64,000 bases of DNA from contig NZ_CP119422.1 in assembly GCF_030506285.1 (NCBI RefSeq), forward strand, positions 4,141,501 through 4,205,500, given 5' to 3'. Positions 1 through 64,000 of this stretch are shown here, piece by piece. The notes under the pieces are model-generated. The model was not told the DNA's origin, did no database searches, and worked only from the letters and a program-made list of their open reading frames with translations. Position numbers and translations under genes: made by a program. The stretch comes from Catalinimonas niigatensis (GTDB lineage Bacteria; Bacteroidota; Bacteroidia; Cytophagales; Cyclobacteriaceae). Numbering within the stretch: position 1 is the stretch's first letter; the number at the start of each line of letters is the position of its first letter.

Positions 1-767
1 TTCTTGGTCTTCACTTTCACCTTGCAGCCTTTGCCTTTGGTATCTACGCTGGTCACTTCTGAGCTGGTCATGATTTTGATACCAGACTTTTTGTAGATTT
101 TCTCCAGTTGGCTGGACACTTCTTCATCTTCTACCGGCAGGATGCGGGGCATAAACTCTACCACCGTCACTTCGGTACCGATGGTATGGTAGAAGTAGGC
201 GAACTCTATACCGATGGCGCCTGAGCCTACGACTACCATCTTTTTAGGCTGCTTCTCCATCACCATTGCCTTGCGGTACCCAATGATTTTTTCATTGTCA
301 ATCGGCAGGCTGGGTAACTCACGTGAACGCCCGCCGGTAGCCAGGATGATGTGCTTGGCTTTGTAGGTTTCTTTCTTCTTGTCTTCGCCGGTCACTTCTA
401 CGGTCCCTTTGCCGCTTACTTTGCCGTGACCTACCAGCGTATCTATTTTATTCTTACGGAAAAGGAACTGTATACCTTTGCTCATCTTACCGGCAGTGTT
501 GCGGCTCCGCTGCACCATGCTAGGAAAATCTACCGAATGGTCTTTGATATTGATACCATAATCTTTTGCGTGTTTGATATAGTCGTATACCTGAGCGCTC
601 TTAAGCAGGGCTTTGGTAGGGATACAACCCCAGTTCAGGCAGATTCCTCCCAGTTCTGCTTTTTCTACTACGCCCACTTTCATTCCCAGTTGAGATGCTC
701 TTATTGCTGCTACATAGCCGCCCGGGCCACTCCCGATGACGATGAGATCATAACTTTTATCAGCCAT
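1..767 (-). CDS. lpdA: Dihydrolipoyl dehydrogenase (E3), N-terminal part, cut by the window edge
   Basis: FAD-dependent E3 component of 2-oxoacid dehydrogenase complexes, which reoxidises dihydrolipoamide with NAD+ in the cytoplasm. About 255 residues are visible. The protein starts MADKSYDLIVIGSGPGGY, a Rossmann GxGxxG FAD-binding fold, followed near residue 40 by GGICLNWGCIPTK, where the CxxxxC pair is the redox-active disulfide. A second dinucleotide-binding motif, VVVGSGAIGIEFAYF, follows near residue 180 for NAD. The ATG at 765-767 is the first in frame and lies 22 bases downstream of the inferred transcription start of a good promoter. The C-terminal dimerisation domain with the His-Glu pair lies outside the window. 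The disulfide motif and the two nucleotide-binding motifs make the family call firm; the complex it serves cannot be told from here. Confidence 0.95.
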   Translation of the reverse strand, partial: MADKSYDLIVIGSGPGGYVAAIRASQLGMKVGVVEKAELGGICLNWGCIPTKALLKSAQVYDYIKHAKDYGINIKDHSVDFPSMVQRSRNTAGKMSKGIQFLFRKNKIDTLVGHGKVSGKGTVEVTGEDKKKETYKAKHIILATGGRSRELPSLPIDNEKIIGYRKAMVMEKQPKKMVVVGSGAIGIEFAYFYHTIGTEVTVVEFMPRILPVEDEEVSSQLEKIYKKSGIKIMTSSEVTSVDTKGKGCKVKVKTK

Positions 768-795
768 AATTTTTCTGTATTGGATAGGTTTGGTG

Positions 796-824
796 CAAAA
801 ATAATTGATTTAAACTCTTAACAA
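796..824 (-). promoter_or_regulatory. Bacteroidota-type promoter of lpdA
   Basis: On the minus strand a TTG (824-822) is followed after 18 bases by TATTTTTG (803-796), matching the Bacteroidota sigma-ABfr consensus TTG / TAnnTTTG. Transcription would start near 789, giving a leader of about 22 bases. The spacing is close to the usual 19 bases. Confidence 0.6.
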
Positions 825-1053
825 AATTAGCCCTTTGGACAATTGAAGGCAGAAAAAAAGAAGGACAATGTAAATAACGGGATCAGCACAGATTGGTTGA
901 GGGCACAAACCTACTTTATATGCCTGGCTTTTTTTGCTGGTCAATAGATAGTTTACCGTAGATAACTGCAAATAGCATCAACATTTTGGCCTACAAATGC
1001 TTATCCTATATACTACCACATACCATACATCAGACCAGCAGCGTTGACCATTT

Positions 1054-1749
1054 ATGTCGAAGTATAAGCACATTTTGTTTGATCTGGACCATACCCTCTG
1101 GGATTTTGAAAAGAATGCTACAGAAACCCTGGGCGAATTGTATGAGGCTTTCCAGTTGAATACATTAGGCAACTTCAGCGTCCAGGAGTTTTGCCAGACC
1201 TTCCATAAGGTGAATTATCACCTGTGGGACCTCCACCAGTCAGGTAAATATGACCAACTGAGGTTAAGGGGAGATAGGTTCAAAATGATTTTTACTGAGT
1301 TGGGCGTAGCCGAAGCTTATATTCCCCATGCTATCCAGGATGAATATCTGCGCATATGTCCATCCAAACCCCATGTCTTTCCTTTTGTCCATGATGTGCT
1401 GGCTTATCTGCAATCCCGCTACCAACTCCATATCGTCACCAATGGTTTTTCAGATGTACAGCATATCAAGCTGAGCAGCGCCGAATTGACTCATTACTTC
1501 ACCCATATCGTTACCTCCGATGGTGTCGATTTTCGAAAACCTAATCCCGCTATTTTCCGCCACGTACTGGAGCTCATCGGGGCTAAAGCGTCAGACTGTA
1601 TCATGGTAGGGGATAATTTACTTACCGACATTGCCGGAGCACAGAATGCCAATATTGATTGTATCTACTTCAACCCAAAAAAGATTCCTCATGAAGCTAT
1701 GACTACCTATGAAATTTATAATCTCAACGAACTTAAAGGAATTTTATAA
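1054..1749 (+). CDS. YjjG-family noncanonical pyrimidine nucleotidase (HAD superfamily)
   Basis: A 231-residue HAD subfamily IA phosphatase that resembles YjjG, a housecleaning nucleotidase acting on pyrimidine nucleoside monophosphates. Visible motifs are motif I DLDHTLWDF (residues 10-18, nucleophile and acid/base aspartates), motif II VTNGFSDVQ near 129, the motif III lysine in FRKPNPAIF near 160, and motif IV MVGDNLLTDIAGA near 185. The helical cap between motifs I and II is full length. The start at 1054 gives a cytoplasmic protein with no signal. It stands alone between lpdA and the oxidoreductase pair. The exact substrate is inferred from the family only. Confidence 0.85.
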   Translation: MSKYKHILFDLDHTLWDFEKNATETLGELYEAFQLNTLGNFSVQEFCQTFHKVNYHLWDLHQSGKYDQLRLRGDRFKMIFTELGVAEAYIPHAIQDEYLRICPSKPHVFPFVHDVLAYLQSRYQLHIVTNGFSDVQHIKLSSAELTHYFTHIVTSDGVDFRKPNPAIFRHVLELIGAKASDCIMVGDNLLTDIAGAQNANIDCIYFNPKKIPHEAMTTYEIYNLNELKGIL

Positions 1750-1837
1750 CTTCATTTTCTCTTTATATATTGAGAGCTTAAGGGTCAAATTATTTCATTT
1801 CTTTCAAAATCAGACTCGAACTACTATATTGAAATCC

Positions 1838-1845
1838 TAATTTTG
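1838..1845 (+). promoter_or_regulatory. Possible -7 box upstream of the GMC oxidoreductase
   Basis: TAATTTTG matches the Bacteroidota -7 consensus TAnnTTTG and lies 31 bases before the start codon. No clear TTG -33 element is found at the expected distance, so this is only a half-match. Confidence 0.35.
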
Positions 1846-1876
1846 TAATCTTACTTCAACTAATTTACTTTTAGTA

Positions 1877-3583
1877 ATGTATATCAACGCAAAAGCAAAA
1901 CAGGCTAATACCTACGACGCCATTGTGATCGGCTCAGGTATCAGCGGGGGATGGGCCGCCAAGGAGCTCACCGAAAAAGGACTGAAGACGCTGGTACTGG
2001 AGAGAGGTAGAAATGTGGAACACGTCAAAGACTATCCTACGGCTACCAAAGCTCCCTGGGAACTCCCTCACCGAGACCGGGTATCCCCTGAAGAAATCGC
2101 TGAGCATTATCCCAAGCAAAGCCGTACTGGCTACACCGTCAGAGAATCCAGCAAGCACTGGTTTGTCAAAGACAGTGAGCATCCTTACCAGGAAAACAAG
2201 CGTTTTGACTGGATGCGTGGCTACCATGTAGGAGGACGTTCGCTAATGTGGGGTAGGCATAGCTACCGTTTCAGTGACCTGGATTTTGAAGCCAATGCCC
2301 GCGATGGATTTGGGGTGGATTGGCCTATCCGTTACAAAGAAATTGAACCCTGGTATACGTATGCTGAGAAATTTGCTGGTATTCAGGGGCAAAACGAAGG
2401 ATTAGCACAACTTCCTGATGGTAATTTCCTTCCCCCTATTCCCATGAACTGCCTGGAAGATCACTTCCGCAAAAGCGTAAAGGATAAGTTGGGACGTGTG
2501 ATTACCATGGGCCGTACCGCCAACCTTACTGAAAACCATAATGGGCGCACCAAATGCCAGTTTCGTAATAAATGTATCCGAGGCTGTCCTTATGGTGCTT
2601 ATTTCAGCAGTAATGCCGCTACCTTACCTGCAGCAGCAGCAACCGGCAATCTGACCTTAAGGCCTTTTTCCATTGCCACTTCTATCCTTTATGATGCGGA
2701 GAAAAAAAGAGCTACTGGCGTGCACGTTGTAGATCAGGAAACTATGGAAGACATGGAATTTTACGCAAAGGTGATTTTTGTCTGTGCTTCAGCAATTCCT
2801 TCTACCTCTATCCTGATGAATTCCAAGTCCGATGCTTTTCCCGATGGTATGGGCAACAGCAGCGGAGAGTTGGGACATAACCTGATGGACCACCACTTCC
2901 GCGTAGGTGCCAATGGTGTGTATGATGGGTTTAATGACAAATATTATTATGGCCGTCGTCCTACAGGATTTTATATCCCCCGCTTTCGTAATATAGATAA
3001 AAAGAGCGAGCAAAAAGACTTTATCCGTGGCTACGGATACCAAGGCCAAGGAAGCCGGGAGAACTGGACCTCCGCTGTCAGCGAACTTAATTTTGGTGCT
3101 GGAATGAAAGAAGCCATAGTAGCCCCCGGCCCCTGGTCAATAGGCATGACTGCTTTCGGTGAGACATTGCCATATCATGAGAACAAAATGATGCTCGACT
3201 ACGACAATCTTGATAAGTGGGGACAGCCTACCGTACGCTTTGAAGCTGATTTCAAAGAAAATGAAATGGCGATGCGGAAAGACATGGAAGTAGCGGCTGC
3301 TGAGATGCTGGAAGCTGCCGGGTTAAAAAACATTAATACCTATGATGCCGGAAGCTGGCCTGGATTGGGAATACACGAAATGGGTACTGCCCGTATGGGA
3401 AAAGACCCTAAAACTTCTGTTCTTAACAAGAACAATCAACTCCATGATGTACCCAATGTGTACGTGACTGATGGAGCCTGCATGACTTCAGCAGCCTGTG
3501 TTAACCCTTCATTGACCTATATGGCATTGACTGCCAGAGCGGCCGACCATGCAGTGAATGAGTTGAAAAAAATGAATGTTTAA
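1877..3583 (+). CDS. GMC family oxidoreductase, probable large subunit of a periplasmic sugar or polyol dehydrogenase
   Basis: A 568-residue FAD-dependent GMC oxidoreductase of the gluconate/sorbitol/fructose dehydrogenase large-subunit type. The N-terminus carries the FAD-binding motif IVIGSGISGGWAAKEL. The middle has KCIRGCPYGAYFSSNAAT (near residue 235) and the C-terminus has HEMGTARMG followed by TDGACMTSAACVNPSLT, holding the conserved His and Asn of the active site. It lacks a signal peptide. The gene 26 bases downstream encodes a Tat-signal subunit-3 partner, so the FAD protein is probably carried across the membrane by its partner. The substrate cannot be told from sequence; gluconate, glucoside-3-oxidation or other sugars are possible. 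Confidence 0.9.
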   Translation: MYINAKAKQANTYDAIVIGSGISGGWAAKELTEKGLKTLVLERGRNVEHVKDYPTATKAPWELPHRDRVSPEEIAEHYPKQSRTGYTVRESSKHWFVKDSEHPYQENKRFDWMRGYHVGGRSLMWGRHSYRFSDLDFEANARDGFGVDWPIRYKEIEPWYTYAEKFAGIQGQNEGLAQLPDGNFLPPIPMNCLEDHFRKSVKDKLGRVITMGRTANLTENHNGRTKCQFRNKCIRGCPYGAYFSSNAATLPAAAATGNLTLRPFSIATSILYDAEKKRATGVHVVDQETMEDMEFYAKVIFVCASAIPSTSILMNSKSDAFPDGMGNSSGELGHNLMDHHFRVGANGVYDGFNDKYYYGRRPTGFYIPRFRNIDKKSEQKDFIRGYGYQGQGSRENWTSAVSELNFGAGMKEAIVAPGPWSIGMTAFGETLPYHENKMMLDYDNLDKWGQPTVRFEADFKENEMAMRKDMEVAAAEMLEAAGLKNINTYDAGSWPGLGIHEMGTARMGKDPKTSVLNKNNQLHDVPNVYVTDGACMTSAACVNPSLTYMALTARAADHAVNELKKMNV

Positions 3584-3609
3584 TTCTGATCTTATAATGA
3601 TCTATAGAT

Positions 3610-4182
3610 ATGATGGATAGAAGAACCGCATTAAAAAGAACCGCATTGATGATGGGAGGGGCACTTTCCTCCTCTGCCATCGCCGGTGTACTGAACGGCT
3701 GTAGCGCTAAGAAGGAGCTCAACTGGAAGCCGGTTTTCCTGACCGAAGATCAGGCAGCCGCTACTGCTGAACTTGCTGAGCGCATCATTCCCAAAACGGA
3801 TACTCCCGGAGCCAAAGATGTAGGCATACCGGAATTTATTGACATGATGCTCAACGATGTCTATACTGAAGAGGAGCAGCAGCAATTTGTGGATGGTATT
3901 GTCAAATTGAATCAAGATAGTCAGAGCCAATACAGTGAAGACTTTGCTAATCTAGAACCTGAGCAGATGGATGCTATCATTCAGATGCAGGCTGATGCTG
4001 TAAAAGATTATCAGGGTTCAGGAAAAGCTTTCTTCCTGCTGGCCAAAGAGCTGGTGATGCTGGGCTTCTTTACCTCAGAAGTAGGTGCTACCCAGGTGCT
4101 GCAATATGCGCAAGTACCTGGCCGCTACGAGGGATGTATCTCTATTGAAGAAGCGGGTGGAAGAACTTGGGCTACCGGCTAA
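3610..4182 (+). CDS. Gluconate 2-dehydrogenase subunit 3 family protein with Tat signal
   Basis: A 190-residue small subunit that pairs with GMC dehydrogenases and is thought to act in their export or assembly. The N-terminus, MMDRRTALKRTALMMGGA, has the twin arginine and a hydrophobic stretch that ends in a lipobox-like LNGC near residue 31, so it may be both Tat-exported and lipidated. The mature part has the family's helical pattern (FLTEDQAAATAELAERIIP, then IDMMLND), which matches the subunit-3 family. It is the second gene of a two-gene operon with the GMC oxidoreductase and is followed by a strong terminator. The role as a Tat escort for the flavoprotein is inferred from the missing signal on that partner. 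Confidence 0.85.
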   Translation: MMDRRTALKRTALMMGGALSSSAIAGVLNGCSAKKELNWKPVFLTEDQAAATAELAERIIPKTDTPGAKDVGIPEFIDMMLNDVYTEEEQQQFVDGIVKLNQDSQSQYSEDFANLEPEQMDAIIQMQADAVKDYQGSGKAFFLLAKELVMLGFFTSEVGATQVLQYAQVPGRYEGCISIEEAGGRTWATG

Positions 4183-4212
4183 TACTGGCTTAATTTAATA
4201 GCTTTTAATCAG

Positions 4213-4242
4213 AACCGGAGGCTCAAAGCTTCCGGTTTTTTT
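4213..4242 (+). terminator. Rho-independent terminator of the GMC dehydrogenase operon
   Basis: AACCGGAGGC, loop TCAAA, then GCTTCCGGTT (one G-U pair), followed by a run of T. The T run overlaps the stop codon of the convergent gene on the minus strand. Confidence 0.85.
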
Positions 4243-6538
4243 ATGGCAAATCGTTGAGGGAAACGATATAGGTTTTTCTTCCGTAAATTTTTTTTCCGTC
4301 TTCAGTCCTACCTTCAACAATAATTTCAAATTCGCCTAGCTCGTCCGCGTTTTTGAGAGTCAAAGTATAGGGCTCACTGCCCAGCTTTACTGAAGGCTGC
4401 CAGTGGAGCAATGTCCTGAAGTCAGGCTCGTGGGTTTGCAGTGAGTCTTGCCTGGCAAATTCCTCATAAGGAGTATACAGGTTTACCTGCTCAACTATTG
4501 CTGAAGAAGACAGGGTAGGGAGGTAAGCGTTCCCTTCTTTGGAATAAATGGCAATGGTGCCATCAAAACGATATTCTCCATAGTACGTACGCCGGTTCAC
4601 AGTCTCAATGAATGCAATCTCACTGGGTTGAAAATCTACAATGTGAGTCAGATCGTGTACCAATACGCCATCCAGAAAGACAGAAGGTTCGCCGGGCAAA
4701 AAGGTGCGCGAAGGGATATCAAATACATCCAGATTATAAGTCCCTTTGCTCTCTCTAAGCCGGATACCCGGCATCAGTTCACGGTTTACTTCCACAAAAT
4801 TGGGTAGTGCGATGTAGTCATCCAGATTGATTTCAAAGTTAGGCGCACCGTAAAAGCGGAATTTTTTTTCAGATTGCCTGGAAGTAGTATCCTGTACCGC
4901 AAAAATATCATACTGACTTTTTATCTGAAATCTTTTGCTGTAGTATTCTAACACCTCCTTCAGTATCTGCTCAGGTACAGCAGGCAGAAGGGCAGGGATG
5001 TTTTTCTGCACAAACTTCTTGTCCAGAGCCCAACGCACTTGTAAGCTGGTATCGGCCATTTGTAAGACAATATCCTTTTTGCCCAACACATCTTCTTTGA
5101 TAGGAATCTGAAAGCTTCCGTCTTCTTTGACAAAGTCATACTCAAAATAGGGATTAGTGCCAGGTACGGACAAAACCGCTACCATTCCCGCCACCTCTCC
5201 ATTCAATCCTTCTACTTTTCCACTCACTGTCAGGCTCTCATCTTCTTTGCCATAGCGAATGGCTTGGCCATTGGTCTCTTTTTCTAAAGGTTGAAAAGAG
5301 CTTTGTTTAGTAATCAATATCTGATTGATCCATGCTGTTCTTTCAGCTTCATTCAAAGATTCGGGAATATGGTCATGGTCTATTAAACCGAAAGTATTTT
5401 TATGCCAATGAATGACATTCGTTAAAGGATTGACCTTCCTCACCGTGACTGCCACCTGGGCGGATTTATCTATTCCCGCCAGATGCATATTCACAGCAAA
5501 CTGCTCCCTTGGAAGATAAGTACTTTTGTCCAGGGCAATTTGTATGTCTTGCTCTGTAGTGGTATGGTACAGTACGCGCTGAGCTAGTAGTTTTCCTTCT
5601 TTATCTTGCACACTGAGTTCCAGGATTCCGCCGGGTAAATCTTGATGAGCAATGTCAGACGAGAAAGTAGTATTCTGATATTCTTGTCTGTGCAATAAAA
5701 TATCATGAGATCGCAGGACCAGTGTATATGTTCCTCTGTCACTGTGATGCACATCCATTTTCAATCTATTCCGTTCAAATGCTGCCTGCACTGTAGCGCC
5801 CTGCTGCTGAGGTTTGGGCAATGCTTCCTGAATAGTATCCTGAACACCTTCATCAGAAGTATACATTTCCAGCGCATACTCATTGTCTGGCTCAGGAGTG
5901 ACAGAAAAAAGTGCTTGTCCTGATTGAAATTGCATTTCCGCAAGAGGTATACTATCCTGTAGGCTGATGAGCCTGGCAGAAACCACAGAAGACATGAGCT
6001 CTTCGGGAAGCTGCACCAATACATGATTAGGAATACTTTCTACATACTGTCCGCCTTCAGGAAAGAATTGAATATTCGGACTGAGGTTAGAGACTACCGA
6101 CTGCTGAACGGATATATTATCCTCATAAGGATTTACAATCAAAATGGCTTGTGACCAGAAGGACGCTTCTTCGAAATTTCGCATCCACTGAGTATAGGCT
6201 CTGAACTGATACCAGCCTCCCGAAAGGGTATCCGGCAACTGAATCTGCCCCTTGACCATACCATTTTTGATGCTATAGATACCCTGTAACACCGCTTCCT
6301 GACTGTTTAGAATTTCCACATACAGTACTTTGCTTTCTTCATTCTCTTCCAAACCGGATACAATGCCCTGAAACCAGAGGCTTTCTCCTGTGGCTAAGAC
6401 CTCTTCCGAGAGCTGCACATGCACTGACTCTGAAGGCGATGTATCCTGATCAACTGTCCCTTGAGCATGCAGATGCATCTCTTGTGTAGGTAGCAAAAAA
6501 GCTGACAGCAGCGTACATAATAGTAAAAATGTTTTCAC
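4241..6538 (-). CDS. Large secreted protein with macroglobulin MG2-like domains, third gene of a TonB-receptor operon
   Basis: A 765-residue exported protein with the signal peptide MKTFLLLCTLLSAFLLP. Residues ~40-140 look like an MG2-type beta domain (VHVQLSEEVLATGESLWFQG, then GWYQFRAYTQWMRNF), and a second such unit starts near 330 (ALDKSTYLPREQFAVNM). Around 590-700 there is a segment resembling a TonB-receptor plug (FLDGVLVHDLTHIVDFQPSE), although no barrel follows. The start is GTG at 6538, which overlaps the stop of the DUF4249 gene as GTGA, so translation is coupled. Proteins of this build are common beside TonB receptors in Bacteroidota, but their function is unknown. I infer a surface or periplasmic role with the receptor. 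Confidence 0.75.
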   Translation of the reverse strand: MKTFLLLCTLLSAFLLPTQEMHLHAQGTVDQDTSPSESVHVQLSEEVLATGESLWFQGIVSGLEENEESKVLYVEILNSQEAVLQGIYSIKNGMVKGQIQLPDTLSGGWYQFRAYTQWMRNFEEASFWSQAILIVNPYEDNISVQQSVVSNLSPNIQFFPEGGQYVESIPNHVLVQLPEELMSSVVSARLISLQDSIPLAEMQFQSGQALFSVTPEPDNEYALEMYTSDEGVQDTIQEALPKPQQQGATVQAAFERNRLKMDVHHSDRGTYTLVLRSHDILLHRQEYQNTTFSSDIAHQDLPGGILELSVQDKEGKLLAQRVLYHTTTEQDIQIALDKSTYLPREQFAVNMHLAGIDKSAQVAVTVRKVNPLTNVIHWHKNTFGLIDHDHIPESLNEAERTAWINQILITKQSSFQPLEKETNGQAIRYGKEDESLTVSGKVEGLNGEVAGMVAVLSVPGTNPYFEYDFVKEDGSFQIPIKEDVLGKKDIVLQMADTSLQVRWALDKKFVQKNIPALLPAVPEQILKEVLEYYSKRFQIKSQYDIFAVQDTTSRQSEKKFRFYGAPNFEINLDDYIALPNFVEVNRELMPGIRLRESKGTYNLDVFDIPSRTFLPGEPSVFLDGVLVHDLTHIVDFQPSEIAFIETVNRRTYYGEYRFDGTIAIYSKEGNAYLPTLSSSAIVEQVNLYTPYEEFARQDSLQTHEPDFRTLLHWQPSVKLGSEPYTLTLKNADELGEFEIIVEGRTEDGKKIYGRKTYIVSLNDLP

Positions 6539-7596
6539 CAGAAAGAGGGGGTTTCGGTTGTTACTCCAATCATTAGACTACAATCAAAGCAATAGTCAGA
6601 GGCTTCCGGATCGCCGTCTATGCATTCTCCAAAACCACCGGGCGAGCCTCCCGGACCAGGAGGTATTTCAGAGCGGCTGACAAACACACGTTTTTCTGTT
6701 ACGGAAGAAGCCTGAAAATAACCCAGCACCGGTTCCGTATCATCATTGACATTATAGACATTGCCGGGAATCGGAGCAGGGGGTGGCGCAAATACAGAGC
6801 CTGAATTTTCCTGCTGCTCCTGCACATTTTCCCAAAAGTTATACGCTCTTTCTGACAAACCATATTGTTTCACCAACAAACTATAGCGGCGCTGAAGTTT
6901 TCTTCCGCTTTTTTGTACAAAATTAATCTTCCGCCTCTCTATCCGGTCTCTGCTTAGTCCCTGGGTAGAGGCGATATTCAGGTAACGGGTCTGGGTACCG
7001 GATTGATAACAGGTCGGAATATTGAATTGTCCGGGCCTGACAAGCGGAGCAGTAAATTCATAGGTTTCTGTCCAGCTCCAGCGGTAATAAGCATTCTTGT
7101 TTTCTCCACTACCAGTATTTAGATAAAACTGCAAACCCCATTCATCCAGGATGGTTCCGATGGAGCTTTCATAGGGACGACTATCCAGTTCAAAGTAGAT
7201 GTTGTCTATAGAAGGCACGTCAGGCATGGTCTCAGGAAGCGAGGCATAAGTTCTTCCATTAGGAGCAATGATGTGCAGGCGATAGCTTTTTCCTGAATTT
7301 CCCTGAAAAAAGTTAGGATCTGTCTCATATTCTCCCGCATCCACCTCCGTTAAATCCGTTCTGTTCTCTTCCTGATCGGTGATATACACTTGTGCATCAC
7401 TTAAGGGGTTAGCTTCGTAAGTCTGTAAGCTGGATGATGTGTAAGCAAGCTTTACCACATAAGGCTCATTGGCATTAGTGATGATACCATCTACCACCAG
7501 CAATGGCTCTCCGGATAGAGACTCATCCAGCTCTAAGCGCTCTACGCAAGTACTCAACAGCATCAGGCATCCTATCCATAGTGTAGCTTGCTTCAT
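6535..7596 (-). CDS. DUF4249 lipoprotein
   Basis: A 353-residue lipoprotein. I chose the ATG at 7596 rather than an upstream TTG at 7623, because it opens directly into the signal MKQATLWIGCLMLLSTC, with lipobox LLST-C at residue 17. The mature start (residues ~25-120) has the DUF4249 pattern: LLVVDGIITNANEPYVVKL, then SDAQVYITDQEENRTDL and YETDPNFFQGNSGKSYRLHI, a beta-sandwich like that of surface-exposed lipoproteins. The C-terminus is rich in Cys (ECIDGDPEASDYCFDCS). The gene sits between the TonB receptor and the MG2-like protein in the same direction. DUF4249 proteins regularly accompany TonB receptors and probably act as substrate-binding surface lipoproteins, but no ligand is known. 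Confidence 0.85.
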   Translation of the reverse strand: MKQATLWIGCLMLLSTCVERLELDESLSGEPLLVVDGIITNANEPYVVKLAYTSSSLQTYEANPLSDAQVYITDQEENRTDLTEVDAGEYETDPNFFQGNSGKSYRLHIIAPNGRTYASLPETMPDVPSIDNIYFELDSRPYESSIGTILDEWGLQFYLNTGSGENKNAYYRWSWTETYEFTAPLVRPGQFNIPTCYQSGTQTRYLNIASTQGLSRDRIERRKINFVQKSGRKLQRRYSLLVKQYGLSERAYNFWENVQEQQENSGSVFAPPPAPIPGNVYNVNDDTEPVLGYFQASSVTEKRVFVSRSEIPPGPGGSPGGFGECIDGDPEASDYCFDCSLMIGVTTETPSFW

Positions 7597-7681
7597 GTGT
7601 GTGTATTTATTTTTAATGGCCAAATAGAATGTCCGAAATTATATACATGCCTCCGGGTAAAGATATGATATGGGCATTTCA

Positions 7682-10375
7682 TCAAAACTTAAAGTTATAG
7701 GTGACAGAAGGAAAAGGACGTCCTAAAATAGAAAGCTGATAAGCATTCAGCGATCCGCCTGCATCATTTCGGAAAAATACAGAATAAGGATTATTCCTCC
7801 CATACAAATTATAAAGAGCAAAAGTCCAGCTGGAATCCCACTTCTTCTTTTTCTTCAAATTGCCATCTACGGAGATAGAGATATCCAGACGATGGTAATC
7901 AGCCACACGGTACTGGTTGCGGGAAGAGAAATGGGCAATGTCCTGATTTCCTACCCGATAGGTACCTTCGGGCAGGGAAATGGGTCTCCCGGTGCTATAG
8001 GTAAAGTTAAAACCCAGACGAATGCGGCGGGTAAACTGATAATTGCCCACTACAGTAAAATCGTGAGGTTTATCAAAATTAGAAGGATACCAGTCACCCT
8101 GGTTAATACGTTCGTCAGCATACTGCCCTTCTACCTGCCGCAGGCTGCGTGAATAAGTATATGACAACCAGCCGGTAAGCCGTCCCAGGTTTTTGGCCAA
8201 AAACATTTCAACCCCATACGCCTTGCCGATACCGGTGAGCAAGTCGGTTTCCAACTGATCATTCATCAGTATCTCTGCTCCGTCTTTATATTCCACCAGA
8301 TTCTGTATGTCTTTGTAGTAGACTTCAATAGAAGATTCTATTGCATTGCCAATGGCATTTCTAAAATAACCTATCGCATACTGATCGCCAATCTGCGGAC
8401 GCACATAGCGATCACTCAACTTCCAGATGTCGGTAGGGGTAATGGAAGTGGTATTGGAAATCAGGTGCATATTCTGCCGCATGCGGTTATAGCTTAGTTT
8501 CACGCTGCTTCTGGCATCCAGCCCAATCCGCAAAGCTACCCGAGGTTCAAATCCCTGGTACTGGCTAACCGTTTCTCCTGAACCATAGTAGGCTGAATCT
8601 ACTACCGAACCCGGACTGATGGGGATGCCTTCCTCATAGATGGCTATTGTCCGTGGTCCTACCGCCAGATAATGGTTGTAGCGCAAACCCAGATTTAGCG
8701 TCAGGTTTCTGGTGATGGTAAATTCATCATTAAAGTACAATGACATATCCCAGGCCTGCTCTTTATCCAGGCTTTCAGGCACAATCAAAGAAAAGTCGCC
8801 ATCGGGCTGCAGCTCACCCGGCTCAAAACCATAGCGCGCCATGTTGATTCCTGCATCTATCTGATGTCTTTCTCCCAGGAAGCGGGTCAGGTTCCAGCGC
8901 CCTTCCGAAATGGCAAAACCGGCATTGAGCAGGGAAGCCCGGGTACTGTCCTGTAGGTCGCCCACTTCATAAGTAAAACGGGAATGTGTCAATGTGACGG
9001 TGGATAGCCACTGCTGTGAAATCAGGAAATCCCAGTTGAAGGCCGCCCCAATATTCTGGTATCCGTAAGAAGTATTGCCTGCATACAGGAAGTCATCATG
9101 GCTGATATAGCCGGTCAGTCCTACTTTATGGGATTCGTTGAGGCGATATGTCCATTTGACATTGGCATCGTAGAAAGAAGCCTCACTCTGGCGGATGGTA
9201 AGGTCATCTACCCTCTTCAGTATCCAGTCGGAGTAGGAGGCCCTGCCACCGATCATCAGCGAACTTTTCTCCTCTACCAGGGGTATTTCCAGTGCAAGTC
9301 GACTGGCAACCAGACCGATTCCTCCGCTGCCTGTGACTTTTTTCAGATTACCTTCTTTGAGCGATACATCCAGCACTGAAGCAATGCGTCCGCCGTAGCG
9401 GGCAGGGATGCCGCCTTTATAGAGCGTAGCATCTTTGAGCAGATCGGCGTTGAAAGCAGAAAAGAAGCCAAAGAGATGCGAAGGATTGAAGATAGAGATG
9501 CCATCCAGCAGGATGAGGTTTTGCCCAACATCTCCTCCCCTTACGTTGAAGCCTGCGGCCCCTTCACCAGCCACACTTACACCCGGCAACATTTCTATAG
9601 AATTGATCAGGTCTACTTCTCCTAAAAAGGCAGGCATTTTCTGCACCTTTTGTATATCCATGCGAGTGGCACTCATCTGAGGGCTGCTCACATTATAATC
9701 TTCTGCCCTGTCGGTAATGGTAATCTCTTCCAGGCGGGCTGTTCCTTCGTAAAGATCTACCGAGAGCGTACCATCAGAGATCATTCTGATGTTTCTTTTT
9801 TCCTCTTCAAAACCCAGTGAGTTGATCGTCAACGGATGGATACCTACCGGAAGGCTCAGTGTGAAGTAGCCGTTCAGATTGGTAGAAGTCCCCTGCTGAA
9901 TATCCTGCACAAAAACCGTAGCACCGGTGACACCCTGTCCGGTGGCACCATCCCGTACATAGCCACTTAGCGTAGCATTTTTCTGTCCCTGATTGCTTAG
10001 CGAATCTCCAATAATAATCAAGCCTTCTTCCTCTCCACGAGCACGCAGGGCGTTATTCAGCGCGTTCGGATTTTTTTGTAATAAAACAACGTATTGCTGT
10101 TGATAGATCTGATAGGTAAGTTCGGTGCCGGCGAGCAGTTGGATGACTACCTGCTCAAGCGGGGTTTGGCTGAAGGTGCCGGTAAATAGTATATTTTCTA
10201 TCCATTCCTGTTTAAAGAAGAAGCGAATCGGTTCCTCCTTTTGTATCTCCTCAAAAATAGCGGACAGTTTTGCACTGGAGTAGTTGGCTGTCCAGAGAAC
10301 CTCTTCTGTAGTTTGCGCTGCCAGGGGCGTATAAATACTCCATAAAAGACAGATGCCTGACAGTAGTTTTCGCAT
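7682..10375 (-). CDS. TonB-dependent receptor with STN and carboxypeptidase-regulatory-like domains
   Basis: An 897-residue outer-membrane receptor with the signal MRKLLSGICLLWSIYTPLAAQ. Residues ~30-100 form an STN (secretin/TonB N-terminal) domain. Residues ~130-215 form a carboxypeptidase-D regulatory-like domain (LSGYVRDGATGQGVTGATVF). A plug domain follows at ~235-350 (GEVDLINSIEMLPGV, FNVRGGDVGQNLILLDGI), then a long beta-barrel ending in an aromatic-rich strand, PSVTYNFKF. An STN domain usually signals to an anti-sigma factor or to TonB partners, but no such pair lies here. It is the first gene of an operon with the DUF4249 lipoprotein and the MG2-like protein. The substrate is unknown; DUF4249-linked receptors are not clearly SusC types, as no SusD is present. 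Confidence 0.92.
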   Translation of the reverse strand: MRKLLSGICLLWSIYTPLAAQTTEEVLWTANYSSAKLSAIFEEIQKEEPIRFFFKQEWIENILFTGTFSQTPLEQVVIQLLAGTELTYQIYQQQYVVLLQKNPNALNNALRARGEEEGLIIIGDSLSNQGQKNATLSGYVRDGATGQGVTGATVFVQDIQQGTSTNLNGYFTLSLPVGIHPLTINSLGFEEEKRNIRMISDGTLSVDLYEGTARLEEITITDRAEDYNVSSPQMSATRMDIQKVQKMPAFLGEVDLINSIEMLPGVSVAGEGAAGFNVRGGDVGQNLILLDGISIFNPSHLFGFFSAFNADLLKDATLYKGGIPARYGGRIASVLDVSLKEGNLKKVTGSGGIGLVASRLALEIPLVEEKSSLMIGGRASYSDWILKRVDDLTIRQSEASFYDANVKWTYRLNESHKVGLTGYISHDDFLYAGNTSYGYQNIGAAFNWDFLISQQWLSTVTLTHSRFTYEVGDLQDSTRASLLNAGFAISEGRWNLTRFLGERHQIDAGINMARYGFEPGELQPDGDFSLIVPESLDKEQAWDMSLYFNDEFTITRNLTLNLGLRYNHYLAVGPRTIAIYEEGIPISPGSVVDSAYYGSGETVSQYQGFEPRVALRIGLDARSSVKLSYNRMRQNMHLISNTTSITPTDIWKLSDRYVRPQIGDQYAIGYFRNAIGNAIESSIEVYYKDIQNLVEYKDGAEILMNDQLETDLLTGIGKAYGVEMFLAKNLGRLTGWLSYTYSRSLRQVEGQYADERINQGDWYPSNFDKPHDFTVVGNYQFTRRIRLGFNFTYSTGRPISLPEGTYRVGNQDIAHFSSRNQYRVADYHRLDISISVDGNLKKKKKWDSSWTFALYNLYGRNNPYSVFFRNDAGGSLNAYQLSILGRPFPSVTYNFKF

Positions 10376-10399
10376 AGGTTAGATTAAAAGCGCTAAAGG

Positions 10400-10430
10400 G
10401 AAATTTAGGGTGAATTATTGCTTTTTACAA
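10400..10430 (-). promoter_or_regulatory. Possible promoter of the TonB-receptor operon
   Basis: TTG (10430-10428), 20 bases, then TAAATTTC (10407-10400), one mismatch from TAnnTTTG. It lies 25 bases upstream of the receptor start codon. Confidence 0.35.
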
Positions 10431-10658
10431 GTTGTCCCTCAATAACATCGACAGATCACTAAAATTAAAAGACTAATAGCTTTTTTATGCATTAAAAACA
10501 GGCATAAGATTATTTTGCTAACTTCTATGATATGTGTTATCCGTTTGTCAAAGTCACCTACTGAGATCGACCGTCCATTGAATTCCTTATCCAAAAGTAC
10601 ATCAGGTAAGAAAAACTACGCTTTTACTCGGCTTTACTTCCTGTCAAAGGAAGTATTT

Positions 10659-11666
10659 ATGGCCAAATTTTCTCAATTTTACGCCATGTCTGCTGAAATT
10701 AACCGTTCTCAAGAAACTTCACCTTCTGTATTACACATTGCCGGGCACGCTATAGAACCTGGACAAGAGTTACTGATTGACCTCAATTTTGCCCGCCTGC
10801 CCTCTCGTACCGAGATTGTAATCCCTATATTGGTAAGTCGTGCGCTCCTGCCAGGTCCCATATTGCTGCTCATGGCCGGACTGCATGGCGACGAGATCAA
10901 TGGTATTGAAATTGTCAGGCGTATACGTGATCAGGGCTTTCACCGTCCTGACAAAGGCACAGTGATTTGTATTCCTCTGCTCAACATCTTTGGCTTTGTG
11001 CATTTTTCACGTACTGTGCCCGATGGCAAAGATGTGAACCGCTCTTTTCCCGGTTCCAAAAATGGTTCCCTGGCCAGCAGGGTAGCTTATGTACTGATGA
11101 AAGAAATCATACCGCTGGTAGATTATGGCATAGACTTTCATACCGGTGGTGCCAGCCGGGCCAATATTCCCCAGGTGCGCTGTAATTTTGATAATCCGCT
11201 CAGCAAAGAGTTGGCCGTAGCGTTTGACGCACCTTACACCCTTCACTCTAAACTGATCAAAGGTTCACTCCGCCATGCTGCTCATAAAAGAGGCAAGAGC
11301 ATCATTATTTATGAAGGAGGCGAGTCATTACGCCTTAATGAGAAAGCCATACAGGTAGGCATCAATGGAACACGCAGGTTGATGAAGCATCTGGGTATGC
11401 TCAAAACGCAGCCCAAAAGCCCCAACAAAAGTATTATCATCAATAAACGAAAGTGGATCAGGGCACGTCACGCAGGCTTATTTCACTCCCTGATCAAACT
11501 GGGGGCTATTGTTAAGAAAGGTGAAAATATCGGCTACATCACCGATCCCATCGGCAACTTTCAGATCTACGTAAAATCTCCCGAACATGCCCATGTGATC
11601 GGCTTGAATAACAATCCGGTCATCAATCAGGGAGATGCGCTGCTGCACCTGGGAATTATTAAGTAA
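10659..11666 (+). CDS. Succinylglutamate desuccinylase/aspartoacylase family zinc hydrolase
   Basis: A 335-residue AstE/AspA-type M14-like zinc deacylase. The open frame reaches back to a TTG at 10515, but I start at ATG 10659, which has the Shine-Dalgarno-like AAAGGAAG just upstream and matches the usual family length. Zinc-binding residues are visible in MAGLHGDEINGIE (H and E) and in DFHTGG. Substrate-pocket residues appear in PDGKDVNRSFPG and YEGGES. The C-terminal ~90 residues form a beta domain (IRARHAGLFHSLIKLGAIVK) resembling a lipoyl/biotinyl-type barrel, as in related proteins. The acyl-amino acid or peptide substrate is not known. No RimK-type ligase gene, a frequent neighbour of such proteins, is present here. 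Confidence 0.85.
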   Translation: MAKFSQFYAMSAEINRSQETSPSVLHIAGHAIEPGQELLIDLNFARLPSRTEIVIPILVSRALLPGPILLLMAGLHGDEINGIEIVRRIRDQGFHRPDKGTVICIPLLNIFGFVHFSRTVPDGKDVNRSFPGSKNGSLASRVAYVLMKEIIPLVDYGIDFHTGGASRANIPQVRCNFDNPLSKELAVAFDAPYTLHSKLIKGSLRHAAHKRGKSIIIYEGGESLRLNEKAIQVGINGTRRLMKHLGMLKTQPKSPNKSIIINKRKWIRARHAGLFHSLIKLGAIVKKGENIGYITDPIGNFQIYVKSPEHAHVIGLNNNPVINQGDALLHLGIIK

Positions 11667-11808
11667 TCAGAATCCTAAAAAGGATAAGTTGTGAAGCAGT
11701 AAATTGAAAACAGAGGTGTTTCACTTCAGAGGTCTGGGCCATTGTCTGATCATGAAATAAGCCTATATTCGCTGGCAAGCTCATTTTTTTGCTAAGTCCT
11801 TGAACGTC

Positions 11809-14229
11809 ATGAATAAGTATTCTACATACTCCTACACGCTATTTTTACTGGCCTTTTTACTTTTTCAATGCAAAGGCAGAACTCCTCAACCGGAACAGCT
11901 CAGGCATATCCTTGCCGACGTGGAAAGCATTACAGGACGTAGTGAATACCTTAATTCTCCTTATGTAACAGCAGGAGATCGGATTTATATGGTAGGGCAT
12001 CAGAATGGGCAGTTTCCTGATCTGGGCTGGCATGTGCCTGGTGAAATGGGAGGTATCTGGGATCATCCCATTAAACTGATGGATGGCTTCACTGCAGCCA
12101 TCCGCATAGACGAAAAATCCTACTGCTTATCCGAGGCTGATACTTTTATCAATTATCCTTTTGCTAACAAGCATGTTTTTTCTTCTACCGCTAAAGACCT
12201 GCGGATAGAACGTACCCAGTTTGTACCCGATGGTAAGGAAGCGATCGTCATTGCCTATGCTTTTATCAATCAGGGAGAAGAAACCAAGACATTTACTTTT
12301 GAATTTAGCGGACATACGGATCTGCGTCCGGTATGGCTGGGCGAACGCAGCGGCATGGAAGATGCCGAAGATACCGTCTATTGGGAGTCTTCTCTGCAAA
12401 GCTGGTTTGCCAAAGATCAGGCCAACGATTGGTTTGCCATCTTTGGTTCCACCATTGTTCCTGAATCCTTTCAGAAAGCAAGCATAGACTGCGAATATAC
12501 TCCGCAGGGCAAAGGAAAACAGGCGTCGCTAAGCTTTGCAGGGGAAGTGCCACCGCATGCTACAGTTACCATACCGATTACCATAGCGGGTTCTTATGTG
12601 TCGGAACAGCAGGCGGCAGACACCTATGAAGAGGTGCGCAACACTACTGCGCTGCTCCTGAAAGAGAAGAAAGAACGCTACCACTCCATTGCTCAAAAAA
12701 CAAAGCTTACCCTTCCTGATAAGGAGTTCGAACAGGCTTTCCGCTGGGTCAAGTACAATACTGACTGGCTGATCCGGGATGTACCGGAGGTCGGACGGGG
12801 TTTATCCGCAGGGCTTCCTGATTATCCCTGGTGGTTTGGCGTGGATAATGAATATGCATTGCAGGGAGCGATCATGACAGGGCAAAAAGCACTGGTGGAC
12901 AGTACCATTGCTTTGATCCACAGGATTTCTGAGAATGCCAATGGCAATGGGCGTATCGTACACGAAGTGTCTACCAATGGGGTGGTTTTTAATCCTGGCA
13001 ATGTCAATGAAACCCCACAGTTTGCCTCGCTGATCTGGAAAGTGTACCAATGGACCGGAGACACTACCCTACTGCAAAAATACTATCCTACAGTCAAGCA
13101 GGGACTGGCATGGCTGCTTGAGGAAAATGATGAGGATGGTAATATGCTGCCCGATGGTTTCGGTATGATGGAAATTCACGGACTTAATAGTGAGATGATT
13201 GATGTGGCGGTCTACACCCAGAAAGCTTTCGCTGATGCGGCCTCTATGGCGGAGGTAATGGGAGAAAATGAGCTTGTGCAGCAATACCGCACAAGAGCAG
13301 CTCAGTTAAAACAGAAAATCAACACAGACTTTTGGGTACAGCCCTACAAATCTTATGCGGATTTTATCGGCACTACCCAACAGGCGAGGCTTCTGATTGA
13401 AGATGCCATACATCGGGCCGACTCTCTCAACAAGCCCTGGGCGGTCAAAGAACTTCAGGCGACCAAAGCACAGCTGCTGAATAAAGCTCCTCAAGACAAA
13501 CGAGGCTTTGTGTTGCATCATAACTGGGTGGTGAATACGCCAATGGAAACAGGTATCGCAGATACTGCCAAAGCTCTGCTGGCCTTAGAAACAGGCAGTC
13601 GCTTTGTCAATCCCTTTGGCATGTTTGTCACTGGCATTGACCGAGACGAGACTGCCGGCGAAGACGAAAGTTCATTCGCCCAGGTGAAAAAAACTTTCTC
13701 CTATACCGGAGCGGTCATGACCCTGCCTACTGGTGTGCAGGCCATTGCAGAAAATAATTACGGGCGTCCTGATGAGGCGCTGGGCTATCTACAAAGAATG
13801 ACTCGTACGTTTAGCTTTGCCTTGCCCGGCTCTGTCTACGAAGTCTCTCCTGACTATGGCATGATGACCCAGGCCTGGAACATTTATAGCTATGCTGTCC
13901 CCGTTGTAGAACAGTTTTTTGGCATTCGTCCACGAGCTTATGCCCAGCACACTCGTATTCAGCCTCAGTTTCCTGCTACCTGGGATGAGGGAAGGTTGGA
14001 GAACATAAAGATTGGTGAGAACGAGATCAGTGTCTCTTTCCTGCAAAGTGATGAATCCTTAAACCTCACCATCCTTCAGGCTTTAGCTGACTGGACGATA
14101 GAACTTGCCTTTCCGAAGGGAAAATACCAAAACTTGCAACTGAATGGAAAAGGAGTAAGCCCTATTGTAAGAGGTAATTTTGACATTATAGAAACTACTG
14201 GCAGTAACCTTTCTCTGGAAGCAAGGTAA
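11809..14229 (+). CDS. Six-hairpin glycosidase-like lipoprotein (glycogen-debranching/trehalase-type fold)
   Basis: An 806-residue exported lipoprotein. I start at ATG 11809 rather than the TTG at 11800, because it begins the signal MNKYSTYSYTLFLLAFLLFQC with a lipobox ending at Cys 21. The N-terminal ~270 residues are beta-rich (a supersandwich-like domain). From about residue 300 an alpha/alpha six-hairpin catalytic domain begins, with PDYPWWFGVDNEYALQGA, then EVSTNGVVFNPGNVNETPQF and LPDGFGMMEIHGLNSEMIDVAV, which resemble amylo-1,6-glucosidase/GH15/GH63-like enzymes. Acidic residues in GVDNEY and in TGIDRDETAGEDESSF are candidate catalytic groups. The substrate is unassigned. A hairpin terminator lies about 135 bases after the stop. 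Confidence 0.75.
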   Translation: MNKYSTYSYTLFLLAFLLFQCKGRTPQPEQLRHILADVESITGRSEYLNSPYVTAGDRIYMVGHQNGQFPDLGWHVPGEMGGIWDHPIKLMDGFTAAIRIDEKSYCLSEADTFINYPFANKHVFSSTAKDLRIERTQFVPDGKEAIVIAYAFINQGEETKTFTFEFSGHTDLRPVWLGERSGMEDAEDTVYWESSLQSWFAKDQANDWFAIFGSTIVPESFQKASIDCEYTPQGKGKQASLSFAGEVPPHATVTIPITIAGSYVSEQQAADTYEEVRNTTALLLKEKKERYHSIAQKTKLTLPDKEFEQAFRWVKYNTDWLIRDVPEVGRGLSAGLPDYPWWFGVDNEYALQGAIMTGQKALVDSTIALIHRISENANGNGRIVHEVSTNGVVFNPGNVNETPQFASLIWKVYQWTGDTTLLQKYYPTVKQGLAWLLEENDEDGNMLPDGFGMMEIHGLNSEMIDVAVYTQKAFADAASMAEVMGENELVQQYRTRAAQLKQKINTDFWVQPYKSYADFIGTTQQARLLIEDAIHRADSLNKPWAVKELQATKAQLLNKAPQDKRGFVLHHNWVVNTPMETGIADTAKALLALETGSRFVNPFGMFVTGIDRDETAGEDESSFAQVKKTFSYTGAVMTLPTGVQAIAENNYGRPDEALGYLQRMTRTFSFALPGSVYEVSPDYGMMTQAWNIYSYAVPVVEQFFGIRPRAYAQHTRIQPQFPATWDEGRLENIKIGENEISVSFLQSDESLNLTILQALADWTIELAFPKGKYQNLQLNGKGVSPIVRGNFDIIETTGSNLSLEAR

Positions 14230-14365
14230 AAGAGTTTTCCACTCCTACCTCTCCTTTTCTGAACCTATCAGGTATTGGGTTTCGTTAGCTTTATAGGCTC
14301 AGGATCAACCAAATAAAGATAGGGAAAAGCATAAGTGTTGATTTTGGGTGGTGCCGGAAAAAAAT

Positions 14366-14392
14366 AGATGGTATCTTTGCCATCTGTTTTTT
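14366..14392 (+). terminator. Terminator after the glycosidase gene
   Basis: AGATGG, eight-base loop, CCATCT, then G and a T run; A bases precede the stem, so it could work in both directions. A TAnnTTTG-like TATCTTTG lies in the loop and is more likely part of this hairpin than a promoter. Confidence 0.6.
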
Positions 14393-14444
14393 ATCCGGTA
14401 TAATTTTTACACAAATTTTTTATCCCATCAAAATAGATTCTGAT

Positions 14445-16079
14445 ATGTCAACTGGATTTTATAAAGTTCCTACCCCTACCAACGAGCCGGTGTATGAGTA
14501 TGCTCCGGGTACATCCGAAAGAAAAGCGCTTCAGGCTACCCTAAAAGCTCTGAAAGAACAGCCTGTAGAAGTTCCGCTTTACATCGGCAATGAGCAGATC
14601 AAAACCGGCAGCAAGAAAAGACTCTCCTCACCCCACAACCATGGGGTTACGCTGGGTCATTACCACGAAGGGGATGCTTCCCACGTGGAGCAGGCCATAG
14701 ATTCTGCCTTAAACGTAAAAGAAAGCTGGGAAAACATGCCCTGGGAACAACGTGCCAACATCTTCCTCAAAGCTGCCGAACTGATCTCCGGTCCTTACCG
14801 CTACCAGATGAACGCCGCTACCATGCTGGGGCAGTCCAAAACCGCCCATCAGTCGGAGATAGATTCGGTATGTGAGTTGATAGATTTTCTGCGCTTCAAT
14901 GTGCATTTTATGTCGGAGATATATGCACAGCAGCCACCCATTTCGCCCAAAGGGATTTGGAACCGCCTGGAGCAACGACCGCTGGAAGGCTTCATTTTTG
15001 CTATTACCCCCTTTAACTTTACCGCCATCGCGGGTAACCTGCCGGCCGCACCGGCTATGATGGGCAATGTGGTGGTCTGGAAACCTGCCGAAACCCAGCT
15101 CTATGCAGCCAATCTGGTGATGAAGATTTTCCGCGAAGCCGGACTACCCGATGGCGTGATCAACATGATCAATGTGGATGGACCTGTGGCCGGAGAGGTG
15201 GTTTTCAAACACCCTGATTTTGCTGGCCTTCATTTTACCGGAAGCACCAAAGTGTTTAAGCAACTCTGGAAAACCATCGGCAAAAATATTGATCTGTATC
15301 GCTCTTATCCTCGTGTGGTAGGAGAAACAGGCGGTAAAGACTTTATCATGGCCCACAAATCAGCCGATGCCAAAGCGCTGGCTACCGCTATGATCCGTGG
15401 GGCTTTTGAATTTCAAGGACAAAAATGCTCTGCCGCTTCGCGTGTATATATGCCTAACAATCTTTGGGAAGAAGTGAAAGGCTATCTGCTGGAAGACCTG
15501 AAGCACCTCCGTATGGGAGATGTGGAAGATTTCAGCAACTTTATGGGCGCTGTGATCAGCGAAGTCGCTTTTGACAAGATTGCCAGATACATAGACGGAG
15601 CCCGTGAAGATGAGTTGGCAGAGATCATTGCCGGAGGAGAATATGACAAGTCCAAAGGCTATTTTATCCAGCCCACCATCATCCAGGCACATGACCCTAA
15701 GTATACTACTATGCAGGAGGAGATCTTCGGACCGGTACTGACAGTCTATGTGTACCAGGCCGAGCGCTTTGAAGAAACCCTGGAGCTGGTAGACCAGACT
15801 TCGCCTTATGCCCTTACGGGAGCCATCTTCTCACAGGACCGGGCAGCCATTGAGCTGGCCAACCGCAAGCTGCGCCATTCTGCAGGGAACTTCTACATCA
15901 ACGATAAGCCCACTGGAGCAGTGGTAGGTCAGCAACCTTTTGGCGGTGCCCGGGGATCAGGAACCAATGATAAAGCAGGTGCCATGATTAACTTGCTACG
16001 TTGGGTATCTCCCCGCACCATCAAAGAGACTTTTGCACCACCCAAAGACTTCCGTTATCCATTTATGGGTGAGGAGTAA
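14445..16079 (+). CDS. pruA: L-glutamate gamma-semialdehyde (P5C) dehydrogenase
   Basis: A 544-residue aldehyde dehydrogenase of the P5CDH group, which oxidises glutamate semialdehyde to glutamate with NAD+ in proline catabolism. The first 60 residues are family specific (VYEYAPGTSERKALQATL). Key parts are GFIFAITPFNFTAIAGNLP (cofactor-binding region, near 185), the catalytic glutamate in VVGETGGKDF (near 288), and the nucleophilic cysteine in FQGQKCSAASRVY (near 325). The C-terminal FGGARGSGTNDKAG matches P5CDH. The length fits the stand-alone enzyme of about 540 residues; no proline dehydrogenase domain or gene is attached. It is a single-gene unit followed by two hairpins. Confidence 0.95.
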   Translation: MSTGFYKVPTPTNEPVYEYAPGTSERKALQATLKALKEQPVEVPLYIGNEQIKTGSKKRLSSPHNHGVTLGHYHEGDASHVEQAIDSALNVKESWENMPWEQRANIFLKAAELISGPYRYQMNAATMLGQSKTAHQSEIDSVCELIDFLRFNVHFMSEIYAQQPPISPKGIWNRLEQRPLEGFIFAITPFNFTAIAGNLPAAPAMMGNVVVWKPAETQLYAANLVMKIFREAGLPDGVINMINVDGPVAGEVVFKHPDFAGLHFTGSTKVFKQLWKTIGKNIDLYRSYPRVVGETGGKDFIMAHKSADAKALATAMIRGAFEFQGQKCSAASRVYMPNNLWEEVKGYLLEDLKHLRMGDVEDFSNFMGAVISEVAFDKIARYIDGAREDELAEIIAGGEYDKSKGYFIQPTIIQAHDPKYTTMQEEIFGPVLTVYVYQAERFEETLELVDQTSPYALTGAIFSQDRAAIELANRKLRHSAGNFYINDKPTGAVVGQQPFGGARGSGTNDKAGAMINLLRWVSPRTIKETFAPPKDFRYPFMGEE

Positions 16080-16086
16080 TCCAAGT

Positions 16087-16154
16087 TCTGGCAGATTTTG
16101 GGAATCTGCCAGATCTATCTTTTAACAAGCTGCCTTAAGGGATTAGGGCAGCTT
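16087..16154 (+). terminator. Tandem terminator hairpins after pruA
   Basis: The first hairpin is TCTGGCAGATT, loop TTGGG, AATCTGCCAGA: a perfect 11-base stem (16087-16113) followed by TCTATCTTTT. The second is AAGCTGCC, 12-base loop, GGCAGCTT (16127-16154), followed by TGTTATTTG. The first is the stronger. Confidence 0.75.
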
Positions 16155-16263
16155 TGTTATTTGTCAAAATTGGATTTTTGAAATATGTACTCATCCATCC
16201 ATTGGTATACTGGATGCCTTGTTCAAGATGTTGCAGAAATAGTGCTTATGTCCGCGCCTTCTC

Positions 16264-16301
16264 AAAAAAATCCTAAGCATCTATCTGACACTTAGGATTT
16301 T
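16264..16301 (-). terminator. Terminator of the protease gene
   Basis: On the minus strand AAAATCCTAAG, 13-base loop, CTTAGGATTTTTTT: a perfect 11-base stem with a T run, about 47 bases after the stop codon of the protease. Confidence 0.75.
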
Positions 16302-16347
16302 ACCCGAACAACTACCTAACACTTTATGAAAATTCTTTAAGAGGATT

Positions 16348-17751
16348 TTAAGAATAATTATCCCGGGCATAGGTGATTAGGGCAGATAAAGCTTCTCCGC
16401 CACCTGCTTCATTGTCACCGCTGGTACTAAAGCCGGGGGTATTGGATTCTGCACTGACTACCCCTACCACCCTGGGCCAGGGTTCATTATCCCACCAGCC
16501 CCAGACCGGACCGCCGGAGTTTCCGGGCGTAATGTCAATGAAAGTACCCATCACCAGGCCTTCCTGACCGCTGGTAGAGAAAGATGCCGTATCCCAGATG
16601 GAGCCACCACCGGAGAAGGTAGGGCGCTCGGTACCGGTCAGGCTGGCTGGATAGCCGATCACCTGCCAGTAATTACCATTGTTCCAGGAAGAAGCGTATT
16701 TGCGGTAGCCTGTATAACCTGTGAGATCACCCATATTGCGATCCAGCACTACCACCACATAGTCAAAGGCAGTTTCAAAATCGGACAAGCCTCCGATGGC
16801 CCTATTCCAGTACACCACATTGGTGCCCCAGGCAATGCCAAAGGGAGCAGAACCATTGTAGTACGAAGGGGTGAACTTGATCCAACCTACCCCATTATCC
16901 TGCCAATCAATACAGTGCGAAGCAGTGAGCATCAGGTTTCTGCCGATCATAGTGCCTGAACCAATTCCGGCAGGCGTTTCTACCCGTCCGGTGGTACACC
17001 AGGGAAACGAAGTATCATCAAACACATAGCGCGTATCGGGAGGAAAGACATTTACCGGCCGGTCTTCTCCATCCTTTATATCAATATTAATTCGTTCAAT
17101 TACCTGAGGAGCAAACCTGATACCCAGATGGCCGGGGATAAATCCCTGAATCTCGTCACGAATGTTATCTCCCAATTTTTCTCTATCTAGCGCGTCAAAA
17201 CGGATAGATGGCGGCTGTACCCTTTGCAGGTCAAAGTTTTTGGTGATCACAATATTACCATTCTCATGCCGCTCAATTTCTGCCTGGTTTTTTTCGTTTT
17301 GCCAGATTCGGTCAAGCTCAATTTTGACACCCCCTGGCAATCCTGTTTTCGCGTCAATCGCTTTGCGTTGGGTAATCTCCTGGTTCAGTACTGGAAAACC
17401 TTCAGGAGGTACTGGAGCCAAAGCGCCCAGCTTTTCCCGGGGAATCAAAATCTCAATATCGGTATATCCATCATCCCCTTTTTTTGCGTTCAGCTCTTCC
17501 AGCGTATACTTGCCAATGAGGCTTCTTGGGCCTGATAAGAGATTGAGGTAAATTTCAGGGGCATCTCCCTCAAAAATCTCCTTGAAATCCTTGTCTCCGT
17601 ACTGCATGGCAAACTTACCTTCTTTGTCGGTGATGCTGTTGCCCAAAAGATCGTCGTAAATCAGATCCTTGTCATACGCACGTACATGGAGACCTACCAC
17701 CGGCAAGCCGGATTCTTGCTCCTTTACCTTTCCTGAAATCAAATACTGCAT
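16348..17751 (-). CDS. Trypsin-like (S1/V8-type) serine protease with an N-terminal transthyretin-like domain
   Basis: A 467-residue protein. Residues 1-75 form a transthyretin/carboxypeptidase-regulatory-like domain (GKVKEQESGLPVVGLHV, then NSITDKEGKFAMQYGDKDFK). The C-terminal ~220 residues hold a chymotrypsin-fold protease: His in MLTASHCIDW, Asp in ETAFDYVVVVLD, and Ser in TPGNSGGPVWG, resembling V8-type glutamyl endopeptidases. No signal peptide, lipobox or propeptide site is seen, which is odd for this class; the protein opens straight into the beta domain (MQYLISGKV). It lies 61 bases downstream of a gene with the same leader motif and a related domain, so the pair probably forms one operon. 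Function could be an intracellular protease or a cargo exported by an unrecognised route. Confidence 0.85.
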   Translation of the reverse strand: MQYLISGKVKEQESGLPVVGLHVRAYDKDLIYDDLLGNSITDKEGKFAMQYGDKDFKEIFEGDAPEIYLNLLSGPRSLIGKYTLEELNAKKGDDGYTDIEILIPREKLGALAPVPPEGFPVLNQEITQRKAIDAKTGLPGGVKIELDRIWQNEKNQAEIERHENGNIVITKNFDLQRVQPPSIRFDALDREKLGDNIRDEIQGFIPGHLGIRFAPQVIERINIDIKDGEDRPVNVFPPDTRYVFDDTSFPWCTTGRVETPAGIGSGTMIGRNLMLTASHCIDWQDNGVGWIKFTPSYYNGSAPFGIAWGTNVVYWNRAIGGLSDFETAFDYVVVVLDRNMGDLTGYTGYRKYASSWNNGNYWQVIGYPASLTGTERPTFSGGGSIWDTASFSTSGQEGLVMGTFIDITPGNSGGPVWGWWDNEPWPRVVGVVSAESNTPGFSTSGDNEAGGGEALSALITYARDNYS

Positions 17752-17812
17752 GGTTATTAAATATTTAGGTTAGAAATTAAATGAATAGGGTAGGTAAGAA
17801 CTATAGCGTGGA

Positions 17813-19669
17813 TTAACGGCAGAATAATACCCTGTCCCATATACCGTCATGCTGATCTTCACCATTGGTGAGCTTCAGTTCTGCACCCAGACGTATCTCA
17901 TAGGCACAGTTCTCCAGATCTCCGAAGTTACCGATGTAATTTGAAGTGCCATGCGCTTCTTCTCCGGGAGTAGGAAAAACAATAGGGTCAAAATTATTGG
18001 TAGCTCCCGGCCCACTGAAGTTGAGACTTACACCACCGAGGTTAGGGTTGGCAGCCGTGTATTTTACCGTAATAGAATCCGCAATGTTGCTGCAACCTCC
18101 GGCATCTGCCAGCTCTTGCAGGTCCAAAGTAGCGGCGCCTGATTCATGGCTTACAGCACCTGGAGCCCACGATCCTCCCTGAGGTACATGCTGATAAATC
18201 GTATTAAAAATAGCAATAGGACGGGAAGTTCCTGCCACTGTCTCACTGGCTGCATTACCGGCTTGCCGCTTGATCATACGAAGACTGAAGTAGCGGTTTT
18301 TTTGCAGCGGAGCGACAGTAGTGGTGCTATTACCCGGTAGCAGTGCGCTCATATCTATATTACCGGAAGCCAGTTTGCCGGAAATCAGGTTAATCAGACG
18401 ACCGGTAAAAAACTGAGCAGTCTGAGGTACGATCACCCAATTGCCATTGAATGGAACGACAATCTGTCCTGGCAAAGCGTTGATGGCATAAATATCCGGA
18501 TCATAATGGGGAGGTGGGGGCGTGAGCAAAAATTTCGGAGTAAACCCGATGATGGTTCCATCGGCAATGTCCGCTTTCACTACATCGGTCCATGCGGCAG
18601 GGTTGACAGGGATAGGATCAGCAGGGCTTGCCAACTCGCTGTACTGGAACTTATATTCCATCGGCTGGCCATTCAGTGTTTTTTCCAGGGTACCCAGCAG
18701 CGCCAGGGTACTGTAAAAGGCCTGCTCATTCCAACTCGCATCTACTTTGTTGGCGGTACGCCCATCTGCCGGATTGATATTCAGCACGATATGGTATCTT
18801 CGGTGGTCGCCAATATGGAAGAAAGAAGAGATAGGTTCACTTTGTCCACCCTCAATGCATAAGCGTACACAAAGGCAGTTATCCACATTCTCTCTACCCG
18901 GCTTGCGGGCTTCGGAAGGATCTTCTTCGTGAAATATGGAACCGCCTAGCGCGAATTTAAAGTAAATGTCCGGTCCATTGCCCAGCGGAAAGATAGGCGT
19001 TTCTATATTGATGAAAGGTGATAAGAAGGTTTTCTTAAAATCTTTGGAGCGATAGAAAATACAGAACCTACCAGAGGCGTCGGTAATGGCAGTGCCCAGT
19101 TGGTCATCACTGATCACATCATCATCCATGGCGATCACTTCTACGCCTGCCTGGGGCTGCTGTGACTCACAATCTAAGAGCGTTCCACAGATCACCCAGA
19201 TGTCCAGCCTGCGCAGGATAGCACACCACCACTTGCGGGAGAGTGTGTAGTTCCACTGAGCAAGCAGTCCTTCATTGGTTTCACGCCAGCGGGGCTGCAT
19301 CACATCCAGCGTTGCCTGAAAGCTTTTGTAGTTTCGGGGCTTATCGGTATCTCCCTGCCCATAGTCGGGGATTTCAGGATAAAATACATCAAACTCTACG
19401 GCTTCGCCTTTGTACTTCTTTTTGTCGCCGTCAATATCAAAACTATAGTTACCCTGAGCATCGGTAGTAGCCTCAGCAATCAGGCGCTTCTCTTTGGCTT
19501 TGATATCTTTCTCTTCCAGAAACTGAAAAGCTTCTTTGGCCTGGGCGGCCACCAGCTGAGTGGAATCTTTGGCTTCAAAGCGATACAACCTTACCATAGT
19601 GCGGCTTAGAGGCAATTGTCGGTCGTCGCATATTGTGGCATGCAGTCGACCTCTCAATACATATTTCAT
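17813..19669 (-). CDS. Uncharacterised protein with two transthyretin-like domains
   Basis: A 618-residue protein with no recognised catalytic motif. Residues 1-105 look like one transthyretin-like beta domain (LRGRLHATICDDRQLPLS, then ATTDAQGNYSFDIDGDKK). Residues ~155-245 form a second (GTLLDCESQQPQAGVEVIAM, then GTAITDASGRFCIFYRSKDF), which aligns well with the N-terminal domain of the neighbouring protease: both share LG-x-x-ITD-x-x-G-x-F and KDFK. The C-terminal ~370 residues are Gly/Asn/Pro rich and beta-like, with a final ELKLTNGEDQHDGIWDRVLF. No signal peptide. The leader CTAACCTAAATTTTTAA closely matches that of the protease gene, supporting duplication or co-regulation. I do not know its function. 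Confidence 0.7.
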   Translation of the reverse strand: MKYVLRGRLHATICDDRQLPLSRTMVRLYRFEAKDSTQLVAAQAKEAFQFLEEKDIKAKEKRLIAEATTDAQGNYSFDIDGDKKKYKGEAVEFDVFYPEIPDYGQGDTDKPRNYKSFQATLDVMQPRWRETNEGLLAQWNYTLSRKWWCAILRRLDIWVICGTLLDCESQQPQAGVEVIAMDDDVISDDQLGTAITDASGRFCIFYRSKDFKKTFLSPFINIETPIFPLGNGPDIYFKFALGGSIFHEEDPSEARKPGRENVDNCLCVRLCIEGGQSEPISSFFHIGDHRRYHIVLNINPADGRTANKVDASWNEQAFYSTLALLGTLEKTLNGQPMEYKFQYSELASPADPIPVNPAAWTDVVKADIADGTIIGFTPKFLLTPPPPHYDPDIYAINALPGQIVVPFNGNWVIVPQTAQFFTGRLINLISGKLASGNIDMSALLPGNSTTTVAPLQKNRYFSLRMIKRQAGNAASETVAGTSRPIAIFNTIYQHVPQGGSWAPGAVSHESGAATLDLQELADAGGCSNIADSITVKYTAANPNLGGVSLNFSGPGATNNFDPIVFPTPGEEAHGTSNYIGNFGDLENCAYEIRLGAELKLTNGEDQHDGIWDRVLFCR

Positions 19670-20214
19670 ACTCTTAAAAATTTAGGTTAGGAATAATCAA
19701 TAAGACAGGTAGGCAGACGCTATGCGATGAAGAGCGAATTGTTCTAAGGATTAGTATAAGATCGGAGAAGGAATGTAACCCGGGGGGTTGAAACTTCTTT
19801 GGAAAGGAGGGGATTGAGAGACGGATTAGGGGTAATTATGCGTCACAGCGGCCCTATGAAGCCATCCATTTTTTGCAAACAACTGGGAGATTGTCCTGCG
19901 TGGAGCCACAGGCTATCGCCTTCACAATACACACCTTCCTTACAGTCGCTCGGCTCCCGCCGAGTGACACCTATCCGCAAGGCCTTCCAGACCGAATCGC
20001 CTTCGCATAGCCAGTGTTACGAAATGAACTGACAAACTTTAGCTATCTACTATTCCGGCCAGAAGCCATACCAAAATAGTGATGTCAAGAGTAATTATGA
20101 ATAATATACACTCGCAAGATGCGAGCGTGTGAGAGGCAATCCGATGCGCCAGTTGCATGGGGTGCCCCGCACTATGCCAGTTGAAAACTGAAGACAGAGG
20201 AAATTAACCTATGT
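19670..20214. other. 545-base gap rich in hairpins, possible structured RNA or decayed element
   Basis: No convincing gene; the 77-residue frame at 19799-20032 has unusual composition and no recognisable motif. On the minus strand there is CTCGGC-GGGA-GCCGAG (about 19948-19963), a six-pair stem with a GNRA-type loop, and a nine-pair stem built on CTCGCA-TCT-TGCGAG (about 20107-20129). GGCTAT (from 19911) and ATAGCC (about 20007) could pair at long range. CAACTGGC occurs twice near 20145-20182. Such clustering is seen in noncoding RNAs and in decayed group II introns, but I cannot match a family. The leader of the 19669 gene lies at the low-coordinate end. Confidence 0.35.
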
Positions 20215-21369
20215 TCAAGTACTGAGCCAATAAGCATTTTCCTGCGCTTTGAGGGCAAGTTCGGTGGCCAGAAAGCAATGATGCTGCGACATGGCGGTTT
20301 CCGTACGGTTGACCACATCACTCACCAGTTGTTCACCATAAGGCATATGGATGCCGGTGCAATCATAATATTTGGTTTCTTTCTGGTCTACCAGAAACAA
20401 ATGATTGCCTCCTTTCCGTCCGGCAATGTCAATATACTTTCTGCACTCAATGTAGCCTTCTGTCCCCAGAATGGTCAGTCGCCCATCGCCCCAGGTGTCC
20501 AGTCCATCGGGGGTAAACCAATCTATACGTATGTATCCGGTAGCTTTTGGGCTGCGTACGTTCATATCGCCAAAATCCGCATACTTAGGATATTCCGGAA
20601 TGTTGAAGTTACCTAGCTGAGAGGTGGTGACTTGGGCCTCATCAGAGCCAGTATAGTAGAGGAACTGATCACATTGGTGGGAGCCGATATCACAGAGGAT
20701 GCCTCCGGCCTTGGCAGGATCAAAAAACCAGTCGGGACGGGTTTCGGGGCGCATACGGTGCGGTCCTAAGCCGATGGTTTGTACCACCTTGCCAATGGCG
20801 CCTGACTGTACCAGCTCTCCTGCTTTTATGGAAGCGGGGTTGCCCAAACGCTCGCTGTACATGATGGAATAGATACGTTTAGTTTCCTTTTGCACCCGTT
20901 TTACATCTTCCAGCTGTTTCAGGGTAACGATACCGGGTTTGTCTACCATAAAGTCTTTGCCATGCTGCATCACCCGGATACCCAGCGGAGCGCGCTCTAC
21001 CGGGATAGAAGCACTCACGACCATCTGTATGGAATCATCTTCCAGGATTTCTTTTTCTGCCTTCGCTACTTTTACTTGGGGATAACGCTTCACAAAGTCT
21101 TTCAGCAAATCAGGTTCTTTGGCATAGACTGATACCAACTCCCCTCCTCCCTGAATCACAGCTTCCGTCTGTCCGTAGATGTGTCCGTGATTAAGACCTA
21201 TGACCGAGAAACGTATGGATTCCCTGGGTTTTGCCGGCTTCTCTGGTTTTACTTTCACTTCCACAACCCGGGAGCCGGTAGTTAATGCATTTCCAAAAAT
21301 ATCAGCAGGTAGGGCAAAAGCAGCGGTGGCCAATGAATGCTTGAGAAAATCACGTCTATTGTTTTGCAT
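20215..21369 (-). CDS. Gfo/Idh/MocA family oxidoreductase with Tat-type signal
   Basis: A 384-residue NAD(P)-dependent oxidoreductase of the Gfo/Idh/MocA type. I start at ATG 21369, not the TTG at 21396, because it opens with MQNNRRDFLKHSLATAAFAL, a twin-arginine signal, so the enzyme is probably periplasmic with pre-bound cofactor. The Rossmann part carries SVIGLNHGHIYGQTEA near residue 58, and the catalytic region carries VDKPG near 150 and GGILCDIGSHQCDQFLYY near 228, with the family's Asp/His pair. The substrate is probably a sugar or sugar acid, but nothing nearby fixes it. It stands alone between the hairpin-rich gap and a membrane protein gene. Confidence 0.85.
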   Translation of the reverse strand: MQNNRRDFLKHSLATAAFALPADIFGNALTTGSRVVEVKVKPEKPAKPRESIRFSVIGLNHGHIYGQTEAVIQGGGELVSVYAKEPDLLKDFVKRYPQVKVAKAEKEILEDDSIQMVVSASIPVERAPLGIRVMQHGKDFMVDKPGIVTLKQLEDVKRVQKETKRIYSIMYSERLGNPASIKAGELVQSGAIGKVVQTIGLGPHRMRPETRPDWFFDPAKAGGILCDIGSHQCDQFLYYTGSDEAQVTTSQLGNFNIPEYPKYADFGDMNVRSPKATGYIRIDWFTPDGLDTWGDGRLTILGTEGYIECRKYIDIAGRKGGNHLFLVDQKETKYYDCTGIHMPYGEQLVSDVVNRTETAMSQHHCFLATELALKAQENAYWLST

Positions 21370-21502
21370 AAGGTTCAGTTTTAGGTTGCTGTACAATAAT
21401 ACATTTCCAGCCTTTCTGATTCAAATCAATTTGAAAATTAAGCTATTTGCCAAGATGCTCTCTCCATGTGCAATGATAGATGGTTATAGCATAAAATTCG
21501 TG

Positions 21503-22597
21503 TCATTTTTTCTGCTCTTCAACATTGTACTCCACATGCTTTAAGCTAAATTTTCCGTAGGCAAATTCACCATCCGGGTAGTGCCAGATGGCTTCTCCGT
21601 AAGTACCCAGGCGATAGCCGTTGATCATCTGATAGTTGCTCAGTGGAGTAGAGAACCTATAGCGCTGCATATCTGCCACGGCGTAGCGGTCGTCGGAAAT
21701 GAAGTTGATCAATTGTCCCTCTTCATTGAAGTAAAGCGTAGCGGAAATGCTGACGCCCCGGTTATGGAAAGTAGCTCTGGTCGTAGTATCATCTATGGCT
21801 TCCCATTGGATACGTGGGTCAATCAATGCAGCAGGGGCAAACAGACACATGTCATTAAAGATGGTGACTGTTTCCGCTTTCAGCAGTTCCTCTCCCTGTA
21901 TATTGACTACCGGAAAAAGAGACAGCACTTTGATCAGCATGCCTGCCTGTCCGTTTTTATAAGCATGGTAACCGCTAGTAGGCAAACCTTTTACCCTGGC
22001 TTTCATGAAGAAGAGCCGCTCAGGATCATCATAGAAATTGTACTGCTGAGAAGTAAAGGCGAACCAGTTTTTGCCTTTCTCTCGCATTTCACCGCTAAAC
22101 TCAATCCTGACATTCTTTACTTTGGGCTTACCTACTACGCCTACATACCTGAGATACTTCTGTACGGGTGCAGGCAAATGTTGCAGGTCATTTTCTGTCA
22201 GCAGTTCGCTTTCAGATATAGTATTTCTTTGGAAGCCCTGCGCTACATCCCGACGGAAGCTGTTTTCAAACTGCCATGCTCCGTAGCTTACTATGGCGAC
22301 CAACAGGATGATGAGGTTAGCAATAGTGCCGAATTTAGCATCCTGCCATGCCATGAAAATGAGCACTTGCGACAAAAGGACAGAGACAAAAGCAATGATC
22401 ACCCAATAAGGTTTGGCAGCCATATAAAGCAGTGCGGTGAGCAGAAACAGAGCAGCAACTGCCAACCATAGTACAGCCGTGGGTTTGGAAATATGCTGGG
22501 TGAGTTGGCTGACTTCAGCAAGCTGGAAAGCTTTTACAAAGCCCAGCAAATGAATGATGCCGTGGATCAGAACGATCAAAACAAATAAGTATTTCAT
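21503..22597 (-). CDS. DUF6544-like membrane protein
   Basis: A 364-residue protein with three or four hydrophobic segments in the first ~110 residues (MKYLFVLIVLIHGIIHLLGF, then a pair near 40-90 and another near 95), followed by a soluble domain. The soluble part begins with LPAPVQKYLRYVGVVGKPKV and includes FSGEMREKGKNWFAF and MKARVKGLPTSGYHAYKNG, as I remember the DUF6544 family. The C-terminus (SNYQMINGYRLGTYGEAIWHY) is also family-like. The biochemical role is unknown. It ends 133 bases from the Gfo/Idh/MocA start; the two are probably not tightly coupled. Confidence 0.7.
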   Translation of the reverse strand: MKYLFVLIVLIHGIIHLLGFVKAFQLAEVSQLTQHISKPTAVLWLAVAALFLLTALLYMAAKPYWVIIAFVSVLLSQVLIFMAWQDAKFGTIANLIILLVAIVSYGAWQFENSFRRDVAQGFQRNTISESELLTENDLQHLPAPVQKYLRYVGVVGKPKVKNVRIEFSGEMREKGKNWFAFTSQQYNFYDDPERLFFMKARVKGLPTSGYHAYKNGQAGMLIKVLSLFPVVNIQGEELLKAETVTIFNDMCLFAPAALIDPRIQWEAIDDTTTRATFHNRGVSISATLYFNEEGQLINFISDDRYAVADMQRYRFSTPLSNYQMINGYRLGTYGEAIWHYPDGEFAYGKFSLKHVEYNVEEQKK

Positions 22598-22791
22598 GGC
22601 GATGCGTGTTACCTATTGCTGCTACAAAGGTGGTCATCTGCATCTGAATAGCCCATGACTTTTGTCAGTATAATGTATGATTGTCCTCAGGGATTTAGCT
22701 TATGCCTCAGGCTCGCAGCCCGGAGCATCATGGTACATTCAGCGTAGGGCTGGATAACCTCATACAAAGTAAGTACATGAAGTGGTGTATC

Positions 22792-23394
22792 CTAATCTAT
22801 TTTGACCGGCTTATTGGTACCTTCTTCTCCGAAAGATGATCTCCATTTTTCTTCATAGACAGAAGAATAGATAATTTCTATCTCAGTATTCCTATGTACT
22901 TCTTCCAGCACATGCGCAGCGGTAGAATCGTTGGATGTTAAAATAGCAATGGGTTCGCCTACTGGTATGGCAGAACCCTCCGCGAGTTCGGTTCTTCCAC
23001 ATCGGATGGGCGTATTTGCATATATCCCGTCCCAGAAAAAACTTGCCACACTGTTGTATTCTTTCCCCTGATACTTAATCTTAAAACTTTCTACAAAAGC
23101 AGGGCCTACTCCATTGTTCACAAGTACCCAACTGGTAGAAGCTTGTCCATTAGCGTCATAGCCTGTACTGAGAGATCTCAAAAGGTAAGGCCTAACGCTT
23201 CCGTACTGTTGCTTTTGAATCAGGTAGTTTTGGTAAGCAAAGGTGATGAAAGTACCAGCACTGAGCAGAAGTGCAAACAAGCTCATGAGCTGGTTAGATT
23301 TCCAGGATCTTTTTACGGGTTTAGAAGGGCGCTCTTCTTTCCCTTCCTCTTTGACATCATCAGGCGTTGTATGGGTTTCTGACTGCATGCTCAT
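22792..23394 (-). CDS. Hypothetical single-pass membrane protein
   Basis: A 200-residue protein with a charged N-terminus, one hydrophobic segment near residues 36-56 (SLFALLLSAGTFITFAYQN), and a beta-rich extracytoplasmic domain (GSVRPYLLRSLSTGYD, WVLVNNGVGPAFVESFKIKY). The VxNxGxGPA pattern resembles domains in many uncharacterised bacterial membrane proteins. It lies 31 bases downstream of a DUF2490 gene on the same strand, so they may be cotranscribed. Function unknown. Confidence 0.65.
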   Translation of the reverse strand: MSMQSETHTTPDDVKEEGKEERPSKPVKRSWKSNQLMSLFALLLSAGTFITFAYQNYLIQKQQYGSVRPYLLRSLSTGYDANGQASTSWVLVNNGVGPAFVESFKIKYQGKEYNSVASFFWDGIYANTPIRCGRTELAEGSAIPVGEPIAILTSNDSTAAHVLEEVHRNTEIEIIYSSVYEEKWRSSFGEEGTNKPVKID

Positions 23395-23425
23395 CCTCTT
23401 TTTTGCTGTTCAATGTACAAAAAAG

Positions 23426-24082
23426 CTACAGATTAAAATTATGGAAAAGCACAATCTGAAACTGACCTCTGGATCGCTGTTCCTGCATCTGTGTCATAGT
23501 ACTGAGTTCCATCCTCACACTCGGGCTAAAGACATAGCCCAGGCCTCCATAGAGTCGGTTTCGGTCAAAGACGGGGCTATCGGTATGTATAAATACTTCG
23601 TTGTAAGCAGAGAGGTATACCGCACCCGGCTCTAGCGTACTTTTGTTCAGGGGGATATTCAAAGATAAAAAATACCTGAGCCTGACCCGGAAATCATCTT
23701 CCAGTATCCTTTCCTCAATTCTATAGCGGTGGTTCAGATAAACCCTGCCAAAGCGGTTTCTGACAAATATCTGCTGATAAGGCCGGTACTCGTAGGTATT
23801 GATCTTTTCATCTCCCACATAGGGCTGGCTCCATATAAAGCCCAGTCCCTGAGCCAGGGTAATGTTAGGATGAATCTGATATTGGATGGCAGATCGGATA
23901 AGTAACTGCTCCAGGTCACCGGCAAAATTGAAGTTTCTGTATTGCACTTCACCCCATACGCTCCATTTGTCATTGAGCGTACCATTGCCGAAATAAATAA
24001 ACCAGTTGCCATAATCCGTATCCTGAGAGAAAACCTGTATACTATTGAAGCAGATAAAAATCAGAAGAATAAACCTTTTCAT
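23426..24082 (-). CDS. DUF2490 outer-membrane beta-barrel-like protein
   Basis: A 218-residue exported protein with the signal MKRFILLIFICFNSIQVFSQ. The rest alternates polar and aromatic residues as in a small barrel (YGNWFIYFGNGTLNDKWSVW, QYQIHPNITLAQGLGFIWS, YLNHRYRIEERILEDDFRVR), which is the pattern of DUF2490. The last residue pattern FQIVLFHNFNL fits an outer-membrane insertion signal. Function unknown; these proteins are widespread in Bacteroidota. Confidence 0.8.
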   Translation of the reverse strand: MKRFILLIFICFNSIQVFSQDTDYGNWFIYFGNGTLNDKWSVWGEVQYRNFNFAGDLEQLLIRSAIQYQIHPNITLAQGLGFIWSQPYVGDEKINTYEYRPYQQIFVRNRFGRVYLNHRYRIEERILEDDFRVRLRYFLSLNIPLNKSTLEPGAVYLSAYNEVFIHTDSPVFDRNRLYGGLGYVFSPSVRMELSTMTQMQEQRSRGQFQIVLFHNFNL

Positions 24083-24238
24083 AAATGTCTGTAAACATTA
24101 GATACGATGAACGATTGTTTTGAAGCTAAAAGCTATTGGAGTGGCAACTTAGCAGTTTTTGCTTTTGTTCAAAGCACGATGTAGTATAAATGTCAAATTT
24201 TACGGCAAGGTAAGGAGAACCCATCTTCTCCAGTAAGA

Positions 24239-25108
24239 TTAGACATCCACTTCCAGCTTATACCCTCGGCTATGCACATTGATCAGGCGGACCGCAGGAT
24301 CATTTTGCAGCTTTTTTCTGAGCCGGGAAACAAACACATCCAGGCTGCGACCGGTAAACACGCCTTCATCTTCCCACACTTCTTTGAGCAGACGGTCCCT
24401 TTCAATCAGTTGATTTTGTCTGCTGGCAAAAATGCGTAACAGCTGGCTTTCTTTCCCGGAAAGCTGAATGATTTCAACCTTATTTTTTAATATTCCTTTA
24501 TTCTGATCAAAAGCATAGCTGCCAATCGTAATACTATCTTCAAAGGCTGATTGCTGTGGTCTGTTTTTTACCCAGGATTTGCCCACATATGTCAGTACGA
24601 GCAAACTGCCCAGGCCCAACATGCATAGGAGATATGCTTTACGTTCTGGAGCTGCCAAACCACCCTCCTGAAAACCAATCTGAATGGTATAATAACCTTC
24701 CGGCTGTACCCTTCCCAGGCAGGGCACAATATCCCGGTGCTCGGCTCCCATCGCAAAGCCATAGACAATGGCATGGGAATGACATTCCATCACATTGACG
24801 ATGTACTCCAGGGGCAAGTCATTTTCTGCCAGATTGGCCCGTACAATCTCTACCAGACTGTCCGGTACAAAAGAAAAAGCAGACTGAAACTCAAGCTGAA
24901 AAGTAGCCGGATTTATCCTTCTGACCGGCAGTACTCTTGAAGAAGAGTCACCGGCATGCAGCAGTAGCTTATGGCCTATCTTTCTGATCACCAGCGGCGC
25001 CCTTTTCTCCAGAAATTCGTTATGCTCATCCGTACCATACAGTACCACAGCTGAGAACAGAAGCGTGGACAATGAAAAAAGACCGGCAAAGAGCAGTATG
25101 GATTTCAT
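24239..25108 (-). CDS. ToxR-like membrane-bound winged-helix regulator
   Basis: A 289-residue one-component regulator. I start at ATG 25108, not the TTG at 25117. Residues 1-25 are a membrane segment, ~30-160 form an extracytoplasmic sensor with Cys residues (VMECHSHAIVYGFAMG), a second membrane segment lies near 162-185 (YLLCMLGLGSLLVLTYVG), and the last ~95 residues are an OmpR-type winged helix (LSGKESQLLRIFASRQNQLI, then GRSLDVFVSRLRKKLQNDP, VHSRGYKLEV). No receiver domain or kinase is present, so the sensor domain probably controls DNA binding directly across the membrane. It is divergent from a small secreted-protein gene, a possible target. Confidence 0.8.
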   Translation of the reverse strand: MKSILLFAGLFSLSTLLFSAVVLYGTDEHNEFLEKRAPLVIRKIGHKLLLHAGDSSSRVLPVRRINPATFQLEFQSAFSFVPDSLVEIVRANLAENDLPLEYIVNVMECHSHAIVYGFAMGAEHRDIVPCLGRVQPEGYYTIQIGFQEGGLAAPERKAYLLCMLGLGSLLVLTYVGKSWVKNRPQQSAFEDSITIGSYAFDQNKGILKNKVEIIQLSGKESQLLRIFASRQNQLIERDRLLKEVWEDEGVFTGRSLDVFVSRLRKKLQNDPAVRLINVHSRGYKLEVDV

Positions 25109-25268
25109 AGCAGTCAAGAAAAAGGAGAAACATCAGACCCACAAGTATTTACATTCAATTTACACTTTTTTTACAGCCAATTTACGTTTCTCTGCCCTTT
25201 TGCCCACTAAGTTTGGGTTCAGGTTTCTAAAAATAAGTTTCATTGTCATCTTTCAATTTGTGTCAACT

Positions 25269-25757
25269 ATGCATTACTTAAAAATTTCATTGACAGCTTT
25301 CCTGTTATTCCTAATGGGTTCTCATGACCCAAGTTTTACCGAGGGGTATTACGCTTCTGTATCTGATCATGGTAAAAAGTTTATAGCGTTAAAAGATGAT
25401 CAACCTCAAAGGAATGTATCCGGCAAGGCTGCTGTAATTCCCTGTCACCCTCTTTTGTTGAACGGAAAAGCCTTTGATGATAAAAATTTTGACATTCACA
25501 GCCAGGGAATACTGACCCTGTTAGAAGGCAGTACCGACGCCTCAGAGTCCAAACTCATTCCCTTCAGGGTTTCTCGGAAGAGGAATGGAGTGCTGCTGGA
25601 AGAGCACGCAGGAGCTACTCTGGAAGGGGAATACGAAATTGACGTTTCCCTGCTGCTTGCCCATAGCTATCCTGGTGATCAACTGATCATCTATCCTATC
25701 AAAAAGGAGCACTGCCGAGCAAAAAGAGTCTTACGCATCACCAGCGAAAATTGTTAG
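25269..25757 (+). CDS. Small secreted protein of unknown function
   Basis: A 162-residue protein. The open frame reaches back to a GTG at 25065 inside the divergent regulator, but I start at ATG 25269, which begins the signal-like MHYLKISLTAFLLFLMGSHD. The mature part has one Cys mid-way (VIPCHPLLLNGKAFDD) and two near the end. The gene is divergent from the ToxR-like regulator (160-base gap). No family recognised. Confidence 0.55.
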   Translation: MHYLKISLTAFLLFLMGSHDPSFTEGYYASVSDHGKKFIALKDDQPQRNVSGKAAVIPCHPLLLNGKAFDDKNFDIHSQGILTLLEGSTDASESKLIPFRVSRKRNGVLLEEHAGATLEGEYEIDVSLLLAHSYPGDQLIIYPIKKEHCRAKRVLRITSENC

Positions 25758-25816
25758 TGCCGTTATTTTGCTTTACGTCACAAAATATAGCAAATCAGAT
25801 TTAAACCATAACGTCT

Positions 25817-28180
25817 TCATTCACTCCGCAGGCTCTTTACCGGATTGGCGGTGGCGGCTTTCATGGACTGGTAGCCCACCGTGAGCAGCGTAATGGCCAT
25901 AGAGAACACAATAGCCAGCACAAAGACCAGCGGACTGATGTCGGTACGGTAAGCAAAATCTTCCAGCCAGCGATGCATCAGCAGGTAAGCACAAGGTGTA
26001 GCGATGACAAAAGCAATCAACACCAGCTTGACGTAATCCTGGGAAAACAGCAACAGTATACTGCCTACCGAAGCGCCCATCACTTTGCGTACACCCACTT
26101 CTTTGGTACGTAGCTCTGCGGTATAAGCGGCCAGCCCAAACAGCCCCAGGCAGGAGATGAAGATGGCAATGAAGGCAAAATAATTGAAAAGCTTACCGGT
26201 GCGGGCTTCCGCTTTATACATCGCATCAAAACTTTCGTCCAGAAAACTGTACTCAAAAGGATAGGCAGGGTTCAGCTCCTTCCAGCTGGCTTCCGCTACT
26301 GCAAGGGCTTCCGGAATTGCCTGATTGTCAACTTTGATGTACAGGCTGCTGCGCCAGTTGGGAGAAACAAAAAGGACCAGTGGTGCAATGGTTTTGTGTA
26401 CCGACTGAAAGTTAAAATCTTCCGTCACACCTATGATGGTGCCCTTTACCCCATGCAGGCTGAAGGCGCTGCCTACCGGATTCTCCAGCCCCATCTGCTT
26501 CACAGCTTCTTCGTTGACGATGAAAGCACTGCTGTCCGTACTACGCTCCCGGGAGAAAGCCCTGCCTTCCACCATCTGGATATTAAAAGTCTTGATAAAG
26601 TCCAGATCTACCGAAAGCTGATTGAGCAATACCTCCTGCTCTGCCGTTTTGCCTTCCCAGTCGGCCCCGGAGGTAGTACTGGATATGTCATTGAGGTTCT
26701 GGCTGGCGGAGGTAAGCTGGGTGATTCCCGGTTGGTCCAGTAGGGTATTCCTATAAGCCTCCTGGTTTTTATAAATCTCTCCTGCCATAGGCACCACCAG
26801 TATGTTGTCTTTTTCGTAACCCAGCTTTTTATTTCTGATGTACGTCAGCTGATCGTCAATCACCAATGTACCTACAATCAGGATGATGGAGAGCGCAAAC
26901 TGGAGTACGACCAATCCTTTGCGCAGCACAATCCCTCCTTTTCCTGCCTTGAAAGTTCCCTTCAGTACTTTGGCTGGATGAAAAGAAGAAAGGAAGAGGG
27001 CAGGATAAAGACCGGCGCTCAGTCCGGTAAGCAAGGTGATGAGCAGCAAAACGCCCATGATTTTTCCATCCAGCAGGTTAAGGCTGATCTGCTTTTGCGC
27101 CAGCCCGTTGTACGCGGGCAACACCAGCTCTACGATCAATGCAGCCAGCACTACTGCAATCAGGGTAAAGAGAATAGCCTCACCCAGAAACTGAGCTACC
27201 AGCTGATATCTTACTGCCCCCACCGTTTTCCTCAGACCAATTTCCTTGGAGCGTTTGACCGAACGGGCCGTCGCCAGGTTCATGAAGTTGATACAGGCAA
27301 TGATGATGATAAAGAAGGCAATGGCTGAAAAAATATACACATACTGTATGTCGCCATTTCCGCTGATATCGTTTCCAAAATTGGAATACAGATGGATATC
27401 CAGCAGAGGTTGTAGTTCAACATTGCTCACCACCGTGGCCCCTTCAAAACGCTGATTGATGGCTGCTGTAATTTTCTCTTCCATTGCTTTTCCGGAAGTC
27501 TGCGCTTCCAACTGTACATAAGTATAATAGTTGAAGTCGTTCCAGTTGTCTTCTCCTATATTGCGTTTCTGGGCAAAGTAGTGGAAAGGGATAAAGTAAT
27601 TGAAGTGGAGATGGGAGTTTTCGGGCATATCTTCAAACACTGCCGTGACCATCAGTTCGTCGGCATTGTCAAAGCGGATGGTTTTGCCCACTGCCTGCTC
27701 ATCGCCAAAGTATTTTTGTGCCAAGGACTGGGAGAGGACCAGGGAATGAGGCTCGGTAAGCGCGGAAGCCGGGTTACCTTCCACAAAGTGATAGGTAAAC
27801 ATCTCCAGCGTAGCCTGATCGGTATAGGCGCCCTGGCTTTCACGGGAAGGTTCATCCTGATAGCTAAACAATGCGTTGCTGATCATGGCAAAGCGCGTCA
27901 CCTGCTGCGCTTCGGGAAATCCGCTCTTGATAAAGTCTGCAAAAGGAGCAGGTGTAGTGGTATAAGCGACTTGTTGCCCGCCCACCTCCCAGTGGACGAT
28001 GGTACGGTAAATATCTTTGGCATTGGTATTATGACGGTCGTAGCTCCATTCATCAGCTACCCACAACAGGATCAGCAGAGCTGTGGCGATACCGATGGCC
28101 AAACCGCCAATATTGATCAGGGAATACACCTTGTTATTCACCAGATTCCGGAGTGCAACTTTGAAGTAATTTCTGAACAT
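25817..28180 (-). CDS. Double-FtsX (MacB-type) ABC transporter permease, copy 1
   Basis: A 787-residue permease made of two MacB_PCD-FtsX units. TM1 lies near 18-40, a periplasmic domain to ~275, TM2-4 at ~283-400, TM5 near 425-447 after SSFHPAKVLKG, a second periplasmic domain to ~660, then TM6-8. The two cytoplasmic coupling motifs KEIGLRKTVGA (near 316) and KEVGVRKVMGAS (near 697) are clear. The C-terminus NPVKSLRSE recurs in its paralogs. No ATPase is fused or adjacent, so it must use a subunit encoded elsewhere or act otherwise. The cargo is unknown; related transporters serve macrolide, lipoprotein, peptide or envelope-stress roles. The upstream region carries the shared regulatory module at 28236-28339. 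Confidence 0.9.
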   Translation of the reverse strand: MFRNYFKVALRNLVNNKVYSLINIGGLAIGIATALLILLWVADEWSYDRHNTNAKDIYRTIVHWEVGGQQVAYTTTPAPFADFIKSGFPEAQQVTRFAMISNALFSYQDEPSRESQGAYTDQATLEMFTYHFVEGNPASALTEPHSLVLSQSLAQKYFGDEQAVGKTIRFDNADELMVTAVFEDMPENSHLHFNYFIPFHYFAQKRNIGEDNWNDFNYYTYVQLEAQTSGKAMEEKITAAINQRFEGATVVSNVELQPLLDIHLYSNFGNDISGNGDIQYVYIFSAIAFFIIIIACINFMNLATARSVKRSKEIGLRKTVGAVRYQLVAQFLGEAILFTLIAVVLAALIVELVLPAYNGLAQKQISLNLLDGKIMGVLLLITLLTGLSAGLYPALFLSSFHPAKVLKGTFKAGKGGIVLRKGLVVLQFALSIILIVGTLVIDDQLTYIRNKKLGYEKDNILVVPMAGEIYKNQEAYRNTLLDQPGITQLTSASQNLNDISSTTSGADWEGKTAEQEVLLNQLSVDLDFIKTFNIQMVEGRAFSRERSTDSSAFIVNEEAVKQMGLENPVGSAFSLHGVKGTIIGVTEDFNFQSVHKTIAPLVLFVSPNWRSSLYIKVDNQAIPEALAVAEASWKELNPAYPFEYSFLDESFDAMYKAEARTGKLFNYFAFIAIFISCLGLFGLAAYTAELRTKEVGVRKVMGASVGSILLLFSQDYVKLVLIAFVIATPCAYLLMHRWLEDFAYRTDISPLVFVLAIVFSMAITLLTVGYQSMKAATANPVKSLRSE

Positions 28181-28235
28181 AGCAGCCTTTAATCAAAAAT
28201 TTGGAAGACAAAGTAAACAATATTGCTGAATATGA

Positions 28236-28339
28236 TTAAAAAAACATGCCATCCTTAAAAACAGTTTTTTGGACTTTCCAGGAAGGTATTTACAGTGCAA
28301 CACTGATCGTTATCGGACAATAATGTTCGTTTTAGGACA
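28236..28339 (-). promoter_or_regulatory. Shared permease regulatory module, copy A (divergent form)
   Basis: On the minus strand, TGTCC (28339) with AACGAACA and ATTGTCC forms the upstream half of the common site. The GATGGCATG box (28253-28245) lies 86 bases further down, against 77-78 in the other copies, followed by a T run; the pentamer at the -12 place is TTTAA. The downstream half of the palindrome is poorly kept. Start codon 28180 lies about 46 bases past the inferred transcription start. Confidence 0.5.
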
Positions 28340-28395
28340 TCCTCTTTGAGGAGTGTAAGTTGCCGCCAGACATAGTGGCTATGCTATGCTTGTTG

Positions 28396-28638
28396 TTAAG
28401 GAATCGGATAGAACATATCCTCTTTCCACCCCAGGGGATTGTCTCGGATATACTGGCGTATATGCTCCCATGCCCGGCTGTCGCGAACATGAAAACGGTC
28501 TTGCCAGAAAAAAAATATTCCTCTTTTCTGCGAGGGGTAGGATACTTTGCCTTTATACCAGCGCATCATTTTCAATGGTATCCTGCGGTAATTCCATAGG
28601 ATTTTTGCCGTCACGCCCACCATCTTTGATAGGAGCAA
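28396..28638 (-). pseudogene. C-terminal remnant of a REP-associated (Y1-type) transposase
   Basis: The only recognisable part is the C-terminal end of an IS200-like/RAYT transposase: LKMMRWYKGKVSYPSQ, then FFWQDRFHVRDSRAWEHIRQ and YIRDNPLGW, a pattern of the family's last helix region. The HUH motif and the catalytic tyrosine region upstream are missing, so it is a fragment. The recognisable match begins only around 28590; the residues before it are probably out-of-family sequence. It abuts a fragment of another gene. Confidence 0.6.
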
Positions 28639-28732
28639 AAGAGATGACTTCTATTCCTAAAATATTCTGACAAATTATATGGATTAAAGCTTCAAACTTC
28701 TCATCAGACAAAAGTTCTAAACGATAATCCAT
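28553..28732 (-). pseudogene. N-terminal fragment of a restriction-endonuclease-like protein
   Basis: A 59-codon frame starting at ATG 28732, MDYRLELLSDEKFEALIHII, and running to SFAPIKDGGRDGKN before diverging. The FE-x-L-h-x-x-I-x-x-x-I-L-G and DGGRDGK pattern resembles the start of PD-(D/E)XK-type nucleases. After residue ~45 the frame enters the transposase remnant in another phase and stops at 28555. It looks like a nuclease gene truncated by a transposase-linked deletion. Confidence 0.45.
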
Positions 28733-28764
28733 TGATTTGGGGCTTTTTATGCCACAATATACCT

Positions 28765-29724
28765 TTAACCCCTTTGCAGCAAAAAGACAATATAAGCGAT
28801 GTAGAATAGCAGAAACACCACACCGCTGATCCGGCCTACTGCCCGCTTTCTTTCCAGGCTTACCGACAGGATCAGCAAGGTGCTGGCAAAGATGATCATC
28901 AGAATATCAAAGTTGCTTAAAGTGTTGAAAGGCAAAGGATGGATGACTGCACTGATTCCCAGAATCCATAGGATATTAAATATATTAGAACCCACCGCAT
29001 TCCCTACAGCAATGTCTGTATTACGACGTTTGGCAGCCACTGCTGAAGTCACTAGTTCTGGCAAAGAAGTACCAATGGCCACTACCGTAAGGCCTACAAA
29101 ACTCTCACTCATCCCCAATTGGGTAGCCACATATACGGCTCCGTCTACCGTCCATTTACCTCCCAGAAAAAGGGCAACTACGCCCAGCAGTACCAGGCCG
29201 CTCGCCTTCAGCATAGGTTTCTCCTCGTAGCTTTCTACATGTTCTTCTTCGCCTCCCTCGCGGGATACTTTAAAGACATAGAGCATGAAAAGCACAAAGA
29301 AAAAGAGGAGTATTCCTCCGTCTATCCGGCTGATGCTCAGCCCCTGAGGCTTATCAAAAAGTGCGGCATTGGCGAGAAAACCTACCAGCAAAGCTGCCAT
29401 GAGTGAGAAAGGGATTTCTGACATGACCGTACCTCTTTGCAAAGGAAGTGGAAAAATGAGTGCTGCCACGCCTAGTATTAACAGTATATTGGCGATGTTG
29501 CTGCCAAAAACATTCCCCACCGCAATCTCGGCATTACCATTGAGGCTGGCAATAATATTCACCACCAGTTCAGGCATAGAAGTACCAAAGGATACTACCG
29601 TAAGACCAATGATAATATCGGGTACTTTGTATTTCTTAGCAATAGAAGAAGAGCCGTCCACCAACCAGTCTGCCCCTTTGATCAATAATACAAGTCCTAT
29701 TGCAAACAATATATAAGTCAACAT
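28765..29724 (-). CDS. Calcium/sodium antiporter (CaCA family, YrbG-like)
   Basis: A 319-residue inner-membrane antiporter with ~10 hydrophobic segments and two inverted alpha repeats: GLTVVSFGTSMPELVVNIIA with AVGNVFGSNIANILLILG (near 43-90), and GLTVVAIGTSLPELVTSAVA with AVGNAVGSNIFNILWILG (near 205-255). The acidic Glu in each GTS-x-PEL motif and the GSN residues form the ion site. A charged cytoplasmic loop (REGGEEEHVESYEEK) joins the halves. It probably exports Ca2+ in exchange for Na+. It stands alone on the minus strand beside the gene fragments. Confidence 0.92.
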   Translation of the reverse strand: MLTYILFAIGLVLLIKGADWLVDGSSSIAKKYKVPDIIIGLTVVSFGTSMPELVVNIIASLNGNAEIAVGNVFGSNIANILLILGVAALIFPLPLQRGTVMSEIPFSLMAALLVGFLANAALFDKPQGLSISRIDGGILLFFFVLFMLYVFKVSREGGEEEHVESYEEKPMLKASGLVLLGVVALFLGGKWTVDGAVYVATQLGMSESFVGLTVVAIGTSLPELVTSAVAAKRRNTDIAVGNAVGSNIFNILWILGISAVIHPLPFNTLSNFDILMIIFASTLLILSVSLERKRAVGRISGVVFLLFYIAYIVFLLQRG

Positions 29725-30161
29725 AAACTATTGGTATTAATCCACAATATTACAAAAGAAGAAGAGAAATTGATACAAATGCATTTGACCCCGGGCGATT
29801 AAATATTTTCTTCAGCAACCTAAAGGAAGTTGTAATGTAATTACTCAAAAAACAACTTTACTTCTGATGAACAATTGTCAGGCTTCTTAAGAAAGTACCA
29901 AAAGTCTGACTAACTGCTTAGAGGGAGGAATGCCGGAGTCATGCCGGAGAAAAGACGAAGGGAGGACGAAGAGCAATTCCTGGATAAATATAAGAACTGT
30001 ATAACTATCTTCCTGAAAAAGCTTTGCCCAAACGCAGGTATTTGCCTGTAATATTTTTCACAGCATTTAAATTTTCACTAAATTGGTAAGTGATGCACTG
30101 CGAGTTGCTAAAAGCAACCCGCTTTTTACTTTTATATTGCCAATCCATTAATACTTAACCT
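29725..30161. other. 437-base gap upstream of the cytochrome cluster
   Basis: No gene seen. It is AT rich with small repeats: ATGCCGGAG occurs twice near 29930-29960, and GACGAAG twice just after. AAGTTGT and ACAACTT form a seven-base inverted repeat near 29830-29870. The last 60 bases hold a hairpin with a T run. Promoters for the antiporter and for the PSD1 gene must lie here, but I could not fix one. Confidence 0.4.
30100..30127 (+). terminator. Terminator-like hairpin in the leader of the PSD1 gene
   Basis: GCGAGTTGC, loop TAAAA, GCAACCCGC (one mismatch), then TTTTT. There is no plus-strand gene upstream to end, so it could be an attenuator in the leader, 35 bases before the start codon. 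Confidence 0.4.
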
Positions 30162-32930
30162 ATGCCTGGCTTTTCTGCTATACGCTGGAAAACAAAATAT
30201 CTGATTCTCCCGGCAGTTGTGTTGTTACTGCTTTCCACCTATCTGGTATGGGAGAAAGGCATATTTGTCGATGACAAAATTGACTTCAATGCTGAAATCA
30301 GGCCGATCCTCAACAAAAAATGCATCACCTGCCACGGAGGCGTGAAGCGCTCCGGCGAGTTTAGCCTGCTCTTTCGCTCCGATGCCCTGGGCATCAATGA
30401 ATCGGGCAAGCGGGCTATTGTGCCCGGCAGCGTAGAAGAGAGTGAGATGATTCGCCGCATCACGCACCATGATCCCGAAGAAAGGATGCCTCCCGAAGGA
30501 GATGCCCTGCCTCAGGAAGAAATTGAATTGCTTACCCGTTGGATTGAGCAGGGAGCCTATTGGGAAGATCACTGGGCGTATATAAAACCGGAACCTGTTG
30601 AACCTCCTGCTTTACAGTCTGATTGGATACAAAATGAGATAGATAAGTTTGTGCTCCAACGCCTGCAAGAAGAAGAATTACAGCCTTCTTCCCGTGCGGA
30701 TAAAGCAACTTTGTTGAGGCGTGTGAGTCTTGATCTTAGCGGACTTCCGCCAACACCTACCGAATTGGAGGCCTTTCTGGCCGACTCCAGCGCTCAGGCT
30801 TATGAAAAGGTAGTAGATCGTCTGCTGGCTTCGCCCCGCTATGGAGAACGATGGACCGCCATGTGGATGGACCTGGCCCGCTATGCTGACTCCAAAGGTT
30901 ATGAGAAAGATGGACATCGTAATATCTGGAAATACCGCGACTGGGTGATCAGGTCTTTTAATGAAGATAAGCCTTTTGATCAGTTCACTATAGAGCAACT
31001 GGCGGGAGATCTGTTGCCTAATCCCACTGATGAGCAACTGATTGCCACAGCTTTTCATCGGAATACGATGAACAATGATGAGGGAGGTACAGATGATGAA
31101 GAGTTCCGCGTAGCTTCTGTCATAGACCGGGTCAATACTACCTGGGATGTATGGCAGGCTACCACCATCGCCTGTGTGCAATGCCACAGCCATCCCTACG
31201 ATCCTATTCGGCACGAAGAATATTATCAGTTTTATGCCTTTCTCAACAACACGGCTGACGCGGATGTACCCAGCGAGTCGCCTACGTTAAAGCAATTCAA
31301 GAATGAGGAAGATGGGCAAAAGCTGGAAGAGGTCAAAAACTGGGTCATCAAACACACCGCTTCTGCTGACGAAAAGCTGAAACGAGGCCAGGATATTGTC
31401 AAACTGGTGAAATTTACCGAACCCAAAATACATCCCCACTATTTTGATCAGATTGAAAAAGGTACTCTACAGGATGGGAAGTTTCTGCAAGTAGATCACG
31501 GAGGTCATGCCCGCATCAGGAATTTCTCTCTGGATGGAAAAGACCAGATACTCATCAGTTATCTGGCAGAAAAGACTTCCGGTAGGGTAGAATTCAGACA
31601 AGACAGCCCTGAAGGTGAATTGCTGGCTGAGTGGAAAATTGAGAAAGCAGAAGGAGGCTGGGGCAATTTTAGAAGAATAGCGCTTCCGCTAAAACCCGGC
31701 ACCGGCCGCCATGATATCTATATGGTTTTTAAAGATCCTGGCAGGAAAGGCCCCCTTTGCACGATTGAATGGACATTATTTCATCAGTCTTTACCTGGTG
31801 AAGAACAAGCCCAGTATCCTAAAGTGCAGCGCACTTTTTTGAGCCTGCTCAATACCAGAGAGGTAGAAGAAACGCCAGTCATGATAGAACGTCCGGAAGA
31901 TTTCCGTCGTAAAACCCATGTCTTTGTGAGGGGTAACTGGTTGGTAGATGGGGAAGAAGTAGCGCCTGATGTACCCAAAGCCTGGCCTGCTTTACCGGAA
32001 GGTGCCCCTAAAAATCGCCTGAGTATGGCGCAGTGGATGGTGAGCACAGAGAATCCTCTCACTGCGCGAGTAACTGTTAACCGCTTATGGGCGCAGTTGT
32101 TTGGCACAGGTATCGTAGAAACAGTAGAAGATTTTGGTACTCAGGGAGCTAAGCCCAGCCATCCTGAACTGCTGGACTGGCTGGCCATACAGTTTATGCA
32201 CGAGCATCAATGGAGCATCAAAAAGCTGCTGAAGCAGATGGTCATGTCTGCTACCTATCAACAGTCTTCCAAAGTAAGCCGGGAACAGCAGGAACGTGAT
32301 CCCGCCAATCAATGGCTAGCCAGAGGACCAAGAGTACGACTCAACGCGGAGCAAATCCGGGATCAGACCCTGGCAGTAAGTGGGCTGTTAAGCGATAAAA
32401 TGTATGGTCCCAGTGTGATGCCTCCTCAACCTGAAGGCATATGGCAGGTCGTCTATAGTGGACAAACATGGGAAACCAGTGAAGGAGAGGATCAATACCG
32501 GCGGGGCCTCTACACCTACTGGCGGCGCACCAGCCCTTATCCTTCCATGATCACTTTTGACAGTCCCAGCCGGGAGTTCTGTATGAACCGCCGTATCCCT
32601 ACCAATACACCCTTACAGGCTTTAGTTACCCTCAATGATCCTGTCTACATGGAAGCTGCCCGTTCACTGGCTCAACGGATGCTGCTTGAAGGAGGAGAAA
32701 GCACGGAAGAACGCATTGAAACTGCTTACAAAATAGCCATGCTCAAACCCATTGCGGATGAGAAGAAAGATGCTTTGTTGAATTTATACGATGAAGCTTT
32801 GACTTACTATCAGCAAAACCCGGAAGAGGCACTTAAAATGGTGGGAAAAAAAGAAAATCAGGCACTGGCAGCGCTCACTGTGGTGGCCAATGCAATTATG
32901 AATTTAGATGAATTTGTGACTAAAGGCTGA
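30162..32930 (+). CDS. PSD1 and planctomycete cytochrome c domain protein
   Basis: A 922-residue exported protein with an N-terminal membrane segment (LILPAVVLLLLSTYLVWEKG). It carries a planctomycete cytochrome c-type domain with heme motif NKKCITCHGG near residue 50, DUF1549 (PSCyt2, LLRRVSLDLSGLPPTPTEL near 185) and a C-terminal DUF1553 (PSD1, NRLWAQLFGTGIVETVEDF and FCMNRRIPTNTPLQALVTLN). A second Cys pair, CVQCHSHPYD, is seen near 345. It is the first gene of a three-gene plus-strand unit with a DUF1501 protein and a DUF2231/heme/LRR protein, a combination common in Planctomycetes and some Bacteroidota, where its role is unknown; redox breakdown of polysaccharide or organic substrates is often assumed. 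Confidence 0.9.
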   Translation: MPGFSAIRWKTKYLILPAVVLLLLSTYLVWEKGIFVDDKIDFNAEIRPILNKKCITCHGGVKRSGEFSLLFRSDALGINESGKRAIVPGSVEESEMIRRITHHDPEERMPPEGDALPQEEIELLTRWIEQGAYWEDHWAYIKPEPVEPPALQSDWIQNEIDKFVLQRLQEEELQPSSRADKATLLRRVSLDLSGLPPTPTELEAFLADSSAQAYEKVVDRLLASPRYGERWTAMWMDLARYADSKGYEKDGHRNIWKYRDWVIRSFNEDKPFDQFTIEQLAGDLLPNPTDEQLIATAFHRNTMNNDEGGTDDEEFRVASVIDRVNTTWDVWQATTIACVQCHSHPYDPIRHEEYYQFYAFLNNTADADVPSESPTLKQFKNEEDGQKLEEVKNWVIKHTASADEKLKRGQDIVKLVKFTEPKIHPHYFDQIEKGTLQDGKFLQVDHGGHARIRNFSLDGKDQILISYLAEKTSGRVEFRQDSPEGELLAEWKIEKAEGGWGNFRRIALPLKPGTGRHDIYMVFKDPGRKGPLCTIEWTLFHQSLPGEEQAQYPKVQRTFLSLLNTREVEETPVMIERPEDFRRKTHVFVRGNWLVDGEEVAPDVPKAWPALPEGAPKNRLSMAQWMVSTENPLTARVTVNRLWAQLFGTGIVETVEDFGTQGAKPSHPELLDWLAIQFMHEHQWSIKKLLKQMVMSATYQQSSKVSREQQERDPANQWLARGPRVRLNAEQIRDQTLAVSGLLSDKMYGPSVMPPQPEGIWQVVYSGQTWETSEGEDQYRRGLYTYWRRTSPYPSMITFDSPSREFCMNRRIPTNTPLQALVTLNDPVYMEAARSLAQRMLLEGGESTEERIETAYKIAMLKPIADEKKDALLNLYDEALTYYQQNPEEALKMVGKKENQALAALTVVANAIMNLDEFVTKG

Positions 32931-33028
32931 TAAAGATAGAGGTTAAAATTTGAAGGTTTAAAGTTTATGAAATTCAGGAGTAGCAGCTTTTACTTTTGAG
33001 ATATTGAAAAAATCAAAGAAACTAAAGT

Positions 33029-34522
33029 ATGAAACTTTTTGAGGAAGCACGGCTTCGTGCAGCAGAATTAGAAACCCGACGTCACTTTTTGAAGCAGTGC
33101 ACTTCGGGAATGGGAGGTATTGCTCTGGGCTCCTTGTTCGGTTGTAACCCTTTCTCAACTCCTGACCAGGCTCAGGCTGCTTCTCCGGTATCAATCAACC
33201 GCAACCCTTTGGCAGCGGCAGCACCACATTTTGCCCCCAAAGCCAAGCGTGTGATCTACCTGCACATGGCCGGAGCACCTTCTCAACTGGAATTGTTCGA
33301 TTACAAACCTGAACTGGCTAAACTGCATGGCCTGGACTGCCCTCAGTCACTGCTGGAAGGCAAGCGCTTTGCTTTCATACAGGGCGTACCCAAGATGCTG
33401 GGGCCTCAGGCTAAATTTGCTCCCCGGGGTCAATCCGGAGTACTAGTGTCTGACCTGCTTCCGCATTTTCATGAAGTAGTAGATGAAGCAGCCATCATCA
33501 AAACCCTGCATACCGATGAGTTCAACCACGCCCCGGCACAGCTACTGGTACAGACGGGAAGTTCACGTCTGGGGCGTCCCAGTCTGGGTTCATGGGCTAC
33601 TTACGGATTAGGCTCTGAAAATGAAAACCTGCCGGGCTTTATTGTCCTTGTTTCGGGAGGCAATACCCCTGATGCCGGTAAAAGTGTATGGGGAAGCGGC
33701 TTCCTGCCTACCGTATATCAGGGCGTACAATGCCGCTCCGAAGGTGATCCTGTGCTGTATGTCTCCAATCCTGATGGGATGAGCCGTGATCTGCGCCGTA
33801 AATCACTGGATGCCATCAACCGAATTAATGAGCAGGAATACCAGGAAATGGGTGATCCGGAAACATTGACGCGTATCTCTCAGTATGAGATGGCCTTTCG
33901 CATGCAGATTTCGGTACCGGAGATCATGGATATCTCTAAAGAACCGGATTATATTCACCAGATGTATGGCACTGAACCGGGTAAAGCTTCCTTTGCCAAC
34001 AACTGTCTGCTGGCCCGCCGCCTGAGCGAACGCGGTGTACGCTTTATACAGCTATACGATTGGGGCTGGGATACGCATGGCAGCAGTAAAGACGGGGCGA
34101 TAGAACATGGCTTCCGAGATAAGTGTAAGCAGGTAGATCAACCCATTGCCGCACTGATCAAAGACTTAAAACAAAGAGGATTGCTAGATGAAACGCTCAT
34201 TGTGTGGGGCGGGGAATTTGGCCGCACGCCCATGCAGGAAAACAGAAATGGCCGGGTGATGCCCTTTATGGGCCGCGACCACCACACCGAAGCCTTTAGC
34301 GTATGGATGGCAGGAGGTGGTGTTAAAGGAGGGGTGAGTTATGGAGAAACGGATGAGATTGGCTATTACGGAATCAAAGACCGGGTACACATTCATGATT
34401 TGCAGGCAACTATTCTCCACCTGATGGGTATGGATCATGAGCGGCTTACGTATCATTTTCAGGGGAGAGATTTTCGCCTCACCGATGTAGCCGGTAAGGT
34501 AGTGAAAGATATTTTGGCGTAA
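33029..34522 (+). CDS. DUF1501 family protein with Tat signal
   Basis: A 497-residue protein. The N-terminal [20 protein letters not shown] is a twin-arginine signal leading to a lipobox-like LFGC. The mature part matches DUF1501 of the alkaline-phosphatase-like fold: [20 protein letters not shown] near 75, [13 protein letters not shown] near 340 and [16 protein letters not shown] near 390, with Asp/His residues that would bind metals. It follows the PSD1 gene by 98 bases and precedes the DUF2231/heme gene by 69 bases. DUF1501 and PSD1 proteins are nearly always neighbours, and probably act together in the periplasm. Exact reaction unknown. Confidence 0.9.
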
Positions 34523-34591
34523 ATTACTTATATTGGAAAGTTATACTAATTTAACTCCCTGATTGAAAGGGCTTTTCAGATTACGACGATT

Positions 34592-36037
34592 ATGGATCAA
34601 ACAACCTCAGATTTAGTACTATTTTTTGGCAGATTTCATCCCCTGATCCTGCATTTACCGATCGGCTTTCTACTGATTGCCTTTCTGCTGGAAATCTTAT
34701 CCCGCTTCAAAAGATTTGCAAGCTACCAGCCTGCTGTAGGTTTCATTCTTTTTCTTGGCGCCATATCTGCTATCGTAGCCGCGGTGCTGGGACTGATGCT
34801 GGCACAGGGTGGAGGTTATGGTGAAGAACTTTTAAGTCTGCACCAGTGGCTGGGCATAGGCGCTGCACTCACTGCAGTAGTCGCACTGATCCTCCACTGG
34901 CAAGCCCGTAAGCAAGCTTCTCTTAAATTAGATAAAGCTTATATCTCAGTACTGTCAGTGATGATCGTCGTACTCATGGCTGCCGGCCACTATGGTGGTT
35001 CTCTTACCCATGGCTCCGACTACCTGACCCAGTACATGCCCAATCCTTTGCGTACGCTGGCTGGATTAGAACCCCGGGAAGAAAAGAAAGCAGTCCTGAT
35101 TACCAACCTGCCGGAAGCCCAGCTTTATCATGATATTATTTATCCTATCCTGGATGCCCGCTGTGTCTCCTGCCATAATCCCGAAAAACGTAAGGGAGAG
35201 CTGGAGATGCATACCGTGGAGGCGCTGCTGGAAGGAGGGGAAAACGGAGCTTTGTTTGAAGCCGGGAATCCTGCCGAAAGCCATATGATGAAGCGCATCC
35301 TGCTTCCTGAAGAAGATGAGGAGCATATGCCTCCTGATGGCAAAAGTCAGCTTACCGAGGAGCAAGTAGAATTGCTGAACTGGTGGATTGCAGAAGGAGC
35401 GCCTTTTGATAAGAAAGTAGCCCAGGTCAACGTCAGTGAAGACATCCAAAATGTGCTCAATACCCTGGTAGATCCCAATGCCAACAAAACTGAAGTTGAA
35501 ATATTGCTGGCCTCTGAAGTGCAGGCGGCTGAAGAACAAACTCTTTCTCAACTACAGACAAGCGGCGTACAAGTGATGCCGCTGGCAGCCCAGGTCAACT
35601 GGTTGCAGGTACGCATACCCATGACCGCTTCAGGGGACTCGCTGGTACAAACCTTAAGTCCGGTGGCCGGTCAGTTGACCTGGTTAGATATGGGTGACAC
35701 CCAAACCACGGATGAGGCACTAGCTGCCATCCCACAATTTACCAAACTCACCCGCCTGCATCTGGAAAACACACAGGTGACAGATAATGGATTGCAGCAC
35801 CTCAAAGATTTGCCTTATCTGGAATACCTCAACCTCTATGGTACAGAAGTGACTGATGAGGGGATACAGCAGCTGAAGGACTTGAAAAACCTGCGCAAGC
35901 TCTACCTCTGGCAGACCAAAGCTACCAAAGAAGGCGTAGCCCAACTACAGGAGGCTTTACCTCAGCTGGAAGTCAATATGGGCATAGAAAACTGGGGAGT
36001 AGTGGAAGCAGACAGTTCTGTAGCATTGAATGACTAA
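34592..36037 (+). CDS. Membrane DUF2231-like, heme c and leucine-rich-repeat protein
   Basis: A 481-residue protein. Residues 1-150 hold about four membrane segments resembling DUF2231 (FGRFHPLILHLPIGFLLIAF, ending MIVVLMAAGHYGGSLTHG). Residues ~185-270 hold a planctomycete-type cytochrome domain with heme motif ARCVSCHNPEKRKGELEMHT and the downstream MPPDGK. The C-terminal ~120 residues are leucine-rich repeats (LTRLHLENTQVTDNGLQHL, LEYLNLYGTEVTDEGIQQL, LRKLYLWQTKATKEGVAQL). The mix of membrane heme and LRR suggests a redox protein that also docks a partner, perhaps the PSD1/DUF1501 pair upstream. Function unknown. Confidence 0.8.
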   Translation: MDQTTSDLVLFFGRFHPLILHLPIGFLLIAFLLEILSRFKRFASYQPAVGFILFLGAISAIVAAVLGLMLAQGGGYGEELLSLHQWLGIGAALTAVVALILHWQARKQASLKLDKAYISVLSVMIVVLMAAGHYGGSLTHGSDYLTQYMPNPLRTLAGLEPREEKKAVLITNLPEAQLYHDIIYPILDARCVSCHNPEKRKGELEMHTVEALLEGGENGALFEAGNPAESHMMKRILLPEEDEEHMPPDGKSQLTEEQVELLNWWIAEGAPFDKKVAQVNVSEDIQNVLNTLVDPNANKTEVEILLASEVQAAEEQTLSQLQTSGVQVMPLAAQVNWLQVRIPMTASGDSLVQTLSPVAGQLTWLDMGDTQTTDEALAAIPQFTKLTRLHLENTQVTDNGLQHLKDLPYLEYLNLYGTEVTDEGIQQLKDLKNLRKLYLWQTKATKEGVAQLQEALPQLEVNMGIENWGVVEADSSVALND

Positions 36038-36043
36038 TGATAG

Positions 36044-36120
36044 TGAGTAATGATGAATGATTTTTGAATTTATCTCTAACATTGTGTATTCTTCACACTG
36101 TATTCATTCATCATTGCTCA
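36044..36120. repeat. Imperfect inverted repeat before rluE
   Basis: TGAGTAATGATGAATGA (36044-36060) and TCATTCATCATTGCTCA (36104-36120) pair at 16 of 17 positions across a 43-base loop. A related GATAGTGATGAATGA occurs near 45602, and TCATTCATCATTCACTC near 57100, both in the permease cluster. Could be a small dispersed element. Confidence 0.4.
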
Positions 36121-36127
36121 TTATATA

Positions 36128-36712
36128 ATGTCTCGTTTAATCTTATTCAACAAACCTTTCCAGGTACTTTGCCAGTTTTCTCCCGAAGGAGATAAGCAAA
36201 CACTGAAGGATTTTGTGTCTATTCCTGAGGTTTATCCTGCCGGAAGACTGGATTATGATAGTGAAGGCCTGCTGCTCCTTACCGATGCAGGCTATCTACA
36301 GCACCTGATCAGCGATCCCAGACATAAGATGAGTAAAACCTACTGGGCACAGGTAGAACGAATTCCTGACACACCAGCATTGGAGCAACTTTCGCGAGGC
36401 GTGGAACTGAAAGATGGGATAACTCGTCCTGCTAAAGCTGAGCTGATGGATGAGCCGAAAATCTGGCCTCGTAATCCTCCCATCCGCGAGCGCAAAAACA
36501 TTCCTACTGCCTGGATAGAACTTAAAATCAGCGAAGGTAAAAACCGACAGGTACGGCGTATGACAGCTGCTGTTGGCTTTCCCACCCTTAGATTGATTCG
36601 TCAGTCAATAGGACCCTGGTCCTTACAGCAACTACAACCGGGAGAGTGGATAGAAGTGTCCTGTCCGAAGAATAAGCAGGAGTTAGAAAAATTGATAAAG
36701 CAAAAAAATTAA
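36128..36712 (+). CDS. rluE: 23S rRNA pseudouridine synthase, RluE type
   Basis: A 194-residue single-domain pseudouridine synthase. It lacks the S4 domain of RsuA/RluB, as RluE does. The catalytic aspartate lies in PAGRLDYDSEGLLLLTDAG near residue 42; other family parts are KTYWAQVERIPD near 72 and GKNRQVRRMTAAVGFPTLRL near 140. It probably modifies a uridine of 23S rRNA (position 2457 in E. coli). Its 3' end overlaps the convergent Uma2 gene by four bases. Confidence 0.88.
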   Translation: MSRLILFNKPFQVLCQFSPEGDKQTLKDFVSIPEVYPAGRLDYDSEGLLLLTDAGYLQHLISDPRHKMSKTYWAQVERIPDTPALEQLSRGVELKDGITRPAKAELMDEPKIWPRNPPIRERKNIPTAWIELKISEGKNRQVRRMTAAVGFPTLRLIRQSIGPWSLQQLQPGEWIEVSCPKNKQELEKLIKQKN

Positions 36713-37299
36713 GATTTAGGTAGACGCAATTTGCTGAAATCTAAAGCAAATCCCGGAAGCGCAGGCTCAGCAGAGAGAGGAGCATCAAAACCTTGGTGAG
36801 CATATACTTCTTCACTTACTCTATGGATATATACAGTTTCAGATTCGGGGACGATCAACCAGGCCAATTGAGTACCATTCTTAATCCAGCTTTTCATTTT
36901 TTCCTGCAAATCGTCCAGACGGTCGTTTTTAGACTTGAGTTCAACCACAAACTCAGGACATACGGGAGCAAACTTTTCCTGCTCTTCCGGGCTGAGTTTT
37001 TGCCACTTTTCCAGTGAAAGCCAGGCGGCATCCGGTGACTTTACAGATTGATCAGGCAAGGTAAATCCGGTTGAGGAGTCAAAAGTAATACCCAATTTGT
37101 TCTTTTCATTCCACAGATAAAGCTGTGCATTGATTCCTGCATTAATATTTCCTGAAATTGATCCGGTAGGTGACATAATCATAATTTCTCTTTGGGCACT
37201 TCTTTCAATATTCAGATCAGGATTAGCCTGGCAGAAGTTGAAAAATTCATCATCGCTCATCTGCATCTCTTTACCCTTCAAAATGATTTTATCTATCAT
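36709..37299 (-). CDS. Uma2 family PD-(D/E)XK nuclease-like protein
   Basis: A 196-residue protein with the Uma2/DUF820 pattern: the body starts KGKEMQMSDDEFFNFCQANP, then SPTGSISGNINAGINAQLYL. The putative metal-binding residues are Asp in VKSPDAAWLS (near 90) and the Glu-x-Lys in PEFVVELKSKNDRLDDL (near 117). These proteins are widespread and mostly uncharacterised; nuclease activity is inferred from the fold. The 3' end overlaps rluE on the other strand by four bases. Confidence 0.82.
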   Translation of the reverse strand: MIDKIILKGKEMQMSDDEFFNFCQANPDLNIERSAQREIMIMSPTGSISGNINAGINAQLYLWNEKNKLGITFDSSTGFTLPDQSVKSPDAAWLSLEKWQKLSPEEQEKFAPVCPEFVVELKSKNDRLDDLQEKMKSWIKNGTQLAWLIVPESETVYIHRVSEEVYAHQGFDAPLSAEPALPGFALDFSKLRLPKS

Positions 37300-37451
37300 G
37301 ATTTTAAAGATTATATAACCTAAAAATTACGCTTATTCACCTGATTAAGCAAACGGATTATCAGACTAAAAGATAAGTAAAGCCAGGGTAAAGGTATTTG
37401 ATAAATAGACAGCTTTACATATCTTCAAAGCTTACGCTAATCTAACCGACC

Positions 37452-38891
37452 ATGAAAAAAGTAATCCTAAGTTTATTAGTGCTGTTGTGTGCATTCAGTG
37501 CTTACGCCCAGAAAAAACCAAAAATCAATACCCACAAGAAAGCAGTCATTGCCTCAATAGAAAGTAAGACCGACCAGCTTACTGCGCTGAGTGACAGTAT
37601 CTGGTCTTATGAGGAAGTAGCTTTTCAGGAGACCCAATCTTCCAAAGCCCTGGCCGACTTTGCCGAAGCCCAGGGTTTTAAAGTGACTCGGGGGGTAGCG
37701 GATATTCCTACCGCTTTCACTGCCGAATATGGGTCGGGCGAGCCGGTCATTGGCATCCTGGGAGAGTTTGATGCACTTCCCGGTTTATCTCAAAAGACTG
37801 TGCCAACCAAAGACCCCTTGCACCCCGGTGCTCCTGGTCATGGGTGCGGACATAATTTGTTTGGTGTTGCCTCTCTGGCTGCCGCCACTGCCATCAAAGA
37901 ATTGATTGAAGCAGGGGAACTGCAAGGTACAGTACGCTTCTATGGTACTCCTGCCGAGGAGAAATTTTTTGGTAAGCTCTGGATGATACGTGCAGGTTTG
38001 TTTGACGACGTAGATGTGTGCATGGACTGGCATCCCGGTGATGAAACCAAAGCCGCCGTACAAAAAGGGCTGGCACTGGTAGATTTTATCGTAGAGTTTA
38101 ACGGGCAAGCTGCTCACGCTTCAAGTGATCCCTGGAATGGGCGTAGTGCTTCGGATGCGTTGGAATTGTACACTACCGGCATTAACTATTATCGTGAACA
38201 TATCAAACCCACCGTTCGTATTCACTACCACATACAGGATGGCGGACAGGTAGTCAATGTGGTTCCTGATTATGCCAAAATCTGGACCAGAGTACGGGAT
38301 ACCAATCGAGAAGGCATGGAAAAAGCCTGGAAACATGTAGAACGCATTGCTGAGGGAGCCTCCATCATGGCCGATGTGGACTATAAGATTAGTTTGGTTT
38401 CAGGCGTGCATGAGGTGCTGGTGAACCGCACCGGAGCAGGCGCCTTGCAGGCAAATCTGGAATACCTGGGAGCTATTGAATACACAGAAGAAGAGCAGGA
38501 TTTTGCCAAAAAAATACAGGAAGCTACCCAATCAGAAGTGTTGGGTATTGAGTCAGTCATTGAACCTATGGAAGAGACATTGGAGAATCCCATGGGAGGC
38601 TCTACGGATGTAGGCGATGTGAGCTATGTGGTGCCAACAATACGCCTCAGCGCAACGACTGCGCCCAAAGGTACTCCCTGGCATTCCTGGGCTGTGGTGG
38701 CCTGCGGAGGCATGTCTATCGGACACAAAGGCATGGTCTATGCCGCCCAGGCGCTCTCTATGACGATGGTAGATTTGTTTGAAAAAGAAAAGCTAAGGCA
38801 AGACATTAAAGCAGAGTTCAAGAAACGTAAAGGCGATTACGAATACAAAGGCATCGTACCCGAAGGTCCTCCACCCATCGGAGCGAATTAA
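37452..38891 (+). CDS. M20 family amidohydrolase, AbgB-like
   Basis: A 479-residue exported metal-dependent hydrolase with the signal MKKVILSLLVLLCAFSAYAQ. It resembles the p-aminobenzoyl-glutamate hydrolase subunit B group of M20/M38-like amidohydrolases: GHGCGHNLFGVASLAAA near residue 130 (metal ligands Cys/His), YGTPAEEKFFGK near 165, and AAHASSDPWNGRSASDA near 220 in the lid domain. The C-terminal STDVGDVSYVVPTIRLS carries the last ligand region. It acts on an N-acyl or peptide bond in the periplasm; the substrate is unknown. It is a single gene followed by a bidirectional terminator. Confidence 0.88.
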   Translation: MKKVILSLLVLLCAFSAYAQKKPKINTHKKAVIASIESKTDQLTALSDSIWSYEEVAFQETQSSKALADFAEAQGFKVTRGVADIPTAFTAEYGSGEPVIGILGEFDALPGLSQKTVPTKDPLHPGAPGHGCGHNLFGVASLAAATAIKELIEAGELQGTVRFYGTPAEEKFFGKLWMIRAGLFDDVDVCMDWHPGDETKAAVQKGLALVDFIVEFNGQAAHASSDPWNGRSASDALELYTTGINYYREHIKPTVRIHYHIQDGGQVVNVVPDYAKIWTRVRDTNREGMEKAWKHVERIAEGASIMADVDYKISLVSGVHEVLVNRTGAGALQANLEYLGAIEYTEEEQDFAKKIQEATQSEVLGIESVIEPMEETLENPMGGSTDVGDVSYVVPTIRLSATTAPKGTPWHSWAVVACGGMSIGHKGMVYAAQALSMTMVDLFEKEKLRQDIKAEFKKRKGDYEYKGIVPEGPPPIGAN

Positions 38892-39032
38892 GATAATTAC
38901 TATCCATTCGGATTAACACACAATAAAATGTCTCCTCCTGGCATGGAAACTAAGTTCCTTCTTTGTAGTAGGGGTTATTCAGCTATAGCTCTATGAGAGG
39001 CTTATATACAACTAACAGGAAATAATACACAA

Positions 39033-39062
39033 AAAAAGTGCAGTTTTTCGGCTGCACTTTTT
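39033..39062. terminator. Bidirectional terminator
   Basis: AAAAAGTGCAG, eight-base loop, CTGCACTTTTT: a perfect 11-base stem with A and T runs on each side. It serves the amidohydrolase (+) and the convergent gene at 39081-39680 (-). Confidence 0.85.
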
Positions 39063-39080
39063 ACTTCCTTTTGATTGGGT

Positions 39081-39680
39081 TTATCGCGTACTAATATTTT
39101 TTGAGTAGGCATAGTTTTCACCCTGGAGACTTAATGAATATTGTTTGTGCTGTAGGTGAGAAACATCCAGCCCGGTAGCAAATACCTCCTGAGAAGCTAC
39201 ATTGGTATTATAAATCAATTGACCGTTTTTGTCATACAGATTAAGCTTCATCGGAGAATTCATGGGATTCTTGAAAATCACCTTAATCATACCTGGTTCT
39301 GCCCTGACTACAGGTTTAAAGTATACAGCTTCATCCTGCTCAGCTTTTACGCTAAACCTTTGAGAAGTGACTCCCTCTTTGGTTCTTACCTGTACAATAT
39401 ACTCTTCGCCAGCAAGTCCTGAGAAGTCATACGTCCTGACAAAAGAAGGTTGTCCGTGGATGGTTTCAGCATGAAGTAACCGGCCTTTTTTATCTTTAAT
39501 TTTCAAGAAAGATTTCTGACCTTCCACCAGATTAGCTACACGGATGATAGCTTTTTTCTGATCAGTGGTACTTTGAGTAATGTTTAGTTGGGCTCCTGTT
39601 TTGTCTGAATTGTTGGCTAGTGCCATGCTGGAGTGGGTTATCGCGATAAGCAACAAAGCCACAAAGGTTACATTTTTCAT
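39081..39680 (-). CDS. Small secreted protein with beta-sandwich repeats
   Basis: A 199-residue protein. The open frame extends to an ATG at 39728, but I start at 39680, which opens the signal MKNVTFVALLLIAITHSSMALA. The mature part looks like two immunoglobulin-like units: VANLVEGQKSFLKIKDKKGR with TYDFSGLAGEEYIVQVRTK, and IFKNPMNSPMKLNLYDKNGQ with LDVSHLQHKQYSLSLQ. The second resembles the fold of DUF3244 or T9SS C-terminal sorting domains. Its upstream region carries a weak copy of the module shared by the permease genes, so it may belong to the same response. Function unknown. Confidence 0.6.
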   Translation of the reverse strand: MKNVTFVALLLIAITHSSMALANNSDKTGAQLNITQSTTDQKKAIIRVANLVEGQKSFLKIKDKKGRLLHAETIHGQPSFVRTYDFSGLAGEEYIVQVRTKEGVTSQRFSVKAEQDEAVYFKPVVRAEPGMIKVIFKNPMNSPMKLNLYDKNGQLIYNTNVASQEVFATGLDVSHLQHKQYSLSLQGENYAYSKNISTR

Positions 39681-40005
39681 TGATAATCTAATTTGGGTTA
39701 TAATAATGTTGTGCCATATATTAGACATATTGTCTGCCAGAAATAAAATGCCTCAAATTCCTGTAAAAAAGCACTTTGAGAGCTTTTTTGGTGTCCGTAA
39801 ATGAACAATTTATGTCCATTTGTGAAATGGAAAAACAAGGACCTGATCTCCTGAATTTTACAAACCTTATCAACCGTTTATAAAGCTCTCAAGAGCATTT
39901 GTAACCTTGAGACTGCAAAAAAAACAGCCAACAGATACTGGATTCTGCTGGCTGTCTTTATGAATAAAAGGGCATTTTTATTTCAATCCATTACTCATAA
40001 TGATT
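39681..40005 (-). promoter_or_regulatory. Gap with possible shared regulatory module, copy E, and permease terminator
   Basis: On the minus strand there is TGGACATAAATTGTTC, then TACGGACA ending at 39792, close to the common palindromic site. The match to the GATGGCAT box is weak: GAGGCAT (39754-39748) lies about 37 bases past the inner edge against 42 in three other copies, and a perfect TGGCAC is at 39716-39711. The upstream part (39916-39955) is the terminator of the permease. AAAGTGCTTTTTTAC near 39765-39780 resembles a segment of copy C. Confidence 0.4.
39916..39955 (-). terminator. Terminator of permease copy 2
   Basis: On the minus strand ACAGCCAGCAGA, eight-base loop, TCTGTTGGCTGT (one G-U), then a T run. 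It ends the gene that stops at 40006. Confidence 0.8.
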
Positions 40006-42423
40006 TCACTCATTTCTCAATGAACGTACCGGATTAGCCGAAGCGGCTCTGGCCGACTGCCAGCTTACCGTAAGCCAGGCAATGAGCAGGGCAGACAGAC
40101 CTGCAATAATAAAAATACCTGGTCCAATGCTGATACGGAAGGCAAAACCTTTGAGCCACCAATCCATCACAAAATAAGCCAACGGAATAGCCAACACAAA
40201 AGCAACAATAATGAGTCTGGTAAAATCTTTGGACAGGAGCAGGATCACACTGGCAACGGAAGCGCCCATGACCTTGCGTATGCCGATTTCCTTTGTCCGC
40301 TGTTCGGCCATGAAAGCAGCCAAACCCAGCAGACCAAGACAAGCTACCAGAATTGCCAGGCCAGTGAACACGGAGAATACTACGCCCAGCCGTTGTTCAG
40401 CACGGAACAAAGCATCATAATCTTCATCCAGAAAGGTATATTGAAATGGCTCATCAGGAGCATGTTTTGCCCAGGTATTTTCTATTGTAGTCAAAGTAGA
40501 GCGTACGTCTCCCGCAGCTATCCTCACCGAAATATTTGACCCACTGCTGGTAAGCATCAGCGCCAGCGGTCTTACTGAATTTCGTAGGCTTTCATAGTTA
40601 AAATCTTTGAAGACGCCTATCACTTTGTAAGGCAGTGTCTTTCCGTATTCTCCACCAAAATAAAGTACCTCCTCATTCAGAGGATTCTCGAAGCCAAACT
40701 CCCGCACTGCTGCCTCATTGAGCAACACTGCTGCCGTATCTGTCGGAAAATCACGGGAGAAATTACGCCCCTGTAGTAGCTCAATCTGCATAGTCGGCAA
40801 GTGTTCATGATCTACATCATAGGTAGAGATCAAAACATCTTCTTCGGTAGTCTTTTTCCTAAAAATGGTAGTGTTATTTACGCCGGGAGGTACATTATTG
40901 GAAATGGAAGCATTCACGATCTGCGACTGATCCATCAAATCTTGTTGCAATGCCTTTTGCTGTCCTTCGGGCAAGCGCCATACACCTTTCATCACAACTA
41001 CATTTTCCTTTTCAAAACCCAGATTTTTATTTTGGGTATATTCCAGCTGCTGATACACCAGCAGGGTACAAATGATCAAAGTAATAGAGATAAAAAACTG
41101 AAATACCACCAGCATATTGCGGACGTTACCGCTTTTCATTCCGGCCTTTAGCTTACCTTTCAGCACTTCTACCGGTCGGAAGGAGGAAAGGTAAAAAGCA
41201 GGATAGCTACCTGCCACCACACCTACTATAAGCATCAATCCCAGCAAACTGAGTAAAAACCAGGACTCTGTAAATAAATCAGCAGAAATCTCTTTTCCGG
41301 CCATGTTATTGAAGGGACGCAACAATAGCAGCGCAGCTACCAGCGCCAGTACTGTAGCCATCAGGCTCAGGAGTACCGATTCGGTCAGAAACTGACGTAC
41401 CAGATTGCTGCGCAGCGAACCTAAGGTCTTGCGTACCCCTACTTCCTTGGCCCTGTTGGCGGAACGGGCAGTCGCCAGGTTCATGAAGTTGATACAGGCC
41501 AGCAGGATGATGAAAAAAGCAATGGCCGAAAAGATATAGATATAGGTAATGTCTCCGTTAGGCTCAATTTCATCACTGAGGTTAGAATGTAGATGGATGT
41601 CCAGCAGCGGTTGCAGAAAGTAACCATACTTGTTGCCCATCTGCGAAAATTGCTCCAGAGAAATGCCCATAAACTGCTGTATCTCAGGACCCACATATTT
41701 CTCTACCAGTCCTGATAATTTGGCACTCAAAGTTTCTGCAGAGGCTCCTTCGTGCAGCAGCAGGTAGGTCATAAAGCTATTGCTGAACCAGCCATCGTCC
41801 CGGCTGTACTCCAGCGTACTCATGGAGCGCAGCATGTTGAAATGAAAATGTGCGTTGTCCGGAAGTTTTTCCAGCACTCCTGTGACAGTATGAGGTGTTT
41901 TTTCATTACCCAGCAGCAGTGTTTTGCCAAGGGCTGATTCATTGCCAAAGTACTTCTGCACGATATCTTCCGGAAGTACCAGGGAATTGGGTTCAACAAG
42001 AGCGGTAGCAGCATCACCTTCCAGAAGTTTGAAACTGAAAACATCAAAAAAAGTGGAATCAGCATAGAAAATTTTTTCTTCAGAGACCACATTTTCACCA
42101 TAACGAATCACCTGCTGACCGTGATAAACGTAAATTCTTGTAGCATTTTCTACTTCAGGAAATTCTTCCACTGCTGTAAAAGCCAAAGGCGGTGTAGTAT
42201 TGGTCGTAAATACTTCCTGGTCAGCAATTTTGCCATTTAGCCCTACGCGATAAATTCGCTCGGCTTTGGTGTGAAAAGTATCATAGCTTAGCTCGTGATA
42301 CACATATAGCAGAATGAGCAAACAACTGGCCACACCGATACTAAGGCCAAGAATGTTTAGCGCGGTGTATAGTTTGTGGTTGGCCAGATTGCGAAAAGCG
42401 ATTTTTAGATAGTTTCGGATCAT
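40006..42423 (-). CDS. Double-FtsX ABC transporter permease, copy 2
   Basis: An 805-residue permease with the two-unit MacB_PCD-FtsX build. It starts MIRNYLKIAFRNLANHKLYT with TM1 at ~20-43. Coupling motifs are AKEVGVRKTLGS (near 330) and TKEIGIRKVMGAS (near 715). The C-terminus is NPVRSLRNE. It lies 151 bases downstream of permease copy 3 on the same strand; the gap contains a long hairpin, so read-through may be regulated. No promoter of the shared module type was found before it, so it may depend on the PadR-led unit upstream. Cargo unknown. Confidence 0.9.
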   Translation of the reverse strand: MIRNYLKIAFRNLANHKLYTALNILGLSIGVASCLLILLYVYHELSYDTFHTKAERIYRVGLNGKIADQEVFTTNTTPPLAFTAVEEFPEVENATRIYVYHGQQVIRYGENVVSEEKIFYADSTFFDVFSFKLLEGDAATALVEPNSLVLPEDIVQKYFGNESALGKTLLLGNEKTPHTVTGVLEKLPDNAHFHFNMLRSMSTLEYSRDDGWFSNSFMTYLLLHEGASAETLSAKLSGLVEKYVGPEIQQFMGISLEQFSQMGNKYGYFLQPLLDIHLHSNLSDEIEPNGDITYIYIFSAIAFFIILLACINFMNLATARSANRAKEVGVRKTLGSLRSNLVRQFLTESVLLSLMATVLALVAALLLLRPFNNMAGKEISADLFTESWFLLSLLGLMLIVGVVAGSYPAFYLSSFRPVEVLKGKLKAGMKSGNVRNMLVVFQFFISITLIICTLLVYQQLEYTQNKNLGFEKENVVVMKGVWRLPEGQQKALQQDLMDQSQIVNASISNNVPPGVNNTTIFRKKTTEEDVLISTYDVDHEHLPTMQIELLQGRNFSRDFPTDTAAVLLNEAAVREFGFENPLNEEVLYFGGEYGKTLPYKVIGVFKDFNYESLRNSVRPLALMLTSSGSNISVRIAAGDVRSTLTTIENTWAKHAPDEPFQYTFLDEDYDALFRAEQRLGVVFSVFTGLAILVACLGLLGLAAFMAEQRTKEIGIRKVMGASVASVILLLSKDFTRLIIVAFVLAIPLAYFVMDWWLKGFAFRISIGPGIFIIAGLSALLIAWLTVSWQSARAASANPVRSLRNE

Positions 42424-42521
42424 CTCTCAGGCATTTAGGTGGGGAATAAGTCAATGCTACTGAGTAGATGCAGTTTTAAGGAAAAGGTTGCAGCAGAGCT
42501 TGTATTTTTTAACCCATCATG

Positions 42522-42565
42522 GGTAAGAACATGACGATCGTCATGCGATGAATCATGTTCTTACC
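42522..42565. repeat. Long hairpin between permease copies 2 and 3
   Basis: GGTAAGAACATGA (42522-42534) and TCATGTTCTTACC (42553-42565) form a perfect 13-base inverted repeat with an 18-base centre that can itself form ATCG/CGAT pairs. No T run follows on the minus strand, so it is not a standard terminator; an operator, attenuator or mRNA-processing hairpin is possible. A smaller AACCCATCATGGGT hairpin lies just below it. Confidence 0.6.
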
Positions 42566-42574
42566 ATCATCGCC

Positions 42575-45187
42575 TTACTCATCTTTCAGACACTCTACCG
42601 GATTTACCCTTGCGGCTTTGACGGTTTGCAGTCCCACAGTAAACCAGGCGATAAGCAATGCTGCTAAACCTGCTCCGGCAAAGTACCACCATTTGAGCTC
42701 AATACTAAAGGCAAAGTCCTGGAGCCAGCTTTGGGCTATGAGGTAACTGATAGGCAGCGCAACAATGATCGCTATCAGTACCATTCCGGTAAAATCAGCT
42801 GACAGTAAACGAATAATATTCAGGCTGCTGGAGCCTAGTATTTTTCTAATGCCTATCTCTTTCAGTCTACGTTCCGCGGTGAAGGCTGCAAGCCCGAATA
42901 AGCCCAGGCAGGAGATAAGGATGGTAATTCCGGCGAAGTAGCGTGATAAGACAGCCACCCGGTTTTCTGAAGCATACAACTTCTGGTAGTCTTCGTCCAA
43001 AAACCTGTAGTCAAAAGGAACACCTTGGTTAAATGCCTGATAGAATTCTCCTAATTGGGTAAGTATTTCCTGGGCTGTTCCTGCCTCAATTTTCACCATC
43101 ATGTTTTCGGCCCGGTCTGAAAGCATAAAATAGAAAGGGTGCACATTTTCGTATAGCGATTCGAAATGGAAGTTTTTCACCACACCAATGATCTGTTTCT
43201 CTTCTCCAAAAACTTTCACGGTTTTCCCCACCGGATTGGTAAGCCCCATGCTTTCAATGGCTGCTTCATTGAAGATCACACCCGAACTTTCTGCGCTGAA
43301 ATTCCGGGAGAAGGAACGCCCTTCTTTTAACTCCATATGCAATGTTTCTACCAAATCGTAGCCCGTTCTTAACATATAGAAATTTGTCATATCATCCGGA
43401 TTTTTACCTTCCCACTCCAGGGCTTTCGAGGTTGAAAAGTTATGGATGTTGATCAGGTCTCCATCCATATAAGAAGCATTCACCACTCCCGGTATTTTCC
43501 TGATCTCCGACAGGAAAGTTTCTGGCTCTTCTGCAATCTTTCCTTCTGCCGTAAAAGTGATCACATTGTCCCGCTTGTACCCTAGGTGTTTAGACTGTAT
43601 AAATGTCATTTGCTGGTAAACGACCAGTACAGATACAGTCAGTAAGATAGATATGGTAAACTGAAAAACCACCAATCCTTTTCTTGCCCAAATTTCTCCT
43701 CCTGAACTTTTGCTTCTACCGTGGAAACCGCCACCTTTTAATATGGAAACCGGGTTGAAACCGGAAAGGTACACCGCCGGATAACTGCCTGCGATGAAGC
43801 CGGTAAAGAGAGTAATACCTGTTATTGAGAGAATAATATTTCTGTCAAAATGAAGCGTCAATTGCTTTCCGGTGATGTGGTTGAACTGGGGAAGAATGAG
43901 TAAAACCAGAATGAGCGCCAATATCAACGATAGGCTGGTAAGCAGCATGGATTCTCCCAGATATTGGGTAAACAAAGCTTTCCTGTCGGCACCAATGGCT
44001 TTTTTTACGCCTATCTCTTTTAATCTTCGGGAGGCCTTAGCGGTTGATAAGTTCATGAAATTGATACAGGCAATCAGCAGAATGAAAATGGCAATGATAG
44101 AAAATAGTTGTACATATGCTACCCTGCCTCCTACCAATACGCCATTTTCATAATCGCTATACAGGTATCTGTCGGAATAAGGACGGGTGAATAAAGTGGT
44201 AGAAGCCTCTTCATCTTTTGTTTTAAGGAAGTTGATAATTTTATCATTAAATCTGGCTACATCCGTATTTTCCTTCAAAAGGACATAGGTGCTGGGGCCG
44301 TTGTCCCCCAAATTTTCAAACCCATCGTATACCTGCTGCATCAGCTCATAACTAAATACAATATCAAACTGAATGGTGGCATTGGCCGGTGGGTTTTCAA
44401 AAACACCGGCAACCCGAAAATCTCCGCTGTGCTGGTCCCCTTTCCAGGTTACTGTTTTACCCAATACATCGTCGGTAGTATGGAATAAATTGTTAGCTAG
44501 CGCCTCTGATATTACCACAGCAGAGGGATCAGACAATACCTGATCTTTATCTCCCTGGAGAAGAGGATAGGTGAAAACTTTGAAAAAATCATGATCAGCA
44601 AACTTTGAGCGGGCTTTCACATAGGTTTCGTCTATAGCAAGGATACCTTTAAGGGTATAGTCAGCTGGAGGAAAAACTGAGACCGCATGTTCCACTTCGG
44701 GCATTTCTTCAGCCAAAGTACTTGCCAGCAGACCGGGTGTACTCTCATCTGTATTAATATTCCCCTGATAGCTGTTGTTTTTCATGACCTGATATAGTTG
44801 GCTATCTTTATCATTGAATGTGTCGATGCTTAATTCATCATTCACCCAGAGGTAGATAAGCAGAGCGCAGGCCAGGCCGGAAGACAAACCGATCAAGTTG
44901 ATGAAAAAACTGCTTTTGTAGCGCTGGAAATTGCGGAAAGCGAGTATAAAATTATGGCGTATCATGGCGGGTTGGGTTGATGTGTAATCTACTTTGAATG
45001 ATCGGATAAAAGCCGGACGAAAGTGCCAGAGTACATTCCAGAAAAACTTTCGCCCGGCTTGAGCTGGTGACTCCTCATACTGGTGTTCATACAGTTCCAG
45101 CAGATTACCCTCTATCTCTTCCAGGTAATCTTCCCGGCAAAACCAGCGCAGAAAGCGGAGTGGATATTTAGGAGGATGCGGATGCAT
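42575..45187 (-). CDS. Double-FtsX permease with N-terminal prefix domain, copy 3
   Basis: An 870-residue permease. The first ~70 residues form a permease-prefix domain (PLRFLRWFCREDYLEEIEGN, then WNVLWHFRPAFIRSFK) found in transporters encoded next to PadR regulators. The usual double-FtsX core follows, with coupling motifs LKEIGVKKAIGAD (near 395) and LKEIGIRKILGSS (near 785) and the C-terminus NPVECLKDE. Its ATG overlaps the stop of the PadR gene by one base (TAATG), so translation is probably coupled. No ATPase nearby. Cargo unknown; drug or envelope-stress export is plausible. Confidence 0.9.
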   Translation of the reverse strand: MHPHPPKYPLRFLRWFCREDYLEEIEGNLLELYEHQYEESPAQAGRKFFWNVLWHFRPAFIRSFKVDYTSTQPAMIRHNFILAFRNFQRYKSSFFINLIGLSSGLACALLIYLWVNDELSIDTFNDKDSQLYQVMKNNSYQGNINTDESTPGLLASTLAEEMPEVEHAVSVFPPADYTLKGILAIDETYVKARSKFADHDFFKVFTYPLLQGDKDQVLSDPSAVVISEALANNLFHTTDDVLGKTVTWKGDQHSGDFRVAGVFENPPANATIQFDIVFSYELMQQVYDGFENLGDNGPSTYVLLKENTDVARFNDKIINFLKTKDEEASTTLFTRPYSDRYLYSDYENGVLVGGRVAYVQLFSIIAIFILLIACINFMNLSTAKASRRLKEIGVKKAIGADRKALFTQYLGESMLLTSLSLILALILVLLILPQFNHITGKQLTLHFDRNIILSITGITLFTGFIAGSYPAVYLSGFNPVSILKGGGFHGRSKSSGGEIWARKGLVVFQFTISILLTVSVLVVYQQMTFIQSKHLGYKRDNVITFTAEGKIAEEPETFLSEIRKIPGVVNASYMDGDLINIHNFSTSKALEWEGKNPDDMTNFYMLRTGYDLVETLHMELKEGRSFSRNFSAESSGVIFNEAAIESMGLTNPVGKTVKVFGEEKQIIGVVKNFHFESLYENVHPFYFMLSDRAENMMVKIEAGTAQEILTQLGEFYQAFNQGVPFDYRFLDEDYQKLYASENRVAVLSRYFAGITILISCLGLFGLAAFTAERRLKEIGIRKILGSSSLNIIRLLSADFTGMVLIAIIVALPISYLIAQSWLQDFAFSIELKWWYFAGAGLAALLIAWFTVGLQTVKAARVNPVECLKDE

Positions 45188-45513
45188 TAGCCAAAAGAGA
45201 TTTTCGGAATCTGCTGATAAATACCAGTCCTTAAGGTATACTGCTGATCCAGCATGCGTTTGCCTAGCGCGGTAATCACATAAAACTTCTTTCGCCTACC
45301 GCCCCGCTCACCAGTAATTCCTCCAAAGCGGGATTTGACAAAACCCTTGTCTTCCATGCGCTTGAGCACTACGTGTATGGCGCTGATGTTGAGGCTTTTT
45401 TCCAGCTTATCTTCCAGACCTTCCAGGATAGAAACGCCGTAGGCCTCGTCGTGCTGTGCCGCTACCATCAGCAGCACAAGTTCTTCAAATTCACCCAAAG
45501 ATTGCTCTTTCAT
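45187..45513 (-). CDS. PadR family transcriptional regulator, copy 1
   Basis: A 108-residue winged-helix regulator of the PadR type: LGEFEELVLLMVAAQHDEAY at the start, recognition region ISAIHVVLKRMEDKGFVKSR (near 43-62), and wing EERGG-like RGGRRKKFYVITALGKRML. The short length is typical of PadR subfamily 2 repressors, which respond to small molecules or envelope signals and control nearby transporters. It precedes permease copy 3 in one transcript. A perfect 14-base inverted repeat in its promoter region is a likely self-operator. The effector is unknown. Confidence 0.9.
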   Translation of the reverse strand: MKEQSLGEFEELVLLMVAAQHDEAYGVSILEGLEDKLEKSLNISAIHVVLKRMEDKGFVKSRFGGITGERGGRRKKFYVITALGKRMLDQQYTLRTGIYQQIPKISFG

Positions 45514-45522
45514 TAACTTGCT

Positions 45523-45575
45523 ATTTACTTAACAAATATAAATATAACAATTAGTTTTACTTTTGTTAAGTAAAT
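45523..45575 (-). promoter_or_regulatory. Inverted-repeat operator and promoter of the PadR-permease unit
   Basis: ATTTACTTAACAAA (45523-45536) and TTTGTTAAGTAAAT (45562-45575) form a perfect 14-base inverted repeat with a 25-base spacer. On the minus strand TATATTTG, a match to the TAnnTTTG -7 box, overlaps the inner edge of the promoter-proximal arm. Binding there would block transcription, as expected for self-repression by PadR. Confidence 0.6.
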
Positions 45576-45653
45576 TGATGTTTTTTTGTTAATGAAAAAC
45601 AGATAGTGATGAATGAACAATGACAATACCCATTATTCACGCATCACCATTGG

Positions 45654-48032
45654 TTATTCGTTCTTTAAAGAATCCACCGGATTGGCATGTGCTGCCTGGA
45701 TTGCCTTAGAACTTACCGTTACAAAAGCAACTAAGAGTGCAATACCAATGACCAGCAAGAAAGGCAGCATACTCATATCCATGCGGTAGGGAAAGCTGGT
45801 GAGCCATTGATCTGTTAGCCAGAAGGCGATCGGTGCTGCTACGATTCCTGCGATAAGCACCAGTTTCAGAAAATCTTTACCCATCAACATGACAAGCTGT
45901 TGCACAGAGGCGCCCAATACTTTGCGTAAACCTATTTCTTTGACCCGCTGCTCCGCCATATAGGAGGCCAGCGCAAATAAACCTAAAGTAGCAATCAGCA
46001 AGGTGAGCAGCGTAGCGTACAGCAGGGTTTTTCCCAGCCTTTCCTGCTCGGCATAAAGCTCGGAAAAATCTTCATCCAGAAAGGTGTAGCGAATTGGGTG
46101 GGCAGGCTCTACCTGCTTCCAGTACTGCTCAATATCTGCGATGGTGCTGCGGATGTTTTGAGAGGAAAGGCGAACGGCTACATTCTCAACCCAGCCGCCT
46201 CTCATGGGTTGTACCGCCCCGGAGAAAGTAAGGGGTTCTATACGCTTTTCCAGGCTGCGGTAATGAAAGTCTTCTACCACGCCAATGATCTGTCCCTGTT
46301 CATCCTCAGAACTGAACTTTATCATATGACCTATCGGTTCCTGTAGTCCGTGTTCTTTGACAAAGGCCTCATTGACTACAAAAGTGCGGACGGTAGTGTC
46401 TGCCGGTCCCAGAAATCTTCCTTCCTTAATTTTCAAATCCAGCGCATCCGCAAAGTCTGCATCGGTAAAATAAATATTGACAAACCGATCGCTTTCTTTT
46501 CCTTCAAGCTGAAAAGCATAATCCGAATGAAACTGCCCGGGAACGGTACTGCTTGCCGAGATACTTTGGACGTTGGCATTACGCAAAAGCTCCTGCTTGG
46601 TCGCCAGTACTTTTTCGTAGGTCTGCCGGGTGTTGGCTTTGATCACCAGCACCTGTTCTGCCTGAAAACCCAACTCCTGTGCCTGCATGTACTGTACCTG
46701 CTGATAGATGAAGAACATCACAATAGCAGCTACCATCGCCCCGGTAAACTGGGCTATCACCATACCATTGCGCAGCACCCTGCCTTTGTCTTTGCGTAGC
46801 CACTGCCCTTTTAGCACGTCGGTAGGGCGATAGGCTGCCAGGAAGAAGGCCGGATAACTTCCGGAAAGCAGACCCAATACCAGCACAATCATCAGTAGAT
46901 AGGGGCTGATACTTTGCCAGACTTCCCAGCCCAAGATCAAATCCCGATTGACAATGGTTTCAAAAGCAGGCAGGATAAGACCGCTCAAGGCAATAGACAA
47001 GGGCAAAGCAATCAGTGCCTGTAGGGTAGCTTCTGACAAAAACTGTCCTACCAATTGCCGGTGGGTAGCGCCTGTGACTTTGCGCACTCCTACTTCACGT
47101 GCCCGCCGGGCAGCCTGGGCCGTAGCAAGGTTCATGTAGTTGATACTGGCAATCACCAGGATAAGCAAAGCGACGATCCCGATGATGTACAAGGTTCTGA
47201 GATTACCTTCTCCGGTGAAAGGCCCACCTACCTGCACATGGTCTTTGTCCAGGTGTATATCGGCAAGCTGTTGAAGACGCCAGTCAGGAAGCTTATCCCA
47301 ACTGTCTCCTACCAGCGCTTTGATACGGGGGGTAAAGTCTGCTGTCATTTTCTGTTCAAAGTCTGCCACCGCTACGCCATCATGCAAAGTCACATAAGTA
47401 GCCGGCCAGTTGCCTGTCCAACTGCCAACCTGCATTGTATCCTGCATCACAATGTCTACATCAAAATGGGTATTGCCCTGAAAAGCCTCTAGTACGCCGG
47501 TCACCTGAAAGTCTGTTTCATCGTTGAACAACAAGATCTTTCCGACCGGATCTTCATTGCCAAACATGCTTTGGGCCAGTGCTTCACTGATCAGTGCAGC
47601 AGAAGGACTTTCCATCGCCGTTTCAGCATTACCATATTTTAGGGAAAAAGGAAAAACCTTCAGGAAACTGCTATCTGCGCTTATGGCATGCTGCACATAC
47701 AAAGATTTCTGCTGGTCTGTAGTAGCCAGCAGCACTTCACCCATTTCTTTCATGCGGGTAGCATGCGCTACTTCGGGAAAGTCGTTTCTCAGGGCTTCTG
47801 CCAGTGGCATGGGCGTATAGGCAGTACCATAGCCGGGGTCAAACTGCCGGTATACCTGGTAAATATTTTCAGCGTTGGGAATCCAGCGGTTATAGCTAAG
47901 TTCGTGGCGGATAAAGACAATCGCCAGAATGGCTACCGAAATGGCCAGTGTAAGTCCGGTTAGGTTAACCAGTGAGTAAACCTTCTGTCTTTTAAAGCTT
48001 CTCAGGGCAATGGTGATGTAGTTTCTAAACAT
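45654..48032 (-). CDS. Double-FtsX ABC transporter permease, copy 4
   Basis: A 792-residue two-unit permease (MFRNYITIALRSFKRQKVYS). Coupling motifs: AREVGVRKVTGAT (near 320) and VKEIGLRKVLGAS (near 705); C-terminus NPVDSLKNE. The start lies 74 bases below the stop of copy 5, and that gap holds no shared-module site, so the two are probably in one operon driven from 50.6 kb. No ATPase partner. Periplasmic domains differ from copy 5, suggesting distinct cargo or partner. Confidence 0.9.
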   Translation of the reverse strand: MFRNYITIALRSFKRQKVYSLVNLTGLTLAISVAILAIVFIRHELSYNRWIPNAENIYQVYRQFDPGYGTAYTPMPLAEALRNDFPEVAHATRMKEMGEVLLATTDQQKSLYVQHAISADSSFLKVFPFSLKYGNAETAMESPSAALISEALAQSMFGNEDPVGKILLFNDETDFQVTGVLEAFQGNTHFDVDIVMQDTMQVGSWTGNWPATYVTLHDGVAVADFEQKMTADFTPRIKALVGDSWDKLPDWRLQQLADIHLDKDHVQVGGPFTGEGNLRTLYIIGIVALLILVIASINYMNLATAQAARRAREVGVRKVTGATHRQLVGQFLSEATLQALIALPLSIALSGLILPAFETIVNRDLILGWEVWQSISPYLLMIVLVLGLLSGSYPAFFLAAYRPTDVLKGQWLRKDKGRVLRNGMVIAQFTGAMVAAIVMFFIYQQVQYMQAQELGFQAEQVLVIKANTRQTYEKVLATKQELLRNANVQSISASSTVPGQFHSDYAFQLEGKESDRFVNIYFTDADFADALDLKIKEGRFLGPADTTVRTFVVNEAFVKEHGLQEPIGHMIKFSSEDEQGQIIGVVEDFHYRSLEKRIEPLTFSGAVQPMRGGWVENVAVRLSSQNIRSTIADIEQYWKQVEPAHPIRYTFLDEDFSELYAEQERLGKTLLYATLLTLLIATLGLFALASYMAEQRVKEIGLRKVLGASVQQLVMLMGKDFLKLVLIAGIVAAPIAFWLTDQWLTSFPYRMDMSMLPFLLVIGIALLVAFVTVSSKAIQAAHANPVDSLKNE

Positions 48033-48106
48033 ACTTATTCAATTAGCAGTGTACAGGTAAAGAAATGATCAATCCATTGTTGATTGTTCTTTGATCATCG
48101 TAGTTA

Positions 48107-50536
48107 TCATTCATCTCTCAAACTTTCAACCGGGTTGCGGATGGCAGCACGAACGGTCTGCGAGCCCACTGTGATCCAGGCGACGAGGAGCGCAATCGTA
48201 CCGGCCATCAGGAAAATACCTATCCCCAGTGTATCGTAGTAAGCAAAATTAGTCAGCCAGCGGCTCATCAGGAAATACGCCAGTGGACATGCCAGCAGGA
48301 AAGCGATCAGTACCAGCTTGGAAAAACCACGGGTCAGTAGCAATAAGATCTGGCTCACCGAAGCGCCCATTACTTTGCGAATCCCTACCTCTTTGGTACG
48401 CTGCTCAGCTACAAAAGAGGCCATACCAATCAATCCCAAAGCCGCAATGAATAGCGCCAGACCAGAAAACAGCAGCACTACCTGGCTAAGCTTGTCTTCT
48501 TTGGTGTACTGCTTATCAAAACGCTCGCTAACGGTGTAAAAATTGAACGGAAAGCCCGGCATGAGGTAGTCCCACTGCTCTTTTAAGTAGCCAAGCGCTT
48601 CGTCATTGGCTGTATCGTCTAGCCGAACGACCAGACGGTGCGGCCGGAGGCCAGTTGTAATCTGAAAGACAATGGGAGAGATAGGCTGGTGTAAAGATTC
48701 AAAATGAAAATCCTGTACTACGCCAATCACATACCCTTGTCGCATGCCATAGTTTATTTTCTTCCCAACTGCATCTTCAGGAGAAGTCCAGCCTATCCTG
48801 CGTACTGCTGTTTCATTAAGAATAAATGCTTCGGTAGAGTCGCTGGACCGATCAATATCAAAATCACGCCCGGCAATCAGCGCTAGCTGGAAAGCATTAA
48901 GAAAATCATGGTCCACATGCACCTCAGCCAGGCGAAAGTTGATATTCTTGATTTCACCATACACTTCAGCATTTCCTCTCTGGGCATCCAGCAAGCTTCC
49001 GGAAGGAACGCGACTGCTGAGGGTAACATCGCTGATGCCAGGCTGTCGGACCAGGCGGGCCTTAAGCTGTTCGTACTGCTGATTGATCGTTTCATTGACC
49101 GGCAGCACCAGCAGGTTTTCCCGATTGAAGCCCAGGGGTTTGTTCTTTACGTAATCAAGTTGTTTTTCTATGGTAAATACGCCGATAATGAGTATGATAG
49201 AAATGGTAAATTGCAGTACCACCAGTCCGGAGCGGAAATTTGCATGTTTGCTGCGGGGCACAAAACCGCTTTTGAGGATTCTGGCGGGAAGAAAAGAGGA
49301 GAGAAAAAAAGCAGGATAGCTACCTGCTACCACACCCACCACCAATACAATAGTAAATAGCAGTACGGCTACGAAAGTGTTCTCCAGTATACTTACCGAT
49401 AGTTGCTGTCCTACAAAAACATTGAAAAAGGGCAAGGTGAGTTCTACCAGTAGCAAAGCTGCCATCAGCGAAAACAGCGCAATAAGTACTGATTCTGACA
49501 AAAACTGGCGGATGAGCGAACTTCTTGCTGCTCCCATCACCTTACGTACACCCACTTCTTTGGCCCTTCGCCCCGCCCGGGCAGTGGATAGGTTGATGAA
49601 GTTGATGCAGGCGATGAGGATGAGAAAAAAAGCGATGATGGTATACAGATATATGTAGCTGATGCTGCCATTATCTTCAATTTCTGAATCCAGATGAGAG
49701 TAGAGGTGAATATCAGCCAGAGGCCATAGGTGCAGGAAGTCTACTTCAGAAGCAGGCGTTCCGTCGGCAGAGAGTGCGATATGCCGGTCCATAAAATCAG
49801 GAAAACGAGACGCTAAGGTTTGGGGATCATACCCTTCCGCAAGTAGTAAATAGGTAGACATGTAATTGCTGGCCCAATTGGCTGTCATTTCTTCTTTTCC
49901 CAGATAGTTCTCCAGCGTAGCAAAAGAAACCAGCATATCAAAGTGAAAGTGAGTATTGGCCGGGACATCAGCGGTTATGCCTGTCACTTTCAGGTCCAAT
50001 GTGTTGGCATAGGTCAGTACCTTCCCCAGAGGATCTTGATCTCCAAAGTAACGTTGCGCGGCACTTTCAGTAAGCACAATGGAATTAGGCGCTGTTAAGG
50101 CTGTTTTGGGATCGCCTTGCACCAATGGAAAACTAAAAACCTGGAAGATACTGGGTTCGGCAAAGAACAATTGATCTTCTTCCATCAGTACATCTCCTTC
50201 TTCGTAGGCCAGCGCTACGCCTCTGTCATCCCTTACCATACGAACAGCCTGCTCTATAGCTTCGGGAAAATCATTGGCCAGCATAGGAGCAAAGGGAGGT
50301 GCGAGATGTCCCAGATGTAAATTGGTTTCTCCATCCTCATTGTGCCACTCCCGCGAGATTCGGTAAATCCGATCGGCGTTTTCGTGGTAGCGATCATAAC
50401 TTAATTCGTGTTGTACAAACAACAGAATCAGGATACAAGCTGCCATACCAACTGCTAAACCCATGATATTAATCAATGTAGTTTGTTTGTGCCTAATCAG
50501 ATTTCGCAGTGCGATTTTGATATGGTTTTTTAACAT
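48107..50536 (-). CDS. Double-FtsX ABC transporter permease, copy 5
   Basis: An 809-residue two-unit permease starting MLKNHIKIALRNLIRHKQTT. Coupling motifs: AKEVGVRKVMGAA (near 330) and TKEVGIRKVMGAS (near 720); C-terminus NPVESLRDE. It has the best-kept copy of the shared regulatory module, ending 37 bases before its ATG, and is divergent from the glycoside-hydrolase-like gene. It probably heads an operon with copy 4. No ATPase gene lies nearby, so the energy-coupling subunit, if any, is elsewhere. Cargo unknown. Confidence 0.9.
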   Translation of the reverse strand: MLKNHIKIALRNLIRHKQTTLINIMGLAVGMAACILILLFVQHELSYDRYHENADRIYRISREWHNEDGETNLHLGHLAPPFAPMLANDFPEAIEQAVRMVRDDRGVALAYEEGDVLMEEDQLFFAEPSIFQVFSFPLVQGDPKTALTAPNSIVLTESAAQRYFGDQDPLGKVLTYANTLDLKVTGITADVPANTHFHFDMLVSFATLENYLGKEEMTANWASNYMSTYLLLAEGYDPQTLASRFPDFMDRHIALSADGTPASEVDFLHLWPLADIHLYSHLDSEIEDNGSISYIYLYTIIAFFLILIACINFINLSTARAGRRAKEVGVRKVMGAARSSLIRQFLSESVLIALFSLMAALLLVELTLPFFNVFVGQQLSVSILENTFVAVLLFTIVLVVGVVAGSYPAFFLSSFLPARILKSGFVPRSKHANFRSGLVVLQFTISIILIIGVFTIEKQLDYVKNKPLGFNRENLLVLPVNETINQQYEQLKARLVRQPGISDVTLSSRVPSGSLLDAQRGNAEVYGEIKNINFRLAEVHVDHDFLNAFQLALIAGRDFDIDRSSDSTEAFILNETAVRRIGWTSPEDAVGKKINYGMRQGYVIGVVQDFHFESLHQPISPIVFQITTGLRPHRLVVRLDDTANDEALGYLKEQWDYLMPGFPFNFYTVSERFDKQYTKEDKLSQVVLLFSGLALFIAALGLIGMASFVAEQRTKEVGIRKVMGASVSQILLLLTRGFSKLVLIAFLLACPLAYFLMSRWLTNFAYYDTLGIGIFLMAGTIALLVAWITVGSQTVRAAIRNPVESLRDE

Positions 50537-50572
50537 GGGTATCTTATAGCTTGCTGAAAAATACTTTGTAAG

Positions 50573-50667
50573 TGAAAAAAGTATGCCATCACCTAATCTG
50601 ACGTATAAAGTGATTTAAGCCTCTTTTTTTATGTCCAATTAAGAACAGTTATGTGCGTTAGTGGACA
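50573..50667 (-). promoter_or_regulatory. Shared permease regulatory module, copy B
   Basis: On the minus strand TGTCCACTAACGCACA (from 50667) and, after a few bases, TGTTCTTAATTGGACA (ending 50632) form a 36-base near palindrome. GATGGCATA (50590-50582) lies 77 bases from the outer edge; TGGCAT, five bases, TTTCA resembles a sigma-54 -24/-12 promoter with T for G at the -12 element. The inferred transcription start is ~27 bases before the ATG of copy 5. Confidence 0.6.
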
Positions 50668-50775
50668 GTGGGATTGTGCTTGATATATCGAGTTTTACTG
50701 ATCAATATTATCATTTTTCTATCAGGTATTCCTTTTTTTTCTTAGTTTTCTGGCTGCTACTCAAAAAAATACCAC

Positions 50776-52917
50776 ATGAAATACACAGGCTGCCTAGCCC
50801 TCTTGATGATGTTCTTCTTGTTCCCCTGCCTTTCGCAAAGCCAGGCATTTAAGTCTACTCCTGCTGCTGCTGCCAATGCATGGCCGGATAGTTTGCCCTG
50901 GTGGCAACGCAATAACCTCCGGGTCATGCAAACCAACCTGCCTGCCTATGAAGCGCAGCTCAATGTGGACTCGCTGATAGAAGATTTACAGCGCTTTTCT
51001 GTCAACACGCTCATCATCAACGGAGGAGGCATCATGGCTTTTTATCCTACTGAACTGGATTTCCAGTACATCAATCCCTACATGCAGGACAATATGCTGG
51101 CGGATGTGATTGAAAAATGTCATGCCCTGGATATCCGTGTCATCACCCGCTTTGATTTCAGCCGCATCCACAAGAGTATTTTTGAGCAGCATCCCGACTG
51201 GGCTTACGTTTCTCCCAATGGGGATCGTATCATCAATGATGATGTGTATATGGCTGCCATCAATGCGCCTTACGTGCAGCAAAAGGCCATTGAAATCGTG
51301 GAGGAAGTGATAGACCGTTATGCCATAGATGGGATTTTTATCAACATGCCAGGCTACCATACCGGCAATGTGTACGAAGGCAAACATTTTGGCGTGGACC
51401 ATAACCCGCATGATCAGCAGCGGTTCAAAACCTTCAGCGGAATGGATCTGCCCCAAGAAGAAGATCCGGCAGAGCCTGCTTTTGCCAAATACCAGGAATT
51501 TAAGGAATTTACCATCAACGACTGGATCAAACGTATGCATGATGCCGTAAAGGCCAAAAATCCGCAGATCGCCATCTGTACCTACATGGATGACTATGTA
51601 GACATCATCCGCCACGAAACCCAAACCAACAGCCTGCCTTACTGGCTCTACATGGCTTCTGACAACGTCAACAACACCATACATTCTCATCCTGACCATA
51701 TCGTAAGCAATGCCAGCATACAGCAGCTCTCTTTCCGCTCACGCTACAATGCGATTGAACCGGAAGAAACGGTCATCCGCCTCTACGAAAATCTAGCCAA
51801 CGGCTCAGGACTGGATATGAGCCTGATGGGAGACTTCAGGGAGTATGAAGATGAACGTAATTTTGATGCCTGGGAAGAACTCTATGGTTTTCACAAAAAG
51901 TATGAACCCTACTTTGGCCGCTATACATCCCCGGCTGAAATCTGCGTGATCTCTCCCGGCTACTGGCCCGAAGGGGAAGAAGCGCAAGAGTATCGGGGGA
52001 TTCAACTGATGCTGAAAGAAGCACACCTGCAGTTTGACATCATAGAAGCTAGTCAGATGGAAGCCAGGGCCGATCGTATCGGGCAGTACAAACTGATCAT
52101 ACTGCCCCAGATTGAGGAGATTTCTGAAGGCGCCATAGCAGTTCTTCGTCAGGCTTGTACTGAGGGGACAGCCATTATTGCTACCAACCAGAGCCTGACA
52201 GGCAATGAAGAAGCGCTGCATGAGCTTTTTGGAGCCAAAGTGGTAAACAAAGAACATGATGGCAACGGCTTCTACCTGCATCCTGCCAATAAGCAGTTGT
52301 TCAAACGTTTTGACAGCCAGGAATTGCTGTTCTGGAAATTCAACCTGGGCCTTTATGATTTCACGGATGCAGATACCAGCTTCCTGCCTATCTTTACCCC
52401 CGGCAGGCCGGGTCCTCCGGAAAAGATCGGTGGGCATGAACCCAGCGGTTATTACGCTGTAGGGATGAAAGCCCATGAGCAGGGCATGGCAGCCCTGATG
52501 CCCATCAATCTGGGTAGGTTGTACTATATTCATGGCTACGAACAGCACAAAAACATACTGCTGGACCTGATTGACGAGCTTTTTCCCGATGCTGATCAGC
52601 TACTGCAAACCAATGCCCATCCCAGGGTGGAAGTGGTGTTGCAGCAGTACAAAGAAAACATTCCCTCTCGCCTGAATCAGCAGGAGCAGGATGGCATGAT
52701 GCTCCATCTGGTCAATTTGACAGGCTTCAGTGGCAATACCTATTTTGAACCACTGCCGGTCAGAGAACTGGAGTTTCGTATTCGCTGCGAAAACAAACCC
52801 TCAAATCTTTATTCCATGAAGCAGGAAAAGACTGTTCCCTTTCGCTGGGCAAACGGCTACCTCAGCTTTGTGCTGGATGAGCTGGAGGCTTATGATGGCC
52901 TGATCATCACCCAATAA
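50776..52917 (+). CDS. Secreted TIM-barrel glycoside-hydrolase-like protein (GHL6/alpha-amylase-type)
   Basis: A 713-residue exported protein with the signal MKYTGCLALLMMFFLFPCLS. Residues ~55-330 resemble a (beta/alpha)8 barrel of the putative glycoside hydrolase group GHL6/alpha-amylase type: NTLIINGGGIMAFYPTELDF, ALDIRVITRFDFSRIH, and YAIDGIFINMPGYHTGNVYE. The next domain (near 395-480, AEICVISPGYWPEGEEAQEY, DRIGQYKLIILPQIEEISEG) resembles a beta-galactosidase trimerisation fold. Catalytic acids cannot be fixed from here. It is divergent from the permease copy 5 promoter and ends 25 bases from the frameshifted permease. Polysaccharide substrate unknown. Confidence 0.7.
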   Translation: MKYTGCLALLMMFFLFPCLSQSQAFKSTPAAAANAWPDSLPWWQRNNLRVMQTNLPAYEAQLNVDSLIEDLQRFSVNTLIINGGGIMAFYPTELDFQYINPYMQDNMLADVIEKCHALDIRVITRFDFSRIHKSIFEQHPDWAYVSPNGDRIINDDVYMAAINAPYVQQKAIEIVEEVIDRYAIDGIFINMPGYHTGNVYEGKHFGVDHNPHDQQRFKTFSGMDLPQEEDPAEPAFAKYQEFKEFTINDWIKRMHDAVKAKNPQIAICTYMDDYVDIIRHETQTNSLPYWLYMASDNVNNTIHSHPDHIVSNASIQQLSFRSRYNAIEPEETVIRLYENLANGSGLDMSLMGDFREYEDERNFDAWEELYGFHKKYEPYFGRYTSPAEICVISPGYWPEGEEAQEYRGIQLMLKEAHLQFDIIEASQMEARADRIGQYKLIILPQIEEISEGAIAVLRQACTEGTAIIATNQSLTGNEEALHELFGAKVVNKEHDGNGFYLHPANKQLFKRFDSQELLFWKFNLGLYDFTDADTSFLPIFTPGRPGPPEKIGGHEPSGYYAVGMKAHEQGMAALMPINLGRLYYIHGYEQHKNILLDLIDELFPDADQLLQTNAHPRVEVVLQQYKENIPSRLNQQEQDGMMLHLVNLTGFSGNTYFEPLPVRELEFRIRCENKPSNLYSMKQEKTVPFRWANGYLSFVLDELEAYDGLIITQ

Positions 52918-52942
52918 TTAAAGTTTTTTGCTTGATTCGTCA

Positions 52943-55331
52943 TTACTCATTTCTTAAGCTCTCTACCGGATTGGCCAGGGCAGCACGGGCAGTCTGGAAA
53001 CTGATGGTAACCATAGCGACCAAAAGAGAAATTACACCGGCAAAGACAAATACCCATGCACCTATGTCTATTCTAAATGCAAAGCCTGCCAGCCACTTCT
53101 GTATCAGAAAGTAGCTTACGGGAACGGCAATCAGGAAAGCCAGGATAACCAGCAGGGGAAAATTTCTGGAAAGCACCAGCAGAAGCTGAGAAAGCGAAGC
53201 ACCTAGCACTTTGCGGATACCAATTTCTTTGGTGCGCTGCTCGGTCGTAATGGAAGCGAGTCCGAACAAGCCCAGGCAGGCAATGATAATCGCCAGACCT
53301 GCGATAATAGATACGATACTGCTCATCAGAGCGATACAATGTGTCAAAATGGTCGTCTAAAAACGCATATTCAAAAGGCCTGTCACTGACCATGCTGTTC
53401 CATACCGCTTCTACCTCGCTGATGGTCTGCGCCATATTGTCGGGACTTATTTTAACTGAAAGTTCACTGAAACCCCATTCCGGATGAATATGCATGCAAA
53501 GGGTATTGACCGAATGATGCAGAGAATTGAAGTTGAAATTCTGCGTCACGCCAACGATAGTACCCAGCGTATCATCATTGTACCAGCCAAAACCAAAACG
53601 AGCGCCCACCGGATCTTCCAGTCCCAGTTCATCCGCCAGTTCCTGGTTGATGATAAAGCCAAAACCCGCATCGGTAGCATGTTCTCTGGAAAAATCGCGA
53701 CCATCTTTCAGTTGTATATCATACACTTTCAGGAAGTCATGATCCACATTGATTTGCGAGACGGTCAACTGGCGCATTACCGTATCGGTTTTCAGCTTGG
53801 CTCCCGTCTGGTGCAGGTTGTTGCCCATCCGCTGCCCCGAAGCGGTCACCCCTTTGACACCCGTTTGTTTGGCCAGTTCATTTTTAAGTGTTTCATATTT
53901 TTCATTGGCCTCCCGGCTCATGGGGATCAGCATCATCTGCGCTTTGTCAAAGCCAATGTCTTTGCTTTTCATAAACTGGAGTTGCTGCAAGGCCAGCACT
54001 GTACCTACAATCAGGGCGATAGCGATGGCAAACTGTACCACGACCAGCCCGTTTCTCAAGAATAATTTTCTACCATAATTTTCCAGTTTGCCTTTCAGCA
54101 CTTTTACGGTCTGGAAGGAAGACAAAAAGAAAGCAGGATAAGCACCGGACAGAATCCCCACCAGGCAAGCCAGCACGATAACTCCCAAAAGCACCCCAGG
54201 ATGTTCGCCAAGCGTCAGCAAGGACAAAGTGCGATTGGTGAGGCTATTCAGATAAGGAATAAAGATCGTAGCGATCATTAGCGCAAGAAAGAGTGCCATA
54301 AAAGTCAATAGTACTGATTCTCCTAAAAACTGATTGATCAGTTGCTTCTTCAGCGCACCGATGGCCTTACGAATCCCCACTTCTTTGGAACGGGTAGCCG
54401 AGCGTGCTACTGACAAATTCATGAAATTGATGCTGGCAATCACCAGTACAAAAAAGGCCAGGATAGAAAATACTTTGATGTAGGTGCGGTCAAACTTGCG
54501 GTAATTCTGATAGTCGTGCTCAATATCCATGGAACCGAGGTGCACATCTTCCAGAGATTGCAGAAAAAGGGTGTAATAGTCCGTCGCCTCTTCATCCATA
54601 TGAGATTGCAGAAACGCAGGGAATTTGCTTTCCAGATTTTCAATACTGGTCTGTGGCTCCAGCAGCAGGTAGGTGACCATAAAATTGGAACCCCAGCGGT
54701 CGTTGAATTCAGGGTTTTCTCTGGTCACAGAATTGATGGACAATAGTGCATCAAACTGAAGGTGCGAATTTTCCGGCACATCTTCCAGCAAGCCGGTCAC
54801 TTTGTAGTTTTTATCGTCAATCACGATCTGCTCATCCAGCACATCCGTTCTGCCAAAAAACTTCTGTGCTGTTTCTTCGGTAAGAATGATGCTGTTGGGT
54901 TCATCCAGTGCCGTCTCAGAATCACCCTGCAGCAGTTTGAAGTCAAAGATTTCCAGAAAGGTAGAATCCACCACGGCAGTCCTGTTGACCATCAGCTCTC
55001 TGGCTTCCTGCTTGTACATCAGGTTTTCCCAGTTCCAGAAACGGCTGAAATCCACAATCTCAGGCATCTCATTGAGCAGATTAGGGCCCATACCTGGCAT
55101 GGAGAGCGCCACATTTTGCGGATTCATGCCTTCAAAAGACTGCACCTCATCCAGGCGGTAGATGCGGTCTTTCTTCTGATGAAAGCCATCAAAGCTCAGT
55201 TCATCGCTGATGAAGAGGAAGATCACCAGACAAGCCGCCATACCAATGGCCAGCCCAAAAACATTGATAAAAGCATAGATTTTATGCTTCGCCAGATTGC
55301 GAAAGGCAGTGATAAGATAGTTTTTGAACAT
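52943..55331 (-). pseudogene. Double-FtsX permease, copy 6, with a frameshift
   Basis: A permease of the same build, starting MFKNYLITAFRNLAKHKIYA, with coupling motifs SKEVGIRKAIGA (near 330) and TKEIGIRKVLGAS. The frame breaks near 53319-53326, after LYRSDEQ, and the rest (IVSIIAGLAIIIACLGLFGL to NPVESLRNE) continues in another frame. If an extra copy of the eight bases ATGAGCAG is restored, the frame closes as LYRSDEQMSSIVSII and the length matches the paralogs exactly. So this is an eight-base contraction of a tandem repeat, or an assembly or sequencing error. If real, the last TM segments are lost and the protein is probably non-functional. Confidence 0.85.
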
Positions 55332-55363
55332 GGTACCGGTGTTATGGACAAACAGCTTTCCCG

Positions 55364-55458
55364 GGAAAAAAGCATGCCATCCCCAAAACCAGCGTGTAAA
55401 GCACTTTTATGGTGTTTTTTTATGTCCACAAAAGAACAATTTTGTGCGTTAGTGGACA
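55364..55458 (-). promoter_or_regulatory. Shared permease regulatory module, copy C
   Basis: On the minus strand TGTCCACTAACGCACA (from 55458) and TGTTCTTTTGTGGACA (ending 55423) form a 36-base near palindrome, almost identical to copy B. GATGGCATG (55381-55373) lies 77 bases from the outer edge; TGGCAT, five bases, TTTCC follows. Inferred start ~23 bases before the ATG of the frameshifted permease. Confidence 0.6.
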
Positions 55459-55627
55459 GTGGGTTGATGTTTTTCCGTAAATATTATCAGCAGAAGAAAC
55501 ATACTTTTAATAAATGTCCCCAAATCCTGATTTAATTCAATCGTAAATCAACCGCTTGCATCCAAATTTCAGATTACTGCTGCTATGGCTTATGATTAAG
55601 CTATAGCACGTATGTTTTTTTTAGTCT

Positions 55628-55936
55628 TTATTCAAACTTTATTGAGATATCAAGGTGTCCACCGAGTCCTTCGTTTATAATTCTTTGTAAAGTTGAAAAA
55701 CGTACATCCTTTAGGTTTCTCTCTAGTTTTGAGATATAAGATTTATTTGTCCCAGCTAGTTTTGCCAATTGTTCCTGAGTCAACCCTTTCTGCTCTCTAG
55801 CTTGTTGAATAAGCACACCGAGCTTGAAGGCATCATATTCATTTTCAAACTGCTCTCTCTTCGCTGTACCCCTTTTACCAATTTTTGAATCCATAAATTG
55901 GTCAAGGCTTTTCAAGTTTTTATTCTTTGCTGTCAT
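55628..55936 (-). CDS. HigA-type antitoxin, XRE helix-turn-helix
   Basis: A 102-residue protein. Residues ~42-92 are a Cro/CI-type helix-turn-helix (LGVLIQQAREQKGLTQEQLA, then GTNKSYISKLERNLKDVRFS). The N-terminal ~40 residues are charged and would bind the toxin. The gene overlaps the end of the toxin gene by 17 bases, the toxin-first order of higBA. It would neutralise the toxin and repress the operon. It lies in an AT-rich patch inserted among the permease genes. Confidence 0.85.
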   Translation of the reverse strand: MTAKNKNLKSLDQFMDSKIGKRGTAKREQFENEYDAFKLGVLIQQAREQKGLTQEQLAKLAGTNKSYISKLERNLKDVRFSTLQRIINEGLGGHLDISIKFE

Positions 55937-56261
55937 AATATTCTTGTTTTATTTGTTCCGCTTTTACAATTTCTTGTTTCGGCGTTTTTTGGCTTTTCTT
56001 CTGAAATCCGTGTCCGATTACCACAATATTATCTATATCGAAAAAACAGAAAATCCTATAAATATTGCTTCCCACTTGGACCCTTATTTCGTACAGCCCT
56101 GAAGTGTTTTTTAAATGTTTTAAATAAACTTCAGGTATTCTGTCCATTTCCTCGATGATTTTTAAAGTCCAAAGGATTTTTCTCTGAACCTTTTCAGTCT
56201 GCTCATCATAAAACTTTTCAAAATAGTCTTTGAAGAAATAAAGCTCCCGTTTCCTTGTCAT
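55920..56261 (-). CDS. HigB/RelE-type toxin (Gp49-like)
   Basis: A 113-residue RelE/ParE superfamily protein. I start at ATG 56261, not the TTG at 56276. It shows the family pattern KVQRKILWTLKIIEEMDRIP, YLKHLKNTSGLYEIRVQVGS, then YRIFCFFDIDNIVVIGHGFQ with KKSQKTPKQEI, as in HigB toxins, which cleave mRNA at the ribosome. Toxin precedes antitoxin, with a 17-base overlap. No promoter was fixed; transcription probably starts just upstream. Confidence 0.85.
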   Translation of the reverse strand: MTRKRELYFFKDYFEKFYDEQTEKVQRKILWTLKIIEEMDRIPEVYLKHLKNTSGLYEIRVQVGSNIYRIFCFFDIDNIVVIGHGFQKKSQKTPKQEIVKAEQIKQEYYDSKE

Positions 56262-56451
56262 AAGGCGAAGATACAAAAAGTAGTCTAATCGGACAACTAC
56301 AAATTATGCTTGAGATTTGCCAGCATGATACCCAATGGCTAAGAGCGAGCTCTTCACTGGCGCGTTGGCTGTTTATTTTCCATTTATCATTTCAGGTTCT
56401 TAGAGCAACCAATTGATAGATAAGGAGGGAACCTTGTTGCGGTGTTGTTTC

Positions 56452-56901
56452 TCATATGATATTGCTAGTAAAGCTAGAAATTCCTCTCAATTCAGCAATT
56501 CCTTCTTCTTTTTCAGCTAAAGATTTTAATGCCTTTTGAAAGGTATCAATTGCATTAGGTTCAACTATTAATTCTAATGAAATTTTGTCTTTTTCCTCTT
56601 TTCTATATTCAGTTGCAACGTTTTCCTCCATTGTGATAAGCACTCCACATTTTCCAGTAGGTCCAATTTTGTAAAATCTCATCTCAAAATAAGCATAGCT
56701 ATCTTTTTTACCACAAGCATGACTTATTTCGTCCTTTCCAAATGGAAATCCGCTTAACTCGTTAGCAAAGTCAATGAGAGAATCAGATACTTCATAAACT
56801 TCTGTTGTTCCGGAATAACGCCCATTATTAGCTTGAACATTCAGCTCAAACATATCTTCATCTTTCCAGATGATTTCAAACCTCAAATACTTATCTTCCA
56901 T
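56452..56901 (-). CDS. Hypothetical protein in an AT-rich patch
   Basis: A 149-residue protein without a signal peptide (MEDKYLRFEIIWKDEDMFEL). Two-sheet pattern (LNVQANNGRYSGTTEVYEVS, YFEMRFYKIGPTGKCGVLIT). Size and build resemble small immunity-type proteins such as the WapI immunity family, but I am not sure. Its base composition is clearly more AT rich than the flanking permeases, as for the toxin-antitoxin pair next to it, which suggests a transferred patch. Function unknown. Confidence 0.55.
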   Translation of the reverse strand: MEDKYLRFEIIWKDEDMFELNVQANNGRYSGTTEVYEVSDSLIDFANELSGFPFGKDEISHACGKKDSYAYFEMRFYKIGPTGKCGVLITMEENVATEYRKEEKDKISLELIVEPNAIDTFQKALKSLAEKEEGIAELRGISSFTSNII

Positions 56902-57106
56902 TAATCATCGTTCTTTTAAAAACACCACAACATCTGGACAGGCATATTGTGCATATACTCCTAAAATAAATAATTTTGTATACTTAATCTATTCAGTTTT
57001 GTGTGATAATAGCTTTAAATCATTTGTTATAAGGTATACATGCTTATGCACTTTATCACCTCACAAGATAGATTGAAGTAGAAAATTCATTATCATTCTT
57101 CATTCA

Positions 57107-59788
57107 TCATTCACTCCTCAAACTATCTACCGGATTGGAGGTGGCGGCTTTCATGGATTGATAGACAATGCTAAGGCTGGCAATCACCACAATGATGCCT
57201 CCTGCCAGCAGGAACACCGGCGCTCCCAGATCAATCTGATAGGCAAAATCTGCCAGCCAGCGTTTCATCATTAGGTAGGAAACAGGAACTGCCACCAGAA
57301 AAGCGATGCCAATCAGCAACATAAATTCTTTATAAGAAAGCGCCATCACCTGCCATACCGAAGCCCCCAGCACCTTGCGGATACCGATCTCTTTGGTCTT
57401 CTTGCTCATGGAAAGTGTGACCAGTCCAAACAGGCCCAGACAGGAAATAAAGATGCCTAAGGCTGTAGTAATGCTTAGGATGGTACTCAGGCGCTCTTCT
57501 GCCCGGTATTGGGCGTCTAACTTTTCATCTACAAAGGAAAATTCAAACTGCTGGTCAGGAGCCACTTCTTTCCACACTTCCTTGAGTTTATCCACCGTTT
57601 GTGCCAAATTTTCCGACTGAACTTTTACCGATATCTTAGGGGTAGAATTATCTTCAAACATTACGTTCTCACTTCCCTTAAAGATACCATAGGGATTCAT
57701 TACCAGCAGGGCAGGCTCTATGGCAGCGTGTAAAGACTGATAGTGAAAATCGCTGAGTACGCCGACCACCTGATACTCCTGAAAAGGAGGGGGGAGCGTA
57801 CTGCCTACTGCCTCTTTCAGGTTGAATGCCCGGGCAAAAGTCTCGTTGATCAATACTCCTGAGCGAGCATCGGCTCCGCTCTCCTCATCAAAATCCCTGC
57901 CCTGAAGCATTTCTAATCCATAGGTTTTTACAAAGTCCTGATCCACAGCATTCATGTTGAATTCGCGGTAGGTTCCTTCTTCCGTAGTAAAGCCTACTTC
58001 TATCCAGCCTGATTGCCCAAAGGTGAAGAAAGAGGTGGTGACTTCTTTGACTTCCGGCAGGCGGCCAAGCGCATTTTGGATCAGTTGCTTTCTCCCGAAA
58101 TTTTCTTCCATAAACTGCTCCATCGTGCTGCCCGACATACGGTTTTGCATGTTTTGAGGAATCACTACGATCTGCTCTTTGTCAAAGCCCAGGTTCTTAT
58201 TTTGCAGATACGTCATTTGCTGCTTCATCACCAGCGTACCTATGATCAGGATAGCCGCCAGTACAAACTGAAAAGCGACCATTCCTTTCCGCAGGGTTTC
58301 CCGGCTATAGCCCATGTTCATGCTACCCCGGAGTATCATCAGGGGCGAGAAACCGGAGAGGATAAGTGCGGGATAAACACCGGCCAGAAAGCCCACCACC
58401 CATACCAAACCCAGCAAAAACAATATGTTTTGTAAGCTTATCAGGAAGCTAAGCTCTTTGCCCGCCAACTGATTGAAATAAGGCAGCAAAACTATGACTA
58501 ATAGGATGCCTAAAAGGATAGAGATAAAAGTAATCAGAAAGGCTTCGCTCCAGAACTGAGACATCAGTTGGCGACGCACTGCACCTACCACTTTTCTTAC
58601 GCCTACCTCTTTGGCTCTACTCAAAGAACGTCCTACCGCCAGGGTCACAAAGTTGATGCAGGCTACTACCAGGATCAGCAGGGCCACTGCCGAAAGGATG
58701 TATACATATTTCCAGTCGCTGACTGCTACTCCTCCCTCGGGAAATTCCGTATTGAGGCGAATATCTGTCAGGGGCTGTAGGCCGACTTTATATTCTCCCG
58801 GCTTATAGTTCTCGCCCAGCACCTGCTTCACCATGGCATCCAGCTTGCCTTCCAGGGTCATCGCATGGGTCTGTTCATCCAGCAAGGCATAGGTTTCCAC
58901 GCTGACATTGTACCAGCTTGCCCGTCCTCTTTCGCCGGTAAAAGCTTTGTTGTTATCATAAGGAATCAGCATGTTGTACTGTAGGCTTACGTTAGAAGGT
59001 AGATCCGCCACCACCCCGCTTACATTAAACGCCTGAAATTGATTGCCCAATTTGATGGATAATGTTTTGCCAATAGGATCTACATTACCAAAATATTTGA
59101 CAGCATAAGATTTAGTAAGCACCAGGTCCTGTAGCTTGCTTAGCGACACTTCTCCACTCAGCACTTCGTTATTAAACAGTTGGAAGAATTGAGGATCAGC
59201 ATAAAAGACTTTTTCGCTTTGCGTATCCCCTCCTTTTTGGACCAAGGATGAAAAATTTCCTACCCGCACCGAAGCCTTCACTTCTGAGAAATTAGAATCC
59301 AGGGCCGGGCCTAACGGCATAGGAGTATGTGTATTGAAAAATACTTCATCAGGACCATAATCTTCCAGTACCCAGGCCCGGTAAATCCGGTCGGCATGGG
59401 TATAAGAGCGGTCAAAAGAAAGCTCATCCTGTACGTAGAGCCAGATCAGGATGCAAAAAGTAAAGCTTACCATCAGCCCGGATATGTTGATGAGGGAGTA
59501 CAATTTCTGTTTGATTAAGTTTCTGTAAGCAACTTTGAAATAATTTTTAAACATGGCGCTTGAATTAGCAGGTTGTGAAAACTGTCTTTTGGCAATGAAA
59601 TAGGGTCTGAAAAAAGTAAGCACATTCATCCAGTAGCGGAGATTGGCTTTTTTAATACCCTCTTCGCCTATCCATTCCAGATAAGATTCGTGCAAATCCC
59701 CTTCAATCTCCGGTAGCAGCTCAGGATCGCAGAACCAGCGGAGGAATTGTTGTGCACGATGGGGTGGTTGGTTTTTTTGGGCTATCAT
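57107..59788 (-). CDS. Double-FtsX permease with N-terminal prefix domain, copy 7
   Basis: An 893-residue permease. I start at ATG 59788, not the TTG at 59815 that lies within the PadR gene. The prefix domain (AQQFLRWFCDPELLPEIEGD, then WMNVLTFFRPYFIAKRQF) matches that of copy 3. The core has the coupling motifs AKEVGVRKVVGA and TKEIGIRKVLGAS and ends NPVDSLRSE. It lies seven bases after the PadR stop codon, so they form one operon controlled by the shared module (copy D) and PadR itself. Cargo unknown; no ATPase nearby. Confidence 0.9.
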   Translation of the reverse strand: MIAQKNQPPHRAQQFLRWFCDPELLPEIEGDLHESYLEWIGEEGIKKANLRYWMNVLTFFRPYFIAKRQFSQPANSSAMFKNYFKVAYRNLIKQKLYSLINISGLMVSFTFCILIWLYVQDELSFDRSYTHADRIYRAWVLEDYGPDEVFFNTHTPMPLGPALDSNFSEVKASVRVGNFSSLVQKGGDTQSEKVFYADPQFFQLFNNEVLSGEVSLSKLQDLVLTKSYAVKYFGNVDPIGKTLSIKLGNQFQAFNVSGVVADLPSNVSLQYNMLIPYDNNKAFTGERGRASWYNVSVETYALLDEQTHAMTLEGKLDAMVKQVLGENYKPGEYKVGLQPLTDIRLNTEFPEGGVAVSDWKYVYILSAVALLILVVACINFVTLAVGRSLSRAKEVGVRKVVGAVRRQLMSQFWSEAFLITFISILLGILLVIVLLPYFNQLAGKELSFLISLQNILFLLGLVWVVGFLAGVYPALILSGFSPLMILRGSMNMGYSRETLRKGMVAFQFVLAAILIIGTLVMKQQMTYLQNKNLGFDKEQIVVIPQNMQNRMSGSTMEQFMEENFGRKQLIQNALGRLPEVKEVTTSFFTFGQSGWIEVGFTTEEGTYREFNMNAVDQDFVKTYGLEMLQGRDFDEESGADARSGVLINETFARAFNLKEAVGSTLPPPFQEYQVVGVLSDFHYQSLHAAIEPALLVMNPYGIFKGSENVMFEDNSTPKISVKVQSENLAQTVDKLKEVWKEVAPDQQFEFSFVDEKLDAQYRAEERLSTILSITTALGIFISCLGLFGLVTLSMSKKTKEIGIRKVLGASVWQVMALSYKEFMLLIGIAFLVAVPVSYLMMKRWLADFAYQIDLGAPVFLLAGGIIVVIASLSIVYQSMKAATSNPVDSLRSE

Positions 59789-59795
59789 AGCAGTA

Positions 59796-60128
59796 TCAAA
59801 TGTTGTCCCAGGCAATTCTTGGAATACTTTCCCACATGCGGTTGCGCATCATACGGCTCTCTTCCAGCGCTCGCTTTCCGTAGGCCGTCACGCGAAATAG
59901 TCTTTTCGGACGTCCGCCTCTTTCCTCGGTAGCACCTCCCATGCGGGAGATCAGAAATCCCTTATCTTCCAGGCGATTGAGGGCTGCATGCACTGTACTG
60001 AGCGTCATGCTCCTTCCCGTCTGTTTTTCTATCTCATCTTTGATGCTCACCCCATAGGCATCGTCATACAGTACGCCCACTGCCAGCATTACGAGCTCCT
60101 GAAGTTCGCCAAGGTTTGTTCCTTTCAT
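59796..60128 (-). CDS. PadR family transcriptional regulator, copy 2
   Basis: A 110-residue PadR-type winged-helix protein (LGELQELVMLAVGVLYDDAY, then LSTVHAALNRLEDKGFLISR and ERGGRPKRLFRVTAYGKRAL), paralogous to the copy at 45.2-45.5 kb. It directly precedes permease copy 7. Its promoter region carries the shared module D. It is divergent from the hybrid two-component gene, separated by 441 bases. Confidence 0.9.
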   Translation of the reverse strand: MKGTNLGELQELVMLAVGVLYDDAYGVSIKDEIEKQTGRSMTLSTVHAALNRLEDKGFLISRMGGATEERGGRPKRLFRVTAYGKRALEESRMMRNRMWESIPRIAWDNI

Positions 60129-60215
60129 AGTCTATCAAATGGTTGGCATGAAGAATCTTTGAAGAAAAGTACTGCAACAATATTTTCAGGCCAAGGATTA
60201 GTTTCGTAAATGACG

Positions 60216-60311
60216 ATCAAACGGAGTGCCATCTGTGTATACAGACTGGAAAGGCCATTTTTCCCTTTTTATTCTGTACGTTTCTGTACAAATGATGCAC
60301 AAGAATGGACA
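60216..60311 (-). promoter_or_regulatory. Shared permease regulatory module, copy D
   Basis: On the minus strand TGTCCATTCTTGTGCA (from 60311) and TTTGTACAGAAACGTACA (ending 60275) give a variant of the common site, 37 bases long. GATGGCAC (60233-60226) is 78 bases from the outer edge, followed by five bases and TTGAT, the closest match to a sigma-54 -24/-12 pair in this window. It drives the PadR-permease copy 7 unit. Confidence 0.55.
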
Positions 60312-60488
60312 GGAAACTAAACCACTTTAAGTGTAAAAATAGAGTTGGGACTCTTTATTGATCCAACAAACGGCTACTAAATCCCGTCATCCTTCTCTGA
60401 AAAGAAAGTATTTTATCCGTACCTACTACGGTGCATCTTTCATCTACTAAGCATTAAATGTGATGCATGCTTCTGTTCTTTGCAAACC

Positions 60489-60540
60489 ATCAAATAAATA
60501 TGCTAATTTCGGGCTTCTATTTATCAAATAAATAGCATAT
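60489..60540 (+). repeat. Direct and inverted repeats in the hybrid-regulator promoter
   Basis: ATCAAATAAATA occurs at 60489-60500 and 60523-60534, 34 bases apart. ATATGCTA (60498-60505) and TAGCATAT (60533-60540) form an inverted repeat. It could be an operator, with the 34-base period placing sites three helical turns apart. Confidence 0.5.
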
Positions 60541-60569
60541 CTTCTTTCTGGCTGACGTTATCTTAACAA

Positions 60570-63374
60570 ATGCATAAGCAATATCATCAACATCCTACCC
60601 TTACTACTCATCTGAAAGCAGTGGTGATGCTTATATGTGTGCCCCTGCTTCTTTTCTCCTGTCAGCCTTCCCTGAAAGATACGATTGTCATTGGTTTTTC
60701 GCAGTGTGTGGATGATGACGACTGGCGACAGACCATGTATTTTGAGATGCAAAAAGAGCTGGCATTTTATCCCAATGTAAAACTTATCTACAAAAATGCC
60801 GATGCCAGCAATGAGCAGCAAATTGAAGATATCAAAGCACTAAGAGAAGCTGGTATAGATATCTTGATCGTATCGCCCAATGAAGCCCAACCCATTACGC
60901 CCATTGTAGAAGAAGTGTATCGTTCGGGAATTCCAGTCATCGTGGTGGACCGTAAGATTTCCTCTGACAATTACACGGCCTATGTGGGCGCTGATAATTA
61001 TGAGATTGGCAATATCGCCGGTGCCTATGCCGCTAATTTACTGCCCGAAGGAGGTAAAATTCTGGAAGTTACCGGACTGCCAGGTTCCACGCCCGCTCAG
61101 GACAGGCACCAGGGCTTTGTAGATGCCCTGAAAAATTTTCCGGAACTGAGGCTGATGAACGCCATCAACGGGCAATGGAAAGAAGAAGTGGCTAGAGAGG
61201 AAATCCGGCAGCACCTCAAGAAAGCTCAGGAGGCAGATCTGATCTTTGCTTTTAACGATATGATGGCGAGGGCCACGCATCAGGTACTGGATGCTGCTCA
61301 GACAGAAGATATGCCTCTCTTACTGGGTATTGATGGACTTTTTGGTCCACGACTAGGCATTGAAATGGTCAACAATGGGATACTGGATGCGACTTTCCTT
61401 TACCCCACCGGCGGTGATAAAGCCATAGAACTGGCTGTCAATATCCTGGAGGGCAAGCCTTATGACAAGGAGAACATTCTCCAAACCACAGTCATTGACC
61501 AGTCCAATGTCAAGATCATCAAATCGCAGGCAGAGAAGATCTACGAACAGCAACAGGATATTGTCAATCAACAGAACGCCATACAGGAACAGCTGGCAGT
61601 GTATCAGAACCAGCGTACTTTGCTTTATGTCGTCATCAGTAGTCTGGTGGCAGCCATTGTGCTGGGAGCTTATGCCCTGTATTCGCTGAAAGAAAAACTA
61701 GAAACCAACCGCCAGTTGAAAAGCAAAAATGAAGAGATTTTGAAGCAGCGCAACCAGATCATGCAACTGGCCCAGGAGACAGAAGAGGCTAATCAGGCAA
61801 AATTCCGCTTCTTTACAGATATTTCTCATGAGTTCCGGACTCCGATTACGCTTATTCTTACCTCTATTGAGGATATTTTGGAAAATGAATCTCCTGGCAG
61901 CGCACTATTCCACAAAGATATTCATCTCATCAAAAGAAATGCAACCCGGCTGCTACGGCTGGTTAGTCAGTTGCTGGATTTCCGGCGGATTGAGCATGGC
62001 AAAATGGAACTCAAAGCTTCCTCTGGCGACCTGGTTACTTTTATTCAGGAAATTTTCTCCGCTTTTGAGGGTACTGCGGCCAAAAGGAATATTGATTATC
62101 AGCTGGTCAGTATAGAACCCAGGCTGGAATTGTGGTTTGATGGCTCCATGCTGGATAAGGTTTTCTTCAACCTGCTATCCAATGCCTTTAAATTTACTGC
62201 GGATGGAGGCAAAATAGTAGTGATGATTGAGCAGGATACTGAAAACCGCATGGCAAGAGTACTGATCAAAGATAATGGCAGGGGAATGTCGCAGGAACAT
62301 GTGGCCCACGCTTTTGAAAGGTTCTACCAGGGAGAGCAAAACAGTAGCATGGGTACCGGCTTAGGACTTTCGCTTTCACGCGAATTGATTCAGATGCATC
62401 ACGGGGCTATCAGGATTGACAGCGAACCGGGCAGAGGGACTAGCTTTGAAATCAAGCTGCCTTTGGGCAAAGCGCATCTGAAAGAGAAAGAGCGTATTGA
62501 GAGGGTAAGCGGAAGCTCGTCTGCTCAGCTAAGAAGCATTTACGAAGAAGAGGCCTATGAGAAAGAAGAAATATTTACTGAAGAAAAGCAGCCTTCTCAT
62601 GAAACCAGTATTCTGGTAGTGGAGGATAATGTCGAGCTTCGTAAATTTCTGGTATCCAAATTACAAGCTCATTACCAGGTACTGCATGCTGCCGACGGAG
62701 ATCAGGGCCTTAGTATAGCCTTTGATGAGGTGCCCGACCTGATTATCAGTGACATCATGATGCCGGGAACCGATGGCATCAGACTTGCCAAAATACTCAA
62801 AACAGACCTCAGAACTTCTCATATCCCGGTGATCTTACTCACAGCCCGAGATACTACTGAGCAGCAGGTGGAAGGTTTACAAACCGGAGCGGATGCCTAC
62901 ATCGTCAAGCCTTTTCATACCAAATACCTGATGGCCCGTATCCGTCAACTGCTGCAAAGCAGGGAATTACTGCGTCAGCACTATTTGGGTAAAGCCTCCG
63001 TAGCAGAGGCATTAGAAATCCCCAAAGGTGTCAATAAGCTTGATAATGAGTTTCTTGATAATTTTAAAGCTATTGTAGATCAAAAGCTCAGCGATCCTGA
63101 ACTGAATGTCAATGAAATTGCCAAAGAGGTAGGATTATCCCGTGTGCAATTGTACCGAAAAGTAAAGGCACTGTTGGATTTTAGTGTGAACGATTACATC
63201 AAACAACTTCGCCTCACCAAAGCCAAAACACTGCTCCTGCAACAGGAGTTGAGTATCTCCGAAATCGCTTATGAAGTGGGCTTTTCTTCACCTGCTTATT
63301 TCTCTACAGTTTTCAAAAGTGAATTTCAAATCTCCCCTTCCGAATATATCCGCAGCCCCAGCTCTGCCACTTAA
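60570..63374 (+). CDS. Hybrid two-component sensor-regulator with periplasmic sugar-binding-type domain
   Basis: A 934-residue one-chain phosphorelay. Signal and lipobox-like LLLFSCQP lie near residue 30. Residues ~38-305 form a periplasmic-binding type I domain (FSQCVDDDDWRQTMYFEMQK, then YVGADNYEIGNIAGAYAANL), as used for sugar sensing. A TM segment lies near 348-368. The HisKA box is DISHEFRTPITLI (near 425), followed by the HATPase (DNGRGMS, GTGLGLSLSREL). A receiver domain (LIISDIMMPGTDGIRLAKIL, phospho-Asp near 720) and a C-terminal AraC-type helix-turn-helix (NEIAKEVGLSRVQLYRKVKA, SEIAYEVGFSSPAYFSTVFK) follow. It probably senses a sugar and activates the MFS gene downstream. Confidence 0.93.
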   Translation: MHKQYHQHPTLTTHLKAVVMLICVPLLLFSCQPSLKDTIVIGFSQCVDDDDWRQTMYFEMQKELAFYPNVKLIYKNADASNEQQIEDIKALREAGIDILIVSPNEAQPITPIVEEVYRSGIPVIVVDRKISSDNYTAYVGADNYEIGNIAGAYAANLLPEGGKILEVTGLPGSTPAQDRHQGFVDALKNFPELRLMNAINGQWKEEVAREEIRQHLKKAQEADLIFAFNDMMARATHQVLDAAQTEDMPLLLGIDGLFGPRLGIEMVNNGILDATFLYPTGGDKAIELAVNILEGKPYDKENILQTTVIDQSNVKIIKSQAEKIYEQQQDIVNQQNAIQEQLAVYQNQRTLLYVVISSLVAAIVLGAYALYSLKEKLETNRQLKSKNEEILKQRNQIMQLAQETEEANQAKFRFFTDISHEFRTPITLILTSIEDILENESPGSALFHKDIHLIKRNATRLLRLVSQLLDFRRIEHGKMELKASSGDLVTFIQEIFSAFEGTAAKRNIDYQLVSIEPRLELWFDGSMLDKVFFNLLSNAFKFTADGGKIVVMIEQDTENRMARVLIKDNGRGMSQEHVAHAFERFYQGEQNSSMGTGLGLSLSRELIQMHHGAIRIDSEPGRGTSFEIKLPLGKAHLKEKERIERVSGSSSAQLRSIYEEEAYEKEEIFTEEKQPSHETSILVVEDNVELRKFLVSKLQAHYQVLHAADGDQGLSIAFDEVPDLIISDIMMPGTDGIRLAKILKTDLRTSHIPVILLTARDTTEQQVEGLQTGADAYIVKPFHTKYLMARIRQLLQSRELLRQHYLGKASVAEALEIPKGVNKLDNEFLDNFKAIVDQKLSDPELNVNEIAKEVGLSRVQLYRKVKALLDFSVNDYIKQLRLTKAKTLLLQQELSISEIAYEVGFSSPAYFSTVFKSEFQISPSEYIRSPSSAT

Positions 63375-63507
63375 TGTAACAATTTTAGAAGTAGATGTAT
63401 CAAATTCAAAAGTCTCACGCTGAGGCGCTTCTGTATTTTAATAATTTTTAATAAATAACCCCTCCAAAAATCATAATAATAGCATTTTTATAAATACTAT
63501 GCCTGTA

Positions 63508-63535
63508 TGTATCAATATTGAAAAGGATTGATACA
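63508..63535 (+). promoter_or_regulatory. Inverted-repeat operator before the sugar transporter
   Basis: TGTATCAAT (63508-63516) and ATTGATACA (63527-63535) form a perfect nine-base inverted repeat with a 10-base spacer, 60 bases before the MFS start. It is a candidate site for the AraC-type output of the hybrid regulator upstream. Confidence 0.5.
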
Positions 63536-63594
63536 GAATTGAACTCCTCTGTTCCGTGTTGTACCTACATTTGAGTAAACACAACAACCTACTC

Positions 63595-64000
63595 ATGATA
63601 AAAAACGGGCACATCCTTTTCTGGTCAATTACTGTCGCATTAGGTGGATTTCTCTTTGGTTTTGATACAGCCGTAATCTCCGGAGCAGAACAGACCATAC
63701 AGACAGTCTGGCAACTTAGTAGTGTACAGCATGGTCTCACCGTTTCTATTGCCCTTATAGGTACAGTAATCGGAGCCCTGTTTGGCGGTATCCCTTCGGA
63801 TGCATTGGGAAGAAAGAAAACTCTGTTCTGGATAGCCGTCCTTTATCTGGTCTCTGCTTTAGGCTCAGCATTGGCTACCGACTGGTATCTCTTCCTGTTT
63901 TTCAGATTTATCGGTGGTTTAGGCGTGGGCGCTTCTTCGGTAGCTGCGCCCATGTATATTTCAGAAATCTCACCGCCCAAATCAAGAGGCAGACTGGTCG
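63595..64000 (+). CDS. Sugar porter MFS transporter, N-terminal part, cut by the window edge
   Basis: About 135 residues of an MFS sugar porter are visible. The N-terminus MIKNGHILFWSITVALGGFL leads to FGFDTAVISGAEQTI, the typical TM1 start of sugar/H+ symporters; ALFGGIPSDALGRKKTL near 60-75 is the cytoplasmic GRKK loop; FFRFIGGLGVGASSVAAPMY near 102-120 and EISPPKSRGRLV near 125 match the PESPR-like loop of the family. About five TM segments are in view. It lies 220 bases after the hybrid regulator, so it is a likely target. Substrate unknown. Confidence 0.93.
   Translation, partial: MIKNGHILFWSITVALGGFLFGFDTAVISGAEQTIQTVWQLSSVQHGLTVSIALIGTVIGALFGGIPSDALGRKKTLFWIAVLYLVSALGSALATDWYLFLFFRFIGGLGVGASSVAAPMYISEISPPKSRGRLV

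Follow-up and report, generated by a model that had tools for sequence, protein, structure and literature searches.

Our analysis points to a set of sigma-54-type promoters in Catalinimonas niigatensis whose tandem dyads would serve the phosphorylated form of an enhancer-binding protein (EBP1, with HK1 as its partner), and which would drive an HlyD-ABC operon, dispersed permeases and other genes; we assign this reading a probability of about 0.85. The sequence evidence covers the operator, its geometry, the linkage to EBP1 and the conservation; from it we infer binding by EBP1, dependence on sigma-54, phosphorylation, the signal and an ATPase shared by the permeases. In the proposed mechanism, HK1 probably senses envelope disturbance and phosphorylates EBP1, oligomers of which would sit on the tandem dyads, on one face of the helix and about 4 or 5 turns upstream, and touch RpoN-polymerase at TGGCAY-N5-TT so that transcription starts. 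The targets would be the HlyD-ABC operon adjoining EBP1, FtsX/MacB-like permeases scattered over the genome, units made up of PadR and a permease, and further genes, of which several are envelope genes. Our best reading is a predicted EBP1-HK1 regulon that includes roughly one in four permease units as well as other genes. Duplicated orphan FtsX/MacB permeases form large families in Bacteroidota and other phyla, with largely unknown function.

The relevant features of the window (the whole 64,000-nucleotide stretch analyzed) are as follows, with EBP1 given in genome coordinates.

28304..28339, minus strand: site A tandem dyads, two of 16 bp with a 4-bp spacer, one mismatch to TGTNCN6GNACA-N4-TGTNCN6GNACA; proposed EBP1 binding sites
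28236..28251, minus strand: site A -24/-12-like element, TGGCATGTTTTTTTAA; dyad edge to TGG, 53 bp
25817..28180, minus strand: permease A, 787 aa, two MacB_PCD and two FtsX stretches
39791..39826, minus strand: site E (fifth, weaker), one exact dyad, TGTTCATTTACGGACA, and one degenerate dyad
39724..39739, minus strand: site E box, TGGCAGACAATATGTC (TGGCAG), 52 bp from the edge of the listed block
39081..39728, minus strand: possible site E target protein, weak DUF3244 and C-terminal sorting-domain matches
50632..50667, minus strand: site B tandem dyads, exact pattern match, 4-bp spacer
50573..50588, minus strand: site B box, TGGCATACTTTTTTCA; dyad edge to TGG, 44 bp
48107..50536, minus strand: permease B, 809 aa; a second permease (45654-48032) starts 74 bp on
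55423..55458, minus strand: site C tandem dyads, exact pattern match, 4-bp spacer
55364..55379, minus strand: site C box, TGGCATGCTTTTTTCC; dyad edge to TGG, 44 bp
53073..55331, minus strand: permease C, 752 aa, two MacB_PCD stretches and one FtsX stretch
60275..60311, minus strand: site D tandem dyads, 5-bp spacer, one mismatch
60216..60231, minus strand: site D box, TGGCACTCCGTTTGAT; dyad edge to TGG, 44 bp
59796..60128, minus strand: PadR-like regulator, first gene of unit D, 110 aa
57107..59815, minus strand: permease D, 902 aa, permease prefix domain 2 and MacB_PCD/FtsX
Genome 386561-387958, outside the window: EBP1

Sites A to D were all found where the sequence-only reading had placed them, on the minus strand upstream of minus-strand permease units; in unit D the dyads are followed by the PadR gene and then the permease. 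That reading had described a 36-base palindrome. An inverted-repeat site is indeed present, but each 36-37-bp block consists of two tandem 16-bp imperfect dyads, TGTNC-N6-GNACA, with a spacer of 4 bp at A, B and C and of 5 bp at D. Searched for as a single palindrome, exact TGTCCN{24,26}TGGACA occurs at seven distinct places, of which three precede permeases, and the reversed control gives 3 matches on one strand and 2 on the other; two tandem dyads describe the site set far better. The difference between the box offsets of 86 and 77 bases is about one helical turn, as is that between the interval from dyad to TGGCAY at A (53 bp) and at B, C and D (44 bp). The weaker match proposed before the gene at 39792 was recovered as site E, at E 2.7e-6, by a profile whose building set did not contain it. 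Site E is not counted among the genomic tandem sites below, and its box overlaps the listed ORF start, so that a later in-frame ATG is, by inspection, the likelier start. Seven window permeases each carry two MacB_PCD stretches, an internal duplication, and no ABC_tran ATPase was detected among the 30 window proteins scanned, a subset of the window ORFs.

With up to one mismatch allowed, the tandem pattern occurs at 21 distinct places in the 7.13-Mb genome (13 with a 5-bp and eight with a 4-bp spacer), and the reversed pattern at none; seven of the 21 had been chosen by eye and used to build the profile. No site lies inside an ORF of at least 100 aa, among the ORFs retained for the scan. Nine sites fall no more than 400 bp from the head of a permease unit, a zone that makes up about 0.24% of the genome; two more precede PadR-permease units and one precedes HlyD-ABC. 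The predicted regulon is not confined to permeases: permease or efflux units lie downstream of 12 of the 21 sites, and nine sites precede other genes or no clear gene. Counted from the permeases, a tandem site lies within 400 bp of 9 of 43 unit heads and within 1,100 bp of 11, leaving 32 with none in that range; the 43 derive from 62 places, some of which are MacB-type genes of 360-440 aa or partial matches rather than duplicated permeases. A single regulon for all permeases was rejected because of these 32 heads and of the other dyad types at the EBP2 and EBP3 clusters (below). The AraC-type hybrid sensor at 60570-63374 was rejected as a local regulator, as it adjoins site D only.

The near identity of the B and C operators raises the question of whether the sites are alike only because permease genes were recently copied along with the DNA upstream of them. 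Sites also precede unrelated genes (such as NlpE/META, an ECF sigma factor, DUF3108 and a pentapeptide protein), there is variation among the dyad bases that the pattern leaves free, and other genera carry the pattern as well. Recent duplication may account for B and C alone; for the site set as a whole it is refuted, and we give it next to no credence as a general account.

The predicted conservation in relatives was also observed: the exact tandem pattern occurs at 58 places in 18 of 98 family genomes (own genome included), and the reversed exact pattern at none in all 98. At 18 of the 43 relatives' sites fetched, the first gene to read outward on one flank is a permease, and at 30 a permease, HlyD or ABC gene is among the first two such genes. 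Two same-genus genomes have an EBP1 that is 94-95% identical, along with 7 and 6 exact sites. An exact dyad is found in the relevant gaps of 42 of 80 named EBP1-family loci, which represent many genera, against 0/80 for a reversed-sequence control; in the gaps examined at the other 38 loci there is no exact dyad. EBP1 relatives (E <= 1e-90; 19/24 genomes) are commoner than the exact tandem pattern (6/24; own genome in both counts), and so the operator may have drifted, or the regulon may be small, elsewhere.

The genome has rpoN (one Sigma54_DBD match, E 1.9e-55), and a phased TGG[CT] box adjoins 18 of the 21 own sites. The -24 element TGGCAY lies within 90 bp of 14 of the 21 (shuffle mean 2.2, max 7), and TGGCAYN5TTG is present at eight (shuffle mean 0.06). 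At the 14 own sites outside the profile set, TGGCAY is found at 8 (shuffle mean 1.54, max 5) and TGG[CT]-N7-TTG at 10 (mean 0.48, max 4). Because the profile came from eye-picked sites and the windows had been derived from own and early relatives' sites, the clean test comprises only the 24 sites from other genera, drawn from 33 such sites of the 98-genome scan and fetched after the phase window had been fixed on the 21 own and 19 early relatives' sites. There, TGGCAY is in phase at 17 of 24 sites (either flank counted) versus 0, 0, 1, 0 and 1 in five shifted windows, and TGG[CT] at 21 of 24 versus 4, 3, 4, 2 and 4. These counts, together with a likely cognate activator in the genome, support the original suggestion of sigma-54 promoters with an enhancer-binding protein. 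Phased TGG[CT] was not found at 3/21 own, 5/19 early relatives' and 3/24 further sites; own sites 384036 and 4447749 have none, yet lie upstream of permeases, and the three G019 sites likewise lack it although permeases come next. The box is aimed at a co-directional ORF (at least 60 aa, within 600 bp) at 17/21 own, 13/19 early relatives' and 18/24 further sites. It lies on the flank opposite the permease or ABC gene in L326 and L336, and on the flank opposite the symporter at own site 702354.

The -24 to -12 spacing, TGGCAY-N5-TT, is that of sigma-54 promoters, with T predominating at both -12 positions (89% and 92% of 36 phased boxes; TT in about 90%). The absence of the usual GC at -12, already remarked from the window, extends to these boxes, where C is present in 14% and the preceding G in 67%; sites A, B and C have TTT instead of TTG. 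This missing GC counts against the sigma-54 type and would suit dyads bound by another dimeric regulator, for instance PadR, at sigma-70-type promoters, with TGGCAY a part of that regulator's site. PadR-like genes do start two of the 21 units, although only two, and PadR was rejected as a local regulator on that count. We regard such an arrangement as very improbable, given that TGGCAY occurs in phase at two distances that differ by about one turn, that its spacing to TT is of the sigma-54 type, and that the dyad is present at EBP1-family loci across many genera.

The window holds no activator gene, in agreement with the sequence-only reading; the candidate, EBP1, is encoded more than 3 Mb away. 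EBP1 is built of REC, AAA+ (sigma-54 interaction) and Fis-type HTH domains, and its loop reads GAFTDA rather than GAFTGA, a variant listed among those that would retain activity (PMC4641369). Its neighbors are the membrane kinase HK1, which has a two-helix membrane hairpin with almost no outer loop, together with HlyD, ABC, permeases and OEP; the permeases of this locus do have an ATPase gene nearby. The genome encodes nine strong enhancer-binding proteins, three of them with permease loci, and EBP1 shares 54% identity with its paralogues EBP2 and EBP3, so the dispersed sites might be served through the same sigma-54 mechanism by one or more of the other proteins instead of EBP1. This is unlikely: three of the 21 tandem sites are at the EBP1 locus, whereas around the remaining eight strong EBPs there is none within 10 kb. 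Furthermore, the EBP2 permease promoters bear a different, 17-bp dyad type (two tandem places, both before permeases; control 0), and the EBP3 type is an 18-bp dyad, for which two of four exact places precede EBP3-cluster permeases, a weak result given a control of 3. Returning to EBP1 as the activator, a broader and more tentative possibility, which we judge rather less probable than its negation, is that HK1-EBP1 commands duplicated FtsX-like permeases without an ATPase of their own, which would be served by the ABC-HlyD-OEP of the EBP1 locus. The orphans would then be interchangeable modules of one envelope-stress export machine, and the EBP2 and EBP3 pairs, with their own dyads, parallel branches.

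The window permeases resemble ADOP proteins (TIGR03434) with PadR partners (TIGR03433) in having two MacB/FtsX modules per protein and in forming a large paralogous family. ADOP genes are usually without an adjacent ATPase, as part of their definition. Five window permeases score 236-302 bits against the ADOP cut-off of 622.3, and the window PadR scores 32 against 101.8, so neither assignment was retained. The EBP1 locus shares an ABC ATPase, an HlyD adaptor, OEP and permeases with MacAB-TolC and darobactin-type exporters, whereas a scan of 30 window proteins showed no ATPase for the window permeases; DarB and MacB identities were rejected, with scores far under cut-off. The best NCBIfam match of EBP1 is the PEP-CTERM response regulator TIGR02915, which has a similar overall build, but at 397.1 bits it falls below the cut-off of 502.6. 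The GlrR/QseF regulon, as far as the source cited here describes it, is like this system in its two-component EBP, its TGTC...GACA dyads, several per promoter, and sigma-54; its site is quoted as TGTCN10GACA (PMC8745638), an 18-bp dyad versus the 16-bp TGTNC-N6-GNACA. With this dyad length and 293 bits against a cut-off of 763, EBP1 was rejected as GlrR.

The regulon had been thought undescribed, and we found no published account of this operator or activator in the open-access literature searched; however, sigma-54 control of COG0577/FtsX-like permeases in Bacteroidia was predicted in 2025 and termed the first evidence of such a link (PMC12316311). That prediction concerns the same promoter kind, permease family and phylum, but in the sections drawn on here it is a predicted-promoter enrichment by orthologous group, without an operator, geometry, activator or target list for this system. 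These four, the activator being a likely one, are what is new here. With the operator defined, the promoter phased and a candidate activator named, a small set of direct tests follows, the target list points to the cell envelope, and the motif can be used to read the same regulon in other genomes. The sites also provide a sigma-54-like promoter set, most of whose members have another base in place of the -12 C.

The four upstream regions singled out by the sequence-only reading (sites A to D) match their description; all four lie on the minus strand, ahead of minus-strand units. The "36-base palindrome" proposed for them is not a single long palindrome; it comprises two imperfect 16-bp dyads in tandem, as in the block of site B, which reads TGTCCACTAACGCACA-TAAC-TGTTCTTAATTGGACA in the direction of the gene. 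Sites B, C, and D have TGGCAY 44 bp from the dyad edge; in A the distance is 53 bp. The fifth match (39791–39826) is indeed weaker, with one good and one poor dyad and TGGCAG at 52.

When one mismatch is allowed, the 7.13-Mb C. niigatensis genome has 13 matches to the tandem pattern TGTNCN6GNACA-N5-TGTNCN6GNACA and 8 to its 4-bp-spacer version, and none to the reversed pattern used as a control. ORFs of at least 100 aa kept by our script contain 0 of these 21 sites. Across their 42 dyads the fixed positions hardly vary, in part because the search pattern imposes them; positions 6 and 11, left free by the pattern, show a bias as well (93% purine and its complement). The exact pattern (4–5 bp spacer) has 58 occurrences in 18 of 98 family genomes, C. 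niigatensis included, with 7 and 6 in the two congeneric genomes, and its reverse has 0 in all 98.

We then sought promoter boxes within 90 bp of the 14 C. niigatensis sites left out of profile building. TGGCAY was present at 8 (shuffle mean 1.54, maximum 5), TGGCAYN5TTG at 6 (mean 0.04, maximum 1), and TGG[CT]N7TTG at 10 (mean 0.48, maximum 4); TGGCAY was likewise present at 11 of 19 sites in relatives (mean 1.81, maximum 6). Over these 19 and the 21 C. niigatensis sites, 23 of 28 TGGCAY matches fall at 43–45 or 52–56 from the dyad edge. Phased TGG[CT] (42–45 or 52–56) occurs at 18/21 and 14/19 sites, as against 1–3 in shifted windows, the phase windows having been picked after sight of these same 40 sites. 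The clean test therefore used 24 later-fetched sites: 17 of 24 have TGGCAY in the phase window, versus 0, 0, 1, 0, and 1 with shifts of +5, −5, +16, −16, and +26, and 21 of 24 have TGG[CT] there, versus 4, 3, 4, 2, and 4. Both tests and their shifted controls counted boxes on either flank. The box is aimed at a co-directional ORF (at least 60 aa, within 600 bp) at 17/21, 13/19, and 18/24 sites in the three sets. No phased TGG[CT] is found at 3/21, 5/19, and 3/24 sites, among them all three G019 sites, which nonetheless have permeases downstream. Two fetched stretches, L326 and L336, have the box on the side away from the permease or ABC gene.

The second, −12-like element is TT(G/T) followed mostly by A or G. 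The earlier remark that it lacks the usual GC holds, because among 36 phased boxes G is present in 67% and a following C in only 14%. In several HlyD promoters of other genera this element reads TGGCACNNNTGTTGGC.

A permease unit head lies within 400 bp downstream of 9 of the 21 C. niigatensis sites (∼0.05 expected by genome fraction), two more (2448507 and D) precede PadR-permease units, and 386353 lies between the gene for EBP1, a sigma-54 enhancer-binding protein, and an HlyD-ABC operon. The neighbors of the remaining nine are:

pentapeptide protein
SSF symporter, with the phased box oriented away from it
NlpE/META protein
321-aa protein without a family
ECF sigma factor
DUF3108 protein
a 62-aa ORF present in two copies (two sites)
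5933356, a site without a clear target

No tandem site is present within 1,100 bp of 32 of the 43 permease unit heads in this genome. Among 43 sites fetched from relatives (19 early sites plus 24 of 33 further sites from the 98-genome scan), 18 have a permease gene as the nearest one reading away from the site on one side, and at 30 the nearest two such genes include a permease, HlyD, or ABC gene. Genes for TonB-receptor-like outer-membrane proteins adjoin four further sites; among these, a phased box is directed at the receptor-like gene only in L322. Thus, judging by the neighbor genes in C. niigatensis and its relatives, several targets, not all, are envelope proteins.

The ECF sigma factor gene (L147 4126–4800, genome 2911125) has a tandem dyad and TGGCACATATATTGG upstream, and the regulon may therefore feed a second sigma factor. 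The two 62-aa ORF copies are identical (L143 5068–5256 and 6257–6445; genome near 2071067 and 2072256), each with a tandem dyad and TGGCACGGCTATTGGCTT upstream. Similar ORFs with the same upstream arrangement occur in two same-genus genomes (L172 and L177), and none was found in L318; the product is possibly a small regulon protein.

C. niigatensis has one rpoN and nine strong sigma-54 activators, three of them adjoined by a kinase and permeases. EBP1 (L055 10562–11959) combines REC, AAA+, and Fis domains and carries a GAFTDA loop. Its partner kinase HK1 (L055 11949–13298) has two N-terminal hydrophobic stretches with a very short loop between them, the layout of kinases sensing within the membrane. 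The locus also encodes HlyD, ABC, two permeases, a second ABC, OEP, and a further permease, and holds three tandem sites (384036, 386353, and 394874). EBP1 is 94–95% identical within the genus and has a match at E ≤ 1e-90 in 19 of 24 genomes, its own included, versus 6 of 24 with the exact tandem pattern. In 7 of 14 fetched stretches of other genera, HlyD-ABC and the EBP gene are oriented divergently, once with an intervening gene.

We compared the best 80 of 342 loci by EBP1 alignment, drawn from Cytophagales, other Bacteroidota, and MAGs with other labels; EBP identity ranges from 58 to 70%, so some of these loci are paralogues. In the gaps able to drive EBP, HlyD, ABC, or permease genes, an exact dyad is present at 42 loci (reversed sequence, 0) and absent at 38; with at most one mismatch the count is 57 (reversed, 7). 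A permease is present in 37 of the 80. The 56 dyad-to-box distances fall mostly at 41–44, 51–55, 63–66, 72–76, and 84–89, with a periodicity of 10.5 bp (Rayleigh p = 1.4e-10, for loci that share ancestry). Distances differing by one turn are what would be expected of an activator obliged to face the polymerase; the 21-bp steps may reflect a degenerate near dyad. Eight of the loci (L270, L271, L273, L277, L278, L291, L299, and L303) are in MAGs labeled Zixiibacteriota, Latescibacterota, Acidobacteriota, and KSB1, with exact dyads in the gaps of four (L270, L277, L278, and L291), reflecting either horizontal spread or mis-binned contigs.

These data suggest a model in which HK1 would sense envelope disturbance and phosphorylate EBP1. 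EBP1 would bind the tandem dyads, as their linkage implies, and, from either of two phased distances, would drive open-complex formation by RpoN-polymerase at TGGCAY-N5-TT, as predicted from sequence and geometry. The output would be the HlyD-ABC set and the dispersed permeases. No ABC_tran domain was found among 30 window proteins scanned, and it is a guess that the dispersed permeases borrow the ATPase of the HlyD-ABC set. The window permeases are similar to ADOP proteins, although their scores are less than half of the ADOP cut-off.

A 2025 study (PMC12316311) predicts sigma-54 promoters across bacteria, enriched before COG0577 permeases in Bacteroidia, and describes this as the first evidence of such a link in the FtsX-like family. 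An open-access literature search found no paper on the operator or activator described here.

Two paralogous kinase-EBP pairs, EBP2 (L057 and L221) and EBP3 (L059, L060, L222, and L223), have permeases mostly adjacent. Their loci carry longer dyads of a related kind, with 17-bp and 18-bp dyads at the permease promoters, one of which has a full TGGCATAGCCCTTGCA. Within the EBP2 cluster, one reading frame for a permease (genome 766239–766898, L057) contains an in-frame TAA and may be a pseudogene.

Within the window, a hybrid two-component protein (60570–63374) with periplasmic binding, kinase, receiver, and AraC-type HTH domains is encoded divergently from site D. Genes at 30162–36037 encode PSCyt1, DUF1549, DUF1553, and DUF1501 domains; planctomycetes are known to have such an arrangement.
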